The position numbers were made by a program, and so were the translations under genes. From contig NZ_BIFQ01000001.1 in assembly GCF_003967515.1 (NCBI RefSeq), positions 3,224,001 to 3,288,000 of the forward strand: a DNA stretch of 64,000 nt. The letters are read 5' to 3'. Below are positions 1 through 64,000 of the stretch, in pieces. The stretch is from Dictyobacter aurantiacus. Its GTDB lineage: Bacteria > Chloroflexota > Ktedonobacteria > Ktedonobacterales > Ktedonobacteraceae. Positions within the stretch are counted from its first letter, which is position 1, and the number at the start of each line of letters is the position of its first letter. The notes beneath the pieces were generated by a model. The model was given only the letters and a program-made list of their open reading frames with translations, was not told the DNA's origin and made no database searches.

Positions 1-441
1 AACACCAACCGCGGACTCATCGTCCTGGAGCTTGACCCCAAGATTGCCCCCAAGACGGTCAACAACTTCGTCTTCCTGGCCCAGAATCACTTCTATGACG
101 GGCTCACCTTCCATAGAGTGCTCAAAAGCCCGATCGCCATCGCTCAGGGTGGAGATCCCGAGGGCACTGGCAGCGGTGGTCCTGGCTATAAATTTGCCGA
201 CGAGCCAGTTAAGGGTTCCTATACCGCAGGCACGGTTGCGATGGCCAACTCGGGTCCTAACACCAACGGCAGCCAGTTCTTTATCGACACGGGGGATAAC
301 TCTTCCCAGCTGGGCAAGCAATACAACCTCTTTGGGCATGTCGTAGACGGATTGAACGTTGCTCAGGCGCTCACCCCGGTTGAGAATGGCAGTGCCACAC
401 CTGACGTCATGAACTATGTTGTTGTCAAAGCTGCCTCCTGA
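1..441 (+). CDS. Peptidyl-prolyl cis-trans isomerase, cyclophilin type (5' end cut off by window)
   Basis: The reading frame is open from base 1 to a TGA at 441 and the start lies outside the window. It encodes the cyclophilin core: [11 protein letters not shown], then TFHRVL (with the catalytic Arg of the FHR motif), [16 protein letters not shown], a [15 protein letters not shown] active-site strand and a C-terminal LFGHVVDG. The usual FIT triplet is FID here and the LDGKH segment reads LGKQY, so it is a slightly divergent bacterial cyclophilin. The family speeds cis-trans isomerisation of Xaa-Pro bonds during protein folding. Whether the protein is exported or membrane-anchored cannot be judged without the N-terminus. 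A second cyclophilin gene follows 147 bp downstream, suggesting a duplicated pair. Confidence 0.93.
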   Translation, partial: NTNRGLIVLELDPKIAPKTVNNFVFLAQNHFYDGLTFHRVLKSPIAIAQGGDPEGTGSGGPGYKFADEPVKGSYTAGTVAMANSGPNTNGSQFFIDTGDNSSQLGKQYNLFGHVVDGLNVAQALTPVENGSATPDVMNYVVVKAAS

Positions 442-496
442 TGAAGTGATCAAGGGTAGTGTATAAGACACAAACTTGACAGCATACAATAAAATG

Positions 497-530
497 TTAA
501 GGGCTTCCTATGAGTGTAGGGAGCCCTTAA
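497..530 (+). terminator. Hairpin terminator after the first cyclophilin gene
   Basis: A 13-bp stem with one mismatch (TTAAGGGCTTCCT / AGGGAGCCCTTAA) lies 55 bp after the stop of the upstream gene. There is no strong U-tract, so this is a likely but not perfect intrinsic terminator. Confidence 0.55.
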
Positions 531-587
531 ACTGTAAGAGCGGCTTATTTACAGAGCTGTTCTGAAGTAATGGAAGGAGAAATATTC

Positions 588-1100
588 TTGGCTAAGCAAT
601 ATAGCACTCCCCCAGCAATGCAGATCGATCCCAGCAAGAAATACACGGCGATTTTCCATACAGACAAAGGTGACATCACCGTAGACCTGTTTGCCGCCGA
701 GGCGCCAAACACCGTCAACAACTTTGTCTTCCTGGCCCGCGACGGCTTCTATAACAACACCACCTTCCACCGCGTCATCGGTGGCTTCATGGCCCAGGGT
801 GGAGATCCCGAGGGCAGCGGCCGTGGTGGTCCTGGCTATCGCTTTGACGACGAGAAGAGCGCCCTACGCCTGCGCCACGAGGGTCCTGGCATCTTATCCA
901 TGGCGAACGCGGGTCCCAACACCAATGGTTCCCAGTTCTTCATTACCTATGATAGCCAGCCTCACTTGAATGGCAAGCATGCTGTTTTCGGCAAGGTTTC
1001 CAAAGGGTTGGATGTGCTGCGTTCATTGCGTGAGCGTGATCCTATGCGCGACCGCAATCCCGGCGAAACCCTCCATTTCATCGAGATTATCGAGAGCTAA
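588..1100 (+). CDS. Peptidyl-prolyl cis-trans isomerase, cyclophilin type (cytoplasmic)
   Basis: Complete cyclophilin of about 170 residues. The core motifs are visible in order: [56 protein letters not shown], and [19 protein letters not shown] near the end. Unlike the first copy it keeps FFIT and the [10 protein letters not shown] segment, so it looks fully catalytic. An ATG lies at 570, but a Shine-Dalgarno sequence GGAAGGAG at 572-579 sits inside that extension. It is ideally spaced for the TTG at 588, which I take as the start (MAKQYSTPP...). No signal peptide or membrane segment is visible, so it is probably cytoplasmic. Paralogue of the gene just upstream. Confidence 0.93.
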
Positions 1101-1102
1101 GT

Positions 1103-1169
1103 GATAGAGAACAAACAAAAAGCTCACATTCCCCGCTGGGGAATGTGAGCTTTTTGTTTGTTCTCTATC
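1103..1169. terminator. Long perfect hairpin behind the cyclophilin gene
   Basis: An inverted repeat with arms of more than 30 bp (GATAGAGAACAAAC... / ...GTTTGTTCTCTATC) surrounds a GC loop. It starts 3 bp after the stop codon. The inner stem ends in AGCTTTTTG, so it can act as an intrinsic terminator in either direction. Confidence 0.75.
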
Positions 1170-1181
1170 CTTGGCGGTGGG

Positions 1182-1208
1182 GCGGGCGCTTCGCGCCCGC
1201 GATTTTTT
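1182..1208 (+). terminator. GC-rich intrinsic terminator
   Basis: The stem GCGGGCGC / GCGCCCGC with a TTCG tetraloop is followed by GATTTTTT. It is a textbook intrinsic terminator and backs up the long hairpin just upstream. Confidence 0.75.
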
Positions 1209-1217
1209 AAGTGGGTG

Positions 1218-1342
1218 TAAAAATTGTGGATTGAGGGAGGGGTGAAGATTGTGGATTGAGAGAGGGGTGAAGATTGTGGATTGAGAGAGGGGTGAAGATT
1301 GTGGATTGAGAGAGGGGTGAAGATTGTGGATTGAGAGAGGGG
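1218..1342. repeat. Minisatellite, five copies of a 25-bp unit
   Basis: The core ATTGTGGATTGAG recurs at 1223, 1248, 1273, 1298 and 1323, an exact period of 25 bp. Middle copies are identical and the outer ones carry one or two changes. It lies between the terminators of the cyclophilin gene and the SnoaL-like gene. One strand is very purine-rich (G and A). Confidence 0.9.
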
Positions 1343-1471
1343 GTGTGGTCGCTAGTGAAGAGGTATTACGTCGGTGGGGGTGCTTCGCACGTATAGAAAG
1401 AAAGAGCAGTATGCAACGAAATTGGAAGAGGCAGCTTTCGAGGCTGTGAATGTTGACGGGAGGTGTCATGT

Positions 1472-1954
1472 ATGGGCACAAATAGAGTTGAGATTGTGAA
1501 AACGGTGATCGCAGCTTTGCAGGGGGGGGAATTTGAAGTTGCGGCGGAGAAGATTGATGATGGTTTTACAATGACCGGATTTGCCCCCAGGAGCCTGAAT
1601 AAAGCTCAGTTCTTGAGTTTGCACTATGCACTACTGGTGGCGATGCCAGATCTCTCTTATAACCTCGACAACGCCGCACGTACGGAGCAGGAGAATACGG
1701 TGCGTGCTTCAATCACTTTCATGGGAACCCATACAAATGATCTGTCATTGTCGTTATTCGGGCTAGAAAATATTCCCGCCACCGGTGTTAGTGTGATATT
1801 GCCCCAGACGAATCTAACCTGCCACGTCGAACATGACCGTCTCACCCGGCTTGAGTTTGAGAACATTACCGGAGGGGGACTGGCAGGTCTACTGCAGCAA
1901 CTGGGCTCGGAGATACCGCTACTGAGCGAAGAGCTAAATAACCCTAACGTGTAA
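1472..1954 (+). CDS. SnoaL/NTF2-like protein of unknown substrate
   Basis: Encodes about 160 residues. The pattern of an N-terminal helix (EIVKTVIAALQGGEFEVAAEKI), a short FTMTGFAP strand, a conserved helix (NKAQFLSLHYALLVAMPDL) and alternating beta strands with HVEHDRLTRLEFENITGGGLAGLLQQLG resembles the SnoaL-like/NTF2 fold. That fold hosts small hydrolases, cyclases and orphan binding proteins, so no reaction can be assigned. A GTG at 1463 is possible, but GGGAGG at 1458-1463 is correctly spaced for the ATG at 1472. Single gene, convergent with the membrane protein at 2044. Confidence 0.75.
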   Translation: MGTNRVEIVKTVIAALQGGEFEVAAEKIDDGFTMTGFAPRSLNKAQFLSLHYALLVAMPDLSYNLDNAARTEQENTVRASITFMGTHTNDLSLSLFGLENIPATGVSVILPQTNLTCHVEHDRLTRLEFENITGGGLAGLLQQLGSEIPLLSEELNNPNV

Positions 1955-1960
1955 TTCTCT

Positions 1961-2038
1961 ATTGAGAAGGAGTTGGTGCGATATAACAGGTGGGTGCGGA
2001 TGCACCCACCTGTTATATCGCACCAACTCCTTCTCAAT
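1961..2038. terminator. Long perfect palindrome between convergent genes
   Basis: Arms of about 37 bp (ATTGAGAAGGAGTTGGTGCG... with its complement) flank a 4-base loop and fill the gap between two convergent genes. TTTTTT follows on the plus strand. Best read as a bidirectional terminator. Confidence 0.75.
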
Positions 2039-2043
2039 GTTTT

Positions 2044-2652
2044 TTACTCTTCAGCCAGAGCCTGTTCTTCGGCCGCAGCCTGTCTGGCCAGGTAGTAGGG
2101 ATGTTTTCTGGTCGCTGTAAAGGAGCCCCAGAGACCGATGAGAGCATCTACAACCGCCCAGATCAGCGCGAACAGCAGCAAGGCAAAGATGCCGCTTAGA
2201 GGGGAAGCCCCGGCGACTGTGCTACTGACATGTCCGGGATAATTTGGAAGGTACTGGACCAATGAACTGCCAAGGTACGAGATAGCGCCCACCAGCGCTC
2301 CGGCATAAAAGCCGTAGAGGCGGCGCACCGCCCGCTTACCGACCACAAAGCCAGCCACAAAGCCAAGGATCAACGTCACTATATAGGTAAGGCAGGCCAA
2401 CCCGGCTACATACTGGGCCGTCCCGTAAGAAATCTTATCGCCGGAACGTGCCACTTCCTGGAAGACCGAGGCATTCGAGAGGGTTGTAGCAATCGAGATG
2501 AGAGCAGCCACCACACCGCCGGCAACGCCGATCGCCAGCGCCAGTGCCAGGCCATTGGGTGGCAAGGATGGAGATGCAACGTACTCTCTCTCATTTATAT
2601 AATCATTACGAGGCGTAACAGAATCTGGATCGTAGTGCTCCGAATTTGACAT
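2044..2652 (-). CDS. Four-helix membrane protein of unknown function
   Basis: About 202 residues. After a polar N-terminus (MSNSEHYDPDSV) four hydrophobic segments follow: LALALAIGVAGGVVAALISI, a segment around TYIVTLILGFVAGFVVG, YGFYAGALVGAISYLGSSL and IFALLLFALIWAVVDALIGL, with a charged C-terminus ending AAAEEQALAEE. The first two membrane pairs are glycine-rich. Longer upstream starts exist but run into the signal peptidase gene. AGAGGA at about 9 bp from the ATG at 2652 supports the shorter start. It begins 16 bp after the lepB stop, so the two are co-transcribed. I do not recognise the family. Confidence 0.75.
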   Translation of the reverse strand: MSNSEHYDPDSVTPRNDYINEREYVASPSLPPNGLALALAIGVAGGVVAALISIATTLSNASVFQEVARSGDKISYGTAQYVAGLACLTYIVTLILGFVAGFVVGKRAVRRLYGFYAGALVGAISYLGSSLVQYLPNYPGHVSSTVAGASPLSGIFALLLFALIWAVVDALIGLWGSFTATRKHPYYLARQAAAEEQALAEE

Positions 2653-2668
2653 TGTGCGAAGTTTCCTC

Positions 2669-3217
2669 TTACTTATGTGCTGGTATGTCCTTAAAGACAT
2701 CCGGGTAGGTATTGATAAAATGGAGATTTGGAAGTGGCCAGAAGACGACAGACGCTTTACCAACGATATAGTCTTTCGGCACAAAGCCCCAGGAACGCGA
2801 ATCATCGCTTACGGGCCGATTATCTCCCATGACAAAGTACTCGCCCGCAGGAACCTTCCAGGTGCGGCCCTCTGGATTGCTGGGGGCGCTGATATATGGC
2901 TCGTTTAAAGTCTTGCCATTCACCGTCACATGATCGCGATCAGTGGTTATGGTATCTCCAGGCAGCCCGACAATGCGCTTAATAAAATCTTTTGTCGTAT
3001 CCTGTGGCCAGTGGAAAACGATCACATCTCCACGAGCTGGTTCATGAAAGAGATAGGAGACCTTATTAACCATAACAAATTCGTTGTTAACAAGTCCAGG
3101 TTCCATACTGGGTCCATCGACGCGATAGCTCTGAATTACAAAGCGAACAACCAGAAATATCAAGAGTGTCAGTGCCAATATTTCGACTATTTCGCGTACT
3201 AATTGTGAACGTTTCAA
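2669..3217 (-). CDS. lepB: Signal peptidase I (S26 family)
   Basis: Membrane-anchored serine/lysine peptidase that removes signal peptides from exported proteins. One N-terminal membrane helix (about residues 10-29) precedes the GPSMEPGL box with nucleophile Ser37. The FIKRIVGLPGD box carries the general base Lys80, and GDNRPVSDDSRSWGFV is the family's last conserved box. At 182 residues it is a compact Gram-positive-type enzyme. The start is a TTG at 3217 preceded by GAGAGG. It sits downstream of glycosyltransferase and flippase genes on the same strand and directly upstream of a membrane protein. Confidence 0.95.
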   Translation of the reverse strand: MKRSQLVREIVEILALTLLIFLVVRFVIQSYRVDGPSMEPGLVNNEFVMVNKVSYLFHEPARGDVIVFHWPQDTTKDFIKRIVGLPGDTITTDRDHVTVNGKTLNEPYISAPSNPEGRTWKVPAGEYFVMGDNRPVSDDSRSWGFVPKDYIVGKASVVFWPLPNLHFINTYPDVFKDIPAHK

Positions 3218-3485
3218 CTCAAACCTCTCTTATTTTTGATCGACCCGGGTAGTATATGCGGCGATAAGGTTGGTACCATTGTGCTCTGTTTTTTGCATTG
3301 TTCCCATTATAGCTGATTACCACGCTGCTTTCACCTATACAAACCCGTTTGGCTGTGCTTTTATGATGGGTATGGCTAATCTGCGAGAAAGAGCAGCAGT
3401 TTAGAACCAGGATCGAAGGAACGGAAAGTAACTATATTGTTTATAGCACGCGATGGAACATGGCAAAGCTCATGGTTATATAGTA

Positions 3486-5708
3486 CTAAGGAAGCGCCTG
3501 ACTTCTTCTTTTAGTCAATCCGGAGAGGAGGGTTTTGTAAGTATCCAGGAGGAGCAAGGAATAGTTTTCCCAGGCATACTGATGATGCAGAAGCTCCGCC
3601 TCCTCCTCTGTATGCCTGAAGGCTCGCCTGGGTGCCAGCAGCATGGCCTGCACCAATGAAGCCTGGTTGCCGGGTGTATAGAGGATACCGCCGTGGTGGG
3701 GGAGCAGCCCATGGAAGCGAGGAAGGTTAGGAGAGATAATGACACATTCATAAGAATAGAAGAGCATGGCCAGTTCGGGCACCCCGGCCATCTGCACCGT
3801 GATATAGGGTAATACCAGCGCATTGGTCGCGGCTATATAGGTAGCCAGCTCATCCGGTTGATATTCCAGAAACACATGGATGGACGAATTGAGGGCCGCG
3901 CGCTTCAAAAGCTTCAACGGCTGCTTTTTGTCAACGGGTGTTCCCACCAGTAACAATTGTGGATTAAAGGAAGCATGCTCCTCCGACTTCAGCAACTGGA
4001 TGCGCAGTTTACTAAAGGCTTCCATACATTGGATGACCTCGCGCTCGGTATGCAGGAACGCCGGGCAGAGATATACATAATTCGCATCCGCTTGAATTCC
4101 CAGTTGCTGTCGAGCCGTGGTAGTATCGCTGATCTCAGGCAAGATGCCGAGCATACCCGGGTGAGGCAGGTAGGTAGCACGAGTCCACCAGGACTGTTTT
4201 TGATAGAAACGCTCGGCATGGCGGGTGAACGTGAGCACGAGATGGCTGGTGTCAAAGATTTTATTCTCGAAGGCACGCCTGGCAGCGAACTGCAGGCCGC
4301 GTGCATTATGCCATGATCCTCCGGCGTCGGTGCTGACGATGCCGATGCCCAATTTACGGGCCAGCCACAGGGTAAAGAACAACTGCCAGCGCCGCCACCA
4401 GCGCAAAGAGAGGGAACCGGGTTGATAGAGGTGGATAATGCCGATGGCCGTTTCCTGATAGGCCCGATGACGCCAGATCCAGGAGAGAGGAATGTGGGCG
4501 ATGCTGGTTGTACAGCGCATATCCTGTTTATCTAAAGCCTGGATGGGCCAGCGCGTATCCAACGCTGGCGATTGAACAAACAGGATGAACGGCGTATGTA
4601 GTATTGCCGGCGCATGGTTGCTCAGCACAAATTGCTGCTGGATGCGTCCCCAGCTATGTGCCTGCGCCATAGCGGCAATGAGCCGTTCGCTCGTTGGCTT
4701 GCGCGCCAGTGCCAGCAGTAGACGATGAGCAAAGGCGATCTGCAGCCAGATCTTCACCTCCGGCCACAGAGAGAACAACGTCTGCAGGAAAGAGCCACCA
4801 GCCGTATCATGAGTATATTTCGCCGCGGCATAATGGGCCAGGATGTCTGAACGTCCCTGCCAATACGCGCGTCCTACCAGAAAAGGACGGCTCAGACGCG
4901 CCCGCGACACGCGATGCAGAACCAGCGCCGACGGCTCATACCAGAGCGCGTACTGCTGCTCGCGTAGCCGTCGACACAGATCCACCGTCTCCACATTAAC
5001 GGGATTATGCAAGCGTTTCGTCAGGAAAGGAGAGAAGCCTCCCACCCGCTGCAAGGCCGTGCGCTTAACAGAGAAGCAGCTATTGCTAAAGTTCAGCGCT
5101 TCCGGCAGGCGGGTGCGCGAACGGAACGGCATATAGTAGCCAAAGACCTCCAGCAGATCGTCGTTCAGCCAGTATGGACGGGGCGACTCCCAATGCAGAT
5201 CGACGCGACCGCCAATGGCATCGGCCCCGGTCTCCTCATAGGCGCGCCAGAGATGCTCCAGAAAATAGCGATCGACCAGCACATCATCATCGAGAAAGAC
5301 AAGCACCTCACCGCAGGCGGCCATGAGAGCCGTATTACGTGCATACGCCAGGCCATTGCGTTTCTCAAGCAGACACTGCACCCGCCACTGCTCTTCCGAA
5401 GCATGACGATGCAGCACATCCGTGCTGAGATAGGTTTGAAGGGCATTGAACGTGCCATCGACCGATCCATTATCGACCACGATGACCTCAAAATACTTAC
5501 ATGGCAGTGATTGCCGACGCAGACCGGCCAGCAGCGCCAGCATCATATTGCGACGATTGTATGTACAGATCACCACACTAAAGCGCGGTGGCTTAAGCAT
5601 CGGCTGTCCGCTTTGCGCCAGTTCCCTTGAACTGGTCCGAAAAGCGCCGGTCGACCTGGTGCGGATAGAGATATGGGTGGAATGCGCTAAAGAATGGTGG
5701 ATCGTCAT
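3486..5708 (-). CDS. Two-domain glycosyltransferase (GT2 N-terminal, GT4-like C-terminal)
   Basis: 740 residues. Residues about 42-290 form a GT-A family 2 domain: FSVVICTYNRR, VIVVDNGSVDGT, and the metal-binding LVFLDDDVLVD followed by GADAIGGRVD. Residues about 370-720 look like a degenerate GT-B (GT4/GT1-like) domain with DAGGSWHNARG, LLLVGTPVDKKQPL, YQPDELATYIAATNALVLPY and a glycine/proline-rich end (LPHHGGILYTPGN). The protein would add sugars to a lipid-linked or surface polysaccharide. CAGGAG lies 5-6 bp before the ATG at 5708. It starts 16 bp after the flippase stop, so they form one operon. The C-terminal half lacks a clear E-x7-E pair and may be inactive or structural. Confidence 0.85.
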   Translation of the reverse strand: MTIHHSLAHSTHISIRTRSTGAFRTSSRELAQSGQPMLKPPRFSVVICTYNRRNMMLALLAGLRRQSLPCKYFEVIVVDNGSVDGTFNALQTYLSTDVLHRHASEEQWRVQCLLEKRNGLAYARNTALMAACGEVLVFLDDDVLVDRYFLEHLWRAYEETGADAIGGRVDLHWESPRPYWLNDDLLEVFGYYMPFRSRTRLPEALNFSNSCFSVKRTALQRVGGFSPFLTKRLHNPVNVETVDLCRRLREQQYALWYEPSALVLHRVSRARLSRPFLVGRAYWQGRSDILAHYAAAKYTHDTAGGSFLQTLFSLWPEVKIWLQIAFAHRLLLALARKPTSERLIAAMAQAHSWGRIQQQFVLSNHAPAILHTPFILFVQSPALDTRWPIQALDKQDMRCTTSIAHIPLSWIWRHRAYQETAIGIIHLYQPGSLSLRWWRRWQLFFTLWLARKLGIGIVSTDAGGSWHNARGLQFAARRAFENKIFDTSHLVLTFTRHAERFYQKQSWWTRATYLPHPGMLGILPEISDTTTARQQLGIQADANYVYLCPAFLHTEREVIQCMEAFSKLRIQLLKSEEHASFNPQLLLVGTPVDKKQPLKLLKRAALNSSIHVFLEYQPDELATYIAATNALVLPYITVQMAGVPELAMLFYSYECVIISPNLPRFHGLLPHHGGILYTPGNQASLVQAMLLAPRRAFRHTEEEAELLHHQYAWENYSLLLLDTYKTLLSGLTKRRSQALP

Positions 5709-5724
5709 ACATTCTCCTGTTTGA

Positions 5725-7080
5725 TCAAAGCAAGGTGTTGTGGCGTAGCAAAAGTTTTTTGCAGAGTAGAATGGAGATCAAAGCAGAAACAATCTGTGCC
5801 AGGGCGCTGGCGAATGCTGCTCCTGTCATGCCGAAAAATATGATCAATGGAATTGCCAGCAGAATTTTGAAGGTAGCCACTCCCATATTGAGCTCTCTCT
5901 GCATCTGCTGCAGGTGGCGCAAGTCATAGTGTTCATGAGTGGTCATATGGGTAAGCCCGACAGTGGCGATGCTGCCAAAGACGGCCGCGATCAACAAGAT
6001 ACGCAATGGTTTAACCAGCGGGAGGTAGGAGTTGCCCAGGCAGGTGATCACAATAGTCGGACTGAGCAGGATCAGTATGGTACAGATCGGGACAGCCAGG
6101 AAAATGATATAGCACGAGGTGCGCACAAAGGCATCGTACTGATTGAGATAGCGATGGCGGGGCAGGTAGCGCACAAACAAAGGGAATAGCCACTGAGAGA
6201 AGAGCGACGGTGCCAGCCCGATAATCCTGGTACTGATGATCGAGCCCAGAGCATAGAATCCCAGTTGCTCAGGGCGATACCAGCAGGCCAGCAGCAGCAA
6301 CTCGCTTCTCTGCCATATGATCGCATCCAGCGCGAAATGAAAGCGCGACTGATACATATTGCGTGCCAGCCGCTCGCGCAAAAAGATGCCCGGTGCCAGC
6401 GCCTGGTCCATGGGTAGCAGATGCATCACGCAGATCACGGCCAGCACTAGCGTAATAGTATTCGCCAGCGCGAACGCCAGGATAAAAGCCTCAACCGGTC
6501 TACCATTTACCTGGGTTGAAATAATGATCAGGAGCAGAGTTAATAGATTGCCGAAGAGATGCAGCATTGTCAGCAGATCCGAGCGGCGCAAGCTTCTCAA
6601 CGTAATACCCGCCACACTGCTCAAGAGCAAAGGGAGGGTAGCCAGGCTGGAGAGCAGCAGCAATCCCGGCGTAAAGTCATGGAAGACATGTGTCAGAGCG
6701 AGGGAGAGTCCCACGTAGATCAGGCAATAGAGCAGGATACTGCGATGCTGGCGATACCATAGAAAGTAAAAGATGCCGGCCATTAAACGTGGAGACTCGC
6801 GACTCTGGGTGGCTGCAATCTGCCGACTAGAGAGGGTCGACATCCCGGCGCCAATCGCCGGGACTGTCACCGTAGCCAGCCACTGAGCAAAAAGATAGCT
6901 ACCGAACAGGTAGGGTCCCAGTGCACGGGCGATGACCAGGTAGACAATGATATTGACGGCAGTAGAGCCAGTGAGGATAACATTTTGCCAGATGCGAGCA
7001 TAAGGCAGACTCACCGTAGATGTCTGCGATGCAACATTTGTACGCAATTGTGCCAACGACGTATCCCTTCCACCCACCAT
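5725..7080 (-). CDS. Polysaccharide flippase (Wzx/MATE-like oligosaccharide exporter)
   Basis: 451 residues with about 12 membrane segments spread over the whole length, such as VNIIVYLVIARALGPYLFGS, LLLLSSLATLPLLLSSVAG, IIFLAVPICTILILLSPTI and a closing helix before the basic tail KKLLLRHN. The opening ARALGPYLFGSYLFAQW pattern is typical of the polysaccharide biosynthesis/Wzx family, which flips lipid-linked sugars across the membrane. It is followed by a glycosyltransferase 16 bp downstream, consistent with an exopolysaccharide or cell-wall glycan pathway. No strong Shine-Dalgarno sequence is seen at the ATG at 7080. Confidence 0.85.
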   Translation of the reverse strand: MVGGRDTSLAQLRTNVASQTSTVSLPYARIWQNVILTGSTAVNIIVYLVIARALGPYLFGSYLFAQWLATVTVPAIGAGMSTLSSRQIAATQSRESPRLMAGIFYFLWYRQHRSILLYCLIYVGLSLALTHVFHDFTPGLLLLSSLATLPLLLSSVAGITLRSLRRSDLLTMLHLFGNLLTLLLIIISTQVNGRPVEAFILAFALANTITLVLAVICVMHLLPMDQALAPGIFLRERLARNMYQSRFHFALDAIIWQRSELLLLACWYRPEQLGFYALGSIISTRIIGLAPSLFSQWLFPLFVRYLPRHRYLNQYDAFVRTSCYIIFLAVPICTILILLSPTIVITCLGNSYLPLVKPLRILLIAAVFGSIATVGLTHMTTHEHYDLRHLQQMQRELNMGVATFKILLAIPLIIFFGMTGAAFASALAQIVSALISILLCKKLLLRHNTLL

Positions 7081-7172
7081 ATATGTGTATCCTTAAACTG
7101 CAACCCCATTGCAGATACAGAAAGACATATCGCCCTATGCGGGCCTCCACACATTAGCGGCACATAGCCTGT

Positions 7173-7556
7173 TTATATAAAGGCTCCCATCTCCAGATCC
7201 AGGAAGGCCGTAAAATCCTGAAGGCCCTGAACATCCTGGTCCGGCGTCATTTCTCCGGCATCCACATCCTCTGACGATGCATCCACTGTCGCGGTTTCAG
7301 TCTGTACAAAGGTTCTCTCCCTGGGCCCTGCAAGGAGGGGTGTCATCTGAGCATCCTGCGCTTGCTGCGCTACCACGGCCAGTATATCCGGTGTAGAAAA
7401 TAACAGACCCGGGATATGATTGTTTTGTCCGGCAACCAGTGAATAACACTGATGGCTCGACTTAAGAAATACATCGCCCTCTGGAATCATAGCTGCTTCA
7501 GGCATCAAAGGTGCCAGCCAGGTAATGGTCCAATCTGTGTCCATCGTTGTTCTCAT
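7173..7556 (-). CDS. Hypothetical acidic protein
   Basis: About 127 residues if the ATG at 7556 is used; GGAGGGAG lies about 11 bp upstream. Longer starts reach 7631. The protein is acidic in its second half (VDASSEDVDAGEMTPDQDVQ), has no membrane segment and no cysteine motif, and ends FLDLEMGAFI. It lies 92 bp upstream of the flippase gene on the same strand and may share its transcript. I recognise no family. Codon use and length support a real gene only moderately. Confidence 0.5.
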   Translation of the reverse strand: MRTTMDTDWTITWLAPLMPEAAMIPEGDVFLKSSHQCYSLVAGQNNHIPGLLFSTPDILAVVAQQAQDAQMTPLLAGPRERTFVQTETATVDASSEDVDAGEMTPDQDVQGLQDFTAFLDLEMGAFI

Positions 7557-7974
7557 TGTGCGCAGAACTCCCTCCATGAGCAGGGAAGAAGATGCGCATC
7601 TCCTTTCATCTACTGAGCATATGTGATTCATCGTGGGCGATCATTCCTGGATAATGAGCGGCCGCGCCTACTTTTATCCAGAAAGATCAGAAACAGTTAT
7701 AATTGTACCATAATGCACCAGGTTATGCCGCCTGTCTATGAACTTATGGTACCGATGTGGTTATAAACGTGTTGATATCAGGTGGGTGGTGTTAAGGATT
7801 GAAGAAGAGGGATACAGATAGAAGATAATAGAGTTGGTTATTGGGGAACTGAGAGGAGCAGGTATAGGTTAGGAAAAAAGAAGAGGCGGTTATAGACATC
7901 ACGCTGGCAGAGGAAAAACATGCGCAATGTAAACCGCCCTTCATTTGTGTTTATCCATTGTCGTCTCACCATAC
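7557..7974. other. Spacer without a recognised gene
   Basis: 418 bp, AT-rich in its left part and purine-rich on the plus strand around 7800-7900. A loose inverted match GGCGGTT / AACCGCC (about 7886 and 7938) lies downstream of the sigma factor gene and could be its terminator, but no U-tract follows. No RNA gene or convincing ORF is seen. Confidence 0.4.
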
Positions 7975-8754
7975 TTACGCCGCGGAAGTCGCAAAACTCG
8001 CTATATGTTGTGTTAACTGCTCCTCTTCCTCCATATTAGAAGCGCGTAGTATGCGGCGTAGATTTGTTAAGGCTGCCTGAATACGCTTCTTAAGGGTATT
8101 CTCAGATGTTTGCAATGTCTGTGACATTTCTGGTAGCGTCATGCTATTGTAATAGTGCAGGACGATCACCACGCGTTGCTTCAGGGGCAGACTTTCGATA
8201 GCCTGAGCCAGGTCCCAATCTCTCTCCATGCGACCTTTATGGTCATCGGCAGCTTGAGCGATCAGATCTGTTTCCTGCTCTGATAGAGCCTGGCGCATAA
8301 ATGCGCTGGTACGGGCCAGGCGGCGCTTAAAGCTAATGCACTGATTGACAACGATACGCATGAGCCATGGACGGAGGGCACCGGCCTTACGTAGATCTCC
8401 GAGGTGATGCCAGGCCTGAATCAATGCATCCTGAACCACATCCTCCGCGATATCACGATCGCCAACGATCATCGCAGCCGTACGCAGCATAAGAGTACTG
8501 TATTGATCAACTATTTCGCCAAATGCCTCATGATCACCCAGGGTTGCACGCGCCACCATCGACTCCTGCTTCAAGAGTTCGGGCTTGTCTAATGTATCAT
8601 CGACATCTTCAACATCCTCAACAACATTGTTGCCAGCTTCCGCATGCTGATTATCGTTCTCATTTTCATCATTTTCCACTGCAGGCAATTCGGGAACCTC
8701 ATCTAGCAGCGACATCGTCTCCGGAATTTCAAGCTGGGCTGTGGCTGTGGTCAT
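7975..8754 (-). CDS. ECF-type RNA polymerase sigma factor
   Basis: About 259 residues. An acidic, low-complexity N-terminus (NDENENDNQ...VVEDVEDVDD) precedes sigma region 2 (LMLRTAAMIVGDRDIAEDVVQDALIQAW, then ALRPWLMRIVVNQCISFKRR). Region 4 (AIESLPLKQRVVIVLHYYNSMTLPEMSQTLQTSENTLKKRIQ, a helix-turn-helix) lies near the C-terminus. Such factors redirect RNA polymerase to stress promoters. The ATG at 8754 is chosen because AGGAGG lies about 10 bp upstream; a longer ORF to 8856 lacks this. No anti-sigma gene is next to it, and the acidic N-terminal extension is unusual and might serve as a built-in regulator. Confidence 0.9.
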   Translation of the reverse strand: MTTATAQLEIPETMSLLDEVPELPAVENDENENDNQHAEAGNNVVEDVEDVDDTLDKPELLKQESMVARATLGDHEAFGEIVDQYSTLMLRTAAMIVGDRDIAEDVVQDALIQAWHHLGDLRKAGALRPWLMRIVVNQCISFKRRLARTSAFMRQALSEQETDLIAQAADDHKGRMERDWDLAQAIESLPLKQRVVIVLHYYNSMTLPEMSQTLQTSENTLKKRIQAALTNLRRILRASNMEEEEQLTQHIASFATSAA

Positions 8755-9296
8755 ATGAAATTCTCCTCCTGTAGAGATTACTGTGCAAACTATATACAGA
8801 AATATAACATAAGGTATACATGTGAACAAGGTGTGCCTGCTCATGAATTTTTGCATGTGTCGTTTTATTCAACGCGCCAAAAAGAACCGAAAACGAGTAG
8901 GGTGGCAAGCAACTTTGAGGGAGGTAGTGATGCTAATATGAGGAATAGGGACAGACACTAAAGCGGCATGAGAAGACGCTTGACCGCAACTTTGACTATT
9001 CTCTTGCGGGCTTGTAAGATCCCCATTCTATTGGTCGGTTGAGACATCATTAGTGGATATCATGGACCCATGGCATTATCCAGACAACAGAGAATGGGGT
9101 AAGATAGATACGGAGCTAGATGGAGAGCGATTCCTGGTATTACGTAGGTATCGCCCTATTATCGCTTTATATGGAACGGCTGTTAGAGTCAGCTCAGCTA
9201 CAACTGCCATCCTTTATCTCAGCCTTTTTAACGGCGTAAGGTGTCGAAAGGCGAGGGCCATTTCCCAGCCAAAAGGATATACAAAGATTGTACAAC
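8755..9296. other. Spacer without a recognised gene
   Basis: 542 bp upstream of the sigma factor gene and downstream of the exporter gene, both on the minus strand. It must hold the sigma factor promoter, but I see no TTGACA/TATAAT pair on the minus strand. No hairpin, tRNA or convincing coding stretch is seen. Confidence 0.4.
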
Positions 9297-10481
9297 TTAT
9301 CGGGTGGGTTGCTCGATATCTACAGTTGGATGGTCGGCGGTCTCAAGCGTAACCTCCGCGATATCGTCTGCAAGCTGTTCATCGGCGGATTGGAACTGTT
9401 CGGGATGGGATTGGCGCCACTCGGTCCAGAATGTGATGATCAAGGCCTGGATGATACCAGCGAGCGGAGAAGCGAACAGCGCCCCCCAGATTCCAAAGAG
9501 CTCACCTCCGGCGATCAGAGCAAAGAGCGACACCACGGGATGCAGGCCGATGGCTTTACCGACGATACGCGGGCCAACCAATTCACCCTCGATCACATGG
9601 ATAATAACAAAGTAGGCCAGCACACCCGCCGCGATCCAAATGCTCTGAGTGAGGGCGATCAAGACGCATACCGCGCCAGAAACCAGGGTGCCCAGCACCG
9701 GCACAAAGGCCATCGCAAAGGCGAGCACGCCTAGCAAGACCGAATAGGGCACATGGAAGATGAGCATACCGATCCACACCAGTAACCCGATCAAGGCCGC
9801 CAGCGTCACCTGTCCACGAATGTAGCCACCGACGACGTGTTGCAGGGTATCTAGAAAGAAACTGGCTCGTGTCGCCGTCGGTGTATTATTGCGTGCCCAG
9901 CGAGCAACCCGCGAACCATCGATGAGCAGATAGATACTCAGGACCGCAACGATGATGATATCGATGGCGAAATCCAGGATGCTCTGTAACAATGGCAGCG
10001 CCTGTTTGGAAAAATCGCCAATGGAGGTGATCAACTGATGGCGTGCCTGCGCGATCTGATCGGGAGAGATACCATAGTGAATCAGTGCCTGTTCCAGAGG
10101 GGTAGTACGCCCCTGCCGAGGTGAGAGCAGATCCATCAACTCGCGGGAAAGCGAACCGGCTTGATGAATGGTCGTCGCGATCGCAAAGTAAATAAAGGTG
10201 CTGATGGCCCCGAGGACAATCAGGTACACTATGGCGATGGCTGCGAAGCGCGGCATAAAGCGCTCAAGCATCCTGGCCGCGGGCGCGATCGCATAGGCCA
10301 GGATGGCGGCGATAATCAGCAACAGCAAAGCACGCGCGATATGGCTGGCCCCCCACAGAATCACCGCGGCCAGCGCGATCCAGGCCAGTATCGCCAGAGG
10401 AATGTAGAGACGCCGCGCCCACCTGGCCGCCTGCACGTCTGGTTTTCTGGTTTCGGGAAGAAGCCGGGTTTCTTTTGCCAC
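9297..10481 (-). CDS. AI-2E family transporter (PerM/YdiK-like membrane exporter)
   Basis: About 395 residues. Membrane segments cluster as two near the N-terminus (LYIPLAILAWIALAAVILW, ALLLLIIAAILAYAIAPAAR) and a block in the second half, with the family hallmark VVGGYIRGQVTLAALIG and, further on, FVPVLGTLVSG and LVGPRIVGKAIGLHPVVSLF. The family was named for the E. coli autoinducer-2 exporter TqsA, but most members have unknown substrates, and some act as Na+/H+ antiporters. A GTG at 10481 is preceded by AGAGGTG at good spacing; an ATG at 10502 and a GTG at 10526 are alternatives without such a site. Stands alone. Confidence 0.88.
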   Translation of the reverse strand: MAKETRLLPETRKPDVQAARWARRLYIPLAILAWIALAAVILWGASHIARALLLLIIAAILAYAIAPAARMLERFMPRFAAIAIVYLIVLGAISTFIYFAIATTIHQAGSLSRELMDLLSPRQGRTTPLEQALIHYGISPDQIAQARHQLITSIGDFSKQALPLLQSILDFAIDIIIVAVLSIYLLIDGSRVARWARNNTPTATRASFFLDTLQHVVGGYIRGQVTLAALIGLLVWIGMLIFHVPYSVLLGVLAFAMAFVPVLGTLVSGAVCVLIALTQSIWIAAGVLAYFVIIHVIEGELVGPRIVGKAIGLHPVVSLFALIAGGELFGIWGALFASPLAGIIQALIITFWTEWRQSHPEQFQSADEQLADDIAEVTLETADHPTVDIEQPTR

Positions 10482-10629
10482 AGTATTACACCTCTGTTTC
10501 ATCAGAATATCTATATCAGGTAACACATCGTATAAATAAGATCTTCAAGTATTATGTCATATAAACGCGCCTCTGCAATGTATTTGGGAAGTGAACTCCC
10601 CTCATTACAAACTGAATAGATAGAAGAGC

Positions 10630-10699
10630 TAGAAAAGAAGGAAGGCAGTTAATTTCAGCATTTGCAAATGCTGAAATTAACTGCCTTCCTTCTTTTCTA
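10630..10699. repeat. Perfect 70-bp palindrome
   Basis: TAGAAAAGAAGGAAGGCAGT and onwards is followed by its exact complement with almost no loop (centre TTTGCAAA). It lies between the exporter gene and the tRNA-Gln terminator. It could end transcripts in either direction or extrude as a cruciform. Confidence 0.75.
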
Positions 10700-10705
10700 A
10701 AGAAT

Positions 10706-10731
10706 CAAAAACCGCCTCTGCAGGCGGTTTT
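10706..10731 (-). terminator. Intrinsic terminator of tRNA-Gln
   Basis: Read on the minus strand, AAAACCGCCTGCAGAGGCGG forms a stem closed by TTTTTGATTC, 4 bp after the tRNA 3' end. Confidence 0.85.
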
Positions 10732-10734
10732 ATG

Positions 10735-10808
10735 TGGCTGGGGTACAGGGATTCGAACCCCAATTAACTGATCCAGAGTCAGCCGTCCTACCGTTGAACG
10801 ATACCCCA
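10735..10808 (-). tRNA. tRNA-Gln (anticodon CTG)
   Basis: On the minus strand the acceptor TGGGGTA pairs with TACCCCA. The D arm TCGTTCAACGGTAGGAC, anticodon loop CTCTGGA (anticodon CTG, Gln) and T arm with TTCGAAT follow. The 3' end reads GCCA, so CCA is encoded. The T stem has two G-T wobble pairs. The sequence resembles bacterial glutamine tRNAs, which typically start TGGGGTATCG. Confidence 0.93.
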
Positions 10809-11065
10809 ATATTGTTTGTTTAGTGTGTTCTCTCGAACGCGTTGTTATAATACTCCATCCATTGATGGATGTCAAGGGTTTTGTAAGAGCTTTTAAAAAA
10901 ATTCGCAGAAATTGATAGAAATCTCAAAAGATTGGAAAGAAATGGATCGAATAATTGCCATGATGGCCTTTTTAGGCATACAATAGCGGTAGAAGGTTAA
11001 TGGATCCAGCATCCATTCTATTTCAAAGATACATCTTGTATGCGAACAGATGAAAGGATACGTCA

Positions 11066-11992
11066 ATGCGGAGTAAAATCACCGTAGTTGGAGCTGGTTT
11101 TGTTGGGAGCACGCTCGTGCAGCGTATCGCGGAACGCGACTATGCTGACGTGGTTATGTTTGATATCGTTCCCAATATGCCACAAGGCAAGGCTCTCGAT
11201 ATGCTCCAGGCCGGTCCTGTGCTTGGTTATGATACATTAATTACCGGCACCAATGATTATGCCGATACCGCTGATTCGGATGTCGTGGTAATCACCTCTG
11301 GTTTTCCGCGTAAGCCAGGCATGAGCCGTGATGATCTTTTAAAGAAGAATCAAGAAATTGTCACGCAGGTGACGGAGCAGGTTGTTAAATACTCGCCAAA
11401 CGCTATTTTAATCATGGTCACCAATCCGTTGGATGCTATGGCGCAGGTGGCGCTCAAGGTCAGCGGCTTCCCGCGCGAGCGCGTCATTGGCATGGCCGGC
11501 GTGCTGGACACCGCTCGCTTCCGCACCTTTATCGCCCAGGAGCTAGGCGCCTCGGTACGAGACGTGCAGGCCTATGTGCTGGGTGGGCATGGCGACACCA
11601 TGGTACCGCTGTCCCGTCTCTGCACGGTAGCCGGGGTGCCGATCGCTGAACTGTTGCCAGCCGAGCGCATCGAACAGATCGTACAGCGCACAAGGGACGG
11701 TGGCGCCGAGATCGTCAAGCTGCTCGGAAACGGCAGTGCCTATTTCGCCCCCTCGGCATCGGTTCTGCAGATGCTCGACTCGATCATCCTGGACAAAAAG
11801 ATGATCATGCCCTGCGCCATCTACCTTCAGGGTGAATATGGTTTGAACAACCTGTTTGTCGGTGTTCCCGCCAAACTGGGAGCAAAGGGCCTGGAGCAGG
11901 TCATCGAAGTTGAGCTGCAAGAGCAAGAGAAAGCGCAACTGCAAAAATCGGCCGACGCCGTCAAAGAGCTGGTCAACGTCCTGGGATTGTAA
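11066..11992 (+). CDS. mdh: Malate dehydrogenase (LDH-like type)
   Basis: NAD-dependent oxidation of malate to oxaloacetate in the TCA cycle. 308 residues, normal for the LDH-like MDH group. The Rossmann motif [11 protein letters not shown] starts at residue 4 and MFDIVP is the acidic strand end that favours NAD. The substrate loop [14 protein letters not shown] carries arginines that mark malate rather than lactate specificity. MVTNPLDAM and the catalytic His in [12 protein letters not shown] are present. GAAAGGATACGTCA precedes the ATG. Monocistronic, convergent with rsmI. Confidence 0.95.
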
Positions 11993-12005
11993 ACATCATT
12001 GGGAA

Positions 12006-12062
12006 AGGTGCGCGCATGGGTACGGGCCGCTTCGCGGCAAAGCCGGGGCAAGCCCGGCACCT
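12006..12062. terminator. Branched hairpin between mdh and rsmI
   Basis: An outer stem AGGTGC / GCACCT encloses two small hairpins, GCCGC-TT-GCGGC and GCCGGGGCAAGCCCGGC. It fills the convergent gap and touches the rsmI stop codon. No T-run follows, so termination is a guess. Confidence 0.45.
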
Positions 12063-12768
12063 ACGGTTCCTCTTCGGGTATGGCGCGCGCATCTTTTCCG
12101 CGCGTCATGCCTTCGATGACTACGATATACTCGCCCTTGAGCTTTGTTTGTGGGGGGAGGGAGGCCAGCAAGGTTGAAAGCGTACCCCGTTCCACCTTTT
12201 CAAACATCTTCGTCAGGTCATTGGCCAACGCCGCCGGCCGGTCCCCGAACACCGCCAGGGCATCTGCAAGAAAGCCATCCAGCCGATAGGGGCTTTCATA
12301 GTAGATCAGCGTATGGGGCGCATCGCGATCCACTTCAAAGAACTTGCGGCGACCCACGACCTTGCGGGGTGGGAAGCCGCGAAAGGTAAAGCTATGAACA
12401 GGGAGCCCTGACAGGACCAGGGCCATCACAAAGGCTGTCGGGCCGGGAATCATCGTGAAATCCAGTTGAGCCTGGATAGCGCGGCGCACCAGGGTAAAGC
12501 CGGGATCCGAGATACCCGGTGTGCCAGCATCCGTTACTACCGCGACCGATTGACCCTGTTTCAGCATCTCCTCAATGCGCTCACCCGCGCGCTGCTCATT
12601 GTGCTCGTGAAATGCCATCTGCGGCTTCTGAATATCGAAATGCTTTAGCAGCATGCCTGTTTTACGCGTATCCTCACTGGCCACAATATCGACCGAACGC
12701 AGAATATCCAGGGCGCGCAGCGTAATATCATTGAGGTTCCCAATCGGGGTAGCAACTAAGTAGAGCAT
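12061..12768 (-). CDS. rsmI: 16S rRNA (cytidine1402-2'-O)-methyltransferase
   Basis: SAM-dependent tetrapyrrole-methylase-fold enzyme that 2'-O-methylates C1402 in the ribosomal P site. The expected motifs are in order: [60 protein letters not shown] and GEYIVVIEG. About 235 residues from the ATG at 12768, the normal size without the C-terminal HTH extension of some homologues. An upstream ORF extension to 12846 overlaps the previous gene and is not homologous. It lies 49 bp after the acyl-CoA synthetase stop, so it is probably co-transcribed. Confidence 0.93.
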
Positions 12769-12817
12769 AGATGATTCTTCGACTCCCAATCCATGAATTC
12801 TTACCTGTATTGTACTA

Positions 12818-14386
12818 TCACTGACGCGATTGAGATAGGGTCTCAAGGACTTCTTGCCGCTTAACCTTCAGGGTATGGGTACGGGGAAAATCCTGCTCAG
12901 ACCAGATAGTAAAGCCTTTAACCTGTTGATGGGGGGCCAACTGCTTATTTGTGCTCTGGATGGTGATCTTCGCCAGGCTCTCATCCTCCATCAGCAGAAC
13001 GGCGTGGACCGTAGGACCCTGATCTTTCTCATGCAAGCCAAGCACCACGGCATCCTTCACGCCATCCTGTGTCTGCAAGACATTCTCAATATCCTCTGGA
13101 TAGACGTTCATGCCATTGGCGAGCACGATCAGATTTTTCTTGCGCCCCTTCAGATACAGATTATGCTGCTTATCCATGTAGCCCAGATCGCCCGTCGCAT
13201 ACCAGCCATCATGGAAGGCGGCCGCGGTCGCCTCCTCATTCTGCCAGTATCCCAGAGCCACATTCGGACCTTTCACCTGGATCTCACCATCCGCCTCGAT
13301 ACGTACTGTAACGCCCGGCAGGGGCTGGCCCACAGATTCCAGCGTATGGTCGTGTATTGGATTCACCGAGATCACGGGTGAGCACTCGGTTGCCCCATAG
13401 CCTTGCAGGATGCGAAATCCCATCTCTTCCCAGGCGCGTCCCAGCATTGGAGCAAGGTAGGCCCCTCCGCTTACAAACAAGCGGAAGTGGCCGCCAAAGC
13501 GCCGATGGATCGAGCGGAAGAGATGGCGTCGCCATGGAAAGGGGGTCCACCTGGCGATTTTATGTAAAGTTTTCCACTGTTTCTCTAATTTCTGGCGTCG
13601 AACCTCGCGTTCGATACCATTCATAAAAAGCTGTAACGCCTGGGGCACCAGCACCATACAGGTCACATGCTGGGTTGCCAGCAAGCGGAATAGTGTATCC
13701 GGCACCAGGGAACGAGCATACACAATACTGGCGCCCGCATAAATAAGCGCCATCTCGATGGTCATCTCAAACATATGAGAAAGTGGCAGAATGGAGAGCG
13801 CGCGATCAGCGGACGTAATTTTTACGACCTCAAGGGAAGCAATGGCATTGGAGACAATATTCTTATGGGAGAGCATAACCCCCTTGGGTTGACCAGTCGT
13901 GCCAGAGGTAAAAACCAGCTCCGCCAGATCACCTTCTTCAACTGCTGGTAGTTGAGCTGTAGTTAGCTCAGCAGTTGGCAGGGCATCAATATCGATGAAT
14001 GGAAGAGAGAAAGACTTAAGACTTGTATAATTTTTTTGAGTTGTAATCAGAAATGCAGCATCTGTAATTTCTAGCAATCGCTGAAGAAAATCTTCTTTTG
14101 TATTTACATCAAGTGGAACGACAACCAATCCCAGCAACAATGAAGCGAAGTAGGCGACCAACCAGTTAGAGCAACTGGCGGACCAGATCATCACACGCTG
14201 ACCTTTTGACACATTTTGTTGCTGCAGGTAGCCAGCGAACTGCAGAACACGTTCACGCAACCCATCATACGTCAATGTCGTTACAGCGTTATCTGAACGC
14301 GGTTCAAGCAAGGCAGGGCGTGCGCCAAAGCGATCGGCGGAGCGCATAAAGAGACGTGGAATAGTATGCATATGCAGGCTTAGCAT
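12818..14386 (-). CDS. AMP-dependent acyl-CoA synthetase/ligase
   Basis: 522 residues of the ANL superfamily, which activates a carboxylic acid as acyl-AMP and transfers it to CoA. The P-loop is [18 protein letters not shown]. The A4/A5 region reads [16 protein letters not shown], the A7/A8 region [10 protein letters not shown]...[23 protein letters not shown], and the final catalytic Lys lies in [11 protein letters not shown]. The GYGATE motif, size and basic insertion near residue 260 fit long-chain fatty-acid or acyl-acyl-carrier-type ligases, but the substrate is not certain. The ATG at 14371 is an alternative start. Confidence 0.9.
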
Positions 14387-14838
14387 CCTTTCTCAGGGAC
14401 GGCAGTGAAACGTTTTACATCATTGTTAGAAAGCGCCCGTTATTTCTCTCATCAGCGCTGGCAATCCAGCGAAGCCACAGAAAAGATGGCCCAATGATTG
14501 TGCATTATAGTGTAGTTCGTGTGTTTTTACCAGTCTTTTCAGCCGATTCAATATACAAGATGGAGAGATGGTTGATCCGGCTACAGCATTACTACTTTTG
14601 ATAGTTATGAAGTTGACATATTGTTTGCTCATTTATAGATTGCTTGCTATCATTTCACAATATGAACTCATGCGTTGATATGTTTTTATAGCTCACCTGA
14701 TTCAGTATAGTAAGCATGGAAGAAGACGAAAAAGACTGCAAAATAAATGAGCTTTTTATTCAAACAATATTTGATCTGCCCATGCTTCATTGATGTCAAG
14801 GATTATATAATAAAGCGATGAAAAAAGTACAATATGGG

Positions 14839-14871
14839 TTGACTAGAATCGTAGTCTATGTTAGACTACGA
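14839..14871 (+). promoter_or_regulatory. Promoter overlapped by a 23-bp palindrome
   Basis: TTGACT (14839-14844), a 17-bp spacer and TAGACT (14862-14867) make a sigma-A-type promoter. A palindrome TCGTAGTCT-ATGTT-AGACTACGA (14849-14871) covers the spacer and the -10 box, the usual place for a repressor operator. It points toward the XRE-TPR gene 260 bp away. The rest of the 14387-15129 spacer is AT-rich and holds no convincing gene. Confidence 0.6.
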
Positions 14872-15000
14872 AATATGAAGTAACATCTAGCTATTTTCCT
14901 TATTGTAGCATTCAGAATGCTTAGAACACTCTCTATTTTTTGAGAGTTATACATGAGAATGAAAAGAATGCAGTAGCAGCAAACACATCTATGACTTTTG

Positions 15001-15042
15001 GTAACAATTGCGGCACCTCCTGCCGGATTGTTACGATTTTTT
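15001..15042 (+). terminator. Leader terminator before the XRE-TPR gene
   Basis: GTAACAAT...ATTGTTAC with an inner CGGCA/TGCCG stem is followed by GATTTTTT. It lies between the promoter at 14839 and the gene at 15130. It would end a transcript of about 170 nt, making an attenuated leader or a small RNA. Confidence 0.65.
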
Positions 15043-15129
15043 AAGGAAAAGGATAGCTAGTTCAATTGACAATGCTGAAGCTTATAAACGAGAGCGTTTA
15101 ATATATTACTCATTGAAAGGAACTATTCC

Positions 15130-16512
15130 ATGCCATCCCTTGAAACTGCAAATGTAGGGAAGGCTGTTGCCGCAAGAGTCGGTACGAATATTCGTGAGGT
15201 TCGTACGAAATTGGGCATGACTCAAGCTCAACTAGCCGCCCCCGAATTTTCGATCTCCTACATCTCGGCCATTGAACGCGGCAAGATACGACCCTCCTTA
15301 AAAGCCCTCTCCATTCTGGCCCGTCGCCTGGATGTACCACTGACCTTCCTCCTCGAAGGGTCTCCCTCGGGCGCAGCTGAAGCGCGTGCGGTTGGTTATT
15401 CTCCTGCCGATGCGGGACCTGATCAGCGTGTTGATGTTGAAATATTGCAGGCCAATGTTCTGGTGCAGCAAGGAGATTACCAGCAGGCAGAAGTATTACT
15501 GGAGCCGATTCAGCCGGACCGTGTCACCACAGACCAGGTGTATCGCCTTTACTTATTGAAGGGGCAGATCCACATGGGATCGGGAGCATACCAGGAAGCT
15601 GTCGTAGATCTGCGTAATGCGGTTGCCCAGGGTGAAGCCCTCAATGATAGTGAATTTATCGAGCGGGCTCGCAACCTGTTAGGCAAAGCCTACTTTTTAC
15701 TCTATAACTATACCCTGGCCGTAGAAAACCATCAGCGCTGTTACACCGCCATCGAGAACGGACAGATCACCGATCCGGTCTTCTCACTGGAAGTGTTTAG
15801 TAACCTGGCGAACGACTATTTCCGCCTGGGTGATCTCGAAAAAGCGATTGCATATTATCATCGTGCGCTTGAGACCCTGGATGCCATGAATCGGGATAGC
15901 AAAAGTTTCGCCAGAAAGTACATGGACATCAGCCAGCATTACAAGACCGTTGGCAAGCTTGCCATGGCGCGTGAGTATGCCATGCAGAGCCTGGCTATCT
16001 ACGAGATGCGCGACGAGCAGCGCCTGGTAGGCATGACTCACCAGCGCCTGGGCAAGGCCCTGGAGAAACAGCAGGATCTGGATGGAGCAGAAAAAGAGTA
16101 CCGCCAGGCGATCGCCATTGAGCGCGAGCTGAACGACGAGATTTCCGCTTCCATCTGCCACACGGGCCTGGCCGAGTTGTTGCTCAAGCGTGGCAACTCT
16201 AAAGAGGCGGAGCAGGAAGCGCAGGAAGCCTTAAAGTACGCTCAGGCTGGTGGAGATTCACAATCGCAGGGCCAGGCCCTCATCGTATTGGCCCAGATTC
16301 GCCACCAGTTAGAGGACTATGATGCAGCCGACCAGTACTTCACGCAGGCGTTAGAATTGCTTGACACCTCCAACGCCCATGAAATCGCGGCCGATGCATA
16401 CTTCCGCTACGCTAACTTGTTAGAGGAGCGCGGAGATGTCAAGCGCAGCCTGACCGTGATCAAAAAGGCCTACGAGCACCAGCGTCTGGGCAAACGCGGC
16501 GACATCGAATAG
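15130..16512 (+). CDS. XRE-family regulator with TPR tail
   Basis: 460 residues. Residues about 17-75 form a Cro/CI-type helix-turn-helix (IREVRTKLGMTQAQLAAPEF, SISYISAIERGKIRPSLKAL). From about residue 100 a string of tetratricopeptide repeats fills the rest (for example LGDLEKAIAYYHRALETLD, DLDGAEKEYRQAIAIE). The layout resembles RRNPP-like peptide-responsive regulators of Firmicutes, in which the TPR part binds a signal, but no peptide gene is seen here. GAAAGGAAC precedes the ATG. A paralogue lies at 20878-22227 on the other strand. The sigma-like and ZAS-like genes follow on the same strand. Confidence 0.88.
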   Translation: MPSLETANVGKAVAARVGTNIREVRTKLGMTQAQLAAPEFSISYISAIERGKIRPSLKALSILARRLDVPLTFLLEGSPSGAAEARAVGYSPADAGPDQRVDVEILQANVLVQQGDYQQAEVLLEPIQPDRVTTDQVYRLYLLKGQIHMGSGAYQEAVVDLRNAVAQGEALNDSEFIERARNLLGKAYFLLYNYTLAVENHQRCYTAIENGQITDPVFSLEVFSNLANDYFRLGDLEKAIAYYHRALETLDAMNRDSKSFARKYMDISQHYKTVGKLAMAREYAMQSLAIYEMRDEQRLVGMTHQRLGKALEKQQDLDGAEKEYRQAIAIERELNDEISASICHTGLAELLLKRGNSKEAEQEAQEALKYAQAGGDSQSQGQALIVLAQIRHQLEDYDAADQYFTQALELLDTSNAHEIAADAYFRYANLLEERGDVKRSLTVIKKAYEHQRLGKRGDIE

Positions 16513-16548
16513 CAAAGCAATTCGCTAAATCTGTCAGCGAAACCGTGG

Positions 16549-16597
16549 CGCTCCTGATAAAAGGAATGATACCTCATGAAATCCTTTATCAGGAGCG
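16549..16597 (+). terminator. Hairpin terminator behind the XRE-TPR gene
   Basis: GCGCTCCTGATAAAAGGA pairs with TCCTTTATCAGGAGCGC (one bulged A) and is followed by ATTTTG, 37 bp after the stop. It implies that the sigma-like gene downstream has its own promoter or is reached by read-through. Confidence 0.7.
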
Positions 16598-16763
16598 CAT
16601 TTTGTTGCGTCTCGCACGTATTCAATATACAATGTACAGGAAAACGCCGGCTCGAAACTATTTAAATATTGTTTCAAGAATATATTTGATCCATCTCCAT
16701 CGTCTAACAGAGATAGAGATACATACATTTCATAGGATCGGCACCTCGGAGGAAAATCCTGCC

Positions 16764-17663
16764 ATGCCATTTACAGCCAACGATTTGAGGTATCGGGCAG
16801 AGCAAAGCTATCCATTACTGTATGCCTACCTGCACAGGAACGCGCAACGATATTTAGGTGCTTTAAAATACGATGCATTTGAAGTTGATACAGTAATCGG
16901 GCACGTGGTAGAGCAGCTTGTGCGCCTGGGTATCTTAGGAGGGGAAGACCGAACCCCGCGGACCGCGCTGGACCAGTTGACCGATGCCCAGTTTTATGCC
17001 TTTCTCAGTCGCAGTGTAAGAAACAAGGCCATCGATCGCCTCAGAAAGAGACGCCTGCAGGTGAATACGGCGGCCGAACTGGAGGGAGTGGATGAAGAGG
17101 AGCCCGACAATCCTCTTTCAGACGCGGTAGAGTCGATATGGGGTGAGACCCCTTTTTCGACGCCTGAAGCGATCAGCCTTCATATCGCTTCTCAGCGCGA
17201 ACTACGCAATATTCTCAAGCACTGTATCGCCGTCTTGCGTGCCGCGCCCAATCAACTGCAGGCTGTCATGCAAGAGCTACAAGAGATAGGTGCTGATGAC
17301 CTGGTTGATACCTTATCCAAAGAACTGGACTTCTCCTTTAGCACTGAACTCAACCCCCATATTAGCCAGCACAAGGACCATGCGCACAAAAAATTACGCA
17401 GTTGTTTGCAGCAGCAAAGTTCAAATTTGACAGTTACCATTGCCTTGCGTTTAACCATGTATACAACGAAACATTCCACTGATAAGAATATATACGAGGT
17501 AGACGTTCAAACACTCGCGCAGAACGACCTGACAAAGCAGGATGTATGTAAAGGCTTGCATGAGCTCGCTTCCGAGGGTCTCCTCAATTGGCATGGCGAG
17601 GAGACTGTACAGCTTACCTCGGCACAACTGAAGCGTCTATCGCGTTTCTATAAAGAAGAGTAG
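16764..17663 (+). CDS. Divergent sigma-70-like protein
   Basis: About 299 residues. The segment TDAQFYAFLSRSVRNKAIDRLRKRRLQV closely follows ECF sigma region 2.3-2.4 (promoter -10 reading). The N-terminus (YPLLYAYLHRNAQRYLG) is compatible with region 2.1-2.2. A standard region 4 helix-turn-helix is not seen. The C-terminus instead has a winged-helix-like stretch (TKQDVCKGLHELASEGLLNW...QLTSAQLKRLSRFY). The frame stays open upstream to 16545 through a terminator hairpin, so the ATG at 16764, 10 bp after GGAGGA, is the better start. The next gene has a zinc anti-sigma motif, so I infer a sigma/anti-sigma pair. Confidence 0.65.
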   Translation: MPFTANDLRYRAEQSYPLLYAYLHRNAQRYLGALKYDAFEVDTVIGHVVEQLVRLGILGGEDRTPRTALDQLTDAQFYAFLSRSVRNKAIDRLRKRRLQVNTAAELEGVDEEEPDNPLSDAVESIWGETPFSTPEAISLHIASQRELRNILKHCIAVLRAAPNQLQAVMQELQEIGADDLVDTLSKELDFSFSTELNPHISQHKDHAHKKLRSCLQQQSSNLTVTIALRLTMYTTKHSTDKNIYEVDVQTLAQNDLTKQDVCKGLHELASEGLLNWHGEETVQLTSAQLKRLSRFYKEE

Positions 17664-17697
17664 AGCCAGATAACTGACACCGAAGGAGAGAATTATA

Positions 17698-18744
17698 ATG
17701 AACGACGAAACAAAGTTTGGAGGGGCCTCTGAACTCAGGGGAAATTACCGCAAACTGGGACAGTGGCTCCAGCAGGTTTTACAGGCGCCCGCAACAACAG
17801 ATGGAGAGGCCGGGGGGCTGGTAGAAGAGAACGACAACCAGCTAAAGCTTCAATTAAGCGAAAATTATCATATCTCCTTTTATCAGCAGCTTCCTGATTT
17901 CATCATGGCTCTCCTTAACAATGATTCCCAGGCCACAATCCACTATGCGCCCCTTCTCTTTCACCTGGTCAGCTGTCAGGAATGTCATCACGCTTACCTG
18001 GATCTCTATGATGCCATGCGCGCGGCTGTACAGCCGCTGGGGACGCGAGCCTTGCTGGGACAGGGAACACGTACCCTATCGGCCACTCCTCATCGCATGC
18101 TCAGCCACCTCAGTCAGTCTCTGATCAGCCAGGCCGAGGCGGTGCTGCTCCAGGCCCGTCACGAGCATAGCGACAACGACGAGGCGGCTCGCTCGCTCTT
18201 GCAACTGGCCTTGCGCGTGAGCGCCCATATCACCCAGAGCTCGCTGCGCCAGCAGGCGTTAAAGGACCTGGTACGGGTTGCCACCTTATTTGGTGGAGCT
18301 ACAGCGCCGGAGGAGCGCGCCGCTGACACTCACGCATATACACCGGTCATGACCAGCGCGGGCGGCGTACGCCGTGGCAAAACCTTAACGCGTCCAGATA
18401 GTGCTCTACGCATCAATCCAGCTGATCAGGCCATCATCCACCTGCATTCCCAAAATTTAGAAGGTAGCATCATCCAGCGCGGTGAAACGCTGGAATTGCA
18501 CCTACAAGATCTCGACCCATCCCTGCGTGGACAATATGTTACCATCTCGGTTTTCCTGGGATCGCTGCTGGAGCCTGTACGCTGGCTGGGAGGAAATCCG
18601 CATGCCATTCGTAGCGTGGTCCCCGTGGACGAGAATGGCATGCTGGTCACTCCAATTGGACAAACAGAGTTAAGCCTGGCCCAACCCGAAGAGCGCAATC
18701 TGATTGAGGCTATGTTGATGCTGCTGGAAGTGCGAAAAAATTAA
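17698..18744 (+). CDS. Protein with HxxxCxxC (ZAS-type anti-sigma) motif
   Basis: 348 residues, 34 bp downstream of the sigma-like gene, with AAGGAGAG before the ATG. Residues 85-100 read PLLFHLVSCQECHHAY, giving the zinc-binding H89-x3-C93-x2-C96 signature of ZAS anti-sigma factors. No membrane helix is present, so it would be a soluble, redox- or metal-responsive type. The C-terminal 120 residues (about IIHLHSQNLEGSIIQRGETLELHLQ onward) look like a beta-rich domain that I cannot name. Its stop codon shares the palindrome TTAA with the convergent moaC stop. The assignment is an inference from motif plus context. Confidence 0.6.
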   Translation: MNDETKFGGASELRGNYRKLGQWLQQVLQAPATTDGEAGGLVEENDNQLKLQLSENYHISFYQQLPDFIMALLNNDSQATIHYAPLLFHLVSCQECHHAYLDLYDAMRAAVQPLGTRALLGQGTRTLSATPHRMLSHLSQSLISQAEAVLLQARHEHSDNDEAARSLLQLALRVSAHITQSSLRQQALKDLVRVATLFGGATAPEERAADTHAYTPVMTSAGGVRRGKTLTRPDSALRINPADQAIIHLHSQNLEGSIIQRGETLELHLQDLDPSLRGQYVTISVFLGSLLEPVRWLGGNPHAIRSVVPVDENGMLVTPIGQTELSLAQPEERNLIEAMLMLLEVRKN

Positions 18745-19250
18745 GGTCTGGTCGGGCCGGGTTGAAACGTCACAGTGCCGCTCTTGCCACCACTTTTCTG
18801 CGCGATATAGGCCTGTTCAAGGGTGATAGTGGTATCCACTCCTTTGCACATATCGTATATGGTGAGCGCGGCCACGGTCACCGCCGTTAGCGCCTCCACA
18901 TCGACGCCGGTCTTATAATTGGTGCGTGTACGTCCCTCAATCGAGATCAGACCGCTCTCGCTCTCCAGGGTAAACTGCAGATCAATGTGGGTCATTGGTA
19001 GAGGATGGCAGAGAGGAATGATCTGCGGCGTCTGCTTGGCCGCCATAATGCCGGCGATTTTAGCCACCTCCAGCACACTCCCCTTTGAAATCTGATTCCC
19101 TTCAATCAAGCGCACCGTTTCCGGTCGCATGCGCACGCGTCCATGGGCGATCGCCTCACGAACTGTCTCAGGCCTATCGGTAACATCAACCATGTGGATA
19201 TTGCCCTGCTCATCCAGGTGAGTTAATTGCTTTTTATCTGTTGTATCCAC
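18741..19250 (-). CDS. moaC: Cyclic pyranopterin monophosphate synthase MoaC
   Basis: Second enzyme of molybdenum-cofactor synthesis, turning the MoaA product into cyclic pyranopterin monophosphate. 169 residues, the usual length. Signature segments are MVDVTDRPETVREAIAHGRV, GIMAAKQTPQIIPLCHPLPM, TRTNYKTGVDVEALTAVTVAALTIYDM and IAQKSGGKSG. The start is a GTG at 19250 after GGAGA. It stands alone; fdhD, another molybdoenzyme-related gene, lies 6 kb away. The last bases overlap the convergent gene by 4 bp. Confidence 0.95.
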   Translation of the reverse strand: MDTTDKKQLTHLDEQGNIHMVDVTDRPETVREAIAHGRVRMRPETVRLIEGNQISKGSVLEVAKIAGIMAAKQTPQIIPLCHPLPMTHIDLQFTLESESGLISIEGRTRTNYKTGVDVEALTAVTVAALTIYDMCKGVDTTITLEQAYIAQKSGGKSGTVTFQPGPTRP

Positions 19251-19623
19251 GCTCGAAAAATCTCCTCTATGTTTTTGATATGCTGATCTTATTTTATTCT
19301 AGTTGCGCTACATGTATAGAGCTTCCCTATAGAGCTTCCCTTTGTGTAGATAAAGTACAGGCTCAGCGCCTTATTAGTATAAGATATTTTATTGGTCTGA
19401 AACGGCTACTATTAAAGAAGGTCCTGGTCAGCTCTGGATGATTCTGTACCCCTGGAAACGTATCATTTTGTCCCCTTGTTCATGCTCGTGTTTGCAGTCA
19501 ACAACTATGATAGGATTGTCCTCTGACCTCACGTAGTGCCCCTGATAAGAGATGACTCCTGATGCAAGATGCGTTTAGCGTATGTTTCCCGGACATGGTA
19601 TTTATCGCTCTATGAGGAATCAT
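19251..19623. other. Divergent spacer, promoters not resolved
   Basis: 373 bp between moaC (minus) and the pentapeptide-repeat gene (plus). It must hold two divergent promoters. AGAGCTTCCCT is directly repeated at about 19318 and 19330. No clear -35/-10 pair, riboswitch (including a Moco-type one) or RNA gene is seen. Confidence 0.35.
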
Positions 19624-20697
19624 ATGAATGAGGAACATCAAGATAAGACATATAGCAAACCGATGGCAGCAGACGATGAACTCTGGGTTCCTCCACGGTT
19701 AGCTAAAGATCGCAGCAAGCTCAAGCGCCTGCAGAAAAGAACATTGATTCAGAGAATAGGGCTTGCCGGAAAGACTCCACTAGAAATATTTCAATTGTTG
19801 CTTCTTCCAGTTGTTCTCGCGGCATCCGGATATTGGTATAGTTTTACTCAAGTACAAAGCAGCCAGAGGGGGCACCTTGTAGATCTCCAGATCGCGGCGG
19901 ACCAGCAACGAGAGACAAGGCTTAAAGACAGCCTGGATGAAATAAGAGACTTATTGCTTAATAAAAATCTAAGCGGATCACAAGCGGGAGACGAAGTGAG
20001 GGTAGTCGCAAGGTTGGAAGTTTTAACAGCCCTGCGGCACCTTGATGGAGAGCGTAAAAGGTTGTTGATGCTGTTCTTATCCGATGCGAAGCTCATTTCT
20101 ACAGATAGGAATGATGTAATTATTGACCTAAGCCACGCTGACCTGAGCAATACTGATCTAAGTAATATTGATCTGAGCGGTGCCCATCTGAGCCATGCCA
20201 GCTTGAACAATGCAAATCTGAGCAATGCAAATCTGAGCAATGCAAATCTGAGCAATGCGAATCTGAGCAATGCAAATCTGAGCAATGCGAATCTGAACCA
20301 GGCTAATGCGTCGCAGGCTAACGTGTCGCAAGCCAGACTGCTTTATACCAAAATGAGGGGAGCACATCTAGATCGCGCCGATCTGAATCTGACCAGGTCA
20401 GGCCATGTTGATATGGACAGTGCCGATTTAAGGCAGGCCAATTTGACTAGATCTGATATGATCGGTGCTAATCTACGCGGTGCCAATCTGGCCGATGCCG
20501 TATTGCACGGATCCATATTGATCTATGCCAACTTGAATCATGCTAAATTGATGAACGCCAACCTGAACCACGCCAGATTGATGCACGTTGACTTGAGCAA
20601 TGCTGATCTCCGCAATGCCAGGATTACCAGAGATCAACTGGCTGAAGTAGCATCACTTAAAAAGGCAATTATGCCCGACGGATCAATACATCCTTAG
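19624..20697 (+). CDS. Membrane-anchored pentapeptide-repeat protein
   Basis: About 357 residues. A single membrane helix (around IFQLLLLPVVLAASGYWY) follows a basic N-terminal region. A linker with coiled-coil character (QQRETRLKDSLDEIRDLL) leads into about 35 pentapeptide repeats of the A(D/N)LxN type (for example ANLSN ANLSN), which fold as a right-handed quadrilateral beta-helix. The repeats carry stretches of near-identical 15-bp DNA at 20208-20300. A GAGGA site 6 bp before 19624 favours that ATG over the one at 19582. Such proteins are often scaffolds; the function here is unknown. Confidence 0.85.
   Translation: MNEEHQDKTYSKPMAADDELWVPPRLAKDRSKLKRLQKRTLIQRIGLAGKTPLEIFQLLLLPVVLAASGYWYSFTQVQSSQRGHLVDLQIAADQQRETRLKDSLDEIRDLLLNKNLSGSQAGDEVRVVARLEVLTALRHLDGERKRLLMLFLSDAKLISTDRNDVIIDLSHADLSNTDLSNIDLSGAHLSHASLNNANLSNANLSNANLSNANLSNANLSNANLNQANASQANVSQARLLYTKMRGAHLDRADLNLTRSGHVDMDSADLRQANLTRSDMIGANLRGANLADAVLHGSILIYANLNHAKLMNANLNHARLMHVDLSNADLRNARITRDQLAEVASLKKAIMPDGSIHP
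20208..20300. repeat. 15-bp tandem repeats inside the pentapeptide gene
   Basis: Six near-identical copies of AATCTGAGCAATGCA, encoding NLSNA, follow each other without interruption. The low divergence compared with the rest of the array points to recent slippage or gene conversion. Confidence 0.85.
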
Positions 20698-20805
20698 AAT
20701 TGCGTTATGGTCTGTTGTATCAATGACTACTGAATAGCATTAACCCGGGTGGTCCCTTTTTTTTAGGACATATAACAAATGATAAGAGGCACGATCAAAA
20801 ATTGG

Positions 20806-20853
20806 CAATCGGGATCAGCGCCGTTCCTTCCAGTGCCGCTGACCACCCGATTG
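20806..20853 (-). terminator. Terminator of the second XRE-TPR gene
   Basis: On the minus strand CAATCGGGTGGTCAGCG folds back on CGCTGATCCCGATTG and is followed by CCAATTTTTGAT, 25 bp after the stop codon. Confidence 0.6.
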
Positions 20854-20877
20854 TCAATCTTATATGGTAAAAGTACT

Positions 20878-22227
20878 TTATCGTCCCAGTTTCTGGCGGC
20901 TCTGGAAGGCACGTCGGATGTGGGTAAAAGCTTCACGCTCATGGCCCAGTTCCTCAAGGAGCTGAGCGTAGCGAACAGACTCATCCGCCAGTTCTTCGTG
21001 GCTCCCCAGTCGTTCTAGCATATCCAGACCCTCAACGAAATGTCCACCCCCCTGATCATAATTTTTCAGTGCATACTCTATTCTGCCGAGAACAATCAAT
21101 GTATCTGCCGTAATGATTGTATCGCCGAAGCTTTGCGCCAGCTCATAGGCCTGCCGGGCATTTTGTTCAGCTTCCTTGAGATTCTGTTGCGCAAAGTACC
21201 ACTCGGCATTGCGGGCCAGCAGACTGGCCTGCGTCAATTGATCTCGGGTAACAGTAGGAGATTGTAGAGCACTATCCAGATAGGCACGTGCCTGCTGGCT
21301 ATCAGTCTGCATCACAGCGTGACCCAGATAATGATAAAGCTCGCTGCGTAAGTGTTTCGTGATATCAAAATTGTGTAATTGAATGCTTTTATAGGCATAC
21401 AACATAGCCAGTTCATTATCTTTCGCGGCAGCATAATATTGACTGAGATTTGCGTACGTAGCCTGAATACTTTGGGTAGTTGTCAGTTCTTCAGTAATAG
21501 AAAGAGCTTTATGAAAGGCATCCAGGGCCTGCTCAAAGTTTTCCAGACGTGTATAGTGTTGGCCCATCTGAATATAGATTTGAGCGCTAAAGAACGGATC
21601 CTGTGTTCCGCTCTCCTCAAGCTGGTTAAGGCAGCGCTGATGAGCCAGCAAAGCCTGTGCATAATTGCGCATGGCGGCATATGTCAATGCTAACTGATGA
21701 AGGATGCGCAGATGCAGATATTGCGCGTTCAACTCCTTCGCTATCTGTGTCGCTTCAGAGAGAATGTATTCGCTTTCCTGGTACTGATTGTCCTTATAGT
21801 ACGCCCAGCCCATGAGATAGCGATGCTGCAATTGATGGTGGCGTTTCAAGCGCTTATTTGAGGTATGTTCGAGCAATGTGATTGCAGATTGTGCCTCTCC
21901 TTGTATAATTAGAATCTGTGCATCGAGTAGATCTAATTCTACCTCGTCCTCTTCTCGTTCGCTCAATGCTGCGGCAGCGCTAGCACGTTCTTCCTGCTGA
22001 GATTTGTTGGGAAGGAGTTGAGTTGAGCTCATTCCAAGACGGCTGGCAAGAATTTCCAGAGCGCGGAGCGAGGGATGAATCTGTCCGCGTTCAATGGCTG
22101 AGATGTAACTGACTGAGAAATCAGGGGCGGCAAGTTGACTCTGTGTATAGTGCTGAGTGATGCGCGCAGCCCGTAATTTTTCCCCTACCGTTTTGCCAAT
22201 CTTAGCTGATGGTTGCTCAGGGGACAT
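20878..22227 (-). CDS. XRE-family regulator with TPR tail (second copy)
   Basis: 449 residues with the same plan as the gene at 15130: an N-terminal Cro/CI helix-turn-helix (VGEKLRAARITQHYTQSQLA, FSVSYISAIERGQIHPSLRAL) followed by TPR units through to the C-terminus (NFEQALDAFHKALSITEEL, ALKNYDQGGGHFVEGLDMLE). Identity is strongest in the SYISAIERG-I-PSL recognition helix region, suggesting overlapping DNA targets. The TPR parts have diverged, as expected if they sense different signals. AGGAGG precedes the ATG at 22227. Monocistronic. Confidence 0.88.
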   Translation of the reverse strand: MSPEQPSAKIGKTVGEKLRAARITQHYTQSQLAAPDFSVSYISAIERGQIHPSLRALEILASRLGMSSTQLLPNKSQQEERASAAAALSEREEDEVELDLLDAQILIIQGEAQSAITLLEHTSNKRLKRHHQLQHRYLMGWAYYKDNQYQESEYILSEATQIAKELNAQYLHLRILHQLALTYAAMRNYAQALLAHQRCLNQLEESGTQDPFFSAQIYIQMGQHYTRLENFEQALDAFHKALSITEELTTTQSIQATYANLSQYYAAAKDNELAMLYAYKSIQLHNFDITKHLRSELYHYLGHAVMQTDSQQARAYLDSALQSPTVTRDQLTQASLLARNAEWYFAQQNLKEAEQNARQAYELAQSFGDTIITADTLIVLGRIEYALKNYDQGGGHFVEGLDMLERLGSHEELADESVRYAQLLEELGHEREAFTHIRRAFQSRQKLGR

Positions 22228-22293
22228 GTTGACCTCCTAGATGTAAGTTTTTTTTAACGAGAGAGTCAATAAATACACAAAATCCTGGTCAAA

Positions 22294-22326
22294 TGTATTG
22301 TAAAATACACTTATGTATGGTGTCAA
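22294..22326 (-). promoter_or_regulatory. Promoter of the second XRE-TPR gene with inverted repeat
   Basis: On the minus strand TTGACA (22326-22321), an 18-bp spacer and TACAAT (22302-22297) form a good sigma-A promoter about 70 bp before the start codon. The inverted repeat TGTATT-GTAA-AATACA (22294-22309) covers the -10 box and could be an operator, perhaps for autoregulation. Confidence 0.65.
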
Positions 22327-22815
22327 TATGTTAGTGCAATCTGCACTAGAAAGATACTGATATATGATAGCTTGTGTTACAAGTACAGTTCTTAATTTAC
22401 GCCCCTAATGATAATGCAAACAGTGGATGCTTCAATAATCAAATTAGTCAAATCACCAGAAAGAATGTTAGATATTCTCAAGCTATCATGCGAGCAGGTT
22501 CGCTTTTTGCTGTACTTTTACTGCTTGCTTTGTAGCAAAATTATGTTGAGAACCGCTACGAAGAACGTTTATACATCATGTTTGCTGATTGCTTGAATGA
22601 GAAATAGTTGTATCTTTTTTCAACTAAAACAGCCTGCTTATTACACAAGTTGTAAGAATGGCCTCTGTTCTCGCTCTACTTTTTTTCAGCTAATATAAAA
22701 GTGAGAGCATTTCAGAGAGACTTATATTACAGACGTTATATATAGAGAAACCGTTTCTGATTCACTGATTTGCGGCCGCAGTGTTGGTACAAAATGATGA
22801 TGGATGATTTGTCTG
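22327..22815. other. AT-rich divergent spacer
   Basis: About 490 bp between the XRE-TPR promoter and the aroC promoter. A 62-codon open frame at 22408-22596 has no ribosome site and no recognisable protein features, so I do not call it. No RNA gene is seen. Confidence 0.4.
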
Positions 22816-22844
22816 TTGACGAAAATGTTGGGTTTTTTTACAAT
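22816..22844 (+). promoter_or_regulatory. Probable aroC promoter
   Basis: TTGACG (22816-22821), 17 bp, TACAAT (22839-22844). This leaves a leader of about 210 nt before the aroC start codon. Confidence 0.6.
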
Positions 22845-23061
22845 GTCGTTAAATCATTGGGGCTCAAATGTCGCCTGTTGTACAATTAGGCTATTAGCCA
22901 ATGGCATATGTAGGTTATTGATTTGCGGCTCCACACTGATGGCGTTGGGGAGCTGATTGCGGCGCTGGCAATGAGTAGTATGCAACAAAGATACCCGGGT
23001 GTGGAAACTGGTCCTCTGCATAGCAAATAAGGCAGTATTCAGATTTGAGGAGTGCGCAAGT

Positions 23062-24225
23062 ATGTTTCGTTTCTTAACGGCAGGAGAATCACATGGTCCC
23101 TGCTTAACCATGATAGTCGAAGGCCTGCCTGCGGGTTTAGAGGTCAAGAAAGAGATCATTGATGCTGATTTACGCAGGCGCCAGGGAGGATATGGACGCG
23201 GGGGACGAATGAAGATCGAGAAGGATGCCATCCGTTTCCTGTCCGGTGTGCGTCATGGCAAGACGCTGGGCTCGCCGATTACATTGCAGGTGGAGAATCT
23301 GGACTGGGTGAACTGGGAAGAGCGCATGAGCGCGTCTCCAGTTGAGGCGGAGATGGAGTCAATCACGCGTGTTCGACCGGGGCATGCTGATTTTACTGGC
23401 TCCATCAAATATGGCCATGACGACGTACGTAACGTCATTGAGCGCTCCAGTTCGCGTGAGACTGCCTCTCGTGTCGCCGTAGGCGGTCTATGCCGCCAGT
23501 TTTTAGCGCAGTTTGGTATCAGCGTACACAGTCATGTGCTCTCAGTCGCGGGCGTTGGTTATGAGACTTCCCGTGCTATGACCGCTGATGCATATCCAGA
23601 GGACATGTGGCGTCAGGTTGAAGAGTCACCGATGCGCTGCGCAGATGCCACTCTCACCGAGAAAATGATCGCGCGTATTCTAGAGGCCAAGCGCGAGGGC
23701 GACACCTGCGGCGGCGTCTTTGAGGTAGTGGCGTTTGGGGTACCGATCGGCCTGGGATCTTTTAGCCAGTGGGATCGTCGTCTGAGTACGCGCGTGGGCA
23801 TGGCGATGATGAGCATTCCATCGGTAAAGGCAATGGAGATCGGGGCGGGCTTTGAAACGACTCGTACCACCGGTTCGCATGTACATGATGTCCTGCGCCA
23901 TGAAGAGCAAGGCGGCTGGTCACACCTGACGAATAACGCCGGTGGTATTGAAGGGGGCATTTCGAATGGAGAGCCCATCGTGGCTCGCGTCGGCGTCAAG
24001 CCTATTCCTACCCTGGCGCATCCGCTCCCTTCAGTAGACCTGGCGACCAACGAGAATATCGACCAGAGCCGTTATGAGCGCAGCGACGTCTGTGTGGTGC
24101 CCGCCGCGGGCGTCGTGGGAGAGGCGATGATGGCTATCGTCCTGGCTGAAGCGCTGCTCGAAAAATTTGGCGGCGACAGCATCGAGGAGACGTTGCGCAA
24201 CTACCGCTCCTACCTCCAGAAATAA
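23062..24225 (+). CDS. aroC: Chorismate synthase
   Basis: Last step of the shikimate pathway: removes phosphate from EPSP to give chorismate, using reduced FMN. 387 residues, normal length. Signatures are FRFLTAGESHGPCLTMIVEG, RRQGGYGRGGRMKIE, TGSIKYGHDDVRNVIERSSS (close to the conserved block with RASAR-like RETASRVAVGG) and GGIEGGISNGEPIVARVGVK. The C-terminus carries RSDVCVVPAAGVVGEAM. The ATG at 23062 is chosen because GAGGAG lies 9 bp upstream and homology starts there; the frame extends to 22999 without homology. Confidence 0.96.
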   Translation: MFRFLTAGESHGPCLTMIVEGLPAGLEVKKEIIDADLRRRQGGYGRGGRMKIEKDAIRFLSGVRHGKTLGSPITLQVENLDWVNWEERMSASPVEAEMESITRVRPGHADFTGSIKYGHDDVRNVIERSSSRETASRVAVGGLCRQFLAQFGISVHSHVLSVAGVGYETSRAMTADAYPEDMWRQVEESPMRCADATLTEKMIARILEAKREGDTCGGVFEVVAFGVPIGLGSFSQWDRRLSTRVGMAMMSIPSVKAMEIGAGFETTRTTGSHVHDVLRHEEQGGWSHLTNNAGGIEGGISNGEPIVARVGVKPIPTLAHPLPSVDLATNENIDQSRYERSDVCVVPAAGVVGEAMMAIVLAEALLEKFGGDSIEETLRNYRSYLQK

Positions 24226-24287
24226 AAAGAAAGAGATGTGGCTGGCGCCAGCGCTCCCCAGGCTGGCGCTCCCGCTCATATTTTATC

Positions 24288-24342
24288 ATGGGTAGTTGGT
24301 ACAGAATGTGCGCAAATGCGCACATTCTGTACCAACTACCCA
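24288..24342. terminator. Long perfect hairpin between aroC and the Fur-family gene
   Basis: ATGGGTAGTTGGTACAGAAT and onwards forms 27-bp perfect arms around an AA loop in the convergent gap. A second shorter repeat, GCTGGCGCCAGCGCTC, sits at about 24240. Confidence 0.7.
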
Positions 24343-24422
24343 TAAGGGATGAAGTACGTGATGGAGTGTGATGAGTTAAAAACCGCGATGGTGTACTGGT
24401 GATAGGGATGATATTGAGAGGG

Positions 24423-24875
24423 TTAAGCTTGTGCCGGTTCCTGCTGGATTTTTTGCCAGCACTCATGGCAATAGCCGGCGGCCATCAGCTCCAGAGAGAG
24501 GCCATGAAAGTGGTACTGCTTCTGGAGTTGTTCATTCAGGTTGCCCAATAGCTCTTCGTCGAGGTGGAAGGTCGCTTTACAGCGACGACAGATTAGATGG
24601 TGATGGGCCTGGCCCTCGGCCGTCTCATAGAGAGGTTGTTCGCCAGGGAGGTGGCTTTCACGCACCAGTCCAACACTTTTGAGCAGCTCAATTGTGCGAT
24701 AGACCGTAGATAGGCTCACGTAAGGATTCAACTGTTGGACGCGCTCCATGATCTGATCGATGCTTAAATGCTCGTCAGCTTCTTGAATGACCCTGAGAAT
24801 CATATGGCGCTGCGGCGTAAGGCGATAGCCGCGCTGGCGCAATAGATCATTACTCGATTGAAGGAAAGAATGCAT
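24423..24875 (-). CDS. Fur-family metal-responsive repressor
   Basis: About 150 residues. A winged helix (LRQRGYRLTPQRHMILRVIQ, YVSLSTVYRTIELLKSVGLV) is followed by the metal-binding half with QAHHHLICRRCKATFHLDEE and a closing CHECW. The two CxxC pairs form the structural zinc site. Which metal is sensed (Fe, Zn, Mn/peroxide) cannot be told from sequence alone. The ATG at 24875 follows CAGGAACC. A longer frame begins at 24920, but that lies at the promoter -10 box and so cannot be translated from it. Confidence 0.92.
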   Translation of the reverse strand: MHSFLQSSNDLLRQRGYRLTPQRHMILRVIQEADEHLSIDQIMERVQQLNPYVSLSTVYRTIELLKSVGLVRESHLPGEQPLYETAEGQAHHHLICRRCKATFHLDEELLGNLNEQLQKQYHFHGLSLELMAAGYCHECWQKIQQEPAQA

Positions 24876-24900
24876 CTCTGGTTCCTGTCGTGATTGCGAG

Positions 24901-24949
24901 TGCGATAATATGTTGCGCATATCCTAGCACGTGTAGTATTGACAGTCAA
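24901..24949 (-). promoter_or_regulatory. Promoter and candidate operator of the Fur-family gene
   Basis: On the minus strand TTGACT (24949-24944), 17 bp, TAGGAT (24926-24921). An imperfect palindrome TGCGATAATATGTTGCGCA (24901-24919) lies right at the expected transcription start, a typical position for autorepression. Confidence 0.6.
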
Positions 24950-25020
24950 CGGCCTGTTATTCCTGCGAGAAAGGTGAGGAAGAGCGTTTATTCTCGGTGT
25001 GTGTTTGACTTCCGTCATGT

Positions 25021-25257
25021 TAGGGGTACGTGCGCACCCCCGCACGCGCGTCCGCACTGATTTTTTATATGAGTGCATCGCGTGCGCATCTGCGCACGCG
25101 ATGCACTCATATAAAACTGACACGTGAGCACCGAAGGTGCGAGACCTCATGCAGGCCGCGCGTGTGGGGTGTGCAAGTGCTCCCACACGCGCGACCGCAT
25201 TGGTTTTTTATGTTAGGGCATGGGGGCGCGAAGGTGCCCCCATGCCCTAACATAAAA
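25021..25257 (+). repeat. Modular hairpin repeat, locus A (two units)
   Basis: Two units in tandem. Unit 1: GC box GCACGCGCGTCCGC, T-run, hairpin of 26-bp arms (25063-25116, arms start TTTTATATGAGTGCATCGCG), then the tail box GTGAGCACCGAAGGTGC. Unit 2: GC box CACACGCGCGACCGC, T-run, hairpin 25205-25256 with different arms (TGTTAGGGCATGGGGGCGC). The arms differ between the units but each is self-complementary. Located between the Fur-family gene and fdhD, where it may also act as a terminator. Confidence 0.8.
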
Positions 25258-25364
25258 TAGAAGGTTAGAATTATGGTACACTGGGGGCATAGCTATCCGT
25301 TAGGTACGATGGTTTTTTTCAATTGCTGGCCATGTGGTGCGCGATTTTGATGAGGAGCGGTTTT

Positions 25365-26228
25365 ATGACTCTTTTTCATAGCTGGCGTTCAGAGCTAGAT
25401 CCCGAACGCGTCATGGAAGTGCAGGTTCAGCACTGGAAGGAGGAAGCAGCTACATCCAGGGAGGAACATGTGACGGTCGAAGAACCGTTTGAAGTGCGTC
25501 TCGGGAATCAAAGCCTGGCTGTAATTATGCGTACTCCCGGCCACGATACTGAGCTGGCGCTTGGCTTTTTGCTATCCGAGGGCATCATCCAGGGTCCACA
25601 GGATGTGATAGGGGTGAAGAACGCGCAGGATGAGGATGGTCTACCGCTCGAAAACGTTGTAAGTGTTACCCTGCGTCGAACAACTTTTCAGGACGCTTTG
25701 CAGCCGCAGGCGCCCAAGTTCGAGCGTCACTTCGCCGTTTCCGCCAGCTGTGGGTTATGCGGAAAGAACAGTATTGCGGACTTGATGCTATCTGTCCCGG
25801 CTCTGGAAGCAGACGAGCTACGCATCTCCTTCGAGACATGCTATGGGTTGGCCGCGCGTTTAAATGCCGAGCAGGCTGTTTTCCGGCATACGGGAGGACT
25901 GCATGCCGCCGGCCTCTTTACCCACCAGGGTGAGTTGCTGGCGCTGCGTGAAGATATCGGACGGCACAACGCCGTCGACAAGCTGATCGGTTATGGCCTG
26001 GAAAAAGGGCTCTTCCCTTTTAAGGAGCATATACTCATGGTCAGCGGGCGCACTTCATTTGAGATTATTCAAAAGGCTCTGCTGGCACGCATCCCCTGCA
26101 TAGCGGCCATTTCCGCACCTTCCAGCATGGCGGTTGAACTGGCCGAGCGGGGTGGCATCACCCTGATCGGTTTTTTGCGTAACCGGTCCATGAATATATA
26201 TACCCATCCCGAACGCATCATTCATTGA
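25365..26228 (+). CDS. fdhD: Formate dehydrogenase accessory sulfurtransferase
   Basis: FdhD passes sulfur from a cysteine desulfurase to the molybdenum cofactor of formate dehydrogenase. About 287 residues. Motifs are VEEPFEVRLG, VIMRTPGHDTELALGFLLSEG, the redox pair in SASCGLCGKNS, FRHTGGLHAAGLFT, LREDIGRHNAVDKLIG and VSGRTSFEIIQKA. GAGGAGCGG precedes the ATG at 25365, so the earlier start at 25323 is unlikely. No formate dehydrogenase gene lies in the window; moaC at 18741 serves the same cofactor. Confidence 0.95.
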   Translation: MTLFHSWRSELDPERVMEVQVQHWKEEAATSREEHVTVEEPFEVRLGNQSLAVIMRTPGHDTELALGFLLSEGIIQGPQDVIGVKNAQDEDGLPLENVVSVTLRRTTFQDALQPQAPKFERHFAVSASCGLCGKNSIADLMLSVPALEADELRISFETCYGLAARLNAEQAVFRHTGGLHAAGLFTHQGELLALREDIGRHNAVDKLIGYGLEKGLFPFKEHILMVSGRTSFEIIQKALLARIPCIAAISAPSSMAVELAERGGITLIGFLRNRSMNIYTHPERIIH

Positions 26229-26253
26229 GCAAGCTATGCTACCAACAAAATGA

Positions 26254-26288
26254 GAGAAGCGGGCAGCCGATAAGGCTGCCCGCTTCTC
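26254..26288. terminator. Hairpin terminator between fdhD and the GH15 gene
   Basis: GAGAAGCGGGCAGCC and its perfect complement flank a GATAA loop, 26 bp after fdhD and 24 bp from the end of the convergent gene. Confidence 0.7.
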
Positions 26289-26312
26289 GTTAATTAACGA
26301 CAATGTACGGTG

Positions 26313-29300
26313 TCAGGGGATAACCACATCCTGTAGTACAACGGGATGTTTGGTATAGTCCAGTTCGTCAGACTGGCTGACTCCTGTCGGGGTGATGGTG
26401 TCCATGACTTTGGGCACCGTATTGGGATCAACCGTACAATGTGGATCGCTACTGGTAGTGGCACAGACGCCGAAGGAATACGCGCCCGGCGTGGCTGTAA
26501 AGGCGCGCGCCTGGTCCGGGCTGTATCCATCCTGCCCCGTCAGGGTTACGGTAAAGCCCCAGCCGGAGCCAGGAGTGCCAAAGGTAGCTTTCGGCACGCT
26601 AAAGGTGATATAGCGCGAAATCGCGTTAGCGCTGACCTGTACGGTCCCCAGTGACGTACCGTTTGCATCGATGTAACGCTGACCAAAGCCCTGTACCTCG
26701 ATGAGCTGGCTCCAGGCGGCTCCAGGCGCGATGGTATAGTTCCGTTGCGGATAGGATGCTGCCGTAGAGGTCTGGCTGGTCGCGGGATTATGCACATAGA
26801 CATCTACCAGCTGCGCGCCCAGTGGACTGCCGAAAGTTGGAGTGAGATCGCGGGTCTGCAGCTTGAAGATGATATTGGTGCCGTCATCATAGATGCGGAA
26901 GTCCTGGATATCATAGGCCCCGGCATGGAAGTCAGACGCGGTCGGGTAGGCGTAGTTGCCGGGACCGTTGTCGTCGTTGCTGGGATCGCTGGCATCATAG
27001 ACGAGCTTGCCAGGTGTGAAGTCGTAGACGACGGTGCGCTGATCGTGCGCGGTTGCCCCGCTCGGGCTGACCGCCACCGTATTCAGCACGGTTGTGCCGC
27101 CGCTAATCGGCAGCGAGGCGTTGAATGATCCGTCCGCCGCCACCTGCGCCTGCACGGTGCTGGTCTGATTCTGTTGATCAGTATTGGTCGCGGAAACGTA
27201 GACCGCGTTGCCCGGCGCGGTTTTGCCCGTAACGACAACGGGTGATGAACTCACTGACGAAAGGTTGGCCGGAGCTGCCACACTCAGTTGCGTTTGATCT
27301 ACCGGGTGGGTTACGTAGCGGTTGTAGGTATTCTGTGGCTGTTCGAGCAGCTTATTGGACAGGGTATCGTTGAACAGGCGCACATATGACGCGACAGCCC
27401 AGGTCAGTGGAGATGCGGAGCCATCGGGCTTGCCAGTCTCAAAGCCAATCGACGCAACGGTGGGATCGGTGCCATACGGAGACTGGGCCAGATCTGGCTG
27501 TTCCCAGATCTGCTCTGGCAGCAGACCCACTCCTGACGTGGATTTCTGCAGGGTATTCAGCAGCGAGACCGCTGTACCGATATCCCCGGCGGCCAGTTGA
27601 TACTCGCCACGTTCGTCTCCCAGGACCGGCCATGGATGGCCGCTACCTTTGCCGCTAGGCGCCCACGGATGTCCATCCTGATCTCCATCCCCATAGCCAT
27701 CGCCATTGTAGCGATACCAGCCGGGACCATTGGGGGTCTGTACCTTGATGGTCTTATCAACCACGGAAAGTGAATTTACCACATCTTTGTCGCTGGCCGA
27801 CAACTCGCCCAGGCGCACCAGGTCCAGGAAGCCCGCATCGATGACTGAGCGTTGATCCAGGGTTGGGCCACCATTGCCCAGGTTATAGGAGATGGCCGCG
27901 TTCGGATCACCCGTCTTCGAGAGCCGGATGAAGTAGGGCTGCGAAGAGAGCGGGCCATTGGTAGTTACGGTCCATTTTTTGATGGAGCGCTGCCAGTCAT
28001 CCGCCACGCCTAGCCAGAGGTTGGCGCTCTTCAGATCGTTGTTCTTGCGCGCGATATCGGCGGCGGCCACCAGTCCCGCAATCTCGGCGGAGATTGTCGA
28101 GGGAGAGTAGCCTCCCTGTTCCTCCCAGCGCTCCACGCCAAAGGAGGGGCCATGGCTGGCTACAAAATTGGCCGCGCGTTTGACATGGTTTTGATAGAGG
28201 TCGCTATCGGTCATTCCCATCTGATCAGCCATCAGGATGGGATAGCTATTCTCATCCAACTGGGTGTTGAACGAGTCGGGCGCGACCTTACCATTGAGCA
28301 GGCTATTGCGCGGGAATGAACCGTCCGCCTGCTGCTGGTGATAGAACAGGAAGTTGACCGCGTCACGGGCGGTCTCACGATCGCCATCGGTGAACAGGGC
28401 GGTCCAGGTCTCATAGAGGTCGCGTGCGAAGACCTCGCGGTATGAGCCGAAGTAGGTATTATTTGGATCGCCTGCTGACGTTGCCTGCCCCCATGGGGAG
28501 GCCAGGCCGGCTACCAGAGCACCGGGGAACGTTTTATCCTCTGATGCCTTCACGACGTTGACGCTGAGATAATATTCATTGAGCAGGCGCGCGAAATCGA
28601 TGCTGGATTGTGACTTCGCCGCGGGGAAGAGACGCCGCAGCGTCAACTTCGCGTCGTATTGCAGCCAGCCGGCGGTATACTGTGCCAGTACGGCATTGAA
28701 GTTCTGCCTCAAAGCGTCCTGTACTGTCTTTACGGCCTCCGCCTGTGACTGACCAAAGCCGAGTCCCAGGGTCAGATCGCCGCCATGCGAGATATCGGCC
28801 TGCGCTGTCTGCACCACGTTGCCATTGGAGGCCGTACTATACAGCGCACTGAGCGTATGCGAGGTATCGAGCTGCTGCAAACCATCGCTGTCCGTTCCCA
28901 CAAAGCCACTTGATACCCGGGTGAATGGAGACGAGGCATCCAGGGCGCTATAGACCGGAACCCCATAATCCCGATTGACCGCGTTAGTTTTGGTCTGGGT
29001 ATCGAACGCCACGGGCAGCGTATGTCCGTTTGATGTCGCCAGCGTCGCATTGTCCGCGCCGCCATTGCCGGAGCCGCCACCACCATTACCATTAATAGTG
29101 GGATCATAGCGCAAATAGAGCTTGTACGCCGAAAGCTGCCCCTTAAGAGGCTGAAAATGCAGCCGCATCAGCACAGCATTGCGCGCGGGATCAGTCACAT
29201 AGTCTGTCACCACCCGATACTTACCACTCTTCGCCGTTGAAGTTACTCGACAGGCCAGGGTGGGACCATTCAGTTCCTGCACCGTATAGGTCGTATCGCG

Positions 29301-29657
29301 GGTTTGAAGATCAGTAAATGTACTGCCATCGGTCACAATGAACTGCAGCGTTTTCACATTGGTATTGTCGATGGTTGGATAGTAGACGTCACTCAATACG
29401 CCATTAGCCAGGGTGAACCAGACTTTGGAAGTGGTATTTCTGGCCGTTCCGACGCAATCTTTGCGCGCCATATCAAAATACGAGAGATCGCCGGGACCAC
29501 CAGGAGCGGTGGCGGAACTGGCGGCACTCACCGATGACGAGGAGCGCAAGGCTTGAGCTAGAAGGAGTAGTAACATGCAGAACAGTAGAAATATACGCCA
29601 GGAAGTTGAGCGTGGATGCGACACCGCATCAAAGGTATCCTTACCGTGCTTACGCAT
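26313..29657 (-). CDS. Secreted GH15 glucodextranase/glucoamylase-like enzyme
   Basis: 1114 residues. A basic N-terminus and hydrophobic stretch (about residues 20-37) ending near VSAASS form a signal peptide. Residues about 53-330 form the beta-rich N domain of bacterial GH15 enzymes (DLSYFDMARKDCVGTARN). Residues about 350-800 form the alpha/alpha barrel. WEEQGGYSPS (Glu512/513, general acid) and LLPEQIWEQ (Glu715, general base) mark the active site. The remaining 300 residues contain an Ig-like domain (VVVTGKTAPGNAVYVS) and a C-terminal DOMON/glucodextranase-type binding domain. It should release glucose from alpha-glucans outside the cell. No partner genes are adjacent. Confidence 0.9.
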   Translation of the reverse strand: MRKHGKDTFDAVSHPRSTSWRIFLLFCMLLLLLAQALRSSSSVSAASSATAPGGPGDLSYFDMARKDCVGTARNTTSKVWFTLANGVLSDVYYPTIDNTNVKTLQFIVTDGSTFTDLQTRDTTYTVQELNGPTLACRVTSTAKSGKYRVVTDYVTDPARNAVLMRLHFQPLKGQLSAYKLYLRYDPTINGNGGGGSGNGGADNATLATSNGHTLPVAFDTQTKTNAVNRDYGVPVYSALDASSPFTRVSSGFVGTDSDGLQQLDTSHTLSALYSTASNGNVVQTAQADISHGGDLTLGLGFGQSQAEAVKTVQDALRQNFNAVLAQYTAGWLQYDAKLTLRRLFPAAKSQSSIDFARLLNEYYLSVNVVKASEDKTFPGALVAGLASPWGQATSAGDPNNTYFGSYREVFARDLYETWTALFTDGDRETARDAVNFLFYHQQQADGSFPRNSLLNGKVAPDSFNTQLDENSYPILMADQMGMTDSDLYQNHVKRAANFVASHGPSFGVERWEEQGGYSPSTISAEIAGLVAAADIARKNNDLKSANLWLGVADDWQRSIKKWTVTTNGPLSSQPYFIRLSKTGDPNAAISYNLGNGGPTLDQRSVIDAGFLDLVRLGELSASDKDVVNSLSVVDKTIKVQTPNGPGWYRYNGDGYGDGDQDGHPWAPSGKGSGHPWPVLGDERGEYQLAAGDIGTAVSLLNTLQKSTSGVGLLPEQIWEQPDLAQSPYGTDPTVASIGFETGKPDGSASPLTWAVASYVRLFNDTLSNKLLEQPQNTYNRYVTHPVDQTQLSVAAPANLSSVSSSPVVVTGKTAPGNAVYVSATNTDQQNQTSTVQAQVAADGSFNASLPISGGTTVLNTVAVSPSGATAHDQRTVVYDFTPGKLVYDASDPSNDDNGPGNYAYPTASDFHAGAYDIQDFRIYDDGTNIIFKLQTRDLTPTFGSPLGAQLVDVYVHNPATSQTSTAASYPQRNYTIAPGAAWSQLIEVQGFGQRYIDANGTSLGTVQVSANAISRYITFSVPKATFGTPGSGWGFTVTLTGQDGYSPDQARAFTATPGAYSFGVCATTSSDPHCTVDPNTVPKVMDTITPTGVSQSDELDYTKHPVVLQDVVIP

Positions 29658-29941
29658 ACATTTTTTGCCCTTTTTCTAAGTAGATGGACAACAAAAAGTT
29701 GCAATCTATAACGCCGGATTGCATTCAGCAGGGTCTTATAAAACATAAACCGAATAGAGAACACAATTCTTCAGAAGGTTAGATGACGGGAATGGCACCC
29801 CTGGGTCAGAAATATTACTATATACTATACAACATTTATTGTTACACACCATTCCATCGTGACGCGTATTTTTGGTAAATAAAGTGCCTGGTTGATAGAA
29901 GCTTGCAAAGGTCCTGCTAGACTTGGAAATTGAGCCTATGA

Positions 29942-29947
29942 TATAAT
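29942..29947 (+). promoter_or_regulatory. -10 box of mnmE, implying a leaderless transcript
   Basis: A perfect TATAAT ends only 7 bp before the mnmE ATG, so transcription should begin at or next to the start codon. The -35 region is weak (TAGACT at 29918). No Shine-Dalgarno sequence is present. Confidence 0.55.
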
Positions 29948-29954
29948 TTTCGGT

Positions 29955-31382
29955 ATGCATAACGATACAATAGCTGCTATCGCTACCCCACCCGGCGTAG
30001 GTGGGGTTGGCGTTATTCGTGTGAGTGGAAGTGAAGCGTTTGAACTGGTCTTACCCCTCTTTAAACGTCCCGCCGGTCAGAGTGAGCTTCCCCCATCACA
30101 TAAACTGACATTTGGTCATATTATTGATCCCCACACCCGGGAAGTGCTTGATGAGGTGCTGGTGGCCTTTATGCGTGCTCCGCATACCTATACGCGCGAG
30201 AACGTCGTAGAAATTCAAGGCCATGGCGGACCCTTAATTTTGCGTCGCATCTTGCACGCCGTACTGGCGCAGGGTGCGCGCATGGCGAATCCAGGTGAGT
30301 TCACCATGCGTGCCTTCCTCAATGGACGCCTGGACCTTGCCCAGGCGGAAGCTGTAATGGACCTGATCGGCTCCGAGACTGAAGCGGGTCAGCGCCTGGC
30401 TTTACAGCAGCTACGTGGACGCCTATCAGACCAGATTCAGCAGGCGCGCCAGGCGGTCCTGGGGGCAATTGCGCGCATTGAGGCCAGTATTGATTTTCCC
30501 GAGGACGATATTCCGACGCCACAGCCTGAAGACTTGCAGCCGTTGATCGCAGAAGCTTATCAGCTAGTATCCTCCTTGCTGGCAGGTTCCGAGCAGGGAC
30601 GGCTCTACCGCCAGGGGGTGCGCACAGCCATTATTGGTCGACCCAATGTTGGGAAATCCAGTATCCTGAACGCCTTTCTACGTACCGAGCGAGCGATTGT
30701 AACTCCTATTGCGGGTACCACGCGAGATACGGTTGAAGAAGCTGCCAACCTGCGTGGCGTGCCCTTGCACCTGATTGACACCGCCGGCATTACCCCGACT
30801 GATGATCCTGTTGAGCAAATCGGGGTACAGCGCAGCCGTGCCGCCGCTGAAACCGCGGATGTCGTCCTGCTGGTCTTTGACGGTTCCGAGCCCCTGACGG
30901 AGCAGGATCGCCTGGTATCAGCCGAGTTGCAGGCAATGGGCTTTGGCTTACAGGCGGCTAATAGCGACGGGACAATCAGTAAGCGCCCGGTACTACTTGT
31001 CATCAATAAGGCGGATCGTGATCAGAAGATCGAAACCTCAGAATTGAAAAAACTATGGCCGGAAGGGGTATTTGTCTCAACCTCCACGTTTTCAGACGCG
31101 GGTTTGCGGCCATTGGAAGATACCCTGGCGGATATCGTTCTGGCGGGTCGCATGCTTTATAGTGAAAGCGTACTGGTCACGAGCACACGTCATCAAGAGG
31201 CGCTACGCCGGGCTAATGGACATCTACAGGCATCGTTCCATTCATTGGATCAGCAATTGCCGCTTGACTTCGTCTCAATTGATCTGCGTGCCGCGTACGA
31301 TGCACTGGGAGAAGTAACCGGCGAAACCGCCAGTGAAGATCTCCTGGACAAAATTTTTAGTGAATTTTGCATTGGGAAATAA
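29955..31382 (+). CDS. mnmE: tRNA uridine-5-carboxymethylaminomethyl(34) synthesis GTPase
   Basis: With MnmG it modifies the wobble uridine of several tRNAs. 475 residues, complete. The N-terminal folate-binding domain starts DTIAAIATPPGVGGVGVIRVSG. The G domain has GRPNVGKSSILNA (G1), GTTRDT (G2), DTAGI (G3) and NKAD (G4). The C-terminal helical domain ends in the hallmark FCIGK, whose cysteine is conserved in the family. MnmG is not in the window. It is probably translated from a leaderless mRNA. Confidence 0.96.
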   Translation: MHNDTIAAIATPPGVGGVGVIRVSGSEAFELVLPLFKRPAGQSELPPSHKLTFGHIIDPHTREVLDEVLVAFMRAPHTYTRENVVEIQGHGGPLILRRILHAVLAQGARMANPGEFTMRAFLNGRLDLAQAEAVMDLIGSETEAGQRLALQQLRGRLSDQIQQARQAVLGAIARIEASIDFPEDDIPTPQPEDLQPLIAEAYQLVSSLLAGSEQGRLYRQGVRTAIIGRPNVGKSSILNAFLRTERAIVTPIAGTTRDTVEEAANLRGVPLHLIDTAGITPTDDPVEQIGVQRSRAAAETADVVLLVFDGSEPLTEQDRLVSAELQAMGFGLQAANSDGTISKRPVLLVINKADRDQKIETSELKKLWPEGVFVSTSTFSDAGLRPLEDTLADIVLAGRMLYSESVLVTSTRHQEALRRANGHLQASFHSLDQQLPLDFVSIDLRAAYDALGEVTGETASEDLLDKIFSEFCIGK

Positions 31383-31551
31383 AGCTATGAGGTATATCTA
31401 AAAATAGTGCTGGATCGCTTGATTGACGCTTCCCTTTACTACACCTGGTATCATACTTTTCTAATCCGCTGCTTATGAAAATACTAAAAGCGATCGATCA
31501 TTTCCGGCACATAGCAACTCTTTTTTAAGAGAGATAGGGGTAAATGACGAC

Positions 31552-32793
31552 GTGAATGTATTGAATAAGGTTTTAAATATATTCAAGAAGCCCGGTAGTG
31601 TGGTTTTGACTCTTGTGGTTATAGTTTCTATCATACTGGTGGCACTGTCCTACCGACTGGTGAGCGCCTCTCCTGAGCAGGCACAGGTTGTTGCCACACC
31701 TACTACCCGCATCCCAACTCCCACACCAACTCTCGCACCCACACCAACCGTTAAAGCTTCTCCAACCCCCGCACCCGTGATTTTGCCAGTCCAGGATCGT
31801 TCAAAAGTTTTAGGTATTGCCGGTGAGCCGGGCACCAATTATGACGGTATCCCCTGGATACGCTTGAGCCATCCCACCTGCGGTTGGGGTAATTTGCGTG
31901 GTGATGTGCTAAAGAACACCATTCAGGCGTATCATCGTAAAGGGATTCGTGTCCTGTTTTCTATTTGCCAGGCCAATAACGCCACTTTGCTTGATACGGC
32001 GAAATTTGATGATGCCGCCCATGCATATCCCGATGCCGTTCAGTGTGGTAATGAGGAGATGAAGCAAGACTCGTCGGTCTCCTTTTTATATACGCCACCT
32101 GATAAGTTTGCCAAATTTTATGATCTGTGTGAGAAAGCGATTCACAAGGTACGTGCCTCAACACCTGTTATACTTGGATCTCTGGATCCTCACGTGGCCG
32201 GTGCAGATTACCAGTTGCTGGTAAATCAGGTAAGCTACCTGGACCAGATGCAGACCGCTATGAATACCAGTGTGCATCCAGGAGGCAACTGGAGCTGGCG
32301 CAATCAGATCATCGGACTCATCGATAGCTGGCATAACGGATGGGGTGGATCTAACAACCTGGCTGGCCTTTTCGACTTCTGGTCACAGCAGTTTCAGATC
32401 GACAAAAATCAACTGGGTAATCACATGTGGGTCATTGAAGGGACCGGCTGCTTCAAGGGGTGTGGCATTAACGTCGATAGTTCGTATGAGCTGGCGGTCT
32501 CGCACATTCTGACATTAATCACAGATGTGCAGACAATCAAGCAATTGAAGGTACCATTCTTCTACTTCAGTGGCAAAGACTTTGTTGATCAGGGGGTAAC
32601 ATGGCCTATTGGTATCCTCGACATCAATGGTCATCCCAAGCCTATTCGCCAGGACATGGGGATGGGTGGTCGAACACTGACGCTCGCCTGTGGTAGTAAG
32701 AGTGTTACCGTGGCCGACCAGCTACAGCTTCTCTCCCGGCTCTACGCTGATTGTGCTCTTCCCTCAGACTACCTCAACACCTTAACGAGCTAG
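31552..32793 (+). CDS. Exported, membrane-anchored protein with possible glycosidase-like barrel
   Basis: 413 residues. A membrane helix (SVVLTLVVIVSIILVALSY) is followed by a Pro/Thr linker (TPTTRIPTPTPTLAPTPTV), placing the rest outside the cell. The outer domain includes GIAGEPGTNYDGIPWIRLSH, RKGIRVLFSICQAN, VILGSLDPHVAGADYQL and HMWVIEGTGCFKGCG. This order of strands and an acidic residue late in the fold recalls a TIM-barrel glycoside hydrolase, but I cannot name a family. Several cysteines (CGWG, CQAN, CFKGCG) may form disulfides. The start is a GTG at 31552 with GATAGGGG 11 bp upstream. It lies just before the rRNA operon. Confidence 0.7.
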   Translation: MNVLNKVLNIFKKPGSVVLTLVVIVSIILVALSYRLVSASPEQAQVVATPTTRIPTPTPTLAPTPTVKASPTPAPVILPVQDRSKVLGIAGEPGTNYDGIPWIRLSHPTCGWGNLRGDVLKNTIQAYHRKGIRVLFSICQANNATLLDTAKFDDAAHAYPDAVQCGNEEMKQDSSVSFLYTPPDKFAKFYDLCEKAIHKVRASTPVILGSLDPHVAGADYQLLVNQVSYLDQMQTAMNTSVHPGGNWSWRNQIIGLIDSWHNGWGGSNNLAGLFDFWSQQFQIDKNQLGNHMWVIEGTGCFKGCGINVDSSYELAVSHILTLITDVQTIKQLKVPFFYFSGKDFVDQGVTWPIGILDINGHPKPIRQDMGMGGRTLTLACGSKSVTVADQLQLLSRLYADCALPSDYLNTLTS

Positions 32794-32808
32794 CATGACC
32801 TGAATAAA

Positions 32809-32873
32809 GATAGCACACAGTGGGAGGCGCGGAAGGGCGGTCAGCCCCTCCGCGCCTCCCACTGTGTGCTATC
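32809..32873. terminator. Long hairpin isolating the rRNA operon
   Basis: GATAGCACACAGTGGGAGGC and onwards, 25-bp perfect arms, loop of about 15 bases. It ends the upstream gene before the rRNA promoters. Confidence 0.75.
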
Positions 32874-32940
32874 CCCTGTATAGAGGATAGCAATTTTCGC
32901 CACGAAATAAAAAACCTGGTCGAAAATCGGGCAAAAAACC

Positions 32941-32970
32941 TTGACAAGCTCTGACTTGATATGTTAATAT
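32941..32970 (+). promoter_or_regulatory. rRNA operon promoter P1
   Basis: TTGACA (32941-32946), 18 bp, TAATAT (32965-32970), about 440 bp before the 16S gene. Confidence 0.65.
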
Positions 32971-33143
32971 CATTGAGCTGTCGAAAAAACAGTATCCATT
33001 ACTCGAGTCACAGTAAAGTGACATCCTCAGGGATCTTAAATTCCCCGCAGTGAAGATATTCGATATGTAGTATTTGCTTCGAATGTTTGAACGAAGGTCG
33101 GAAAAAGAAATTTGGGTCAGGCGAATTCTCGTTGAGAAAAGCC

Positions 33144-33172
33144 TTGACAAATCCCGAGCAGTATGCGATACT
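33144..33172 (+). promoter_or_regulatory. rRNA operon promoter P2
   Basis: TTGACA (33144-33149), 17 bp, GATACT (33167-33172). It shares the CCTTGACA context with P1, as in duplicated rRNA promoters. Confidence 0.7.
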
Positions 33173-33212
33173 ACGATGGCTACGGTGATCCTTCGAGAAA
33201 GGTCATCGGGTA

Positions 33213-33227
33213 CCTTGACAACTGAAG
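33213..33227 (+). promoter_or_regulatory. boxA-like antitermination motif in the rRNA leader
   Basis: CCTTGACAACTGAAG here matches CCTGAACAACTGAAG at 35065-35079 in the 16S-23S spacer. Repetition before both rRNA genes is the arrangement expected of Nus-factor boxA sites. Confidence 0.5.
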
Positions 33228-33412
33228 AGTGGAAAGCAGAACAGCAACTGGAACAACAACACACAACGAACCAGTTCCTGTCAATTCGGAGGCTTGATGG
33301 TCACCATCAAGTATCCATAATAATCTGCGAAATAAGCCAATGTTATGTAACTTGGCCATGATCGCAATTCACATGCAATTGCACATCACTGCTCTGTGAT
33401 GTACACATAAAA

Positions 33413-38171
<4,759 letters not shown>

Positions 38172-38235
38172 CATTGTGTATCTTCATCGTGGACGCATGC
38201 AGTGCGTGTTCTCTGCTTCACGCTGGTTGGCAGCG

Positions 38236-38261
38236 CGCTCGGCAAAATTGAGGGAATACTA
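38236..38261 (+). other. 3' arm of the 23S rRNA processing stem
   Basis: CGCTCGGCAAAATTGAGGGA plus ATACTA complements 35081-35106. No 5S gene lies between the 23S gene and the terminator at 38288. Confidence 0.8.
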
Positions 38262-38287
38262 TTTCCAGTTGATCAGGGAAACATTGT

Positions 38288-38316
38288 AAGGATTTGCTAA
38301 CAGGCAAATCCTTTTT
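38288..38316 (+). terminator. rRNA operon terminator
   Basis: AAGGATTTGC-TAACAG-GCAAATCCTT followed by TTTT closes the operon about 115 bp after the 23S gene. Confidence 0.85.
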
Positions 38317-38342
38317 TGTGTTTTGCTATAAGGGGCGGGGAA

Positions 38343-39203
38343 ATGCTCATCGACTTTCATACCCATATATTTCCTCCAGAAGTTTGTGCACAGCGTGAGC
38401 GCTATTGTGAGCGGGATCCCTGGTTTCGTACCCTCTATACCAATCCCCGCGCCCGTATGGCTTGCGCGGAAGATCTGATCGCGGAAATGGATGCTTCGGG
38501 TGTCGATGCTTCTGTCACCTTTTCTTTCGGTTGGACCGATCCCATGTTGATTGAGGAAACCAACAGCTACGTTATTGATGCCATGCGGCGCTATCCCGGC
38601 CGCCTGTATGGGATGGCTGTGTTGCAGCCACTGGCTGGCGAACGCGCCGCATATGAGCTAGAACGCTGCGCAAAGGCTGGCATGGTTGGACTGGGTGAGC
38701 TAATGCCTCACGGACAGGGATATAGCCTGGGTGATGTCCGGTTGCTCTCTCCTCTGATGGACGTGGCACGGCACTATCAATTGCTTGTGCTTTCCCACTG
38801 TAGTGAACCGGTCGGTCATCAATATCCTGGGAAAGGCGACGTCTCGCTACAGGATGTGGTGACCTTTCTGACGGCTTTTCCTGAAATACGTTTTGTGGCC
38901 GCGCATTGGGGAGGAGGCCTGCCTTTTTATACGCTGATGCCAGAGATTCAGCGTATCGCCGCGCACGTGTGGTATGATACGGCTGCAACCCCTTTTCTGT
39001 ATCGACCAGAAATATTTTCTACTGTTGCCCAATTAGTAGGGGCCGACCGTATTCTCTTTGGCAGTGACTATGGTCTGCTACGGCAGAAGCGTGTTATTGA
39101 ACATATTCAGCAGACCGACCTGGATGCGGCCGCGTTACATATGGTGCTGGGACAAAACGCGCAAGATCTATTGAGTCTCTATGGCCCAACTTTACGCGGA
39201 TAG
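38343..39203 (+). CDS. Amidohydrolase-2 family metal-dependent hydrolase
   Basis: About 286 residues of a TIM-barrel hydrolase. Metal ligands are visible at MLIDFHTHIFP (the HxH pair), LVLSHCSEP, FVAAHWGGGLPFY and the closing ILFGSDYGLLR. This is the amidohydrolase-related (ACMSD-like decarboxylase/hydrolase) pattern; the substrate is unknown. AAGGGGCGGGGAA precedes the ATG at 38343. An ORF extension to 38316 overlaps the rRNA terminator. Probably co-transcribed with the WalJ-like gene 43 bp downstream. Confidence 0.85.
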   Translation: MLIDFHTHIFPPEVCAQRERYCERDPWFRTLYTNPRARMACAEDLIAEMDASGVDASVTFSFGWTDPMLIEETNSYVIDAMRRYPGRLYGMAVLQPLAGERAAYELERCAKAGMVGLGELMPHGQGYSLGDVRLLSPLMDVARHYQLLVLSHCSEPVGHQYPGKGDVSLQDVVTFLTAFPEIRFVAAHWGGGLPFYTLMPEIQRIAAHVWYDTAATPFLYRPEIFSTVAQLVGADRILFGSDYGLLRQKRVIEHIQQTDLDAAALHMVLGQNAQDLLSLYGPTLRG

Positions 39204-39246
39204 CATTCTATTTTTTTGACTTTCATCCTGACGAGGTGTCTTTCTT

Positions 39247-40248
39247 ATGCGAGTGGTTTCTCTTGGCAGCGGCAGTAGCGGCAATGCACTCTTAGTTGAA
39301 GCAGGTCCTCAGGGACGCACAAAGCTGTTGCTGGATGCTGGTTTGAGCACGCGCACACTGGCGACGCGCCTGGCTTCGGTTGGTATATCACTGTCGCAGA
39401 TCCAGGCGATTCTAATTACCCACGAGCATAGTGACCATGTTCTTGCCCTTCCCCAATTGATCAATCGATATGCCTTCCCAGTAGTGGCCAATAGCAAAAC
39501 CTTGCGGGCTATTCAGGATGGCTTGCGGTCCGGTGTGTGGAGGACCGATGCTGGTCGGACGGTCGCGGCAAAGATCCAGGTGGAAGAGTCTGTATCATAT
39601 ATCCCTGTAAGCGCTGGTAAAGAGGTGGAGGTGACCACGACCTCGCTAGAGGCATCAAGTACCATTGTAGAACTGGATCATCCGGAATCCGGTGACACTC
39701 TTGAGCGGGCAACCCCTCAGGCACAACTGACGTTTCCCCACCAGATTTTGCCGATCGGGGCGCATCTGACAATTGGTGATATTGAGGTTACCTCTTTTGC
39801 TATTTCGCATGACGCGACCGCTCCCTGTGGTTACCTGCTCCATGCAGGTGGGTGCCGTATCTGCCTTGTAACCGATAGCGGTGAGGTCACGCCCGCGATG
39901 CTTGAGCAGATGCAGCATGCTGACCTGTTAATTCTGGAGTCCAACCACGATCGGGAGCGCCTGGTGCGTGGTCCCTATCCCTGGCACTTGAAGCGCCGTA
40001 TCCTGAGTCCAACGGGCCATCTTTCCAACGATCAGGCTGGTGAGGCGATACTGCAGATCTGGCGTGAGGTTGGTATGCGCTGGCTCTGGCTGGCTCATTT
40101 GAGCCGTACCAACAATACTCCGGCTCTTGCTTTGGAGAGTATGCGCCTGTATCTACGTTCAGCCAATATCAACCCGGCGCATATTCGTATTTCCGCTCTT
40201 CCTCCTACGATGGGTCAGGTCTGGGATTCGACTCAGTTATGGCTCTGA
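39247..40248 (+). CDS. WalJ/YycJ-like metallo-beta-lactamase-fold nuclease
   Basis: 333 residues. It opens VVSLGSGSSGNALLVEAG, the characteristic YycJ/WalJ start. The zinc motif is ITHEHSDHVLAL (HxHxDH), later ligands are in FAISHDATAPCGY and LVTDSGEV, and LILESNHD precedes RILSPTGHLSNDQAGE. B. subtilis YycJ is a 5'-to-3' DNA exonuclease involved in mismatch repair. An insertion of about 50 residues (near VSYIPVSAGKEVEV) lengthens this copy beyond the usual 260 or so. The last 44 bp overlap the 3' end of the convergent cyclase gene. Confidence 0.88.
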   Translation: MRVVSLGSGSSGNALLVEAGPQGRTKLLLDAGLSTRTLATRLASVGISLSQIQAILITHEHSDHVLALPQLINRYAFPVVANSKTLRAIQDGLRSGVWRTDAGRTVAAKIQVEESVSYIPVSAGKEVEVTTTSLEASSTIVELDHPESGDTLERATPQAQLTFPHQILPIGAHLTIGDIEVTSFAISHDATAPCGYLLHAGGCRICLVTDSGEVTPAMLEQMQHADLLILESNHDRERLVRGPYPWHLKRRILSPTGHLSNDQAGEAILQIWREVGMRWLWLAHLSRTNNTPALALESMRLYLRSANINPAHIRISALPPTMGQVWDSTQLWL

Positions 40249-43200
40249 TACGCCCAGATGAGGCGGAGAGTTCGGATCCTTGCTCCTCTTTTAACAGCCT
40301 CTGCACACGCCTACTAGAGGGACGCGCTTCCAATGATTCATAGAAGCCCAGCGCCTGTTCCAGATAATAACGCATCAACTCCATATCGCTGTTATGCTGT
40401 CCATTGTTGATGGAGATATCGGCGCGGGCCCGGTAGAGCAATCCCAGGTTATACAGCGTATGGGCGCGTTCCCAGGGCAGATCCAATTCCTCACAATACT
40501 TGAGAGAGCGGCGCAGATCTTCTTCGGCCTGTTCCCATTGCAACTTTTGCATCAGCATCTTCCCACGTGCCCGCAGGGCGACTGCCAGACTTTTGCGCGA
40601 CCCGGCCTCTTCGCAGAGCTTGATTGCCCGGTCAAATAGAGCCTCTTCTCCAGCACTGTTGTCGGTATTGATCAGTAAGTCCACCAGTGTTGCCAGTATC
40701 GCGGGATTAGGGAACGGCTCGCTGAGCTCAAACTTGATGCGATAATCGGACAGAGCCTGTTCCCAATCCTCCTGTGCGAGGTGGATGGCGTGCAGGCGGG
40801 TTGAGGGCGGAGCGCCTTCCGTGTACGCCTCCCGATCGCTCTGCTGGATAACCAGGCGCTTATACTGCTGGGCGTATCTATCTCCATCTTCCTGTCGGCC
40901 CTGATGATAAGCGATGGTTGCCAGCGTTTCCAGCGCCCATAGCTGGCGCTTCTCATCCTGTTGATATTTTTCAACAAATTGCAGAATATCTTGAGCTACC
41001 TGCTGCGCATCGCTCCAGCGATTCCAACGGTACCAGGTACGCATGCGCCCGACCATGCCAGTGAGCACCATAGAGGGGCTCTCCATGCTGAGCGCATTGC
41101 TCCAGGCCCGGCCATAGTATGTCAGGGCGACGGCATATTCTCCTACCTGTTCGTAGGCGCTCCCTAACGAAAAATAGAGGTCGTAGAGCTCTTCTCGGTC
41201 CTGGATACGGTCCTCAAGTTGCAAACGTCTCTCTTGTAGCTCTAGTGCTCTCTTATACTGATGATACTCAAAGTAGATAAATCCCATGGCATCCAGAGTT
41301 AGAGAGAGGGTGCGCGGATTATTCAACTCCTCCGCCATCTGTAGCGCTTCATTTCCACTGAGCAGAGCCTGGTCCGCCAGCCAGGCTTTTTGATCGTGGG
41401 GCGCTGCCCCTAACTGGCGAATATACCAGAAAGCCAGGTAGGTGCGAAAAGCGATATGTTCACGGCTGGCAGGTGTCCCTTCCAGAAGCTTCAGGCCCGC
41501 ATCGATATACTGGCGTATCTCCTGTGGATCGGGCTGGTTATCAAAGCGTGGCAGCCAGCGCGTCGCCAACAGTGACATTCTTTCATATAGTTCTATCAGG
41601 TGCGATTTATTTGCCTGCATCTCATCCTGGGGAATCAACTGTAGCGCGCGGCGCGACTGACGCCAGGCCTCATCAAGGTTGCCGTGCTGCGCATGAGCCT
41701 GTCCGATCTTGGCCAGCATAATGCTCTGGGTTAACTTATCCGCGTGCGATTCGCTCAGCAACTCAAACGCGTCATTATAAGCCTGCAGGGCACGCAGGGA
41801 GTAGTAGCTATCCATGGCCTGATCACCGGTCAGGGTCAGATATTTGACGGCTCGATCGCGCAAGTTTTCCCGAGTCAGGCGGATCGGGGGTGCCGTAGGA
41901 TGATGCTGATTATAGATTTCAATATAGTCGATGGCGGCGTTGGGCGACCAGGCCGCTAGCGCGCGCTGGTAGTGATAGGCGATCAACTCGGCGAAGTTGA
42001 CCCGCTGATTGCCCGCCTGCTCATCCAGCCAGAGCGCGATGCGTGCATGCTCATGGGCGCGGCGCTGGCGAGGAATGTTGTTATACACGACGTCGCGAAT
42101 CAGGATGTGCTTAAAAATAAAGGCCCGATCTGGCGTCATAGGACTGGCCGCTTTGTTGCTGATTTCAGCGATAAAGTCGCGGCGCATCAAGGCGATCAAT
42201 GCTTCCATCACAGCCTCGGGGCTCAAGCCCTGTGACAACTCTAGCAATGAGGAAAGCCAGAAGTTGCGACCAATGATGGAGCCATGTTGTAGCACCAGTT
42301 TCTCTGTAGGATTGAGCAGATCCACACGCGCAGCCAGCACGCCCTGAATCGTATCTGGCACATGGGGGAGTGGAATCAAGTATGGACTGGTTAATAATCC
42401 CTCCTCCAGAGGCTCGTTGTTGACGGTCTGTACTGGCTGTCCTACCTCTCCCATCATTCCATGTCTGGGATACTCAACCTGCCAGTAGCTCTGACCGCGC
42501 TCCTGATCTTCTTTTCGCACTAGAATGCCCTGATCGATAAACATACGCACGATCTCTTCCACAAAGAAGGGATTGCCTTCTGAGCGTGCCAGGATGGTAT
42601 AGCGCAGCGTCTCGGGCATCTCACTGGTGTTCAGCAGAGCATCTACCAGATCGTTGCTCTCTTCCCAGGTCAAGGAATCCAGTTCGATAGCAGTGAAATT
42701 CCTGTGGCCGCCCCCCCAATCGCGGCGATGCTCCAGAAAGTCGGGTCGAGCGGGACAGATAAACAGCAAGGGGACCGAGGTGAGGCGCTCGGTCAGGTAC
42801 TCGAAAAGATCCAGTAGCGCTTCATCCGCCCACTGGATATCATCAATGACCACGATGACCGGCTGTAATTCTCCCAAAGCCTCCAGCAGCACACGCCAGG
42901 CACGTAGCAAGGTACCCTGCGCGCCACTCTGCTTGTCCGTGGTATTTCTGGGAGTGGGCCTCTGCTCTGAGCGGGGACGTTCATCGTAGCCCGCAACTTC
43001 CGTTGCTGCGAGTTGCTTGCCGAGCAAGCCGCGTCCAACGCTACGCAGCAGCGTCTCCGCGATGCTTTCTGGCGACTCGTTGATCCTGGCTTTGGTAAAG
43101 GTTAAGCGCAAGAACTCAACGAAACGTTGGCGAATGATAGCGTCAGTATCTTCTTTCTGCACATGCAGAATCGTGCGCAAGATCTCGATCAGGGGCCAGT

Positions 43201-44326
43201 AGGTCAGTCCTTCCCCGTAGGGTGGACAACGACCTTTAAGGACGAGGGGCGGTGTCAACTCCCCGGTAGATGATGTGCTCTTCACCAGTTCCTGTTCGCG
43301 TGTAATAAATTCCCGCACCAGGCGCGACTTGCCGATACCAGGGGCGCCCAGGATGGTGATCAGATGGGGACGCCGCTCGGTCTGCACGCGCGCGTAGCTG
43401 GCGTGGAGCAGGGTCAGCTCCAGATCTCGGCCAACAAGTTGTGAGTTGCTGCCCGTCAGGCCACGCGGGTGCTGGGCGACGGCCAGGTTAGATTGGCGCA
43501 GGCCCTGTACCACATAGGCTGAGATCGGCTCGGACTTGCCTTTGAGATGGAGCGGTGCGATGGCCTTAAAGTCGAAGACGGCTCGGCTCGAAAGATAGGT
43601 GCGCTCCCCCACCAGGATCGTATCGGGCGTCGCCACCTGTTGCAGGCGAGCGGCGATATTCACCGCGTCACCCGTGATCAGAAAGTCGTGGTGCTGCGTG
43701 GCTGTGGCGCTGGGCGCGGCTACCTCGCCAGTATTGATGCCGATGCGCATCTGGAGCCGTGTTGCCTCGGGATCACGCGCCAGCCGATGCTCATTAAAGC
43801 TATTCAACGCGGCCTGCATATCCAGCGCGGCCCGAATAGCGCGGTCCGGATCGTCCTCGTGGGTGACCGGCGTCCCAAAGATCGCCATCACGGCATCGCC
43901 AATATATTTTTCAACCGTGCCATCGTGCTTGCGGATCTGTTCCGTCATCAAATTAAAGTAGCCGGTCAGGATCGCGCGCATATCTTCGGGATCCAGGCGA
44001 TCGGCTAGCGGGGTAGAGCCTGTGATATCGGCGAACATTACCGTCACCACGCGTCTTTCCTCAGCGGATGCCAGCAGTGAGGGATCGATCTGAGGCATGC
44101 TCAACTGCCGCGTGGGCTGTGTGGTGTCGGCATCGACCACAGGTGTGCGGACAACGGACGCTGCAGATTCGCGTCTCGGCTGTAGCGCGGTCCCGCATTC
44201 GATACAGAACTTGGCTCCTGTGGGATTAATCGTGCCGCAATTGGGGCAACCAGCCAGGCGATGTCCGCATTCCAGGCAGAATTTGGCATTGGGTGGATTG
44301 AGGGTTTGGCAGTTAGGACAACGCAT
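40205..44326 (-). CDS. Zinc-ribbon / class III nucleotide cyclase / AAA ATPase / TPR protein
   Basis: 1373 residues. Two N-terminal zinc ribbons (CPNCQTLNPPNAKFCLECG, CPNCGTINPTGAKFCIECG) precede a cyclase domain at about 92-275. The cyclase has FADITGST (metal Asp100), KYIGDAVMAIFG (Lys140, Asp144) and GDAVNIAARLQ, so it looks catalytically intact and of adenylate-cyclase type. A large AAA/STAND-like ATPase follows with LGAPGIGKSRLVREF (Walker A) and VIVVIDDIQWADEALLDLFE (Walker B). The last 500 residues are TPR units. No membrane helix. The layout fits a cytoplasmic signal-integrating cyclase. Its 3' end overlaps the WalJ-like gene. Confidence 0.92.
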   Translation of the reverse strand: MRCPNCQTLNPPNAKFCLECGHRLAGCPNCGTINPTGAKFCIECGTALQPRRESAASVVRTPVVDADTTQPTRQLSMPQIDPSLLASAEERRVVTVMFADITGSTPLADRLDPEDMRAILTGYFNLMTEQIRKHDGTVEKYIGDAVMAIFGTPVTHEDDPDRAIRAALDMQAALNSFNEHRLARDPEATRLQMRIGINTGEVAAPSATATQHHDFLITGDAVNIAARLQQVATPDTILVGERTYLSSRAVFDFKAIAPLHLKGKSEPISAYVVQGLRQSNLAVAQHPRGLTGSNSQLVGRDLELTLLHASYARVQTERRPHLITILGAPGIGKSRLVREFITREQELVKSTSSTGELTPPLVLKGRCPPYGEGLTYWPLIEILRTILHVQKEDTDAIIRQRFVEFLRLTFTKARINESPESIAETLLRSVGRGLLGKQLAATEVAGYDERPRSEQRPTPRNTTDKQSGAQGTLLRAWRVLLEALGELQPVIVVIDDIQWADEALLDLFEYLTERLTSVPLLFICPARPDFLEHRRDWGGGHRNFTAIELDSLTWEESNDLVDALLNTSEMPETLRYTILARSEGNPFFVEEIVRMFIDQGILVRKEDQERGQSYWQVEYPRHGMMGEVGQPVQTVNNEPLEEGLLTSPYLIPLPHVPDTIQGVLAARVDLLNPTEKLVLQHGSIIGRNFWLSSLLELSQGLSPEAVMEALIALMRRDFIAEISNKAASPMTPDRAFIFKHILIRDVVYNNIPRQRRAHEHARIALWLDEQAGNQRVNFAELIAYHYQRALAAWSPNAAIDYIEIYNQHHPTAPPIRLTRENLRDRAVKYLTLTGDQAMDSYYSLRALQAYNDAFELLSESHADKLTQSIMLAKIGQAHAQHGNLDEAWRQSRRALQLIPQDEMQANKSHLIELYERMSLLATRWLPRFDNQPDPQEIRQYIDAGLKLLEGTPASREHIAFRTYLAFWYIRQLGAAPHDQKAWLADQALLSGNEALQMAEELNNPRTLSLTLDAMGFIYFEYHQYKRALELQERRLQLEDRIQDREELYDLYFSLGSAYEQVGEYAVALTYYGRAWSNALSMESPSMVLTGMVGRMRTWYRWNRWSDAQQVAQDILQFVEKYQQDEKRQLWALETLATIAYHQGRQEDGDRYAQQYKRLVIQQSDREAYTEGAPPSTRLHAIHLAQEDWEQALSDYRIKFELSEPFPNPAILATLVDLLINTDNSAGEEALFDRAIKLCEEAGSRKSLAVALRARGKMLMQKLQWEQAEEDLRRSLKYCEELDLPWERAHTLYNLGLLYRARADISINNGQHNSDMELMRYYLEQALGFYESLEARPSSRRVQRLLKEEQGSELSASSGRIRAITESNPRPDPS

Positions 44327-44463
44327 ACAAATCCAGTTTTTTCTGTTCTTTCTTGGCTCCGAATTGTCTTACTTTATGCCTCTGTATTGTACAACACTTC
44401 AGCTGAGAATGAAAACTTCTTAAAGAATGTATCTTACTCCCGTCATTGTGGGGCTACTCACGC

Positions 44464-44806
44464 GCCCCCACACGCGCGTCCGCTACGCGGCCGCGCTGGT
44501 TATTTTGTGCTGGTGCATCGGGGGCGCATCCGCGCCCCCGATGCACCCATAGAAAATAGACTTGTGAGTACTGCAGGTGCAAAAGCTCAGGCAATGCTTA
44601 CGAGTGCCTATTTTCTATGGGTGCATGAGGGGCGCGGATGCGCCCCCGATACACCAGCAAAAATAGACTTGTGAGTACTGCAGGTGCAAAAGCTCAGGCA
44701 ATCTTGCGAGTGTCTATTTTCTATGGGTGCATGAGGGGCGCATCCGCGCCCCTCATGCACCCATAGAAAAAAACAGCGCGGCCGCGTAGCGGACGCGCGT
44801 GCGGGA
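44464..44806. repeat. Modular hairpin repeat, locus B (composite with inverted ends)
   Basis: Inverted ends 44470-44498 (ACACGCGCGTCCGCTACGCG onwards) and 44774-44802 match over 29 bp. Between them lie three hairpins of the type GGGTGCATSGGGGCGC / GCGCCCCSATGCACCC. They are separated by two copies of a 43-bp segment (44553-44595 and 44660-44702) containing CTTGTGAGTACTGCAGGTGC. The repeat period is 107 bp. It lies between the divergently transcribed cyclase and DUF402 genes. ORFs through it are shadows of the repeat. Confidence 0.85.
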
Positions 44807-44907
44807 GGAGTCAAACACCATCAAAAAATTGATGTTTTGAGTTCTGTATAACATCAAATACTTTTGAACCTCTTGTTTGTAAGGGTAGAGGCTGGCACAT
44901 TTTCTAC

Positions 44908-44936
44908 TTGACGTTTTCCACTTTGTTCCGTACTAT
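44908..44936 (+). promoter_or_regulatory. Promoter of the DUF402 gene
   Basis: TTGACG (44908-44913), 17 bp, TACTAT (44931-44936); the expected start is about 20 bp before the ATG at 44962. Confidence 0.6.
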
Positions 44937-44961
44937 GGATGTTGATGAAGGGAGACATGTT

Positions 44962-45519
44962 ATGCAGCGAGATTTTTTAGTCGAGAGCCATAGCTATGAT
45001 AAGATGCTGCGTGGAACGTGGCGAGCATATAAATTAAGCTCCGATCTTCAACTTGGAAATGAACAGGAATCTCCTGTGCTGGATAATTGTGTGCGCCTGT
45101 GGCTTCCCTCTGGTACTCCAATGAACTGGTCATCGGGGACGCGCAATTTGCGTAATAATTGTCTGCAATTCTTCTGGCCCGATCGCTGGTATATGCTCAG
45201 CGCATTTTACAATGAAGATGTTCTGATCCATACTTATGCTAATATCATTCAACCGGCCCAGATTTTGCTAGACCATATTTCTTATGTAGACCTGGATCTG
45301 AGTACGCTGGTCAAACCCGATCTGAGCTATGAGATTTTGACGCAGCTGGAATTTGAGCATATGGCCGAGACACTGCACTATGACGAGTCGACACGTGTCA
45401 GTGCACTGATGGCTCTGCAGACCATTACCAGCACTATCCAGCGCAGTATTGGACTATTTTCCATCGTGCCACACCAGTTGAATTTAAGCCAGTTGCATAC
45501 CAATTGCAACAAATCATAA
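44962..45519 (+). CDS. DUF402 domain protein
   Basis: About 185 residues. The stretch LQFFWPDRWYMLSAFYNEDVLIHTYANIIQPA, followed by ISYVDLDLSTLVKPDLSYEILTQLEFE, matches the DUF402 pattern, in which a YVDLDLDV-type strand supplies acidic ligands for a metal. Characterised DUF402 proteins act as nucleoside di/triphosphate phosphatases or RNA-binding nucleases. AAGGGAGA is 7 bp before the ATG at 44962; the longer frame from 44908 would start inside the promoter. The methylmalonyl-CoA epimerase gene follows 33 bp downstream. Confidence 0.8.
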   Translation: MQRDFLVESHSYDKMLRGTWRAYKLSSDLQLGNEQESPVLDNCVRLWLPSGTPMNWSSGTRNLRNNCLQFFWPDRWYMLSAFYNEDVLIHTYANIIQPAQILLDHISYVDLDLSTLVKPDLSYEILTQLEFEHMAETLHYDESTRVSALMALQTITSTIQRSIGLFSIVPHQLNLSQLHTNCNKS

Positions 45520-45552
45520 CTAAAGAGTATTTTTAAGAGGGGGAATGATTGC

Positions 45553-45957
45553 ATGCCCAGGCGTATTGATCATGTTGCCATTATTGTCCGTAATCTGGAA
45601 GATGCCTTGACCTTTTATCGTGATACTCTGGGCGTTGTCCCTACTGAGATCAAAGAGGTTCCTACCGAGCAGGTGCGCATCGCTTTTCTTCCTCTGGGTG
45701 GTCCCGCTGGTAGTCAGATAGAACTTATTGAACCGACCCTCGCTAATGCCAGTCTGCAAAAGTTTCTGGAGCGGCGGGGCGAGGGTCTTCATCACCTGTG
45801 TCTGGAGGTCGAAGATATCGATGGGGCGCTGCAAGACTTAAAGGATAAGGGCGCGGCTGTACTGGATCAGCAGCCACGTGTGGCCGCCGAAGGGCGGGCG
45901 ATCTTCCTGCATCCCAAAGCCACCAACGGCGTATTGCTGGAGCTCCTGCAAAAGTAG
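45553..45957 (+). CDS. mce: Methylmalonyl-CoA epimerase
   Basis: 134 residues of the VOC fold. It interconverts the (S) and (R) forms of methylmalonyl-CoA in propionate metabolism. Motifs are RRIDHVAIIVRNLEDALTFY (first metal His), IELIEPT, EGLHHLCLEVEDID (second His) and LLELLQK with the last Glu. This is the usual length. AGAGGGGG precedes the ATG. No mutase genes are nearby. An IS element follows 31 bp after the stop and splits what looks like this gene's terminator. Confidence 0.92.
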   Translation: MPRRIDHVAIIVRNLEDALTFYRDTLGVVPTEIKEVPTEQVRIAFLPLGGPAGSQIELIEPTLANASLQKFLERRGEGLHHLCLEVEDIDGALQDLKDKGAAVLDQQPRVAAEGRAIFLHPKATNGVLLELLQK

Positions 45958-46350
45958 CGCAAAGTCTGTATAGAAGAGCTGGTACAACGCAACATGAGAC
46001 ATCCCAAATTTTAGGGATGAACTTGTGAAAGAAGCGAGCAGTTCTCCATTTTTGAAGGAGAACTGCTCGCTTCTCTTCTCTTGCAGAACAACGTGCTTTC
46101 CCCGTTTGGCTCGCTGAAAAGCACCACTGTGCCAAAAAACGGAAAAAGAGAAAGGAGCTGGTCAACCGACTTTCCACTCCCACAGCATCCCAGCGGCTTC
46201 CACAGGGCCTAGGGGTATGCTCTTTTCGCACGCATTCGCATCCTCTGTTGGCAAGACGTGTTGTACCCGATGAACACCGGACACACGCCCACATGGTCAG
46301 CCGATGCCGACCAGAGCGTCTCTCGTCACGTGGGGAACCTCCACACCGCC

Positions 46351-47757
46351 TCAGAGCATAATGATCTGGACGCGAGGCTGGGGCCGGGGCCGGCCAGCTA
46401 CCTCCTCCCAGCGCGCAGGGATCCGTTGCCACAACCGACTCAAGGCCAGGCGCAGCCGTGCAAACGGCTGGTGTGCTTGCCGGGCATGACGGCCTGTGCG
46501 ATGACAGTAGTGCCGCAACAGCCAGCGGCGTAAGAGTTCGTAAAACGGCGCCAGCAGGCTCAGCAGAAAGGCGTAGGCCAGCGCCGCCAACAGCAGCAGT
46601 TTTTCTCGCGTCTCCCACTCCCAGAGCCGCGGGCTTTGGAAGCCCAATTCGCTCTTGTTTTCTTTCCAGGTCAGTTCGATCTGCCAGCGACGCGCATAGG
46701 CAAACATAATCCGCCAGGCATCTTCCGCGGTGGTGATGGACTCGGCGGTGAGCAGATACCAGGGCAAGCCACCTTTGCGCCGGGCCACGACCAACCACAA
46801 CGGCTGCTCAGGATGGTCGGGATGCCTCACCGCACAAGCGAGAACACTGCCCATGACCCACTGGTGACGACGGCAATCCCACACCCAGCGTTCTTGCCAT
46901 CCTCGTTTGCCGCGGGTGATTTTCCAGGCTGCACGTCGCTGACCCTGGGCATCCACGAGCTGGTAATCTTTTTTCCAGCGCAGCACAAAGCGCAACGAGA
47001 ACGCCAGCAACAGACCCAGCCAGAAACTGCTGGCGAAGCCTTGATCAAAGACATGCATCACCTCGCGTCCCCAGAGCAGAACGCCTTGCAGTAACAGTTT
47101 GGCTTGTTCATCGCGTTTGAAGGAAGCGCGCGCCCCACGGCTGGTCCACCACCGCATGCTGGCTAGTTCAGGCGGGTCGTCTTGCTGCTCGCTGCCGACC
47201 AGGACCACGGCCAACCAATGGAGGCCCGGCACAAAGATGGGGCCACGGGGCGGGGTGTAGTAACCTTTCTTGATATGGGTGAGTCGAGCGCCCTTACTCG
47301 AGCGCACCGGGGCAAGGTCGTCCGAGGCGATAGTTTCTGGCTTCTCCCACGCACTCTCATCCCACAGCGCCAGCACATCCCTTCCCATCTGTTTCCACCT
47401 TGTGAGACGTTGGCTGGCTCGATGCCACAGATACGAGCGGATCAGTTCAGCCGACCATTTGCGACAATGCAGCAGCCGAGACAGGCGTTTGGTTCCTGCC
47501 GGAGCTTTGTCGGGCGTCTCGAGATAGCCGCCCATTTCCGAAAGGAGCAAGCCATTGACGCGATCACGGAAGGTCAAGATCACCGCCACGGTCTGCACCA
47601 TCGTGCGCACCAGTCGTTTGTCCATGCGGCTATCGGCTTGCATGAGCAAGGGAGCCAGAAAGTGAGCCAGAGCAGTGTACAATCCCTGCGCCATCTCGGC
47701 AGGGGGATATGCTGGAACTTGTGGCTCCTCAAGCGGTGTGAGATACTGAGATGACAT
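46351..47757 (-). CDS. IS4-family transposase
   Basis: About 468 residues with a DDE catalytic set: Asp in LALWDESAWEKP, Asp in VMHVFDQGFASSF, and Glu in the exact Y(2)R(3)E(6)K signature of the IS4 family (YARRWQIELTWKENK). The C-terminus is long and basic. The ATG at 47757 lies 9 bp after AGGAGG. A GTG at 47766 overlaps that site and is unlikely. No frameshift or stop is seen, so the element may be active. ORFs on the opposite strand are shadows. Confidence 0.92.
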   Translation of the reverse strand: MSSQYLTPLEEPQVPAYPPAEMAQGLYTALAHFLAPLLMQADSRMDKRLVRTMVQTVAVILTFRDRVNGLLLSEMGGYLETPDKAPAGTKRLSRLLHCRKWSAELIRSYLWHRASQRLTRWKQMGRDVLALWDESAWEKPETIASDDLAPVRSSKGARLTHIKKGYYTPPRGPIFVPGLHWLAVVLVGSEQQDDPPELASMRWWTSRGARASFKRDEQAKLLLQGVLLWGREVMHVFDQGFASSFWLGLLLAFSLRFVLRWKKDYQLVDAQGQRRAAWKITRGKRGWQERWVWDCRRHQWVMGSVLACAVRHPDHPEQPLWLVVARRKGGLPWYLLTAESITTAEDAWRIMFAYARRWQIELTWKENKSELGFQSPRLWEWETREKLLLLAALAYAFLLSLLAPFYELLRRWLLRHYCHRTGRHARQAHQPFARLRLALSRLWQRIPARWEEVAGRPRPQPRVQIIML

Positions 47758-47762
47758 AAACA

Positions 47763-47822
47763 ACACCTCCTGGATTGACTGAATGGTGGTCTGTTTTTCC
47801 TTCAGTCTCGCTCAGGAGGTGT
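47763..47822 (-). promoter_or_regulatory. Hairpin sequestering the transposase ribosome site
   Basis: On the minus strand ACACCTCCTG (47822-47813) can pair perfectly with CAGGAGGTGT (47772-47763), which contains the ribosome site. A second stem GACTGAA / TTCAGTC extends it. Transcripts entering from outside the IS would carry the inhibitor arm. Confidence 0.7.
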
Positions 47823-48062
47823 CTTTTTACAAACCCGACCTTAAAATTCGGGATGTCTCATGTTGCTATATCTTCTATACAGGACGGCTTGAAATGTTAG
47901 ATTACATGGAACTTACAACGGCGATGGGGGGATAGACGTACTATTATTAGCAGAAAATGCCTCTGTCGATCGGGTATGGTGAGAGTATGTAGAGATGCTG
48001 CCGCATACGGTGTGTTATCTGCCATTCTAGTGGTACAATATTGATATTATAAGAGCAAATTG

Positions 48063-48827
48063 ATGTCCGTAGCCAGTAGAGAGAAGATCGTGATAAATCA
48101 GCCCCCCATCAACCCAGAGCTTATTGCTGAAAATATTGCCCATGTGCGTGCTCGCATCGCCGAATCTGCGCAGCGCGCTGGTCGACAACCTCACGAAGTC
48201 GCCCTGGTCGCTGTCTCCAAGACGAAGCCACTTGCAGATGTGAAGATGGCGTATGATTTAGGGATTAGAGATTTTGGCGAGAACCGTGTGCAGGAAGCAT
48301 TGGAGAAACTGGCAACGTTTTGCCCGCCTGATCTTCGCTGGCACATGATTGGGCATGTACAGACCAATAAGGCGCAGAAGGTATTTGGGGCCTTTCACTG
48401 TATCCATAGTGTTGACAGCTTGCATGTGGCCGAAGCGCTCCAGCGCGCTGCTGAAAAGAAGAGTCAGGTTAGCGGGGAGGATAGGCGGCAACCGATCTTG
48501 TTGCAGGTCAACGTTTCTGGTGAGGCCAGTAAAGAAGGCATGGCTCCTGATGAGGCACCAGCCATTGCGCGCCAGATCCTTTCCCTTCCGCATTTAGAAG
48601 TGCAGGGGCTGATGACTGTAGCACCGTTGGTCGATGATCCAGAGCAGGTACGTCCGGTGTTCCGTGCGCTGCGGCAGTTGCGGGACAGACTGCGTGAGGA
48701 GGTGACGGATGCCTGTTGGGATCAGCTTTCAATGGGAATGACCGATGATTATACTGTAGCGATCGAAGAGGGGGCAACTATTGTACGTGTTGGGCGTGCC
48801 ATCTTTGGTGAGCGGATCAAAAAATAG
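48063..48827 (+). CDS. yggS: YggS-family pyridoxal-phosphate homeostasis protein
   Basis: 254 residues of the alanine-racemase-like PLP-barrel family that buffers PLP levels. The PLP lysine is in LVAVSKTKPLADV. DFGENRVQEALEK, WHMIGHVQTNKAQKV, QVNVSGEASKEGM, GLMTVAP and LSMGMTDDYTVAIEEGATIVRVG are all canonical. The ATG at 48063 directly follows a TTG at 48060; ribosome-site evidence is weak. First gene of a cluster with DUF6391, yggT and yggU, as in many bacteria. Confidence 0.94.
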   Translation: MSVASREKIVINQPPINPELIAENIAHVRARIAESAQRAGRQPHEVALVAVSKTKPLADVKMAYDLGIRDFGENRVQEALEKLATFCPPDLRWHMIGHVQTNKAQKVFGAFHCIHSVDSLHVAEALQRAAEKKSQVSGEDRRQPILLQVNVSGEASKEGMAPDEAPAIARQILSLPHLEVQGLMTVAPLVDDPEQVRPVFRALRQLRDRLREEVTDACWDQLSMGMTDDYTVAIEEGATIVRVGRAIFGERIKK

Positions 48828-48890
48828 CCTGATGCTGCTCATGGCGGGCCTTTCTATCTGACAGTGTCGATGGTGCGAAAGGAGTTTTTC

Positions 48891-49385
48891 GTGAAGATTG
48901 ATGATCTGGTGTTTAGCCGACGAACACGACAAAACCATGCCCTGGAGCATGCTACTTTTACCATCCTGGGTACTATGGATCCATCGTTAAGCGCCAGCGC
49001 GCGCTCAAACTCGGACGGTTTTATTATCTTTGGTGACGTCGATCTGGGCTTGCTGAGGCGTGCCCTGGATGAGGCTCTGAGGCGCTTGCAGGCCGGCGAG
49101 GCCGAGCTGGCGATTCATCCTAACTGTGGCACCAACCTGGCGGTAGGCGTTTCTATGGTGACCATTGGCACCTTGCTGGGGATGGCCTCAAGCAATAGCC
49201 GTACCCGCGTTGCCTCGGCCGCCGCCTCTTCTGTGGCCGGCTGGATGGCCGCCCGGCCGCTGGGTGAATACGTCCAGAAGCACTTTACCACGCTGCCAGA
49301 CCTGACGGGCGTACACGTTACCAGTATCACACGCCGCAAAGTGTTTGGCTTTACCTTTGTTGATGTTCGTACAGTGCAGGAGTAG
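48891..49385 (+). CDS. DUF6391-like protein
   Basis: About 164 residues. The segment RRTRQNHALEHATFTILG is the recognisable N-terminal pattern of the family I know as DUF6391 (moderate certainty). LAIHPNCGTNLAVGVSMVTIGTLLGM gives a hydrophobic, possibly membrane-associated middle, and the end reads RKVFGFTFVDVRT. The start is probably the GTG at 48891, since AAAGGAG lies 7 bp upstream; the frame is open back to 48864. It sits between yggS and yggT, with only 2 bp to yggT. Function unknown. Confidence 0.7.
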   Translation: MKIDDLVFSRRTRQNHALEHATFTILGTMDPSLSASARSNSDGFIIFGDVDLGLLRRALDEALRRLQAGEAELAIHPNCGTNLAVGVSMVTIGTLLGMASSNSRTRVASAAASSVAGWMAARPLGEYVQKHFTTLPDLTGVHVTSITRRKVFGFTFVDVRTVQE

Positions 49386-49387
49386 CT

Positions 49388-49675
49388 ATGTATACGCCAC
49401 CACCATTGTCGGTGCCTATCGTTTCCATTTTGATTGGTTATGGAATCAATATTTTGATCCTGGCCATGTTTGTTCGTGCTATCGCCTCCTGGTTTCAAAT
49501 GGATGAGCGTTTTGCCGTCATCCGTTTTCTCGCCCGGATGACGGATCCCTTTATCGTTCCGGTTCGGCGCGTGGTGGGCCAGATAGGCTTTTTGGATCTC
49601 TCATTCCTGATAGCATGGTTCGGGTTGTTCATCATTCGATTATTACTGTTGCAATCGTTGCCGCCTGGCTGGTAA
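49388..49675 (+). CDS. YggT-family membrane protein
   Basis: 95 residues with two membrane segments (VSILIGYGINILILAMFVRA and LSFLIAWFGLFIIRLLLLQS) around RFLARMTDPFIVPVRRVVG, the typical YggT loop with DP and P-RR residues. Homologues are linked to osmotic tolerance and, in plants and cyanobacteria, to thylakoid and division functions. Translationally close-packed within the cluster (2 bp before, 4 bp after). Confidence 0.9.
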   Translation: MYTPPPLSVPIVSILIGYGINILILAMFVRAIASWFQMDERFAVIRFLARMTDPFIVPVRRVVGQIGFLDLSFLIAWFGLFIIRLLLLQSLPPGW

Positions 49676-49679
49676 CGCC

Positions 49680-49940
49680 ATGCTGATATCGGTACGCGTC
49701 ATCCCGCGCAGCACGCGCAATCAATTGGAATGGGATGGCGAGGTGTTGAAGGCGCGTCTGACCGCGCCCCCTGTAGACGGGGCCGCCAATCAGGCCCTGA
49801 TCGCCTTGCTGGCCGATCAATTGGCTATCCCCAGGCGCGCCATCAGCATTGTACGAGGAACGACCAGCCGTCAAAAAGTGGTGGATATCGAACAGTTAAC
49901 GCCTGCAGAATTAGAACAGAGACTGACTCAGACACACTAG
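49680..49940 (+). CDS. DUF167 (YggU) family protein
   Basis: 86 residues. SVRVIPRSTRNQLEW, LKARLTAPPVDGAANQALIALLA and IVRGTTSRQKVVDI are the family hallmarks. Function unknown, though it keeps company with yggS and yggT across bacteria. Last gene of the cluster, followed by modular repeat C. Confidence 0.9.
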   Translation: MLISVRVIPRSTRNQLEWDGEVLKARLTAPPVDGAANQALIALLADQLAIPRRAISIVRGTTSRQKVVDIEQLTPAELEQRLTQTH

Positions 49941-49984
49941 CGTGTCACAAAGCTGTCTTACTCTCATGATCATCGACTGTGGCC

Positions 49985-50104
49985 TATAGGAGCTTTAGCA
50001 CCTGCGTCTATGGTAAGGTGGTGCAACAGGGGCGCATCCACGCCCCTGTTGCACCACCTTACAAAACCCCAGCGCGACCGCGAACGCGGACGCCCGTGCG
50101 GGGG
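49985..50104 (-). repeat. Modular hairpin repeat, locus C
   Basis: Reads in the minus direction: GC box CGCACGGGCGTCCGCG, CGCTGGGGTTTTG, a hairpin with 22-bp arms (50013-50062, GTAAGGTGGTGCAACAGGGG), and a shortened tail box GCAGGTGCTAAAGCTC. It lies between the convergent yggU and receptor-kinase genes. Confidence 0.75.
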
Positions 50105-50133
50105 CTATCACCTTTCCCCAGGGTGATGAGGGT

Positions 50134-50175
50134 CTGGCACAATAACAGCTATCTGATAGCTGGTTATTGTGCCAG
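50134..50175. terminator. Hairpin terminator overlapping the kinase stop codon
   Basis: CTGGCACAATAAC / GTTATTGTGCCAG outer stem with an inner AGCTA/TAGCT stem. The minus-strand stop codon of the kinase gene (50164-50166) lies inside the right arm. Confidence 0.6.
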
Positions 50176-53022
50176 GAACTGTCCTGTTCCCAGGTTCTCC
50201 TCCATATGGATACGCCCCATGTCATCGAAGTACAGGACGACGATAGCTTTGTTGATTGGATCCCCATCTGGGCCGAACGTGATCTGCCCACTTACTCCCT
50301 GCAGATTTTTTACGCTGGCCAGGGCCTGCTGTAAAGCTGTGGATTTCAGGGTAGTGCCTCCGTTGAGCGCCTGTTTGGAGCCGGTGAGCAGGGCCGTCAT
50401 CGCGTCGTAGGAAAGGATGACGTTATTGCTCGGCCGTCGAAAACCGTAGACACCGCTCGGATTCGAACTGCTATAGTCGTCAGAATAATCCTTGAAGAAG
50501 GCTGGCTTTTTATTGCCCTGCTTCAGAATATCCCATTCATCTGGATAGGCGAAGGCCGTGAAGTGCATGCGATGCAGTTCCCCCTTCACGCTACTCGGAT
50601 AGCCCGCCAGCTCATAGAGCGCGTCACCGCCCAGGATCTGGGTTTTGGCCAGGGCCGGATGTTTGGGCAGTTCCCCCAGCAGGGTTGCCACATCATTGGA
50701 GTAGCCAGCAAAGTAGATCAGACCGGGGTCGGTCTGCAACTGCTGCACGCCAGCGATGATCGAGGCCGGATCGTTCCTGTGATAGGTAATGATCCTGGTC
50801 TGCCCACTAAAGGCGCCTTTGAAGTCGTTACCCAGGCTCTGGCTGTATGAATCACCATCATCCAGGAAGATTGCGGCCTGTTGTGCCTGAAGCTTGCTCT
50901 TCGCATAGGCCGCGGCAACCGTGGCCTCGCTTTTATTCGACGGTGCCACGCGGAAGAAGTAGGACGAAAGCCCGGTCAGACTATCACTGGAGGCCGTCGC
51001 CGAGACCATAGGAATGTGGGCGGCGGTCAGGATATTGGAGGCGTTTTCCGCGTGCGAGCTCAAGGACCAGCCCATGACGCCAACGATGGTCGGATCTTTG
51101 GCGGCCGCCTGCACTATCTGGTGGGCTACGGTAGCGGCATTGCCCGAATCGCTGCCCGTATTGGCGATTATCAGGCGCACTTTGACGTTGCCCAATGTAT
51201 TCTGCTGGTTCCATTCATGCTGGGCCACGTAGGCGCCCTGCAGATTGTCATAACCGATGCCAGCGTTGGGTCCGGTGAGGACGGTGCCCACCACAAACGT
51301 GATATATGGCTGTCCCGAAGAGAGGATACGCATATTCTCCTGATAAATATGCGCCTCCGCGTCACTGGAATCCTGACCAAGGGCGTCGTTCCAGAAGGTG
51401 TTCGCCTGGCTGGTGTTGCCCTGCGCCATCGCCTGTACCGCCTGATTTTTGTAGCTGGCGTTCTTGCGCGAGGTATCAAAGATCGATTTGCCGTCGCTCA
51501 GACCAATGGACTCGCCCTTGATGGTCGTGACACTGATCGGGTCGGCGGAGGGCTGATTCCCTTTGGCAGATGTCTGGCCGGTATGGCTGATCGGTTGAGC
51601 ACCTCCTCCAGGGGGTGTCACTGGATGTCCCAGGTTTGGCAGCACAAAGATGAGGGCGCCGATAATGATCAGGACCACAATTAGCAGCAGAAAGCTCCAC
51701 AGGATATAGTTATTGTCGTTCTTCTTTTGTTGTTGCTGCGGGGCGAATGTCCCCATCTGCTGCTGTTGATAGCCACCGCGATTGCGGGGTCGCTGGCCCT
51801 GATTTGGGCCCGGACCATATGGACCCCCGCCATAGGGATTATTGGCTGGCTGGCCTGGCTGGCTGCGGGCGGGCGCGCCTGAAGCACTATATCCGCCAGC
51901 ATAGGCGGAACCCGCGCTGTTGGCGGCTGGTTTGGACGCGACCGAGGGCGTTGATATAGGACCCGAAGTATTGAGAATGTACGAACTGGTATCAATGGCC
52001 GCGTGGAAGCGTTGCTGCAGAAGGGCCTCGATCTCTTGCTTCATCTGGCGAGCATTTTGATAGCGCTTGTTGATATCCAGGGTCAGCGCCTTCTCCAGGA
52101 TGCGCTCAAGCTCTGGTGAGAGTTGTTTATTCAGGGTCCGCACCGGTGGATAGTTGAACGGAGGATAATTGCGTGGATCGCGATTGGTGACCAGGTGATG
52201 CAGGGTGGCGGCCAACGCGTAGAGATCCGAGCGCGCGTCGGCGTTGCCCTGATACTGCTCGGGCGGCGCATAGCCGGGTGTCCCCAGCGCGGAGGTCTGT
52301 TTGCGCTTAGCGTTGCGCGCCTCGTCGGCGCGGGCGATGCCGAAGTCCACCAGTCGGGCCCGTTTGTCGCGACTGCTGATAATAATATTGGCAGGCTTGA
52401 TATCGCGGTGCACGATCGGTGGTTTCTGCTCACTCAGGTATTCCAGGATATCCAGGACCTGAGCAATATAGGTCAACGCCTCCTGCTCGGGCATGGGCTT
52501 GTTAACCCGTTCCATATAGTCTTCTAGATTTTCACCCGGTGCGTATTCCTGCACCATGTAGTAGCGCGAGCCCTCTTGAAAACTATCGGTCACAGTCGGG
52601 ATAAGTGGATGATCCAGGTTGGCGAGCGTCTCTACCTCGCGCTCAAAGTTACGTACATCTTCTTGTCGTTGTGTTGGATCATTTTCGTCTGAGATAAGTT
52701 CTTTGATGACCACGCGCTTATTTGAGACGCGTGAGTCCCTTGCCAGCACGGCGGCGCCCATACCGCCCTGGCCCAGCACCTTCTCGACGATATAGCGGCC
52801 GTTTTGTAGTTTTGCGTTGGGTGTCAGGGTACTTGAAGCACCGTGAACGCCGCCGCCTGTGCCACCACCTGCTGCCTGTGTTGTTGTGGCCGTTGGATAG
52901 CTGGCACCAGGCTGGCTAACCACGGTCTGAGTGCTGGAGGCTGGTGTATCCAGGTAACCACCACAATTGGCACAAAAGGTTTCACCGGCCGGATTATTCG
53001 TACCGCAAAAAGGACATTTCAT
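50164..53022 (-). CDS. Receptor serine/threonine kinase with extracellular type-1 solute-binding domain
   Basis: 952 residues. A zinc ribbon (Cys3, Cys6, Cys17, Cys20) comes first. A Pkn-type kinase follows at about 77-340: GQGGMGAAVLA, VVIKEL (Lys107), HRDIKPANII (Asp207), VDFGIARA (Asp226) and GTPGYAPPEQY. A Gly/Pro/Gln linker leads to a membrane helix at about 439-463. The outer part (about 573-950) has the fold pattern of type-1 periplasmic-binding proteins (Leu/Ile/Val-binding-like): GPNAGIGYDNLQGAYVAQHE, IVGVMGWSLSS, IPMVSATASSD, and GDALYELAGYPS. I infer that ligand binding outside controls kinase activity inside. Tandem paralogue upstream. Confidence 0.92.
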   Translation of the reverse strand: MKCPFCGTNNPAGETFCANCGGYLDTPASSTQTVVSQPGASYPTATTTQAAGGGTGGGVHGASSTLTPNAKLQNGRYIVEKVLGQGGMGAAVLARDSRVSNKRVVIKELISDENDPTQRQEDVRNFEREVETLANLDHPLIPTVTDSFQEGSRYYMVQEYAPGENLEDYMERVNKPMPEQEALTYIAQVLDILEYLSEQKPPIVHRDIKPANIIISSRDKRARLVDFGIARADEARNAKRKQTSALGTPGYAPPEQYQGNADARSDLYALAATLHHLVTNRDPRNYPPFNYPPVRTLNKQLSPELERILEKALTLDINKRYQNARQMKQEIEALLQQRFHAAIDTSSYILNTSGPISTPSVASKPAANSAGSAYAGGYSASGAPARSQPGQPANNPYGGGPYGPGPNQGQRPRNRGGYQQQQMGTFAPQQQQKKNDNNYILWSFLLLIVVLIIIGALIFVLPNLGHPVTPPGGGAQPISHTGQTSAKGNQPSADPISVTTIKGESIGLSDGKSIFDTSRKNASYKNQAVQAMAQGNTSQANTFWNDALGQDSSDAEAHIYQENMRILSSGQPYITFVVGTVLTGPNAGIGYDNLQGAYVAQHEWNQQNTLGNVKVRLIIANTGSDSGNAATVAHQIVQAAAKDPTIVGVMGWSLSSHAENASNILTAAHIPMVSATASSDSLTGLSSYFFRVAPSNKSEATVAAAYAKSKLQAQQAAIFLDDGDSYSQSLGNDFKGAFSGQTRIITYHRNDPASIIAGVQQLQTDPGLIYFAGYSNDVATLLGELPKHPALAKTQILGGDALYELAGYPSSVKGELHRMHFTAFAYPDEWDILKQGNKKPAFFKDYSDDYSSSNPSGVYGFRRPSNNVILSYDAMTALLTGSKQALNGGTTLKSTALQQALASVKNLQGVSGQITFGPDGDPINKAIVVLYFDDMGRIHMEENLGTGQFLAQ

Positions 53023-53103
53023 AGTTGTGCCTATTATTCCAATCTCATCGCTATAGAGCGATTATCTAGAGATACCATTATATTAGTAATAGCGCAATTC
53101 CGC

Positions 53104-55917
53104 TCACGATTTCAAAAATCGGCCCAGGTAGGCGGGTTCCATGTGGATATGCCCGTTCTGGTCGACATAGAGGACGAGAATTGCTTTATCAACTGGATCT
53201 CCATTCGCTCCAATGCTGATCTGCCCACTTACCCCTTGAATAGCATTAGCACCATTGAGCTTGAGCAATGCCAGATGTAAATCCTCAGGGGTAGGATTCT
53301 GCTTTCCAGTGTTCAATGCAATATTGTACGCACTTAGCACTGTAACAGTTGCATCATAGGAGAGAATAACATCATTATCCGCGCGCGTAAAGCCATATGA
53401 GCCGCCCGGGTGTTGTCCATCGGGATTGAACGCCGACGAATATTCGTTGAAAAAGGCGGGCTTCTGACTGCTGTATTTCAGTACATCCCACTCATCTGGA
53501 TAGGCAAAAGATGTAAAGCGCAGGCGGTTGAAATTGGCGCGCGCGCTACTCTGGTAGCCTCCCAGTTCATATAGTGCGTCGCCTCCCATGACTGGCAGCG
53601 TGCCTGGAGGCAGATCGCTCAGCAGCGTGCTGACATCGGTCGCGTAGCCGGAAAAGTAGATCAGGTCCGTCGCTTTGCTACTACTATCATGCATAGCGCT
53701 GGCGATGGTGTCAGCTTTGCCAATGGTATAGTTTTCGGTAATGACCTTGTTTTTATCCGTCCCTTGATAGCGTTGCATGAAATCCTGCGCCAGGCTCTGG
53801 CTGTATGTATCCTGTGGATCGTAGAAGACGGTGACGGTCTTCGCGTGCAGAACCGTCTCAGCATAGATGGCGGCCTGGGTGCCCTGCTGCTTGTTGGGTG
53901 GTACGACACGGAAAAAATAGGGCGATGCATTGCTGAGCGCGTCGCTGGATGAAGTCTGCGAGATCATGGGAATATGATTCTGGCTCAAGATCTGGATAGC
54001 GGTCTGTGTGCGTCCGCTGTATGGCCAGCCCATTACGCCTGCAAAGGTGGGATCAGATTGCTGCAGTTTGACGATCTGCTGCGCGACCGTCGCGACCGTG
54101 GAGGTCTGACTGCCGCTATTGGCGATCAGCAGGCGCACCAGCGTTCCGTTGCGTAGTTTGGCTCCATCGTTGTACTCTTTCTGCGCGATGTAGGCCCCCT
54201 GAAGATCGTCGCGCCCCACCTGGATCTGGTCGCCGCTGAGCATAGTTGCGACCACTATCGTCACATAGGGGTTACCGGATTGTATGACATGGATGTCCTC
54301 TTTATAAATGAGGGCTTCCGCGTCATTGGAGTTCTTGCTGGTCGCATCATTTAAGAGTGAGATGGCCGCATTGACATTGTTTTTATCTTGCTTGAGCTGC
54401 TGAGCCGCCTGTGTCTTGAGCGAGCCGTCCTCCAGCGTGGTATCGAAGGCCGTCGTCCCGTCGCTGATCCCGATCGGTTCTCCCTTGATCATGGTCACGC
54501 TGATGGGGGCGCTGCCCTTGCTTGCTGTCAGCCATGAGTAGCCGCCAAAGATGCCGCCTGCGATGAGCACCAGCAGCAGCACCGCGATCAGCACGATCAG
54601 CCCACCGCGTCTCTTTTTCCGAGGCTGCGCCTGTTGTGGCTGATAGGGGAAGCCGGGCTGAGATATTTGTTGGTTGGAGAAGCCAGGCTGCGATATCGGC
54701 TGATTCGAAAATGCTGGCAATGGCTGAACCGGTGTAAATGATGCTCCCGCGTTGCCCTGTCCAGCGGCTGAAAGCGTTGGTGGCGGTGGGGGCATCAGCG
54801 TGGGCGGAGTAGCGCTGTTGCCTATCCCCGGTTGTGATACCCCTGATGGGGTAGATGGCAGCGTCGCATCCGCTGCAGAATTGGCGATCTGTGTTTGCGC
54901 ACTGCTAATGGCGCGCATCGGACCCGAGGTCCCCAGCGTATAGCTGTCGATGTTGCCCGAGATTCCGAAGCGCTGCCGCAGAATCGTGTCGATCTCGTTT
55001 TTCATCGCCGTGGCGCTCTGATAGCGCTGATTGATATCATTATTTAACGCTTTGGTCAGGACCCTCTCGATGTCCGGCGATAGCTGCGGATTCAGTGAGC
55101 GTGCCGGTGGATAATAAAAGGGCGGATGATTGCGTGGGTCACGGTTGGTCAGCAAGTGGTGCAGCGTGGCGGCCAGAGCATAGAGATCTGAGCGTGGATC
55201 GGCGTTGCCCTGATACTGCTCGGGTGGCGCGTAGCCGGGCGTGCCCAGCGCGGAGGTCTGTTTGCGCTGGGCGTTGCGCGCCTCGTCGGCGCGGGCGATG
55301 CCAAAGTCCACCAGGTGCGCGCGCCGATCGCGCGTACCAATAATGATATTGGCCGGCTTGATATCGCGGTGCACGATAGGCGGCATCTGCTGCGAGAGAT
55401 AGTCGAGCACATCGAGCATTTCGGAAGCACAGATCAACGCTTCACGCTCATTCATTGGTTGATTGGCGCGATTCATGCGCTCCTCTAGATTTTCACCATC
55501 CACATATTCCTGGACCATAAAGTAGCGCGTACCCTCCTGGAAGTGGTCCGTCACGTTGGGTACCAGCGGATGGTCGATGTGGGCCAGCGTGGCAACCTCG
55601 CGCTTGAAGTTGCGCACATCCTCTAAACGGCGATTCTGATCCACATTATCTGAAATCAACTCTTTGATGACCACTGATTTGCCATCGAGACGAATGTCGG
55701 TGGCCAGTAGGGCGGCTCCCATGCCTCCCTGCCCCAGGATCTTCTTGATGACGTAGCGCCCACCCTGCAGGCGTGAGCCTGGACTGAGGGAGCTTGCAAC
55801 AGCGCTGTTACTATTTGAAGGTGTAGAGGAGTCCGGTGACTCATTTACCCGGTTCCCACAATTTCCGCAAAAGCGAACGTTATCTCGCAGTTCCGCGCCG
55901 CAGTAAGGACATGTCAT
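53104..55917 (-). CDS. Receptor serine/threonine kinase with extracellular type-1 solute-binding domain (paralogue)
   Basis: 937 residues with the same plan as its neighbour: zinc ribbon (CPYCGAELRDNVRFCGNCG), kinase with GQGGMGAALLA, VVIKEL (Lys85), HRDIKPANII (Asp185) and VDFGIARA (Asp204). A Pro/Gln-rich linker precedes a membrane helix (LIVLIAVLLLVLIAGGIFGG). The outer binding domain has VGRDDLQGAYIAQKEYNDG, FAGVMGWPYSG, IPMISQTSSSD and GGDALYELGGYQS. The kinase halves are more alike than the linkers and binding halves, as expected for a duplication followed by ligand divergence. Starts 81 bp upstream of the other kinase gene on the same strand. Confidence 0.92.
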   Translation of the reverse strand: MTCPYCGAELRDNVRFCGNCGNRVNESPDSSTPSNSNSAVASSLSPGSRLQGGRYVIKKILGQGGMGAALLATDIRLDGKSVVIKELISDNVDQNRRLEDVRNFKREVATLAHIDHPLVPNVTDHFQEGTRYFMVQEYVDGENLEERMNRANQPMNEREALICASEMLDVLDYLSQQMPPIVHRDIKPANIIIGTRDRRAHLVDFGIARADEARNAQRKQTSALGTPGYAPPEQYQGNADPRSDLYALAATLHHLLTNRDPRNHPPFYYPPARSLNPQLSPDIERVLTKALNNDINQRYQSATAMKNEIDTILRQRFGISGNIDSYTLGTSGPMRAISSAQTQIANSAADATLPSTPSGVSQPGIGNSATPPTLMPPPPPTLSAAGQGNAGASFTPVQPLPAFSNQPISQPGFSNQQISQPGFPYQPQQAQPRKKRRGGLIVLIAVLLLVLIAGGIFGGYSWLTASKGSAPISVTMIKGEPIGISDGTTAFDTTLEDGSLKTQAAQQLKQDKNNVNAAISLLNDATSKNSNDAEALIYKEDIHVIQSGNPYVTIVVATMLSGDQIQVGRDDLQGAYIAQKEYNDGAKLRNGTLVRLLIANSGSQTSTVATVAQQIVKLQQSDPTFAGVMGWPYSGRTQTAIQILSQNHIPMISQTSSSDALSNASPYFFRVVPPNKQQGTQAAIYAETVLHAKTVTVFYDPQDTYSQSLAQDFMQRYQGTDKNKVITENYTIGKADTIASAMHDSSSKATDLIYFSGYATDVSTLLSDLPPGTLPVMGGDALYELGGYQSSARANFNRLRFTSFAYPDEWDVLKYSSQKPAFFNEYSSAFNPDGQHPGGSYGFTRADNDVILSYDATVTVLSAYNIALNTGKQNPTPEDLHLALLKLNGANAIQGVSGQISIGANGDPVDKAILVLYVDQNGHIHMEPAYLGRFLKS

Positions 55918-55990
55918 CTTTCTGCCTGCCTTTTAAGACATAACTATGAATGGGTCTTACACTCGTCTTACAGTGGGACGTGATAGTTCT

Positions 55991-56105
55991 CGCACAGGCG
56001 CCCGCGTGCGCGGCCGCCCTCGTTTTTTATTGGTGCATGGGGGGCATCCGCGCCCCCATGCACCAACAACACCATGACCTGTGAGCACCGCAGGTGATGA
56101 ACTTG
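55991..56105 (+). repeat. Modular hairpin repeat, locus D
   Basis: GC box GCACAGGCGCCCGCGTGCGC, CGTTTTTTAT, hairpin 56030-56066 (TTGGTGCATGGGGG arms), tail box CTGTGAGCACCGCAGGTG. Between the kinase start and the rhodanese gene end. The rest of the 55918-56380 spacer is AT-rich; CCTGCCAGAACAGGGTCTGTGCAGG at about 56312 may help end the rhodanese transcript. Confidence 0.75.
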
Positions 56106-56380
56106 CACGTCAGACACTCTCTTATAAATAAAAGACGCCAAAGAGCATCTTTTCGGAATGATAAAAAATAATGATTTCGCCAAACAGGCGGAAAAATTAT
56201 ACTTATTTTTTCAATATAAGTCGAGCCTTTTTTATGCTAAAATCTACATCCTCTTATTACATACGTAATCTTATGTGAAAAGTTAAAATGAAGGGCAGCG
56301 CAAAAAAAGACCCTGCCAGAACAGGGTCTGTGCAGGATCTAAAGTATGTTGAGGTTGCGAAGCAAGGCTCTGGTTGGTGA

Positions 56381-57223
56381 TTAGCGCTCAATTGGTGAGC
56401 GAACCAGGCTGCCCCACTCGGTCCAGGAACCGTCGTAGTTGCGAACGTTCTGGAAGCCAAGCAGCTGGGTCAGAACGAACCATGTGTGGGCGGAGCGCTC
56501 ACCGATGCGGCAGTAGGAGATGACCTGGTTGTCTGGTGAGACGTCTTTGCCGCCATAGATATCACGCAGCTCCTCCGCTGATTTAAAGGTGCCATCGGCG
56601 TTTGCCGTAACGGCCCAGGGGATATTCTTGGCACCAGGAATATGGCCGGCGCGCTGCGCACCTTCCTGGGGATAGTTCACCATGTGCAGCAGTTCGCCGC
56701 TGTACTCCTGAGGAGAGCGTACATCGATCAAACGCAGGTTGGGATTCTTAAGTTCAGCCAGCACCTGGTCACGGAAGGCGCGGATGCTCTCATCGGCTGG
56801 CTGCGCATGATAGGTTGTGTGCTCGTAATGGGGCACCTCTTTAGTGTAAGGTCGGCCCTCAGCCTCCCATTTCGTGCGGCCACCATTGAGCAGCTTCAGA
56901 TTTTTGTGGCCATATTGTGTAAATAGCCAGTATGAGTAAGCTGCATACCAGTTGTTACGATCACCATAGAGTACAATGGTGGTGTCGTTGGTGATGCCCC
57001 AGTTACCAAAGAGCTTCTCCAGCCCTTCCTGGTCAATAAAATCACGGCTCAGTGGATCCTGAACGTCGACATGCCAGTCCAATTTGACCGCGCCTGGAAT
57101 GTGGCCAACTTCGTATAATAATACGTCCTCGTCCGCTTCAATCAAGCGTACATTGGGATCGTTCAGGTGGTCCGCAACCCAATTTGTATCGACGAGAGCT
57201 TCTGGATGTGCATACTCAGACAT
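56381..57223 (-). CDS. Thiosulfate/3-mercaptopyruvate sulfurtransferase (double rhodanese)
   Basis: 280 residues with two rhodanese domains. The first ([21 protein letters not shown]) is inactive and the second carries the catalytic cysteine in [36 protein letters not shown] and [14 protein letters not shown] are the paired domain motifs. The active-site loop CRIGERS is close to the thiosulfate-preferring CRKGVT type, but the substrate is uncertain. AAGGAGG lies 8 bp before the ATG. Single gene with its own strong promoter. Confidence 0.92.
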
Positions 57224-57292
57224 GTGTCTGGCCTCCTTGTATGTTGCCTTCTATTGTTGATTTAGTAGATCAACATTCAAAACTTCTACTGT

Positions 57293-57322
57293 AGTATAGA
57301 AGCTGATTATAGGTGATGTCAA
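57293..57322 (-). promoter_or_regulatory. Promoter of the sulfurtransferase gene
   Basis: On the minus strand TTGACA (57322-57317), 18 bp, TATACT (57298-57293). Two inverted repeats lie on and after it: CTTCTA...TAGAAG (57283-57302) over the -10 box and TGTTGAT...ATCAACA (57255-57275) in the leader. Confidence 0.7.
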
Positions 57323-57385
57323 GAGAAAAGCGCACAGCTTTTAACTTTTTCTATGTGAGTTTTGTTCGTCTCACGTTCATGATGA

Positions 57386-57454
57386 TTTTGCTTGAGCCGT
57401 TACAGAAAAGTGTCGGCATTGCCGACACTTTTCTGTAACGGCTCAAGCAAAAAA
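57386..57454. terminator. Long perfect hairpin behind the epimerase gene
   Basis: TTTTGCTTGAGCCGTTACAG and onwards with its exact complement, 30-bp or longer arms, almost no loop, T-runs at both ends. It ends the murF-ddl-epimerase operon. Confidence 0.8.
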
Positions 57455-57459
57455 TGATG

Positions 57460-58539
57460 TCATGCTTTGCGAGGGGAGATGCCGAGGCCCTTGTCGACTT
57501 TCGAGAGATCATAGATACCCGCGTGCTGTTGATAGCCGCCGCAGAAGGGATCCTCGGTTAACAGCATGGGAGTATCCAGGTCGATGAAGCGGAAATTCCC
57601 CAGGCCGGCGGCAAAGTGAGCGGCCATGCTGATGGCGAGGCGCGTCTCGATCATGGCGCCGATCATCAGTTGCATGTGCGCGGCCCGGCAGAGGGCCACG
57701 ATATCCATGGCCTCGACGATGCCAGTCTTCATCAGCTTGATGTTGATGACATTGGCGGACCCGGTGGCGATAATGCTCGAGACCTCGGCCAGGCTGCCGG
57801 CGCTTTCATCGGCGGCGATCGGTACGCTGGTGTGCTGCATGACATAGCGCAGTCCGGCCAGGTCGTCCTTATGGACCGGTTGCTCCAGTAAGATGGGACG
57901 GATGTCACGATCTTCCAGAGCCTCCAGGCAGAGCAGGGCTTCGTTGGGCGTGTATCCTTGATTGGCATCCAGGATGATGCCCAGGTGGGGAGCACCGCTG
58001 CGTACCGCCTCGACGCGATTGACATCCTCGCGTAGATCACCTCCCACCTTTACCTTGATCGTCGAGATGCCCAGTTTGACCGTTTTCTCCGCCAACTGAT
58101 AGCCCCGTTCGGGGGTAACCAGGGGGATGCTCATATCGGTCTCGACATGCGTGCTGGCGCCTCCAAAGAATGCGTAGAGCGGCATACCATAGCAGCGTGT
58201 CAGGGCATCCAGCAGCGCCATCTCGATCCCGGCGCAAACGGTCTTCTGCGCGAAATAAAGGCCGTGTACAAGTTTTGAGAGCTTGCGCCAGTGGGCTGCA
58301 TCCTGTCCAACCAGGAGATCGATACAACTGTGGGCCGCCGCCAGGGCGGTTTCCTGCGATTCACCGGTACTGGGTGGGAAGGGAGCACACTCGCCATAGC
58401 CGATGCTCCCATCCTGCAATGTGAGTGTGATCAGCACATTACGTGCCTGTGTTACACTGCCAGTCGCGATAGCGAACGGCTCATGTAACGGCACATTCAA
58501 CGGCTCCACTGTCATTGAACGGATAGTGGTGCGGGTCAT
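57460..58539 (-). CDS. Dipeptide epimerase (enolase superfamily, L-Ala-D/L-Glu epimerase-like)
   Basis: 359 residues. The N-terminal capping domain (EPLNVPLHEPFAIATG, GYGECAPFPPSTGES) is followed by the barrel with TIKVKVGG (catalytic Lys pair), IILDANQGYT (metal Asp), PILLEQPV (Glu), PIAADESAGS (Asp/Glu) and NIKLMKTGIVEA with the second catalytic Lys. This is the dipeptide-epimerase subgroup of muconate-lactonising-type enzymes. Its place behind murF and ddl supports a role in handling murein L-Ala-D-Glu peptides; the exact dipeptide is not certain. Confidence 0.9.
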   Translation of the reverse strand: MTRTTIRSMTVEPLNVPLHEPFAIATGSVTQARNVLITLTLQDGSIGYGECAPFPPSTGESQETALAAAHSCIDLLVGQDAAHWRKLSKLVHGLYFAQKTVCAGIEMALLDALTRCYGMPLYAFFGGASTHVETDMSIPLVTPERGYQLAEKTVKLGISTIKVKVGGDLREDVNRVEAVRSGAPHLGIILDANQGYTPNEALLCLEALEDRDIRPILLEQPVHKDDLAGLRYVMQHTSVPIAADESAGSLAEVSSIIATGSANVINIKLMKTGIVEAMDIVALCRAAHMQLMIGAMIETRLAISMAAHFAAGLGNFRFIDLDTPMLLTEDPFCGGYQQHAGIYDLSKVDKGLGISPRKA

Positions 58540-58567
58540 ACTCGCTCGCTCCTTTGCAAGTTCAGTC

Positions 58568-59695
58568 TTAGAGGCTGGTACGGTTCCTTTGACGATCCTG
58601 GTAGCGCTCCAGTGCCAGCTCGATCAGTCGATCCAGCAGCTCCGTGTAGGGAACGCCACTGGCGGCCCAGAGTTTGGGATACATACTGATTTCGGTGAAG
58701 CCTGGAAGCGTATTGACCTCATTGATGTAGACCTTGCCACTATCCTTATCGATGAAAAAGTCTACGCGTGAGAGTCCACTGAGATCCAGGGCCAGGAAAG
58801 CCTCGACGGCATAGCGGCGCATCTCCTCGGAGGTCTGCTGAGGAATGTCGGCCGGGATGATGACCTGAGATTTGTTATCGATATACTTGGCGTTGTAGTC
58901 GTAGAATTCGTTGCTGGCGATGACTTCGCCGATGACCGAGGCCAGCGGCTCATCGTTGCCCAGAACGGCGCATTCAAACTCGCGGCAATTGATGTTTTGC
59001 TCAATGATGATCTTGCGGTCGTATTCGGCGGCCACGCGCATGGCGTGCGCCAGTTCCTCGCGATCATGGGCCTTGTTGATGCCGACACTGGAGCCCAGAT
59101 TAACCGGTTTCACAAAGTTCGGATAGCCCAGCTGCTCTTCAATCTGATCCAGAATATCCTCTGGTGAGCGCTCCCATTGGTTGCGACGGAAGACCAGGTA
59201 TTTAACATTAGGGAGGTGGGCGCTCTCAAAGATCATCTTCATCTTCTCTTTGTCCATGCCTACCGCCGCGCCAAGGACGCCACAGCCAACATAGGGAACG
59301 TTAGCCATCTCCAATAGACCCTGCAGGGTGCCATCTTCTCCATAGGTGCCGTGGAGGACTGGAAAGATGACGTCGATCTTCCCGTCATCGCCCAGCCCTT
59401 GCTGGCCCTCGATAGGGATGAGATGCCCCACCGTAGGATCACCGGTGAAGGTCACGCTGGTAACGGTCTGGTTAGCATCTTCTGCCTGGCTGTCCACGGA
59501 TTGTCCGGACGCGATGAGTTTGGCTGGTTCGGTGCCCAGTAGCCATTGGCCGGATTTGGTGATGCCGAGGGGCACGACCTCGTATTTCTCGGGATCCAGA
59601 TTATTCATCACCGCCTGTGCTGAGGCCAGAGAGACCTCGTGCTCGCCGGAGCGACCACCAAAAACAATACCTACGCGGATCTTTTTTTTGCTCAT
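58568..59695 (-). CDS. ddl: D-alanine--D-alanine ligase
   Basis: ATP-grasp enzyme making D-Ala-D-Ala for the peptidoglycan stem. 375 residues. RVGIVFGGRSGEHEVSLAS is the N-terminal signature, LHGTYGEDGTLQGLLEMA the substrate loop, and FVKPVNLGSSVGI, ECAVLG, YDYNAKYID and SRVDFFIDKDSGKVYINEVNTLPGFT the ATP-grasp and metal sites. YDYNAKY, with the Tyr/Lys motif, fits D-Ala-D-Ala rather than D-Ala-D-Lac specificity. GAAAGGA precedes the ATG. 28 bp separates it from both murF and the epimerase gene. Confidence 0.95.
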   Translation of the reverse strand: MSKKKIRVGIVFGGRSGEHEVSLASAQAVMNNLDPEKYEVVPLGITKSGQWLLGTEPAKLIASGQSVDSQAEDANQTVTSVTFTGDPTVGHLIPIEGQQGLGDDGKIDVIFPVLHGTYGEDGTLQGLLEMANVPYVGCGVLGAAVGMDKEKMKMIFESAHLPNVKYLVFRRNQWERSPEDILDQIEEQLGYPNFVKPVNLGSSVGINKAHDREELAHAMRVAAEYDRKIIIEQNINCREFECAVLGNDEPLASVIGEVIASNEFYDYNAKYIDNKSQVIIPADIPQQTSEEMRRYAVEAFLALDLSGLSRVDFFIDKDSGKVYINEVNTLPGFTEISMYPKLWAASGVPYTELLDRLIELALERYQDRQRNRTSL

Positions 59696-59723
59696 TATCT
59701 ATCCTTTCTCGTGTGCGCGGGCC

Positions 59724-61151
59724 CTAGGCCTGCAGCATGGCAAGCAACGTGTCCATCCCCAGACCAAACGATGCCTTGAGCAATACCAGGTCGGCGCTCT
59801 TGACGTTCTCTCTTAAAATATTGGCTGCTGCTTGCTTGGCGGCTTCCAGTTCGGCTGGATTATCCAGGTGGGCCGCGAAGTAGAATGTGTGATCCTCTGA
59901 CATGCCGGCCGCGACGGCGCCCTCCACGAAGTAGCGTGCCTGTTCGCCAATCGCGATTACGTAGTCTACCAGGTGGGCCAGTTCGGTGCCCGTGTTGTAG
60001 TGCTCGTCGTGTGAATAGCTACCCAGCTCTAGAATGTCACCCAGCACGACCCAGCGCTTGCCATTGGCGTCCATGTGGGCTTCGTGCATGGTTTTAGCGA
60101 TGGCCAGGATAGACTGGCGGTTGGCGTTATAGCTATCATCTATCAGCGTACTGCCATTAGGACCGGCTTTGATCTCTCCTCGACGCTTAAATGCCTTCAA
60201 TTCTTCAAGCGCGCTGGCGACCTCTGCCAGCGGCATGCCGGCTGCCAGCCCAACGGCAGCGGCTGCCAGCGCGATCGTGATGCCGTGCTGGCCTGGAATG
60301 TGCAACTGCACCCGACTGTGATTTCCCTGATAGGAAAGGGTGAAAGTTTGGCCGCGCAACATATCACCGCTGATCTCGCTGGCGCGCACAAGGGCATCTT
60401 CAGAAGTACCATAGGAAAGGATGCGGGCCTGCGTTCTCTGACTCATGGCACGGACTCTGGGATCATCATAGTTGAGGATCGCGATCCCCTCGGGCGTCAA
60501 AGCTTGCACCAGTTCACTCTTTGCCTGCGCGATACGCTCCTGTGAGCCAAAGAACTCAATGTGTGAAGTGCCGACATTGGTAATCACCGACCAGTCTGGT
60601 CTCTTGATGGTACAGAGCCACGCCAGTTCACCGACCCATTGCGCGCCCATCTCCAGTACTGCGTAGCGATGCTGTGGCTCCAGACGCAGCAAGGTCAGGG
60701 GAAAGCCGATCTCTGTATTGTAGGAGGCCAGCGTCTTGAGCGTAGGAGCCAGGTGGTTCAGCACGGTCGCGATCGCCTCTTTTGTGCTGGTCTTGCCATT
60801 GCTACCAGTGATCCCGATATAGGTTGTCTCGGGCTGACGCTGTGTCCGCGTGCGGGCCGTTGCGTGCAAGGCTTCAACCACGTCCGGCACCACAATCTGG
60901 ATAAAGTCGGCGGGCACATCTGGTGCCTCCTCAGTACATAGCGCCCCGATCGCGCCCGCCTGGGCGGCCGCCGGGATAAAGCGATGGCCGTCGACCCGGG
61001 CGCCTTTCAAGGCAATAAACAGATCTCCGGGTTCAATCTGGCGATTGTCATGATGGGCTGAGCGAAAGACAAGTTGGGGATCGGGTGTCGTGCGGCTTAC
61101 TACGCGAGCTTTACCAGCATTACCTTGCAGTATGTCATCGAGGGTGAACAT
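59724..61151 (-). CDS. murF: UDP-N-acetylmuramoyl-tripeptide--D-alanyl-D-alanine ligase
   Basis: Adds the D-Ala-D-Ala made by Ddl to the UDP-MurNAc-tripeptide in the cytoplasm. 475 residues. The N-terminal domain has FRSAHHDNRQIEPGDLFIALKG. The ATP site is ITGSNGKTSTKEAI, followed by EMGAQWVGELAWL, ITNVGTSHIEFFGS and the C-terminal LIDDSYNANRQSILAIAKTM and WVVLGDILELGSYS. First gene of the murF-ddl-epimerase operon. Confidence 0.95.
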   Translation of the reverse strand: MFTLDDILQGNAGKARVVSRTTPDPQLVFRSAHHDNRQIEPGDLFIALKGARVDGHRFIPAAAQAGAIGALCTEEAPDVPADFIQIVVPDVVEALHATARTRTQRQPETTYIGITGSNGKTSTKEAIATVLNHLAPTLKTLASYNTEIGFPLTLLRLEPQHRYAVLEMGAQWVGELAWLCTIKRPDWSVITNVGTSHIEFFGSQERIAQAKSELVQALTPEGIAILNYDDPRVRAMSQRTQARILSYGTSEDALVRASEISGDMLRGQTFTLSYQGNHSRVQLHIPGQHGITIALAAAAVGLAAGMPLAEVASALEELKAFKRRGEIKAGPNGSTLIDDSYNANRQSILAIAKTMHEAHMDANGKRWVVLGDILELGSYSHDEHYNTGTELAHLVDYVIAIGEQARYFVEGAVAAGMSEDHTFYFAAHLDNPAELEAAKQAAANILRENVKSADLVLLKASFGLGMDTLLAMLQA

Positions 61152-61327
61152 GCTGTTTCTATCCTTTACAAATTCTACTGTACTTTGAGCTGATTATATC
61201 ATGGCTCGTTCTAAAAAGCATTTGGAAGCGCCACTCGATTATGGCTCGTTTTGCTCATCCAGATTTGAATTTTTTCCTGCCAATAGGGAAAAAAGGGCCA
61301 AAAGTGATAGCTTTTAAAGACAATGTG

Positions 61328-61336
61328 TGGTATAAT
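61328..61336 (+). promoter_or_regulatory. Extended -10 promoter of the zinc-ribbon/rpsU operon
   Basis: TGGTATAAT is a consensus extended -10 element, which can work with a weak -35. A second TATAAT at 61409-61414 (with TTGTGC 16 bp upstream) may be a further start site closer to the gene. The 61152-61445 spacer must also hold the divergent murF promoter, which I cannot place. Confidence 0.6.
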
Positions 61337-61445
61337 CCCAGGACACTGTATGCACATAGGGGCTTTCACTGGCTGATCCGTGAGAGTTGTGCATTGCAGA
61401 AGAAGAGCTATAATGGGATTTAGACCCAAGAATTGAGAAGCATTT

Positions 61446-61796
61446 ATGTCATTCACAGATCAGACGTTGGTTTGCCGAGATTGCAATCAGGAATTCACCT
61501 TTACCGCTGGCGAGCAGGAATTTTATGCTAGCCGTGGGCTCACAAACAACCCATCACGCTGTCCGTCATGCCGTGCCGCGCGCAAGAGCAGCATGGGTGA
61601 CCGCTCCCGCTCATCTCGTGGCAACGATGGCGGCTATCGCGAACCCCGCCAGATGTATACCGCGATCTGCGCAAGTTGTGGTAACGAAGCCCAGGTTCCG
61701 TTCCAGCCCCGCGAGGATCGTCCAGTTTATTGTAGCGATTGCTATCAGCCCCGTACTTCTTCGAGCCGTGGTGGTGATCGCCGATCGCGCTGGTAG
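61446..61796 (+). CDS. Zinc-ribbon protein with three CxxC pairs
   Basis: 116 residues. VCRDCNQEFTFTAGEQEFYA, then RCPSCRAARK, matches the small probable-zinc-binding domain seen in many bacteria (CxxC...CxxC). A second ribbon is ICASCGNEAQVPFQP...YCSDCYQ. In between is an Arg/Ser/Gly-rich stretch (SSMGDRSRSSRGNDGG), and the C-terminus is RSSRGGDRRSRW-like, which suggests RNA binding. It lies 5 bp upstream of rpsU, so a link to translation is a fair inference. Confidence 0.85.
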   Translation: MSFTDQTLVCRDCNQEFTFTAGEQEFYASRGLTNNPSRCPSCRAARKSSMGDRSRSSRGNDGGYREPRQMYTAICASCGNEAQVPFQPREDRPVYCSDCYQPRTSSSRGGDRRSRW

Positions 61797-61801
61797 TATC
61801 C

Positions 61802-61987
61802 ATGAGCGAGATTGTTATTCAAGCCGGTGAATCGTTCGAACTTGCGCTGAAACGATTCAACCGTAAAGTTCAGAATGCTGGCATTCTGGCCGAGGCTCGT
61901 CGTCGCAGATATTACGAAAGCCCACAGTCCCGTCGCAAACGGAAAGCTGAAGCGGCACGTCGTAAGCAGCGCCGTTCACGCGTCTAA
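61802..61987 (+). CDS. rpsU: 30S ribosomal protein S21
   Basis: 61 residues, the normal length. EIVIQAGESFELALKRFNRK and the basic tail RRRRYYESPQSRRKRKAEA are canonical. S21 sits near the anti-Shine-Dalgarno end of 16S RNA and promotes initiation. Its start codon lies 5 bp after the zinc-ribbon stop. Confidence 0.96.
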   Translation: MSEIVIQAGESFELALKRFNRKVQNAGILAEARRRRYYESPQSRRKRKAEAARRKQRRSRV

Positions 61988-62030
61988 ATTTCTGTACGCT
62001 GAATCCTGGCAATTAACGTAATACAACGTC

Positions 62031-62077
62031 AATAAAAGGCACATCCATAGAAAGCGTCTATGGATGTGCCTTTTATT
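62031..62077 (+). terminator. rpsU terminator
   Basis: AATAAAAGGCACATCCATAG / CTATGGATGTGCCTTTTATT stem with an AAAGCGT loop and a T-rich exit. Confidence 0.85.
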
Positions 62078-62154
62078 TTGCTCAGTTTTACCCCAATCGG
62101 AGGCGTGCGTCGACCGCCTGGCGAAGCCATATAGGGGATCGGGTCCATTTATCA

Positions 62155-62236
62155 TGGAGGGTCATTGGGTGCGCAGGGCGCGTCCAATGACCCTCCAAAC
62201 ACTCGGCAGCCGCCTATGCGGGGGCGTTTTGCCCCC
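62155..62236. other. Hairpin-rich stretch before yceI
   Basis: TGGAGGGTCATTGG / CCAATGACCCTCCA (62155-62197, loop with GTGCGCAGGGCGCGT) is followed by GGGGGCG-TTTTGCCCCC near 62220. The style resembles the modular repeat loci, but the conserved GC and tail boxes are absent. Confidence 0.6.
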
Positions 62237-62294
62237 TATGATGACGAATTACGAGCTGCACAGCATGGGAATTTGCTAATTTAAAATAAGTGAC

Positions 62295-62350
62295 TTGACA
62301 AAGGAAAGTATCTGTGGTATGTTATGGCTAACATTAGTTAAGTAACTAAT
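62295..62350 (+). promoter_or_regulatory. yceI promoter with an 18-bp operator-like palindrome
   Basis: TTGACA (62295-62300), 17 bp, TATGTT (62318-62323). Right at the expected start site lies ATTAGTTA-AG-TAACTAAT (62333-62350). A palindrome of this size and AT-rich make-up is typical of MarR or HxlR-type regulators. Confidence 0.65.
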
Positions 62351-62384
62351 ATTTAAATAGTTTGCTATCTGGAGGATTACTCTT

Positions 62385-62909
62385 ATGGCTTGGACCATTG
62401 ATGCAGCACATTCACATATCGGTTTTTCTGTACGCCACATGGTGGTGAGCACTGTTCGCGGACAGTTCAATGCTGTACGCGGCACACTAGAATTGAACGA
62501 AGCCAATCCTTCCGCTTCCTGGGTTGAGGCTGAGGTTGATACCGCCAGCATTGACACCCATGATGCCAACCGCGATGCGCACCTGCGTTCGGCTGAATTC
62601 TTTGATGCGGAGAAGTTCCCAAAAATTACCTTTAAGAGCACCAAAGTTGAAGGCGACTCTGGCGACTTCAAAGTTACTGGCGACCTGACCATCCATGGTG
62701 TTACGAAGCCCGTTACTTTCGAGGTTGAGTATTCTGGCTTTGTTAAAGATCCCTATGGTCTCAACCGCGCTGGCTTATCCGCGCAGACCAAGATCAATCG
62801 CAAAGACTTCGGCCTGGGCTGGAATCCTTTGCTGGAGACCGGCGGTGCCGTTGTGAGTGATGAGGTGAAATTGAACCTGGAGTTCGAGGCCACTCAGCAG
62901 CCTGCGTAA
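62385..62909 (+). CDS. YceI-family lipocalin-like protein
   Basis: 174 residues. WTIDAAHSHIGFSVRHMVVSTVRGQF is the classic start, SWVEAEVDTASIDTHDANRDAHLRSAEFFDAEKFPKI the middle and NRAGLSAQTKINRKDFGLGWN the end. YceI proteins form an eight-stranded barrel that binds polyisoprenoids or other lipids. No signal peptide is present here, so this copy appears cytoplasmic. GGAGGA lies 9 bp before the ATG. Confidence 0.94.
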   Translation: MAWTIDAAHSHIGFSVRHMVVSTVRGQFNAVRGTLELNEANPSASWVEAEVDTASIDTHDANRDAHLRSAEFFDAEKFPKITFKSTKVEGDSGDFKVTGDLTIHGVTKPVTFEVEYSGFVKDPYGLNRAGLSAQTKINRKDFGLGWNPLLETGGAVVSDEVKLNLEFEATQQPA

Positions 62910-62940
62910 TCCACTTTCCTTTTTTACATACACGAACAGA

Positions 62941-62980
62941 GCAAGTAATTGGTAGATTCTTACCGATTACTTGCTTTTTT
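62941..62980 (+). terminator. yceI terminator
   Basis: GCAAGTAATTGGTA / TACCGATTACTTGC stem (one mismatch) followed by TTTTTT. Good intrinsic terminator. Confidence 0.85.
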
Positions 62981-63174
62981 GTTTGCCAGGCTTGTTCGGG
63001 CTCCACGGTGGTCTCTCTTGATCGGTAACACCCTATGAAGGTTTTTTGCTTCTTATTTGTTTAGAAGAAAGTAGTGAGTCGTCGCATACTTTCTATGGCA
63101 TACAATAAGTGTGGGTAAAAAATAGTGATAATGATGTAGTGCTTATACAGTAAATGAAGGAGTGTAGACAAGCG

Positions 63175-64000
63175 ATGAGAGCTGTTGTGATTACGAGGCC
63201 AGGTGGTTCTGAAGTACTAGAGATACAGGATCGAGAGACGCCGGAGCCGGTAGGAGATTGGGTGCGTGTGCGCGTGCGCGCCGCAGGCCTGAACCGGGCC
63301 GATCTAGCGCAGCGAGCGGGATTTTATCCCGCCCCTCCTGGCTCTCCCTCGGATATTCCGGGTATGGAGTTCGCCGGCGAGGTGGATGCGATTGGACCGC
63401 TGGTGCAGCGCTGGAAGCCGGGACAGCGTGTCATGGGTATCGTTGGTGGTGGTGGGCAGGCCGAGTATCTGCTGGTACACGAGGGCATGCTGGTGGAGAT
63501 TCCCGAGAACCTGGATTTCGTTCAGGCAGCGGCGGTGCCCGAGGTATTTATGACGGCGCACGACGCGCTCTTTACCCAGGCCGGTCTGCAAATGGGCGAG
63601 CGCTTGCTGGTACACGCCGTTGGTAGCGGCGTGGGGACTGCGGCGGTCCAGCTGGCCCATGCTGTTGGGGCCACAGTGTATGGCACCTCACGTACCGCCA
63701 GCAAGCTGGAACGAGCCAAGAACCTGGGGTTAGAGGTGGGCCTGGCCGATCCCAATTTCGCGGCTGAGATCAAGCAATTGACCAGGGGCGAAGGGGTCCA
63801 CGTGGTGCTCGATTTTATCGGTGGGGCGTATATGGAGCAGAATTTAGCAGCTCTGGCCTCCTGGGGACGGCTGGTCTTTCTGGCTACTCTGGGTGGGTCG
63901 CACGCGGATGTCAACCTGGGGACCGTGATGGCTAAGCGCATCCAGATTCGCGGCTGCACCCTGCGCTCGCGTACACTGGAGGAGAAGCTGGCGGTGACGC
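63175..64000 (+). CDS. NADPH:quinone oxidoreductase-like protein (3' end cut off by window)
   Basis: 275 codons are visible before the window ends. The start is MRAVVITRPGGSEVLEIQDR, an MDR-superfamily (zinc-independent) N-terminus. AAGLNRADLAQRAGFYPAPP, PGMEFAGEVDAIG and the cofactor motif LVHAVGSGVGTAAVQLAHAVGA follow. This is closest in style to the PIG3/QorB type of quinone oxidoreductase. No zinc-binding cysteines are seen. AAGGAG lies about 12 bp before the ATG. Confidence 0.9.
   Translation, partial: MRAVVITRPGGSEVLEIQDRETPEPVGDWVRVRVRAAGLNRADLAQRAGFYPAPPGSPSDIPGMEFAGEVDAIGPLVQRWKPGQRVMGIVGGGGQAEYLLVHEGMLVEIPENLDFVQAAAVPEVFMTAHDALFTQAGLQMGERLLVHAVGSGVGTAAVQLAHAVGATVYGTSRTASKLERAKNLGLEVGLADPNFAAEIKQLTRGEGVHVVLDFIGGAYMEQNLAALASWGRLVFLATLGGSHADVNLGTVMAKRIQIRGCTLRSRTLEEKLAVT

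Follow-up and report, generated by a model that had tools for sequence, protein, structure and literature searches.

Long hairpins with covarying arms in Dictyobacter aurantiacus are probably passengers of an IS5-family MITE that keep their pairing through template switching

BOX and ERIC elements are modular repeats in which the number of hairpin units varies, and within the IS5 family of insertion sequences (IS) the IS1031 and IS427 groups target TNA. REP sequences bear GTAG or CGTC tags, as described in the available portion of PMC3733652. Template switching with correction of arms in E. coli and with inversion of spacers in yeast is described in the accessible parts of PMC7202029 and PMC8604942, respectively, while excerpts of PMC8794818 present template switching as a source of compensatory changes in RNA genes and associate it with G-C pairs outnumbering C-G and T-A pairs outnumbering A-T. 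Here, we describe a family of dispersed repeats in D. aurantiacus whose hairpin arms covary from copy to copy.

The original prediction singled out four loci, A to D, in the window (the whole 64,000-nt stretch of DNA analysed), each carrying a GC box, a T-run, a long hairpin and a tail box in one common order. Direct reading and a repeat listing placed the hairpins, GC boxes and T-runs at the predicted positions. Locus C, however, lies in the opposite orientation to the other three loci and carries a truncated tail box, the full box having no match there even at ≤3 mismatches. Outside the modules lie terminal inverted repeats that had been overlooked. Locus A holds two hairpins and one tail box, all on the plus strand: a left terminal inverted repeat with two mismatches to GARNGTGTCTGACTYCCGTCA (24997..25017), a GC box identical to CACGCGCGTCCGC (25043..25055), a first hairpin with 26-bp arms and a 2-nt loop (25063..25116; ssDNA fold of -31.6 kcal/mol, z -10.5), and the tail box, a small hairpin with a GNA triloop and no mismatch to the degenerate consensus (25125..25142). 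A second, partial copy follows, consisting of a GC box with one mismatch (25186..25198) and a hairpin with 22-bp arms and an 8-nt loop (25206..25257) that lacks a tail box.

Locus B is a rearranged compound of three hairpins, two tail boxes and two inverted GC ends, its multiple hairpin units recalling BOX and ERIC. On the plus strand it runs from a left terminal inverted repeat with two mismatches (44425..44445) and an exact GC box (44471..44483) through a hairpin with a 16-bp perfect core (44512..44547), a tail box with one mismatch (44565..44582), an imperfect second hairpin (44611..44664) within a 107-bp tandem duplication and a second tail box, also with one mismatch (44672..44689), to a third hairpin with 25-bp perfect arms (44717..44770). 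It closes on the minus strand with an exact inverted GC box (44789..44801) and an inverted left terminal repeat with six mismatches (44802..44822). Locus C, on the minus strand, comprises a right terminal repeat with four mismatches (49949..49974), the truncated tail box as read directly (49998..50005), a hairpin with 22-bp perfect arms (50013..50062) and a GC box with one mismatch (50086..50098). Locus D is a nearly complete plus-strand copy, with a left terminal repeat with five mismatches (55948..55968), a GC box region of 3-mismatch matches (55993..56017), a hairpin whose 17-bp arms are 94% complementary (56027..56069), a match to the tail-box pattern (56082..56096) and a right terminal repeat with six mismatches (56096..56121). 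Terminal repeats are accordingly decayed (4-6 mismatches) at C, D and the inverted end of B, and direct reading found no matching triplet in the flanks of D. At an orthologous locus of Ktedonobacter racemifer (L389 vs L358 and L387) an extra hairpin lies between hairpin and box, so that units may multiply in place, as at locus B.

Comparison of 30 loci revealed conserved sequence further out than the modules first recognised. In full, the element reads left terminal repeat (GA(A/G)NGTGTCTGACTYCCGTCA), GC mini-hairpin, T-run, long hairpin, tail box (KTGAGCRCCGNAGGYGCGAA) and right terminal repeat, with the long hairpin ending in an A-run before the box. The 85 de-duplicated elements we collected, of which the window's genome supplied 59 and D. 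arantiisoli 26, have both ends recognisable at ≤4 mismatches per end; copies with either end unrecognised were not entered. Their core-to-core length is 196 bp in 29 and 195 bp in 21 cases, and since four further nucleotides at each end complete the repeats, a full copy spans ~204 bp. At one offset, 44 of the 85 are flanked by identical 3-bp sequences, of which 32 are TNA (TAA 10, TTA 8, TGA 8, TCA 6; others 12), as compared with 0-3 identical flanks at the other eleven offsets and a mean of 7.6 (maximum 20) in 2000 shuffles of flank partners; identical triplets are lacking in the other 41 elements. The terminal repeats vary among Dictyobacter species, in many copies on both sides together. 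As a side observation, TGTACAAAGTCGAG, probably another dispersed repeat, recurs beside MITE ends in two species (in the flanks of five sampled loci) and lies ≤60 bp from a TIR-like site in 3/5 and 7/11 occurrences.

Candidate mobilisers with similar ends are present in the genus. D. kobayashii harbors five copies of a 1077-bp IS5-family element; in the two copies examined, the ends GAATGTGTCTGACTCCCA/GAATGTGTCTTACTCCCA match those of the MITE and the duplications are TGA and TTT. The window's genome contains a related IS, 1095 bp long, which has GAGAGTGTCAGAGTTGCG as its ends and is flanked by TGA on each side; the IS5-family transposase it encodes (NF033580, PF13340, PF01609) is split over two frames and would need frameshifting. 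The ends of this IS agree with the MITE consensus at ~17/22 positions by eye, a looser fit than that of the D. kobayashii IS, and for a second copy the end-finding script returned no pair. Pairing of matching MITE ends around genes in the sampled DNA yielded one true IS amid many chance pairs, and no pair of matching ends surrounded any of the six IS5_3 matches of D. arantiisoli. Judged from these sequences, the mobiliser of the MITE is likely an IS5-type transposase. The original prediction had left room for a non-autonomous element moved by an unseen transposase, and this option gains ground from the terminal repeats, the 3-bp duplications and the IS5-family IS with matching ends, which argue for an IS5-type MITE and not for a RAYT/REP system.

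Further copies, on which the original prediction depended, abound, and loci A to D belong to a large family. In the window's genome (8.88 Mb, two contigs) the tail box has 260 matches at ≤2 mismatches versus 10 for a reversed control, and the right end 132 versus 0. An upstream hairpin (net ≥11 pairs, ≤110 nt) accompanies 150 of 222 box-like matches (de-duplicated, ≤3 mismatches, sampled DNA) and is absent in 72. At a single threshold the box occurs in all five Dictyobacter genomes (206, 136, 22, 4 and 9 copies), the genus genomes compared including D. arantiisoli, D. kobayashii and D. vulcani, and in 11 of 47 genomes across Ktedonobacterales. A GC-rich form is found in K. racemifer (154 matches), K. 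robiniae (115) and Ktedonobacter sp. SOSP1-85 (119), where the long hairpin directly adjoins the box and reading revealed no terminal repeats; mobility of this box-hairpin unit is unsupported, most absences resembling deletions. The box alone was rejected as a family marker: its 20-mer occurs, among the matches listed, without an upstream hairpin in Proteobacteria, Methanoculleus and others, and is not diagnostic because of its presence without the hairpin in unrelated bacteria and archaea. In several Proteobacteria the 20-nt GNA-loop hairpin has a shared context (four sampled loci and similar ones) that resembles an IncP-type transfer origin. We also noted, at six sampled loci, a subfamily whose arms measure 34-40 bp and whose tail box resembles TGAGCGCCGTAGGCGCGT. 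A hammerhead-like or group II intron identity of the tail box was dropped after inspection by eye only, and a search confined to open-licence papers listed none on the element.

We consider it probable that loci A to D are copies or remnants of this IS5-family MITE and that their passenger hairpin is kept by template switching. An IS5-type transposase, whose activity we infer from sequence, would act on the terminal repeats and duplicate 3 bp, usually TNA. The long hairpin would be a passenger of the MITE, and whenever the DNA is replicated one arm could template the other, repeatedly over time (quasipalindrome template switching), thereby fixing a change in both arms and sometimes flipping the loop. 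The arms would stay complementary because one templates the other, and the covariation would be explained without any RNA function. The polymerase mechanism of such arm copying is put forward by analogy with the E. coli and yeast work.

Coupled arm changes and in-place loop inversion were both found at orthologous Ktedonobacter hairpins. Rates were measured on these hairpins, which lack terminal repeats, and not on the MITE itself, in 28 non-independent pairwise comparisons at 17 loci of three species; same-genome comparisons, two multi-copy loci and duplicates were dropped, flanks were anchored on the hairpin centre, and hairpins were counted only if they agreed in length parity, had 60% 5'-arm identity and diverged by <15% in one or both flanks. 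Where every mutation in an arm is reverted or else copied, the expected rate of paired change is that of neutral divergence. The 679 pairs contained 35 compensated (5.2%) and nine single changes, and the flanks diverged at 120/2583 positions (4.6%). Boxed hairpins contributed 22 compensated and eight single changes in 425 pairs (flanks 68/1527), and unboxed ones 13 and one in 254 pairs (flanks 52/1056). Independent double hits would have produced 0.49 events versus the 35 compensated ones, and coinciding changes numbered 25 at the true partner versus 0-3 at partners slid by 1-3 positions. Loops were inverted at 10 of the 14 informative loci among these 17, eight of the ten within one mismatch, with exact inversions of a 9-nt loop of K. 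racemifer (C10:1041833), of a 10-nt core (1360806) and at L361/L386 and L363/L373. Maintenance is not universal, for at some orthologous loci all or half of the hairpin is gone.

The Dictyobacter copies bear out the earlier statement that the arms differ between copies yet remain self-complementary. Among the 1024 inner cells of 64 copies with a 4-nt loop from the window's genome, 98.2% are Watson-Crick and 301 are double-changed; neither value was attained in any of 500 shuffles, and sliding the partner by 1-3 columns leaves only 27-37% Watson-Crick. Over all genomes, 168 of 219 hairpins are perfect in the scored part, this set leaving out hairpins below net 13 pairs or >14 nt from the box. 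Loops of the MITE are found in either orientation (ATCC 15/GGAT 10, ATTC 11/GAAT 1, ATCA 5/TGAT 5, TTTC 4/GAAA 2), and so are those of D. arantiisoli (TTC 8/GAA 2, ATA 4/TAT 3). Boxed hairpins show more G-C than C-G pairs (2115 vs 476) and more T-A than A-T pairs (1607 vs 966), an excess that shared descent could explain; unboxed hairpins show the G-C excess (1.84, 1.75) but no T-A excess (1.04, 0.66).

Long hairpins also occur apart from the box. Under a stricter test (net 17 pairs, loop ≤10), the window contains 12 long hairpins, four in loci A to C and eight elsewhere, the latter without tail box and with net 18-37 pairs (1103-1169, 1961-2038, 10630-10699, 24288-24343, 32809-32873, 46030-46074, 57386-57452 and 62031-62077). 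At net ≥17 pairs, 0.8 Mb of the window's genome (L089-L128) yielded 93 hairpins (116 per Mb), 24 of them with box, and 0.4 Mb of K. racemifer 28 (70 per Mb), seven with box; none was detected in 150 kb of E. coli K-12 or in a small sample of other Ktedonobacterales (45 kb, 14 loci), and mononucleotide shuffles of three of the four scanned sets gave 0. Extrapolation would bring the genome total to about a thousand. With genes taken as the longest non-overlapping ORFs of at least 100 codons, uncurated, box-less hairpins of the window's genome fall in 22 convergent versus four divergent gaps (p 6e-8), divergent gaps holding twice the bases of convergent ones, and they start at a median of 25 nt past the stop codon (81 gene-end/hairpin pairs). 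T content after their stems is 2.27 of 8 versus 2.22 on the other side. From sequence and position, these box-less hairpins are possibly U-less terminators or mRNA 3'-end hairpins.

Strong covariation of the arms is also what a regulatory or terminator RNA module would display, its hairpin being kept by selection on the transcript through compensatory mutation. The location of box-less long hairpins mainly at gene 3' ends of the D. aurantiacus genome fits such a module, as does a T-run after one GC box of locus B on the minus strand (14 terminator-like sites vs 11.8 expected). However, no T enrichment follows the box-less stems, direct reading found no T-run directly after the long stems of loci A to D, and a small sample of boxed copies (+- 6, -+ 5, ++ 3, -- 3, with seven inside ORF calls) gives no clear sign of a bias to 3' ends. 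The earlier terminator idea suits the separate box-less class better than the boxed family. Nor did the window hold any Rfam 15 match over gathering score beyond rRNA and tRNA. The mismatch spectrum, in which those shared by descent were entered more than once, comprises 69 mismatches in the 5233 pairs of the 219 hairpins (G·T 22, A·C 31, other 16; balance p 0.27), with no G·U excess in the box-strand sense, as opposed to a tRNA control (n=19) with G·U 12, A·C 0 and other 3 (Fisher p 0.0002 vs hairpins). The 64-copy subset has A·C over G·T (13 vs 3, p 0.02), that is, G·U on the opposite strand, which favours an RNA; the opposite-strand reading is nonetheless likewise distinct from tRNA (p 0.005). 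The mismatch test is two-sided, and weak selection on an opposite-strand transcript may persist. Neither paired change near flank divergence nor inverted loops are expected of selected RNA, and with the missing G·T excess they undercut, for this family, the reading of the kept structure as a functional RNA. Together, mismatch spectrum, paired-change rate and inverted loops suggest DNA-level copying between arms over RNA selection, and we regard the RNA module as improbable.

The palindromic tail box with its conserved flanks could alternatively be a REP that a RAYT (TnpA-REP), or some other HUH transposase, mobilises in single-stranded form. RAYT genes, named earlier as a possible mobiliser, do exist, with four matches in the window's genome, one of them confirmed (NF047646, 86 bits), but they do not track the box: 29 loci held only 12 scattered box matches (≤3 mismatches), in eight loci, not arranged as repeats flanking the RAYT gene, and no RAYT match was found in four of four Ktedonobacter genomes, three of which hold 115-154 boxes. 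The element has no terminal GTAG or CGTC tag, GTAG occurring in some copies inside the loop only, and displays terminal repeats and 3-bp duplications instead, leaving a REP origin very unlikely. At a D. arantiisoli RAYT locus (L325), two sequences that contain GTAGGTGCGT and resemble each other flank the RAYT gene, near 1217 and 2227; they are a candidate REP pair and differ from the tail box. A further possibility is that perfect pairing is restored solely when the element transposes, by fold-back synthesis, and decays afterwards. This predicts perfect young copies with differing arms, as found in D. arantiisoli (26/28 perfect), yet paired changes and loop flips are found between orthologous loci and also in hairpins without box or terminal repeats; the orthologous loci contradict it unless they were re-inserted, and we give it hardly any credence.

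Template switching within MITE-borne and box-less hairpins would have implications beyond these loci. We lean slightly towards the wider view that in the long perfect hairpins of Dictyobacter and Ktedonobacter templated correction is so fast that paired substitutions approach the neutral rate and loop orientation nears equilibrium. If so, they amount to a replicated experiment of nature, with strong "RNA covariation" arising without RNA selection, and to a bacterial system with many loci for measuring template switching. Compensatory base changes are usually the best evidence for a conserved RNA structure, and here they are abundant in a transposon passenger; the main import would thus be a warning for covariation-based RNA discovery, to which two cheap checks could be applied, namely A·C versus G·U mismatches and loop inversion. 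A lack of the typical SbcCD hairpin nuclease perhaps permits such long palindromes. In this regard, one of 47 Ktedonobacterales genomes passes the cut-off for SbcD (TIGR00619), 42 have sub-threshold matches only and four none, compared with 8/14 control genomes passing; this pattern is order-wide, whereas long hairpins were seen in two genera only.

Set beside the described systems, the present element resembles IS5-family MITEs in being short and non-coding, with terminal inverted repeats, short duplications, many copies and an IS with matching ends, and differs from them in its long perfect hairpin and two mini-hairpins, whose sequences vary in concert. With REP/BIME and their RAYT, as portrayed in the accessible sections of PMC3733652, it shares the dispersed extragenic palindromes, and the 3'-end bias reported there resembles that of the box-less hairpins here. 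Most stems in those sections measure 6-9 bp, much shorter than the arms described here, and our element lacks the GTAG/CGTC tag, the RAYT link and a G·T excess while having terminal repeats and duplications. The hairpins subject to template switching in the available portions of PMC8794818, PMC8604942 and PMC7202029 are alike in arm homogenisation, multi-base compensatory change and loop or spacer inversion; relative to what those portions describe, the present case stands apart by its 20-40 bp arms, its many loci in one bacterial order and the inversion of loops at 10/14 informative orthologous loci.
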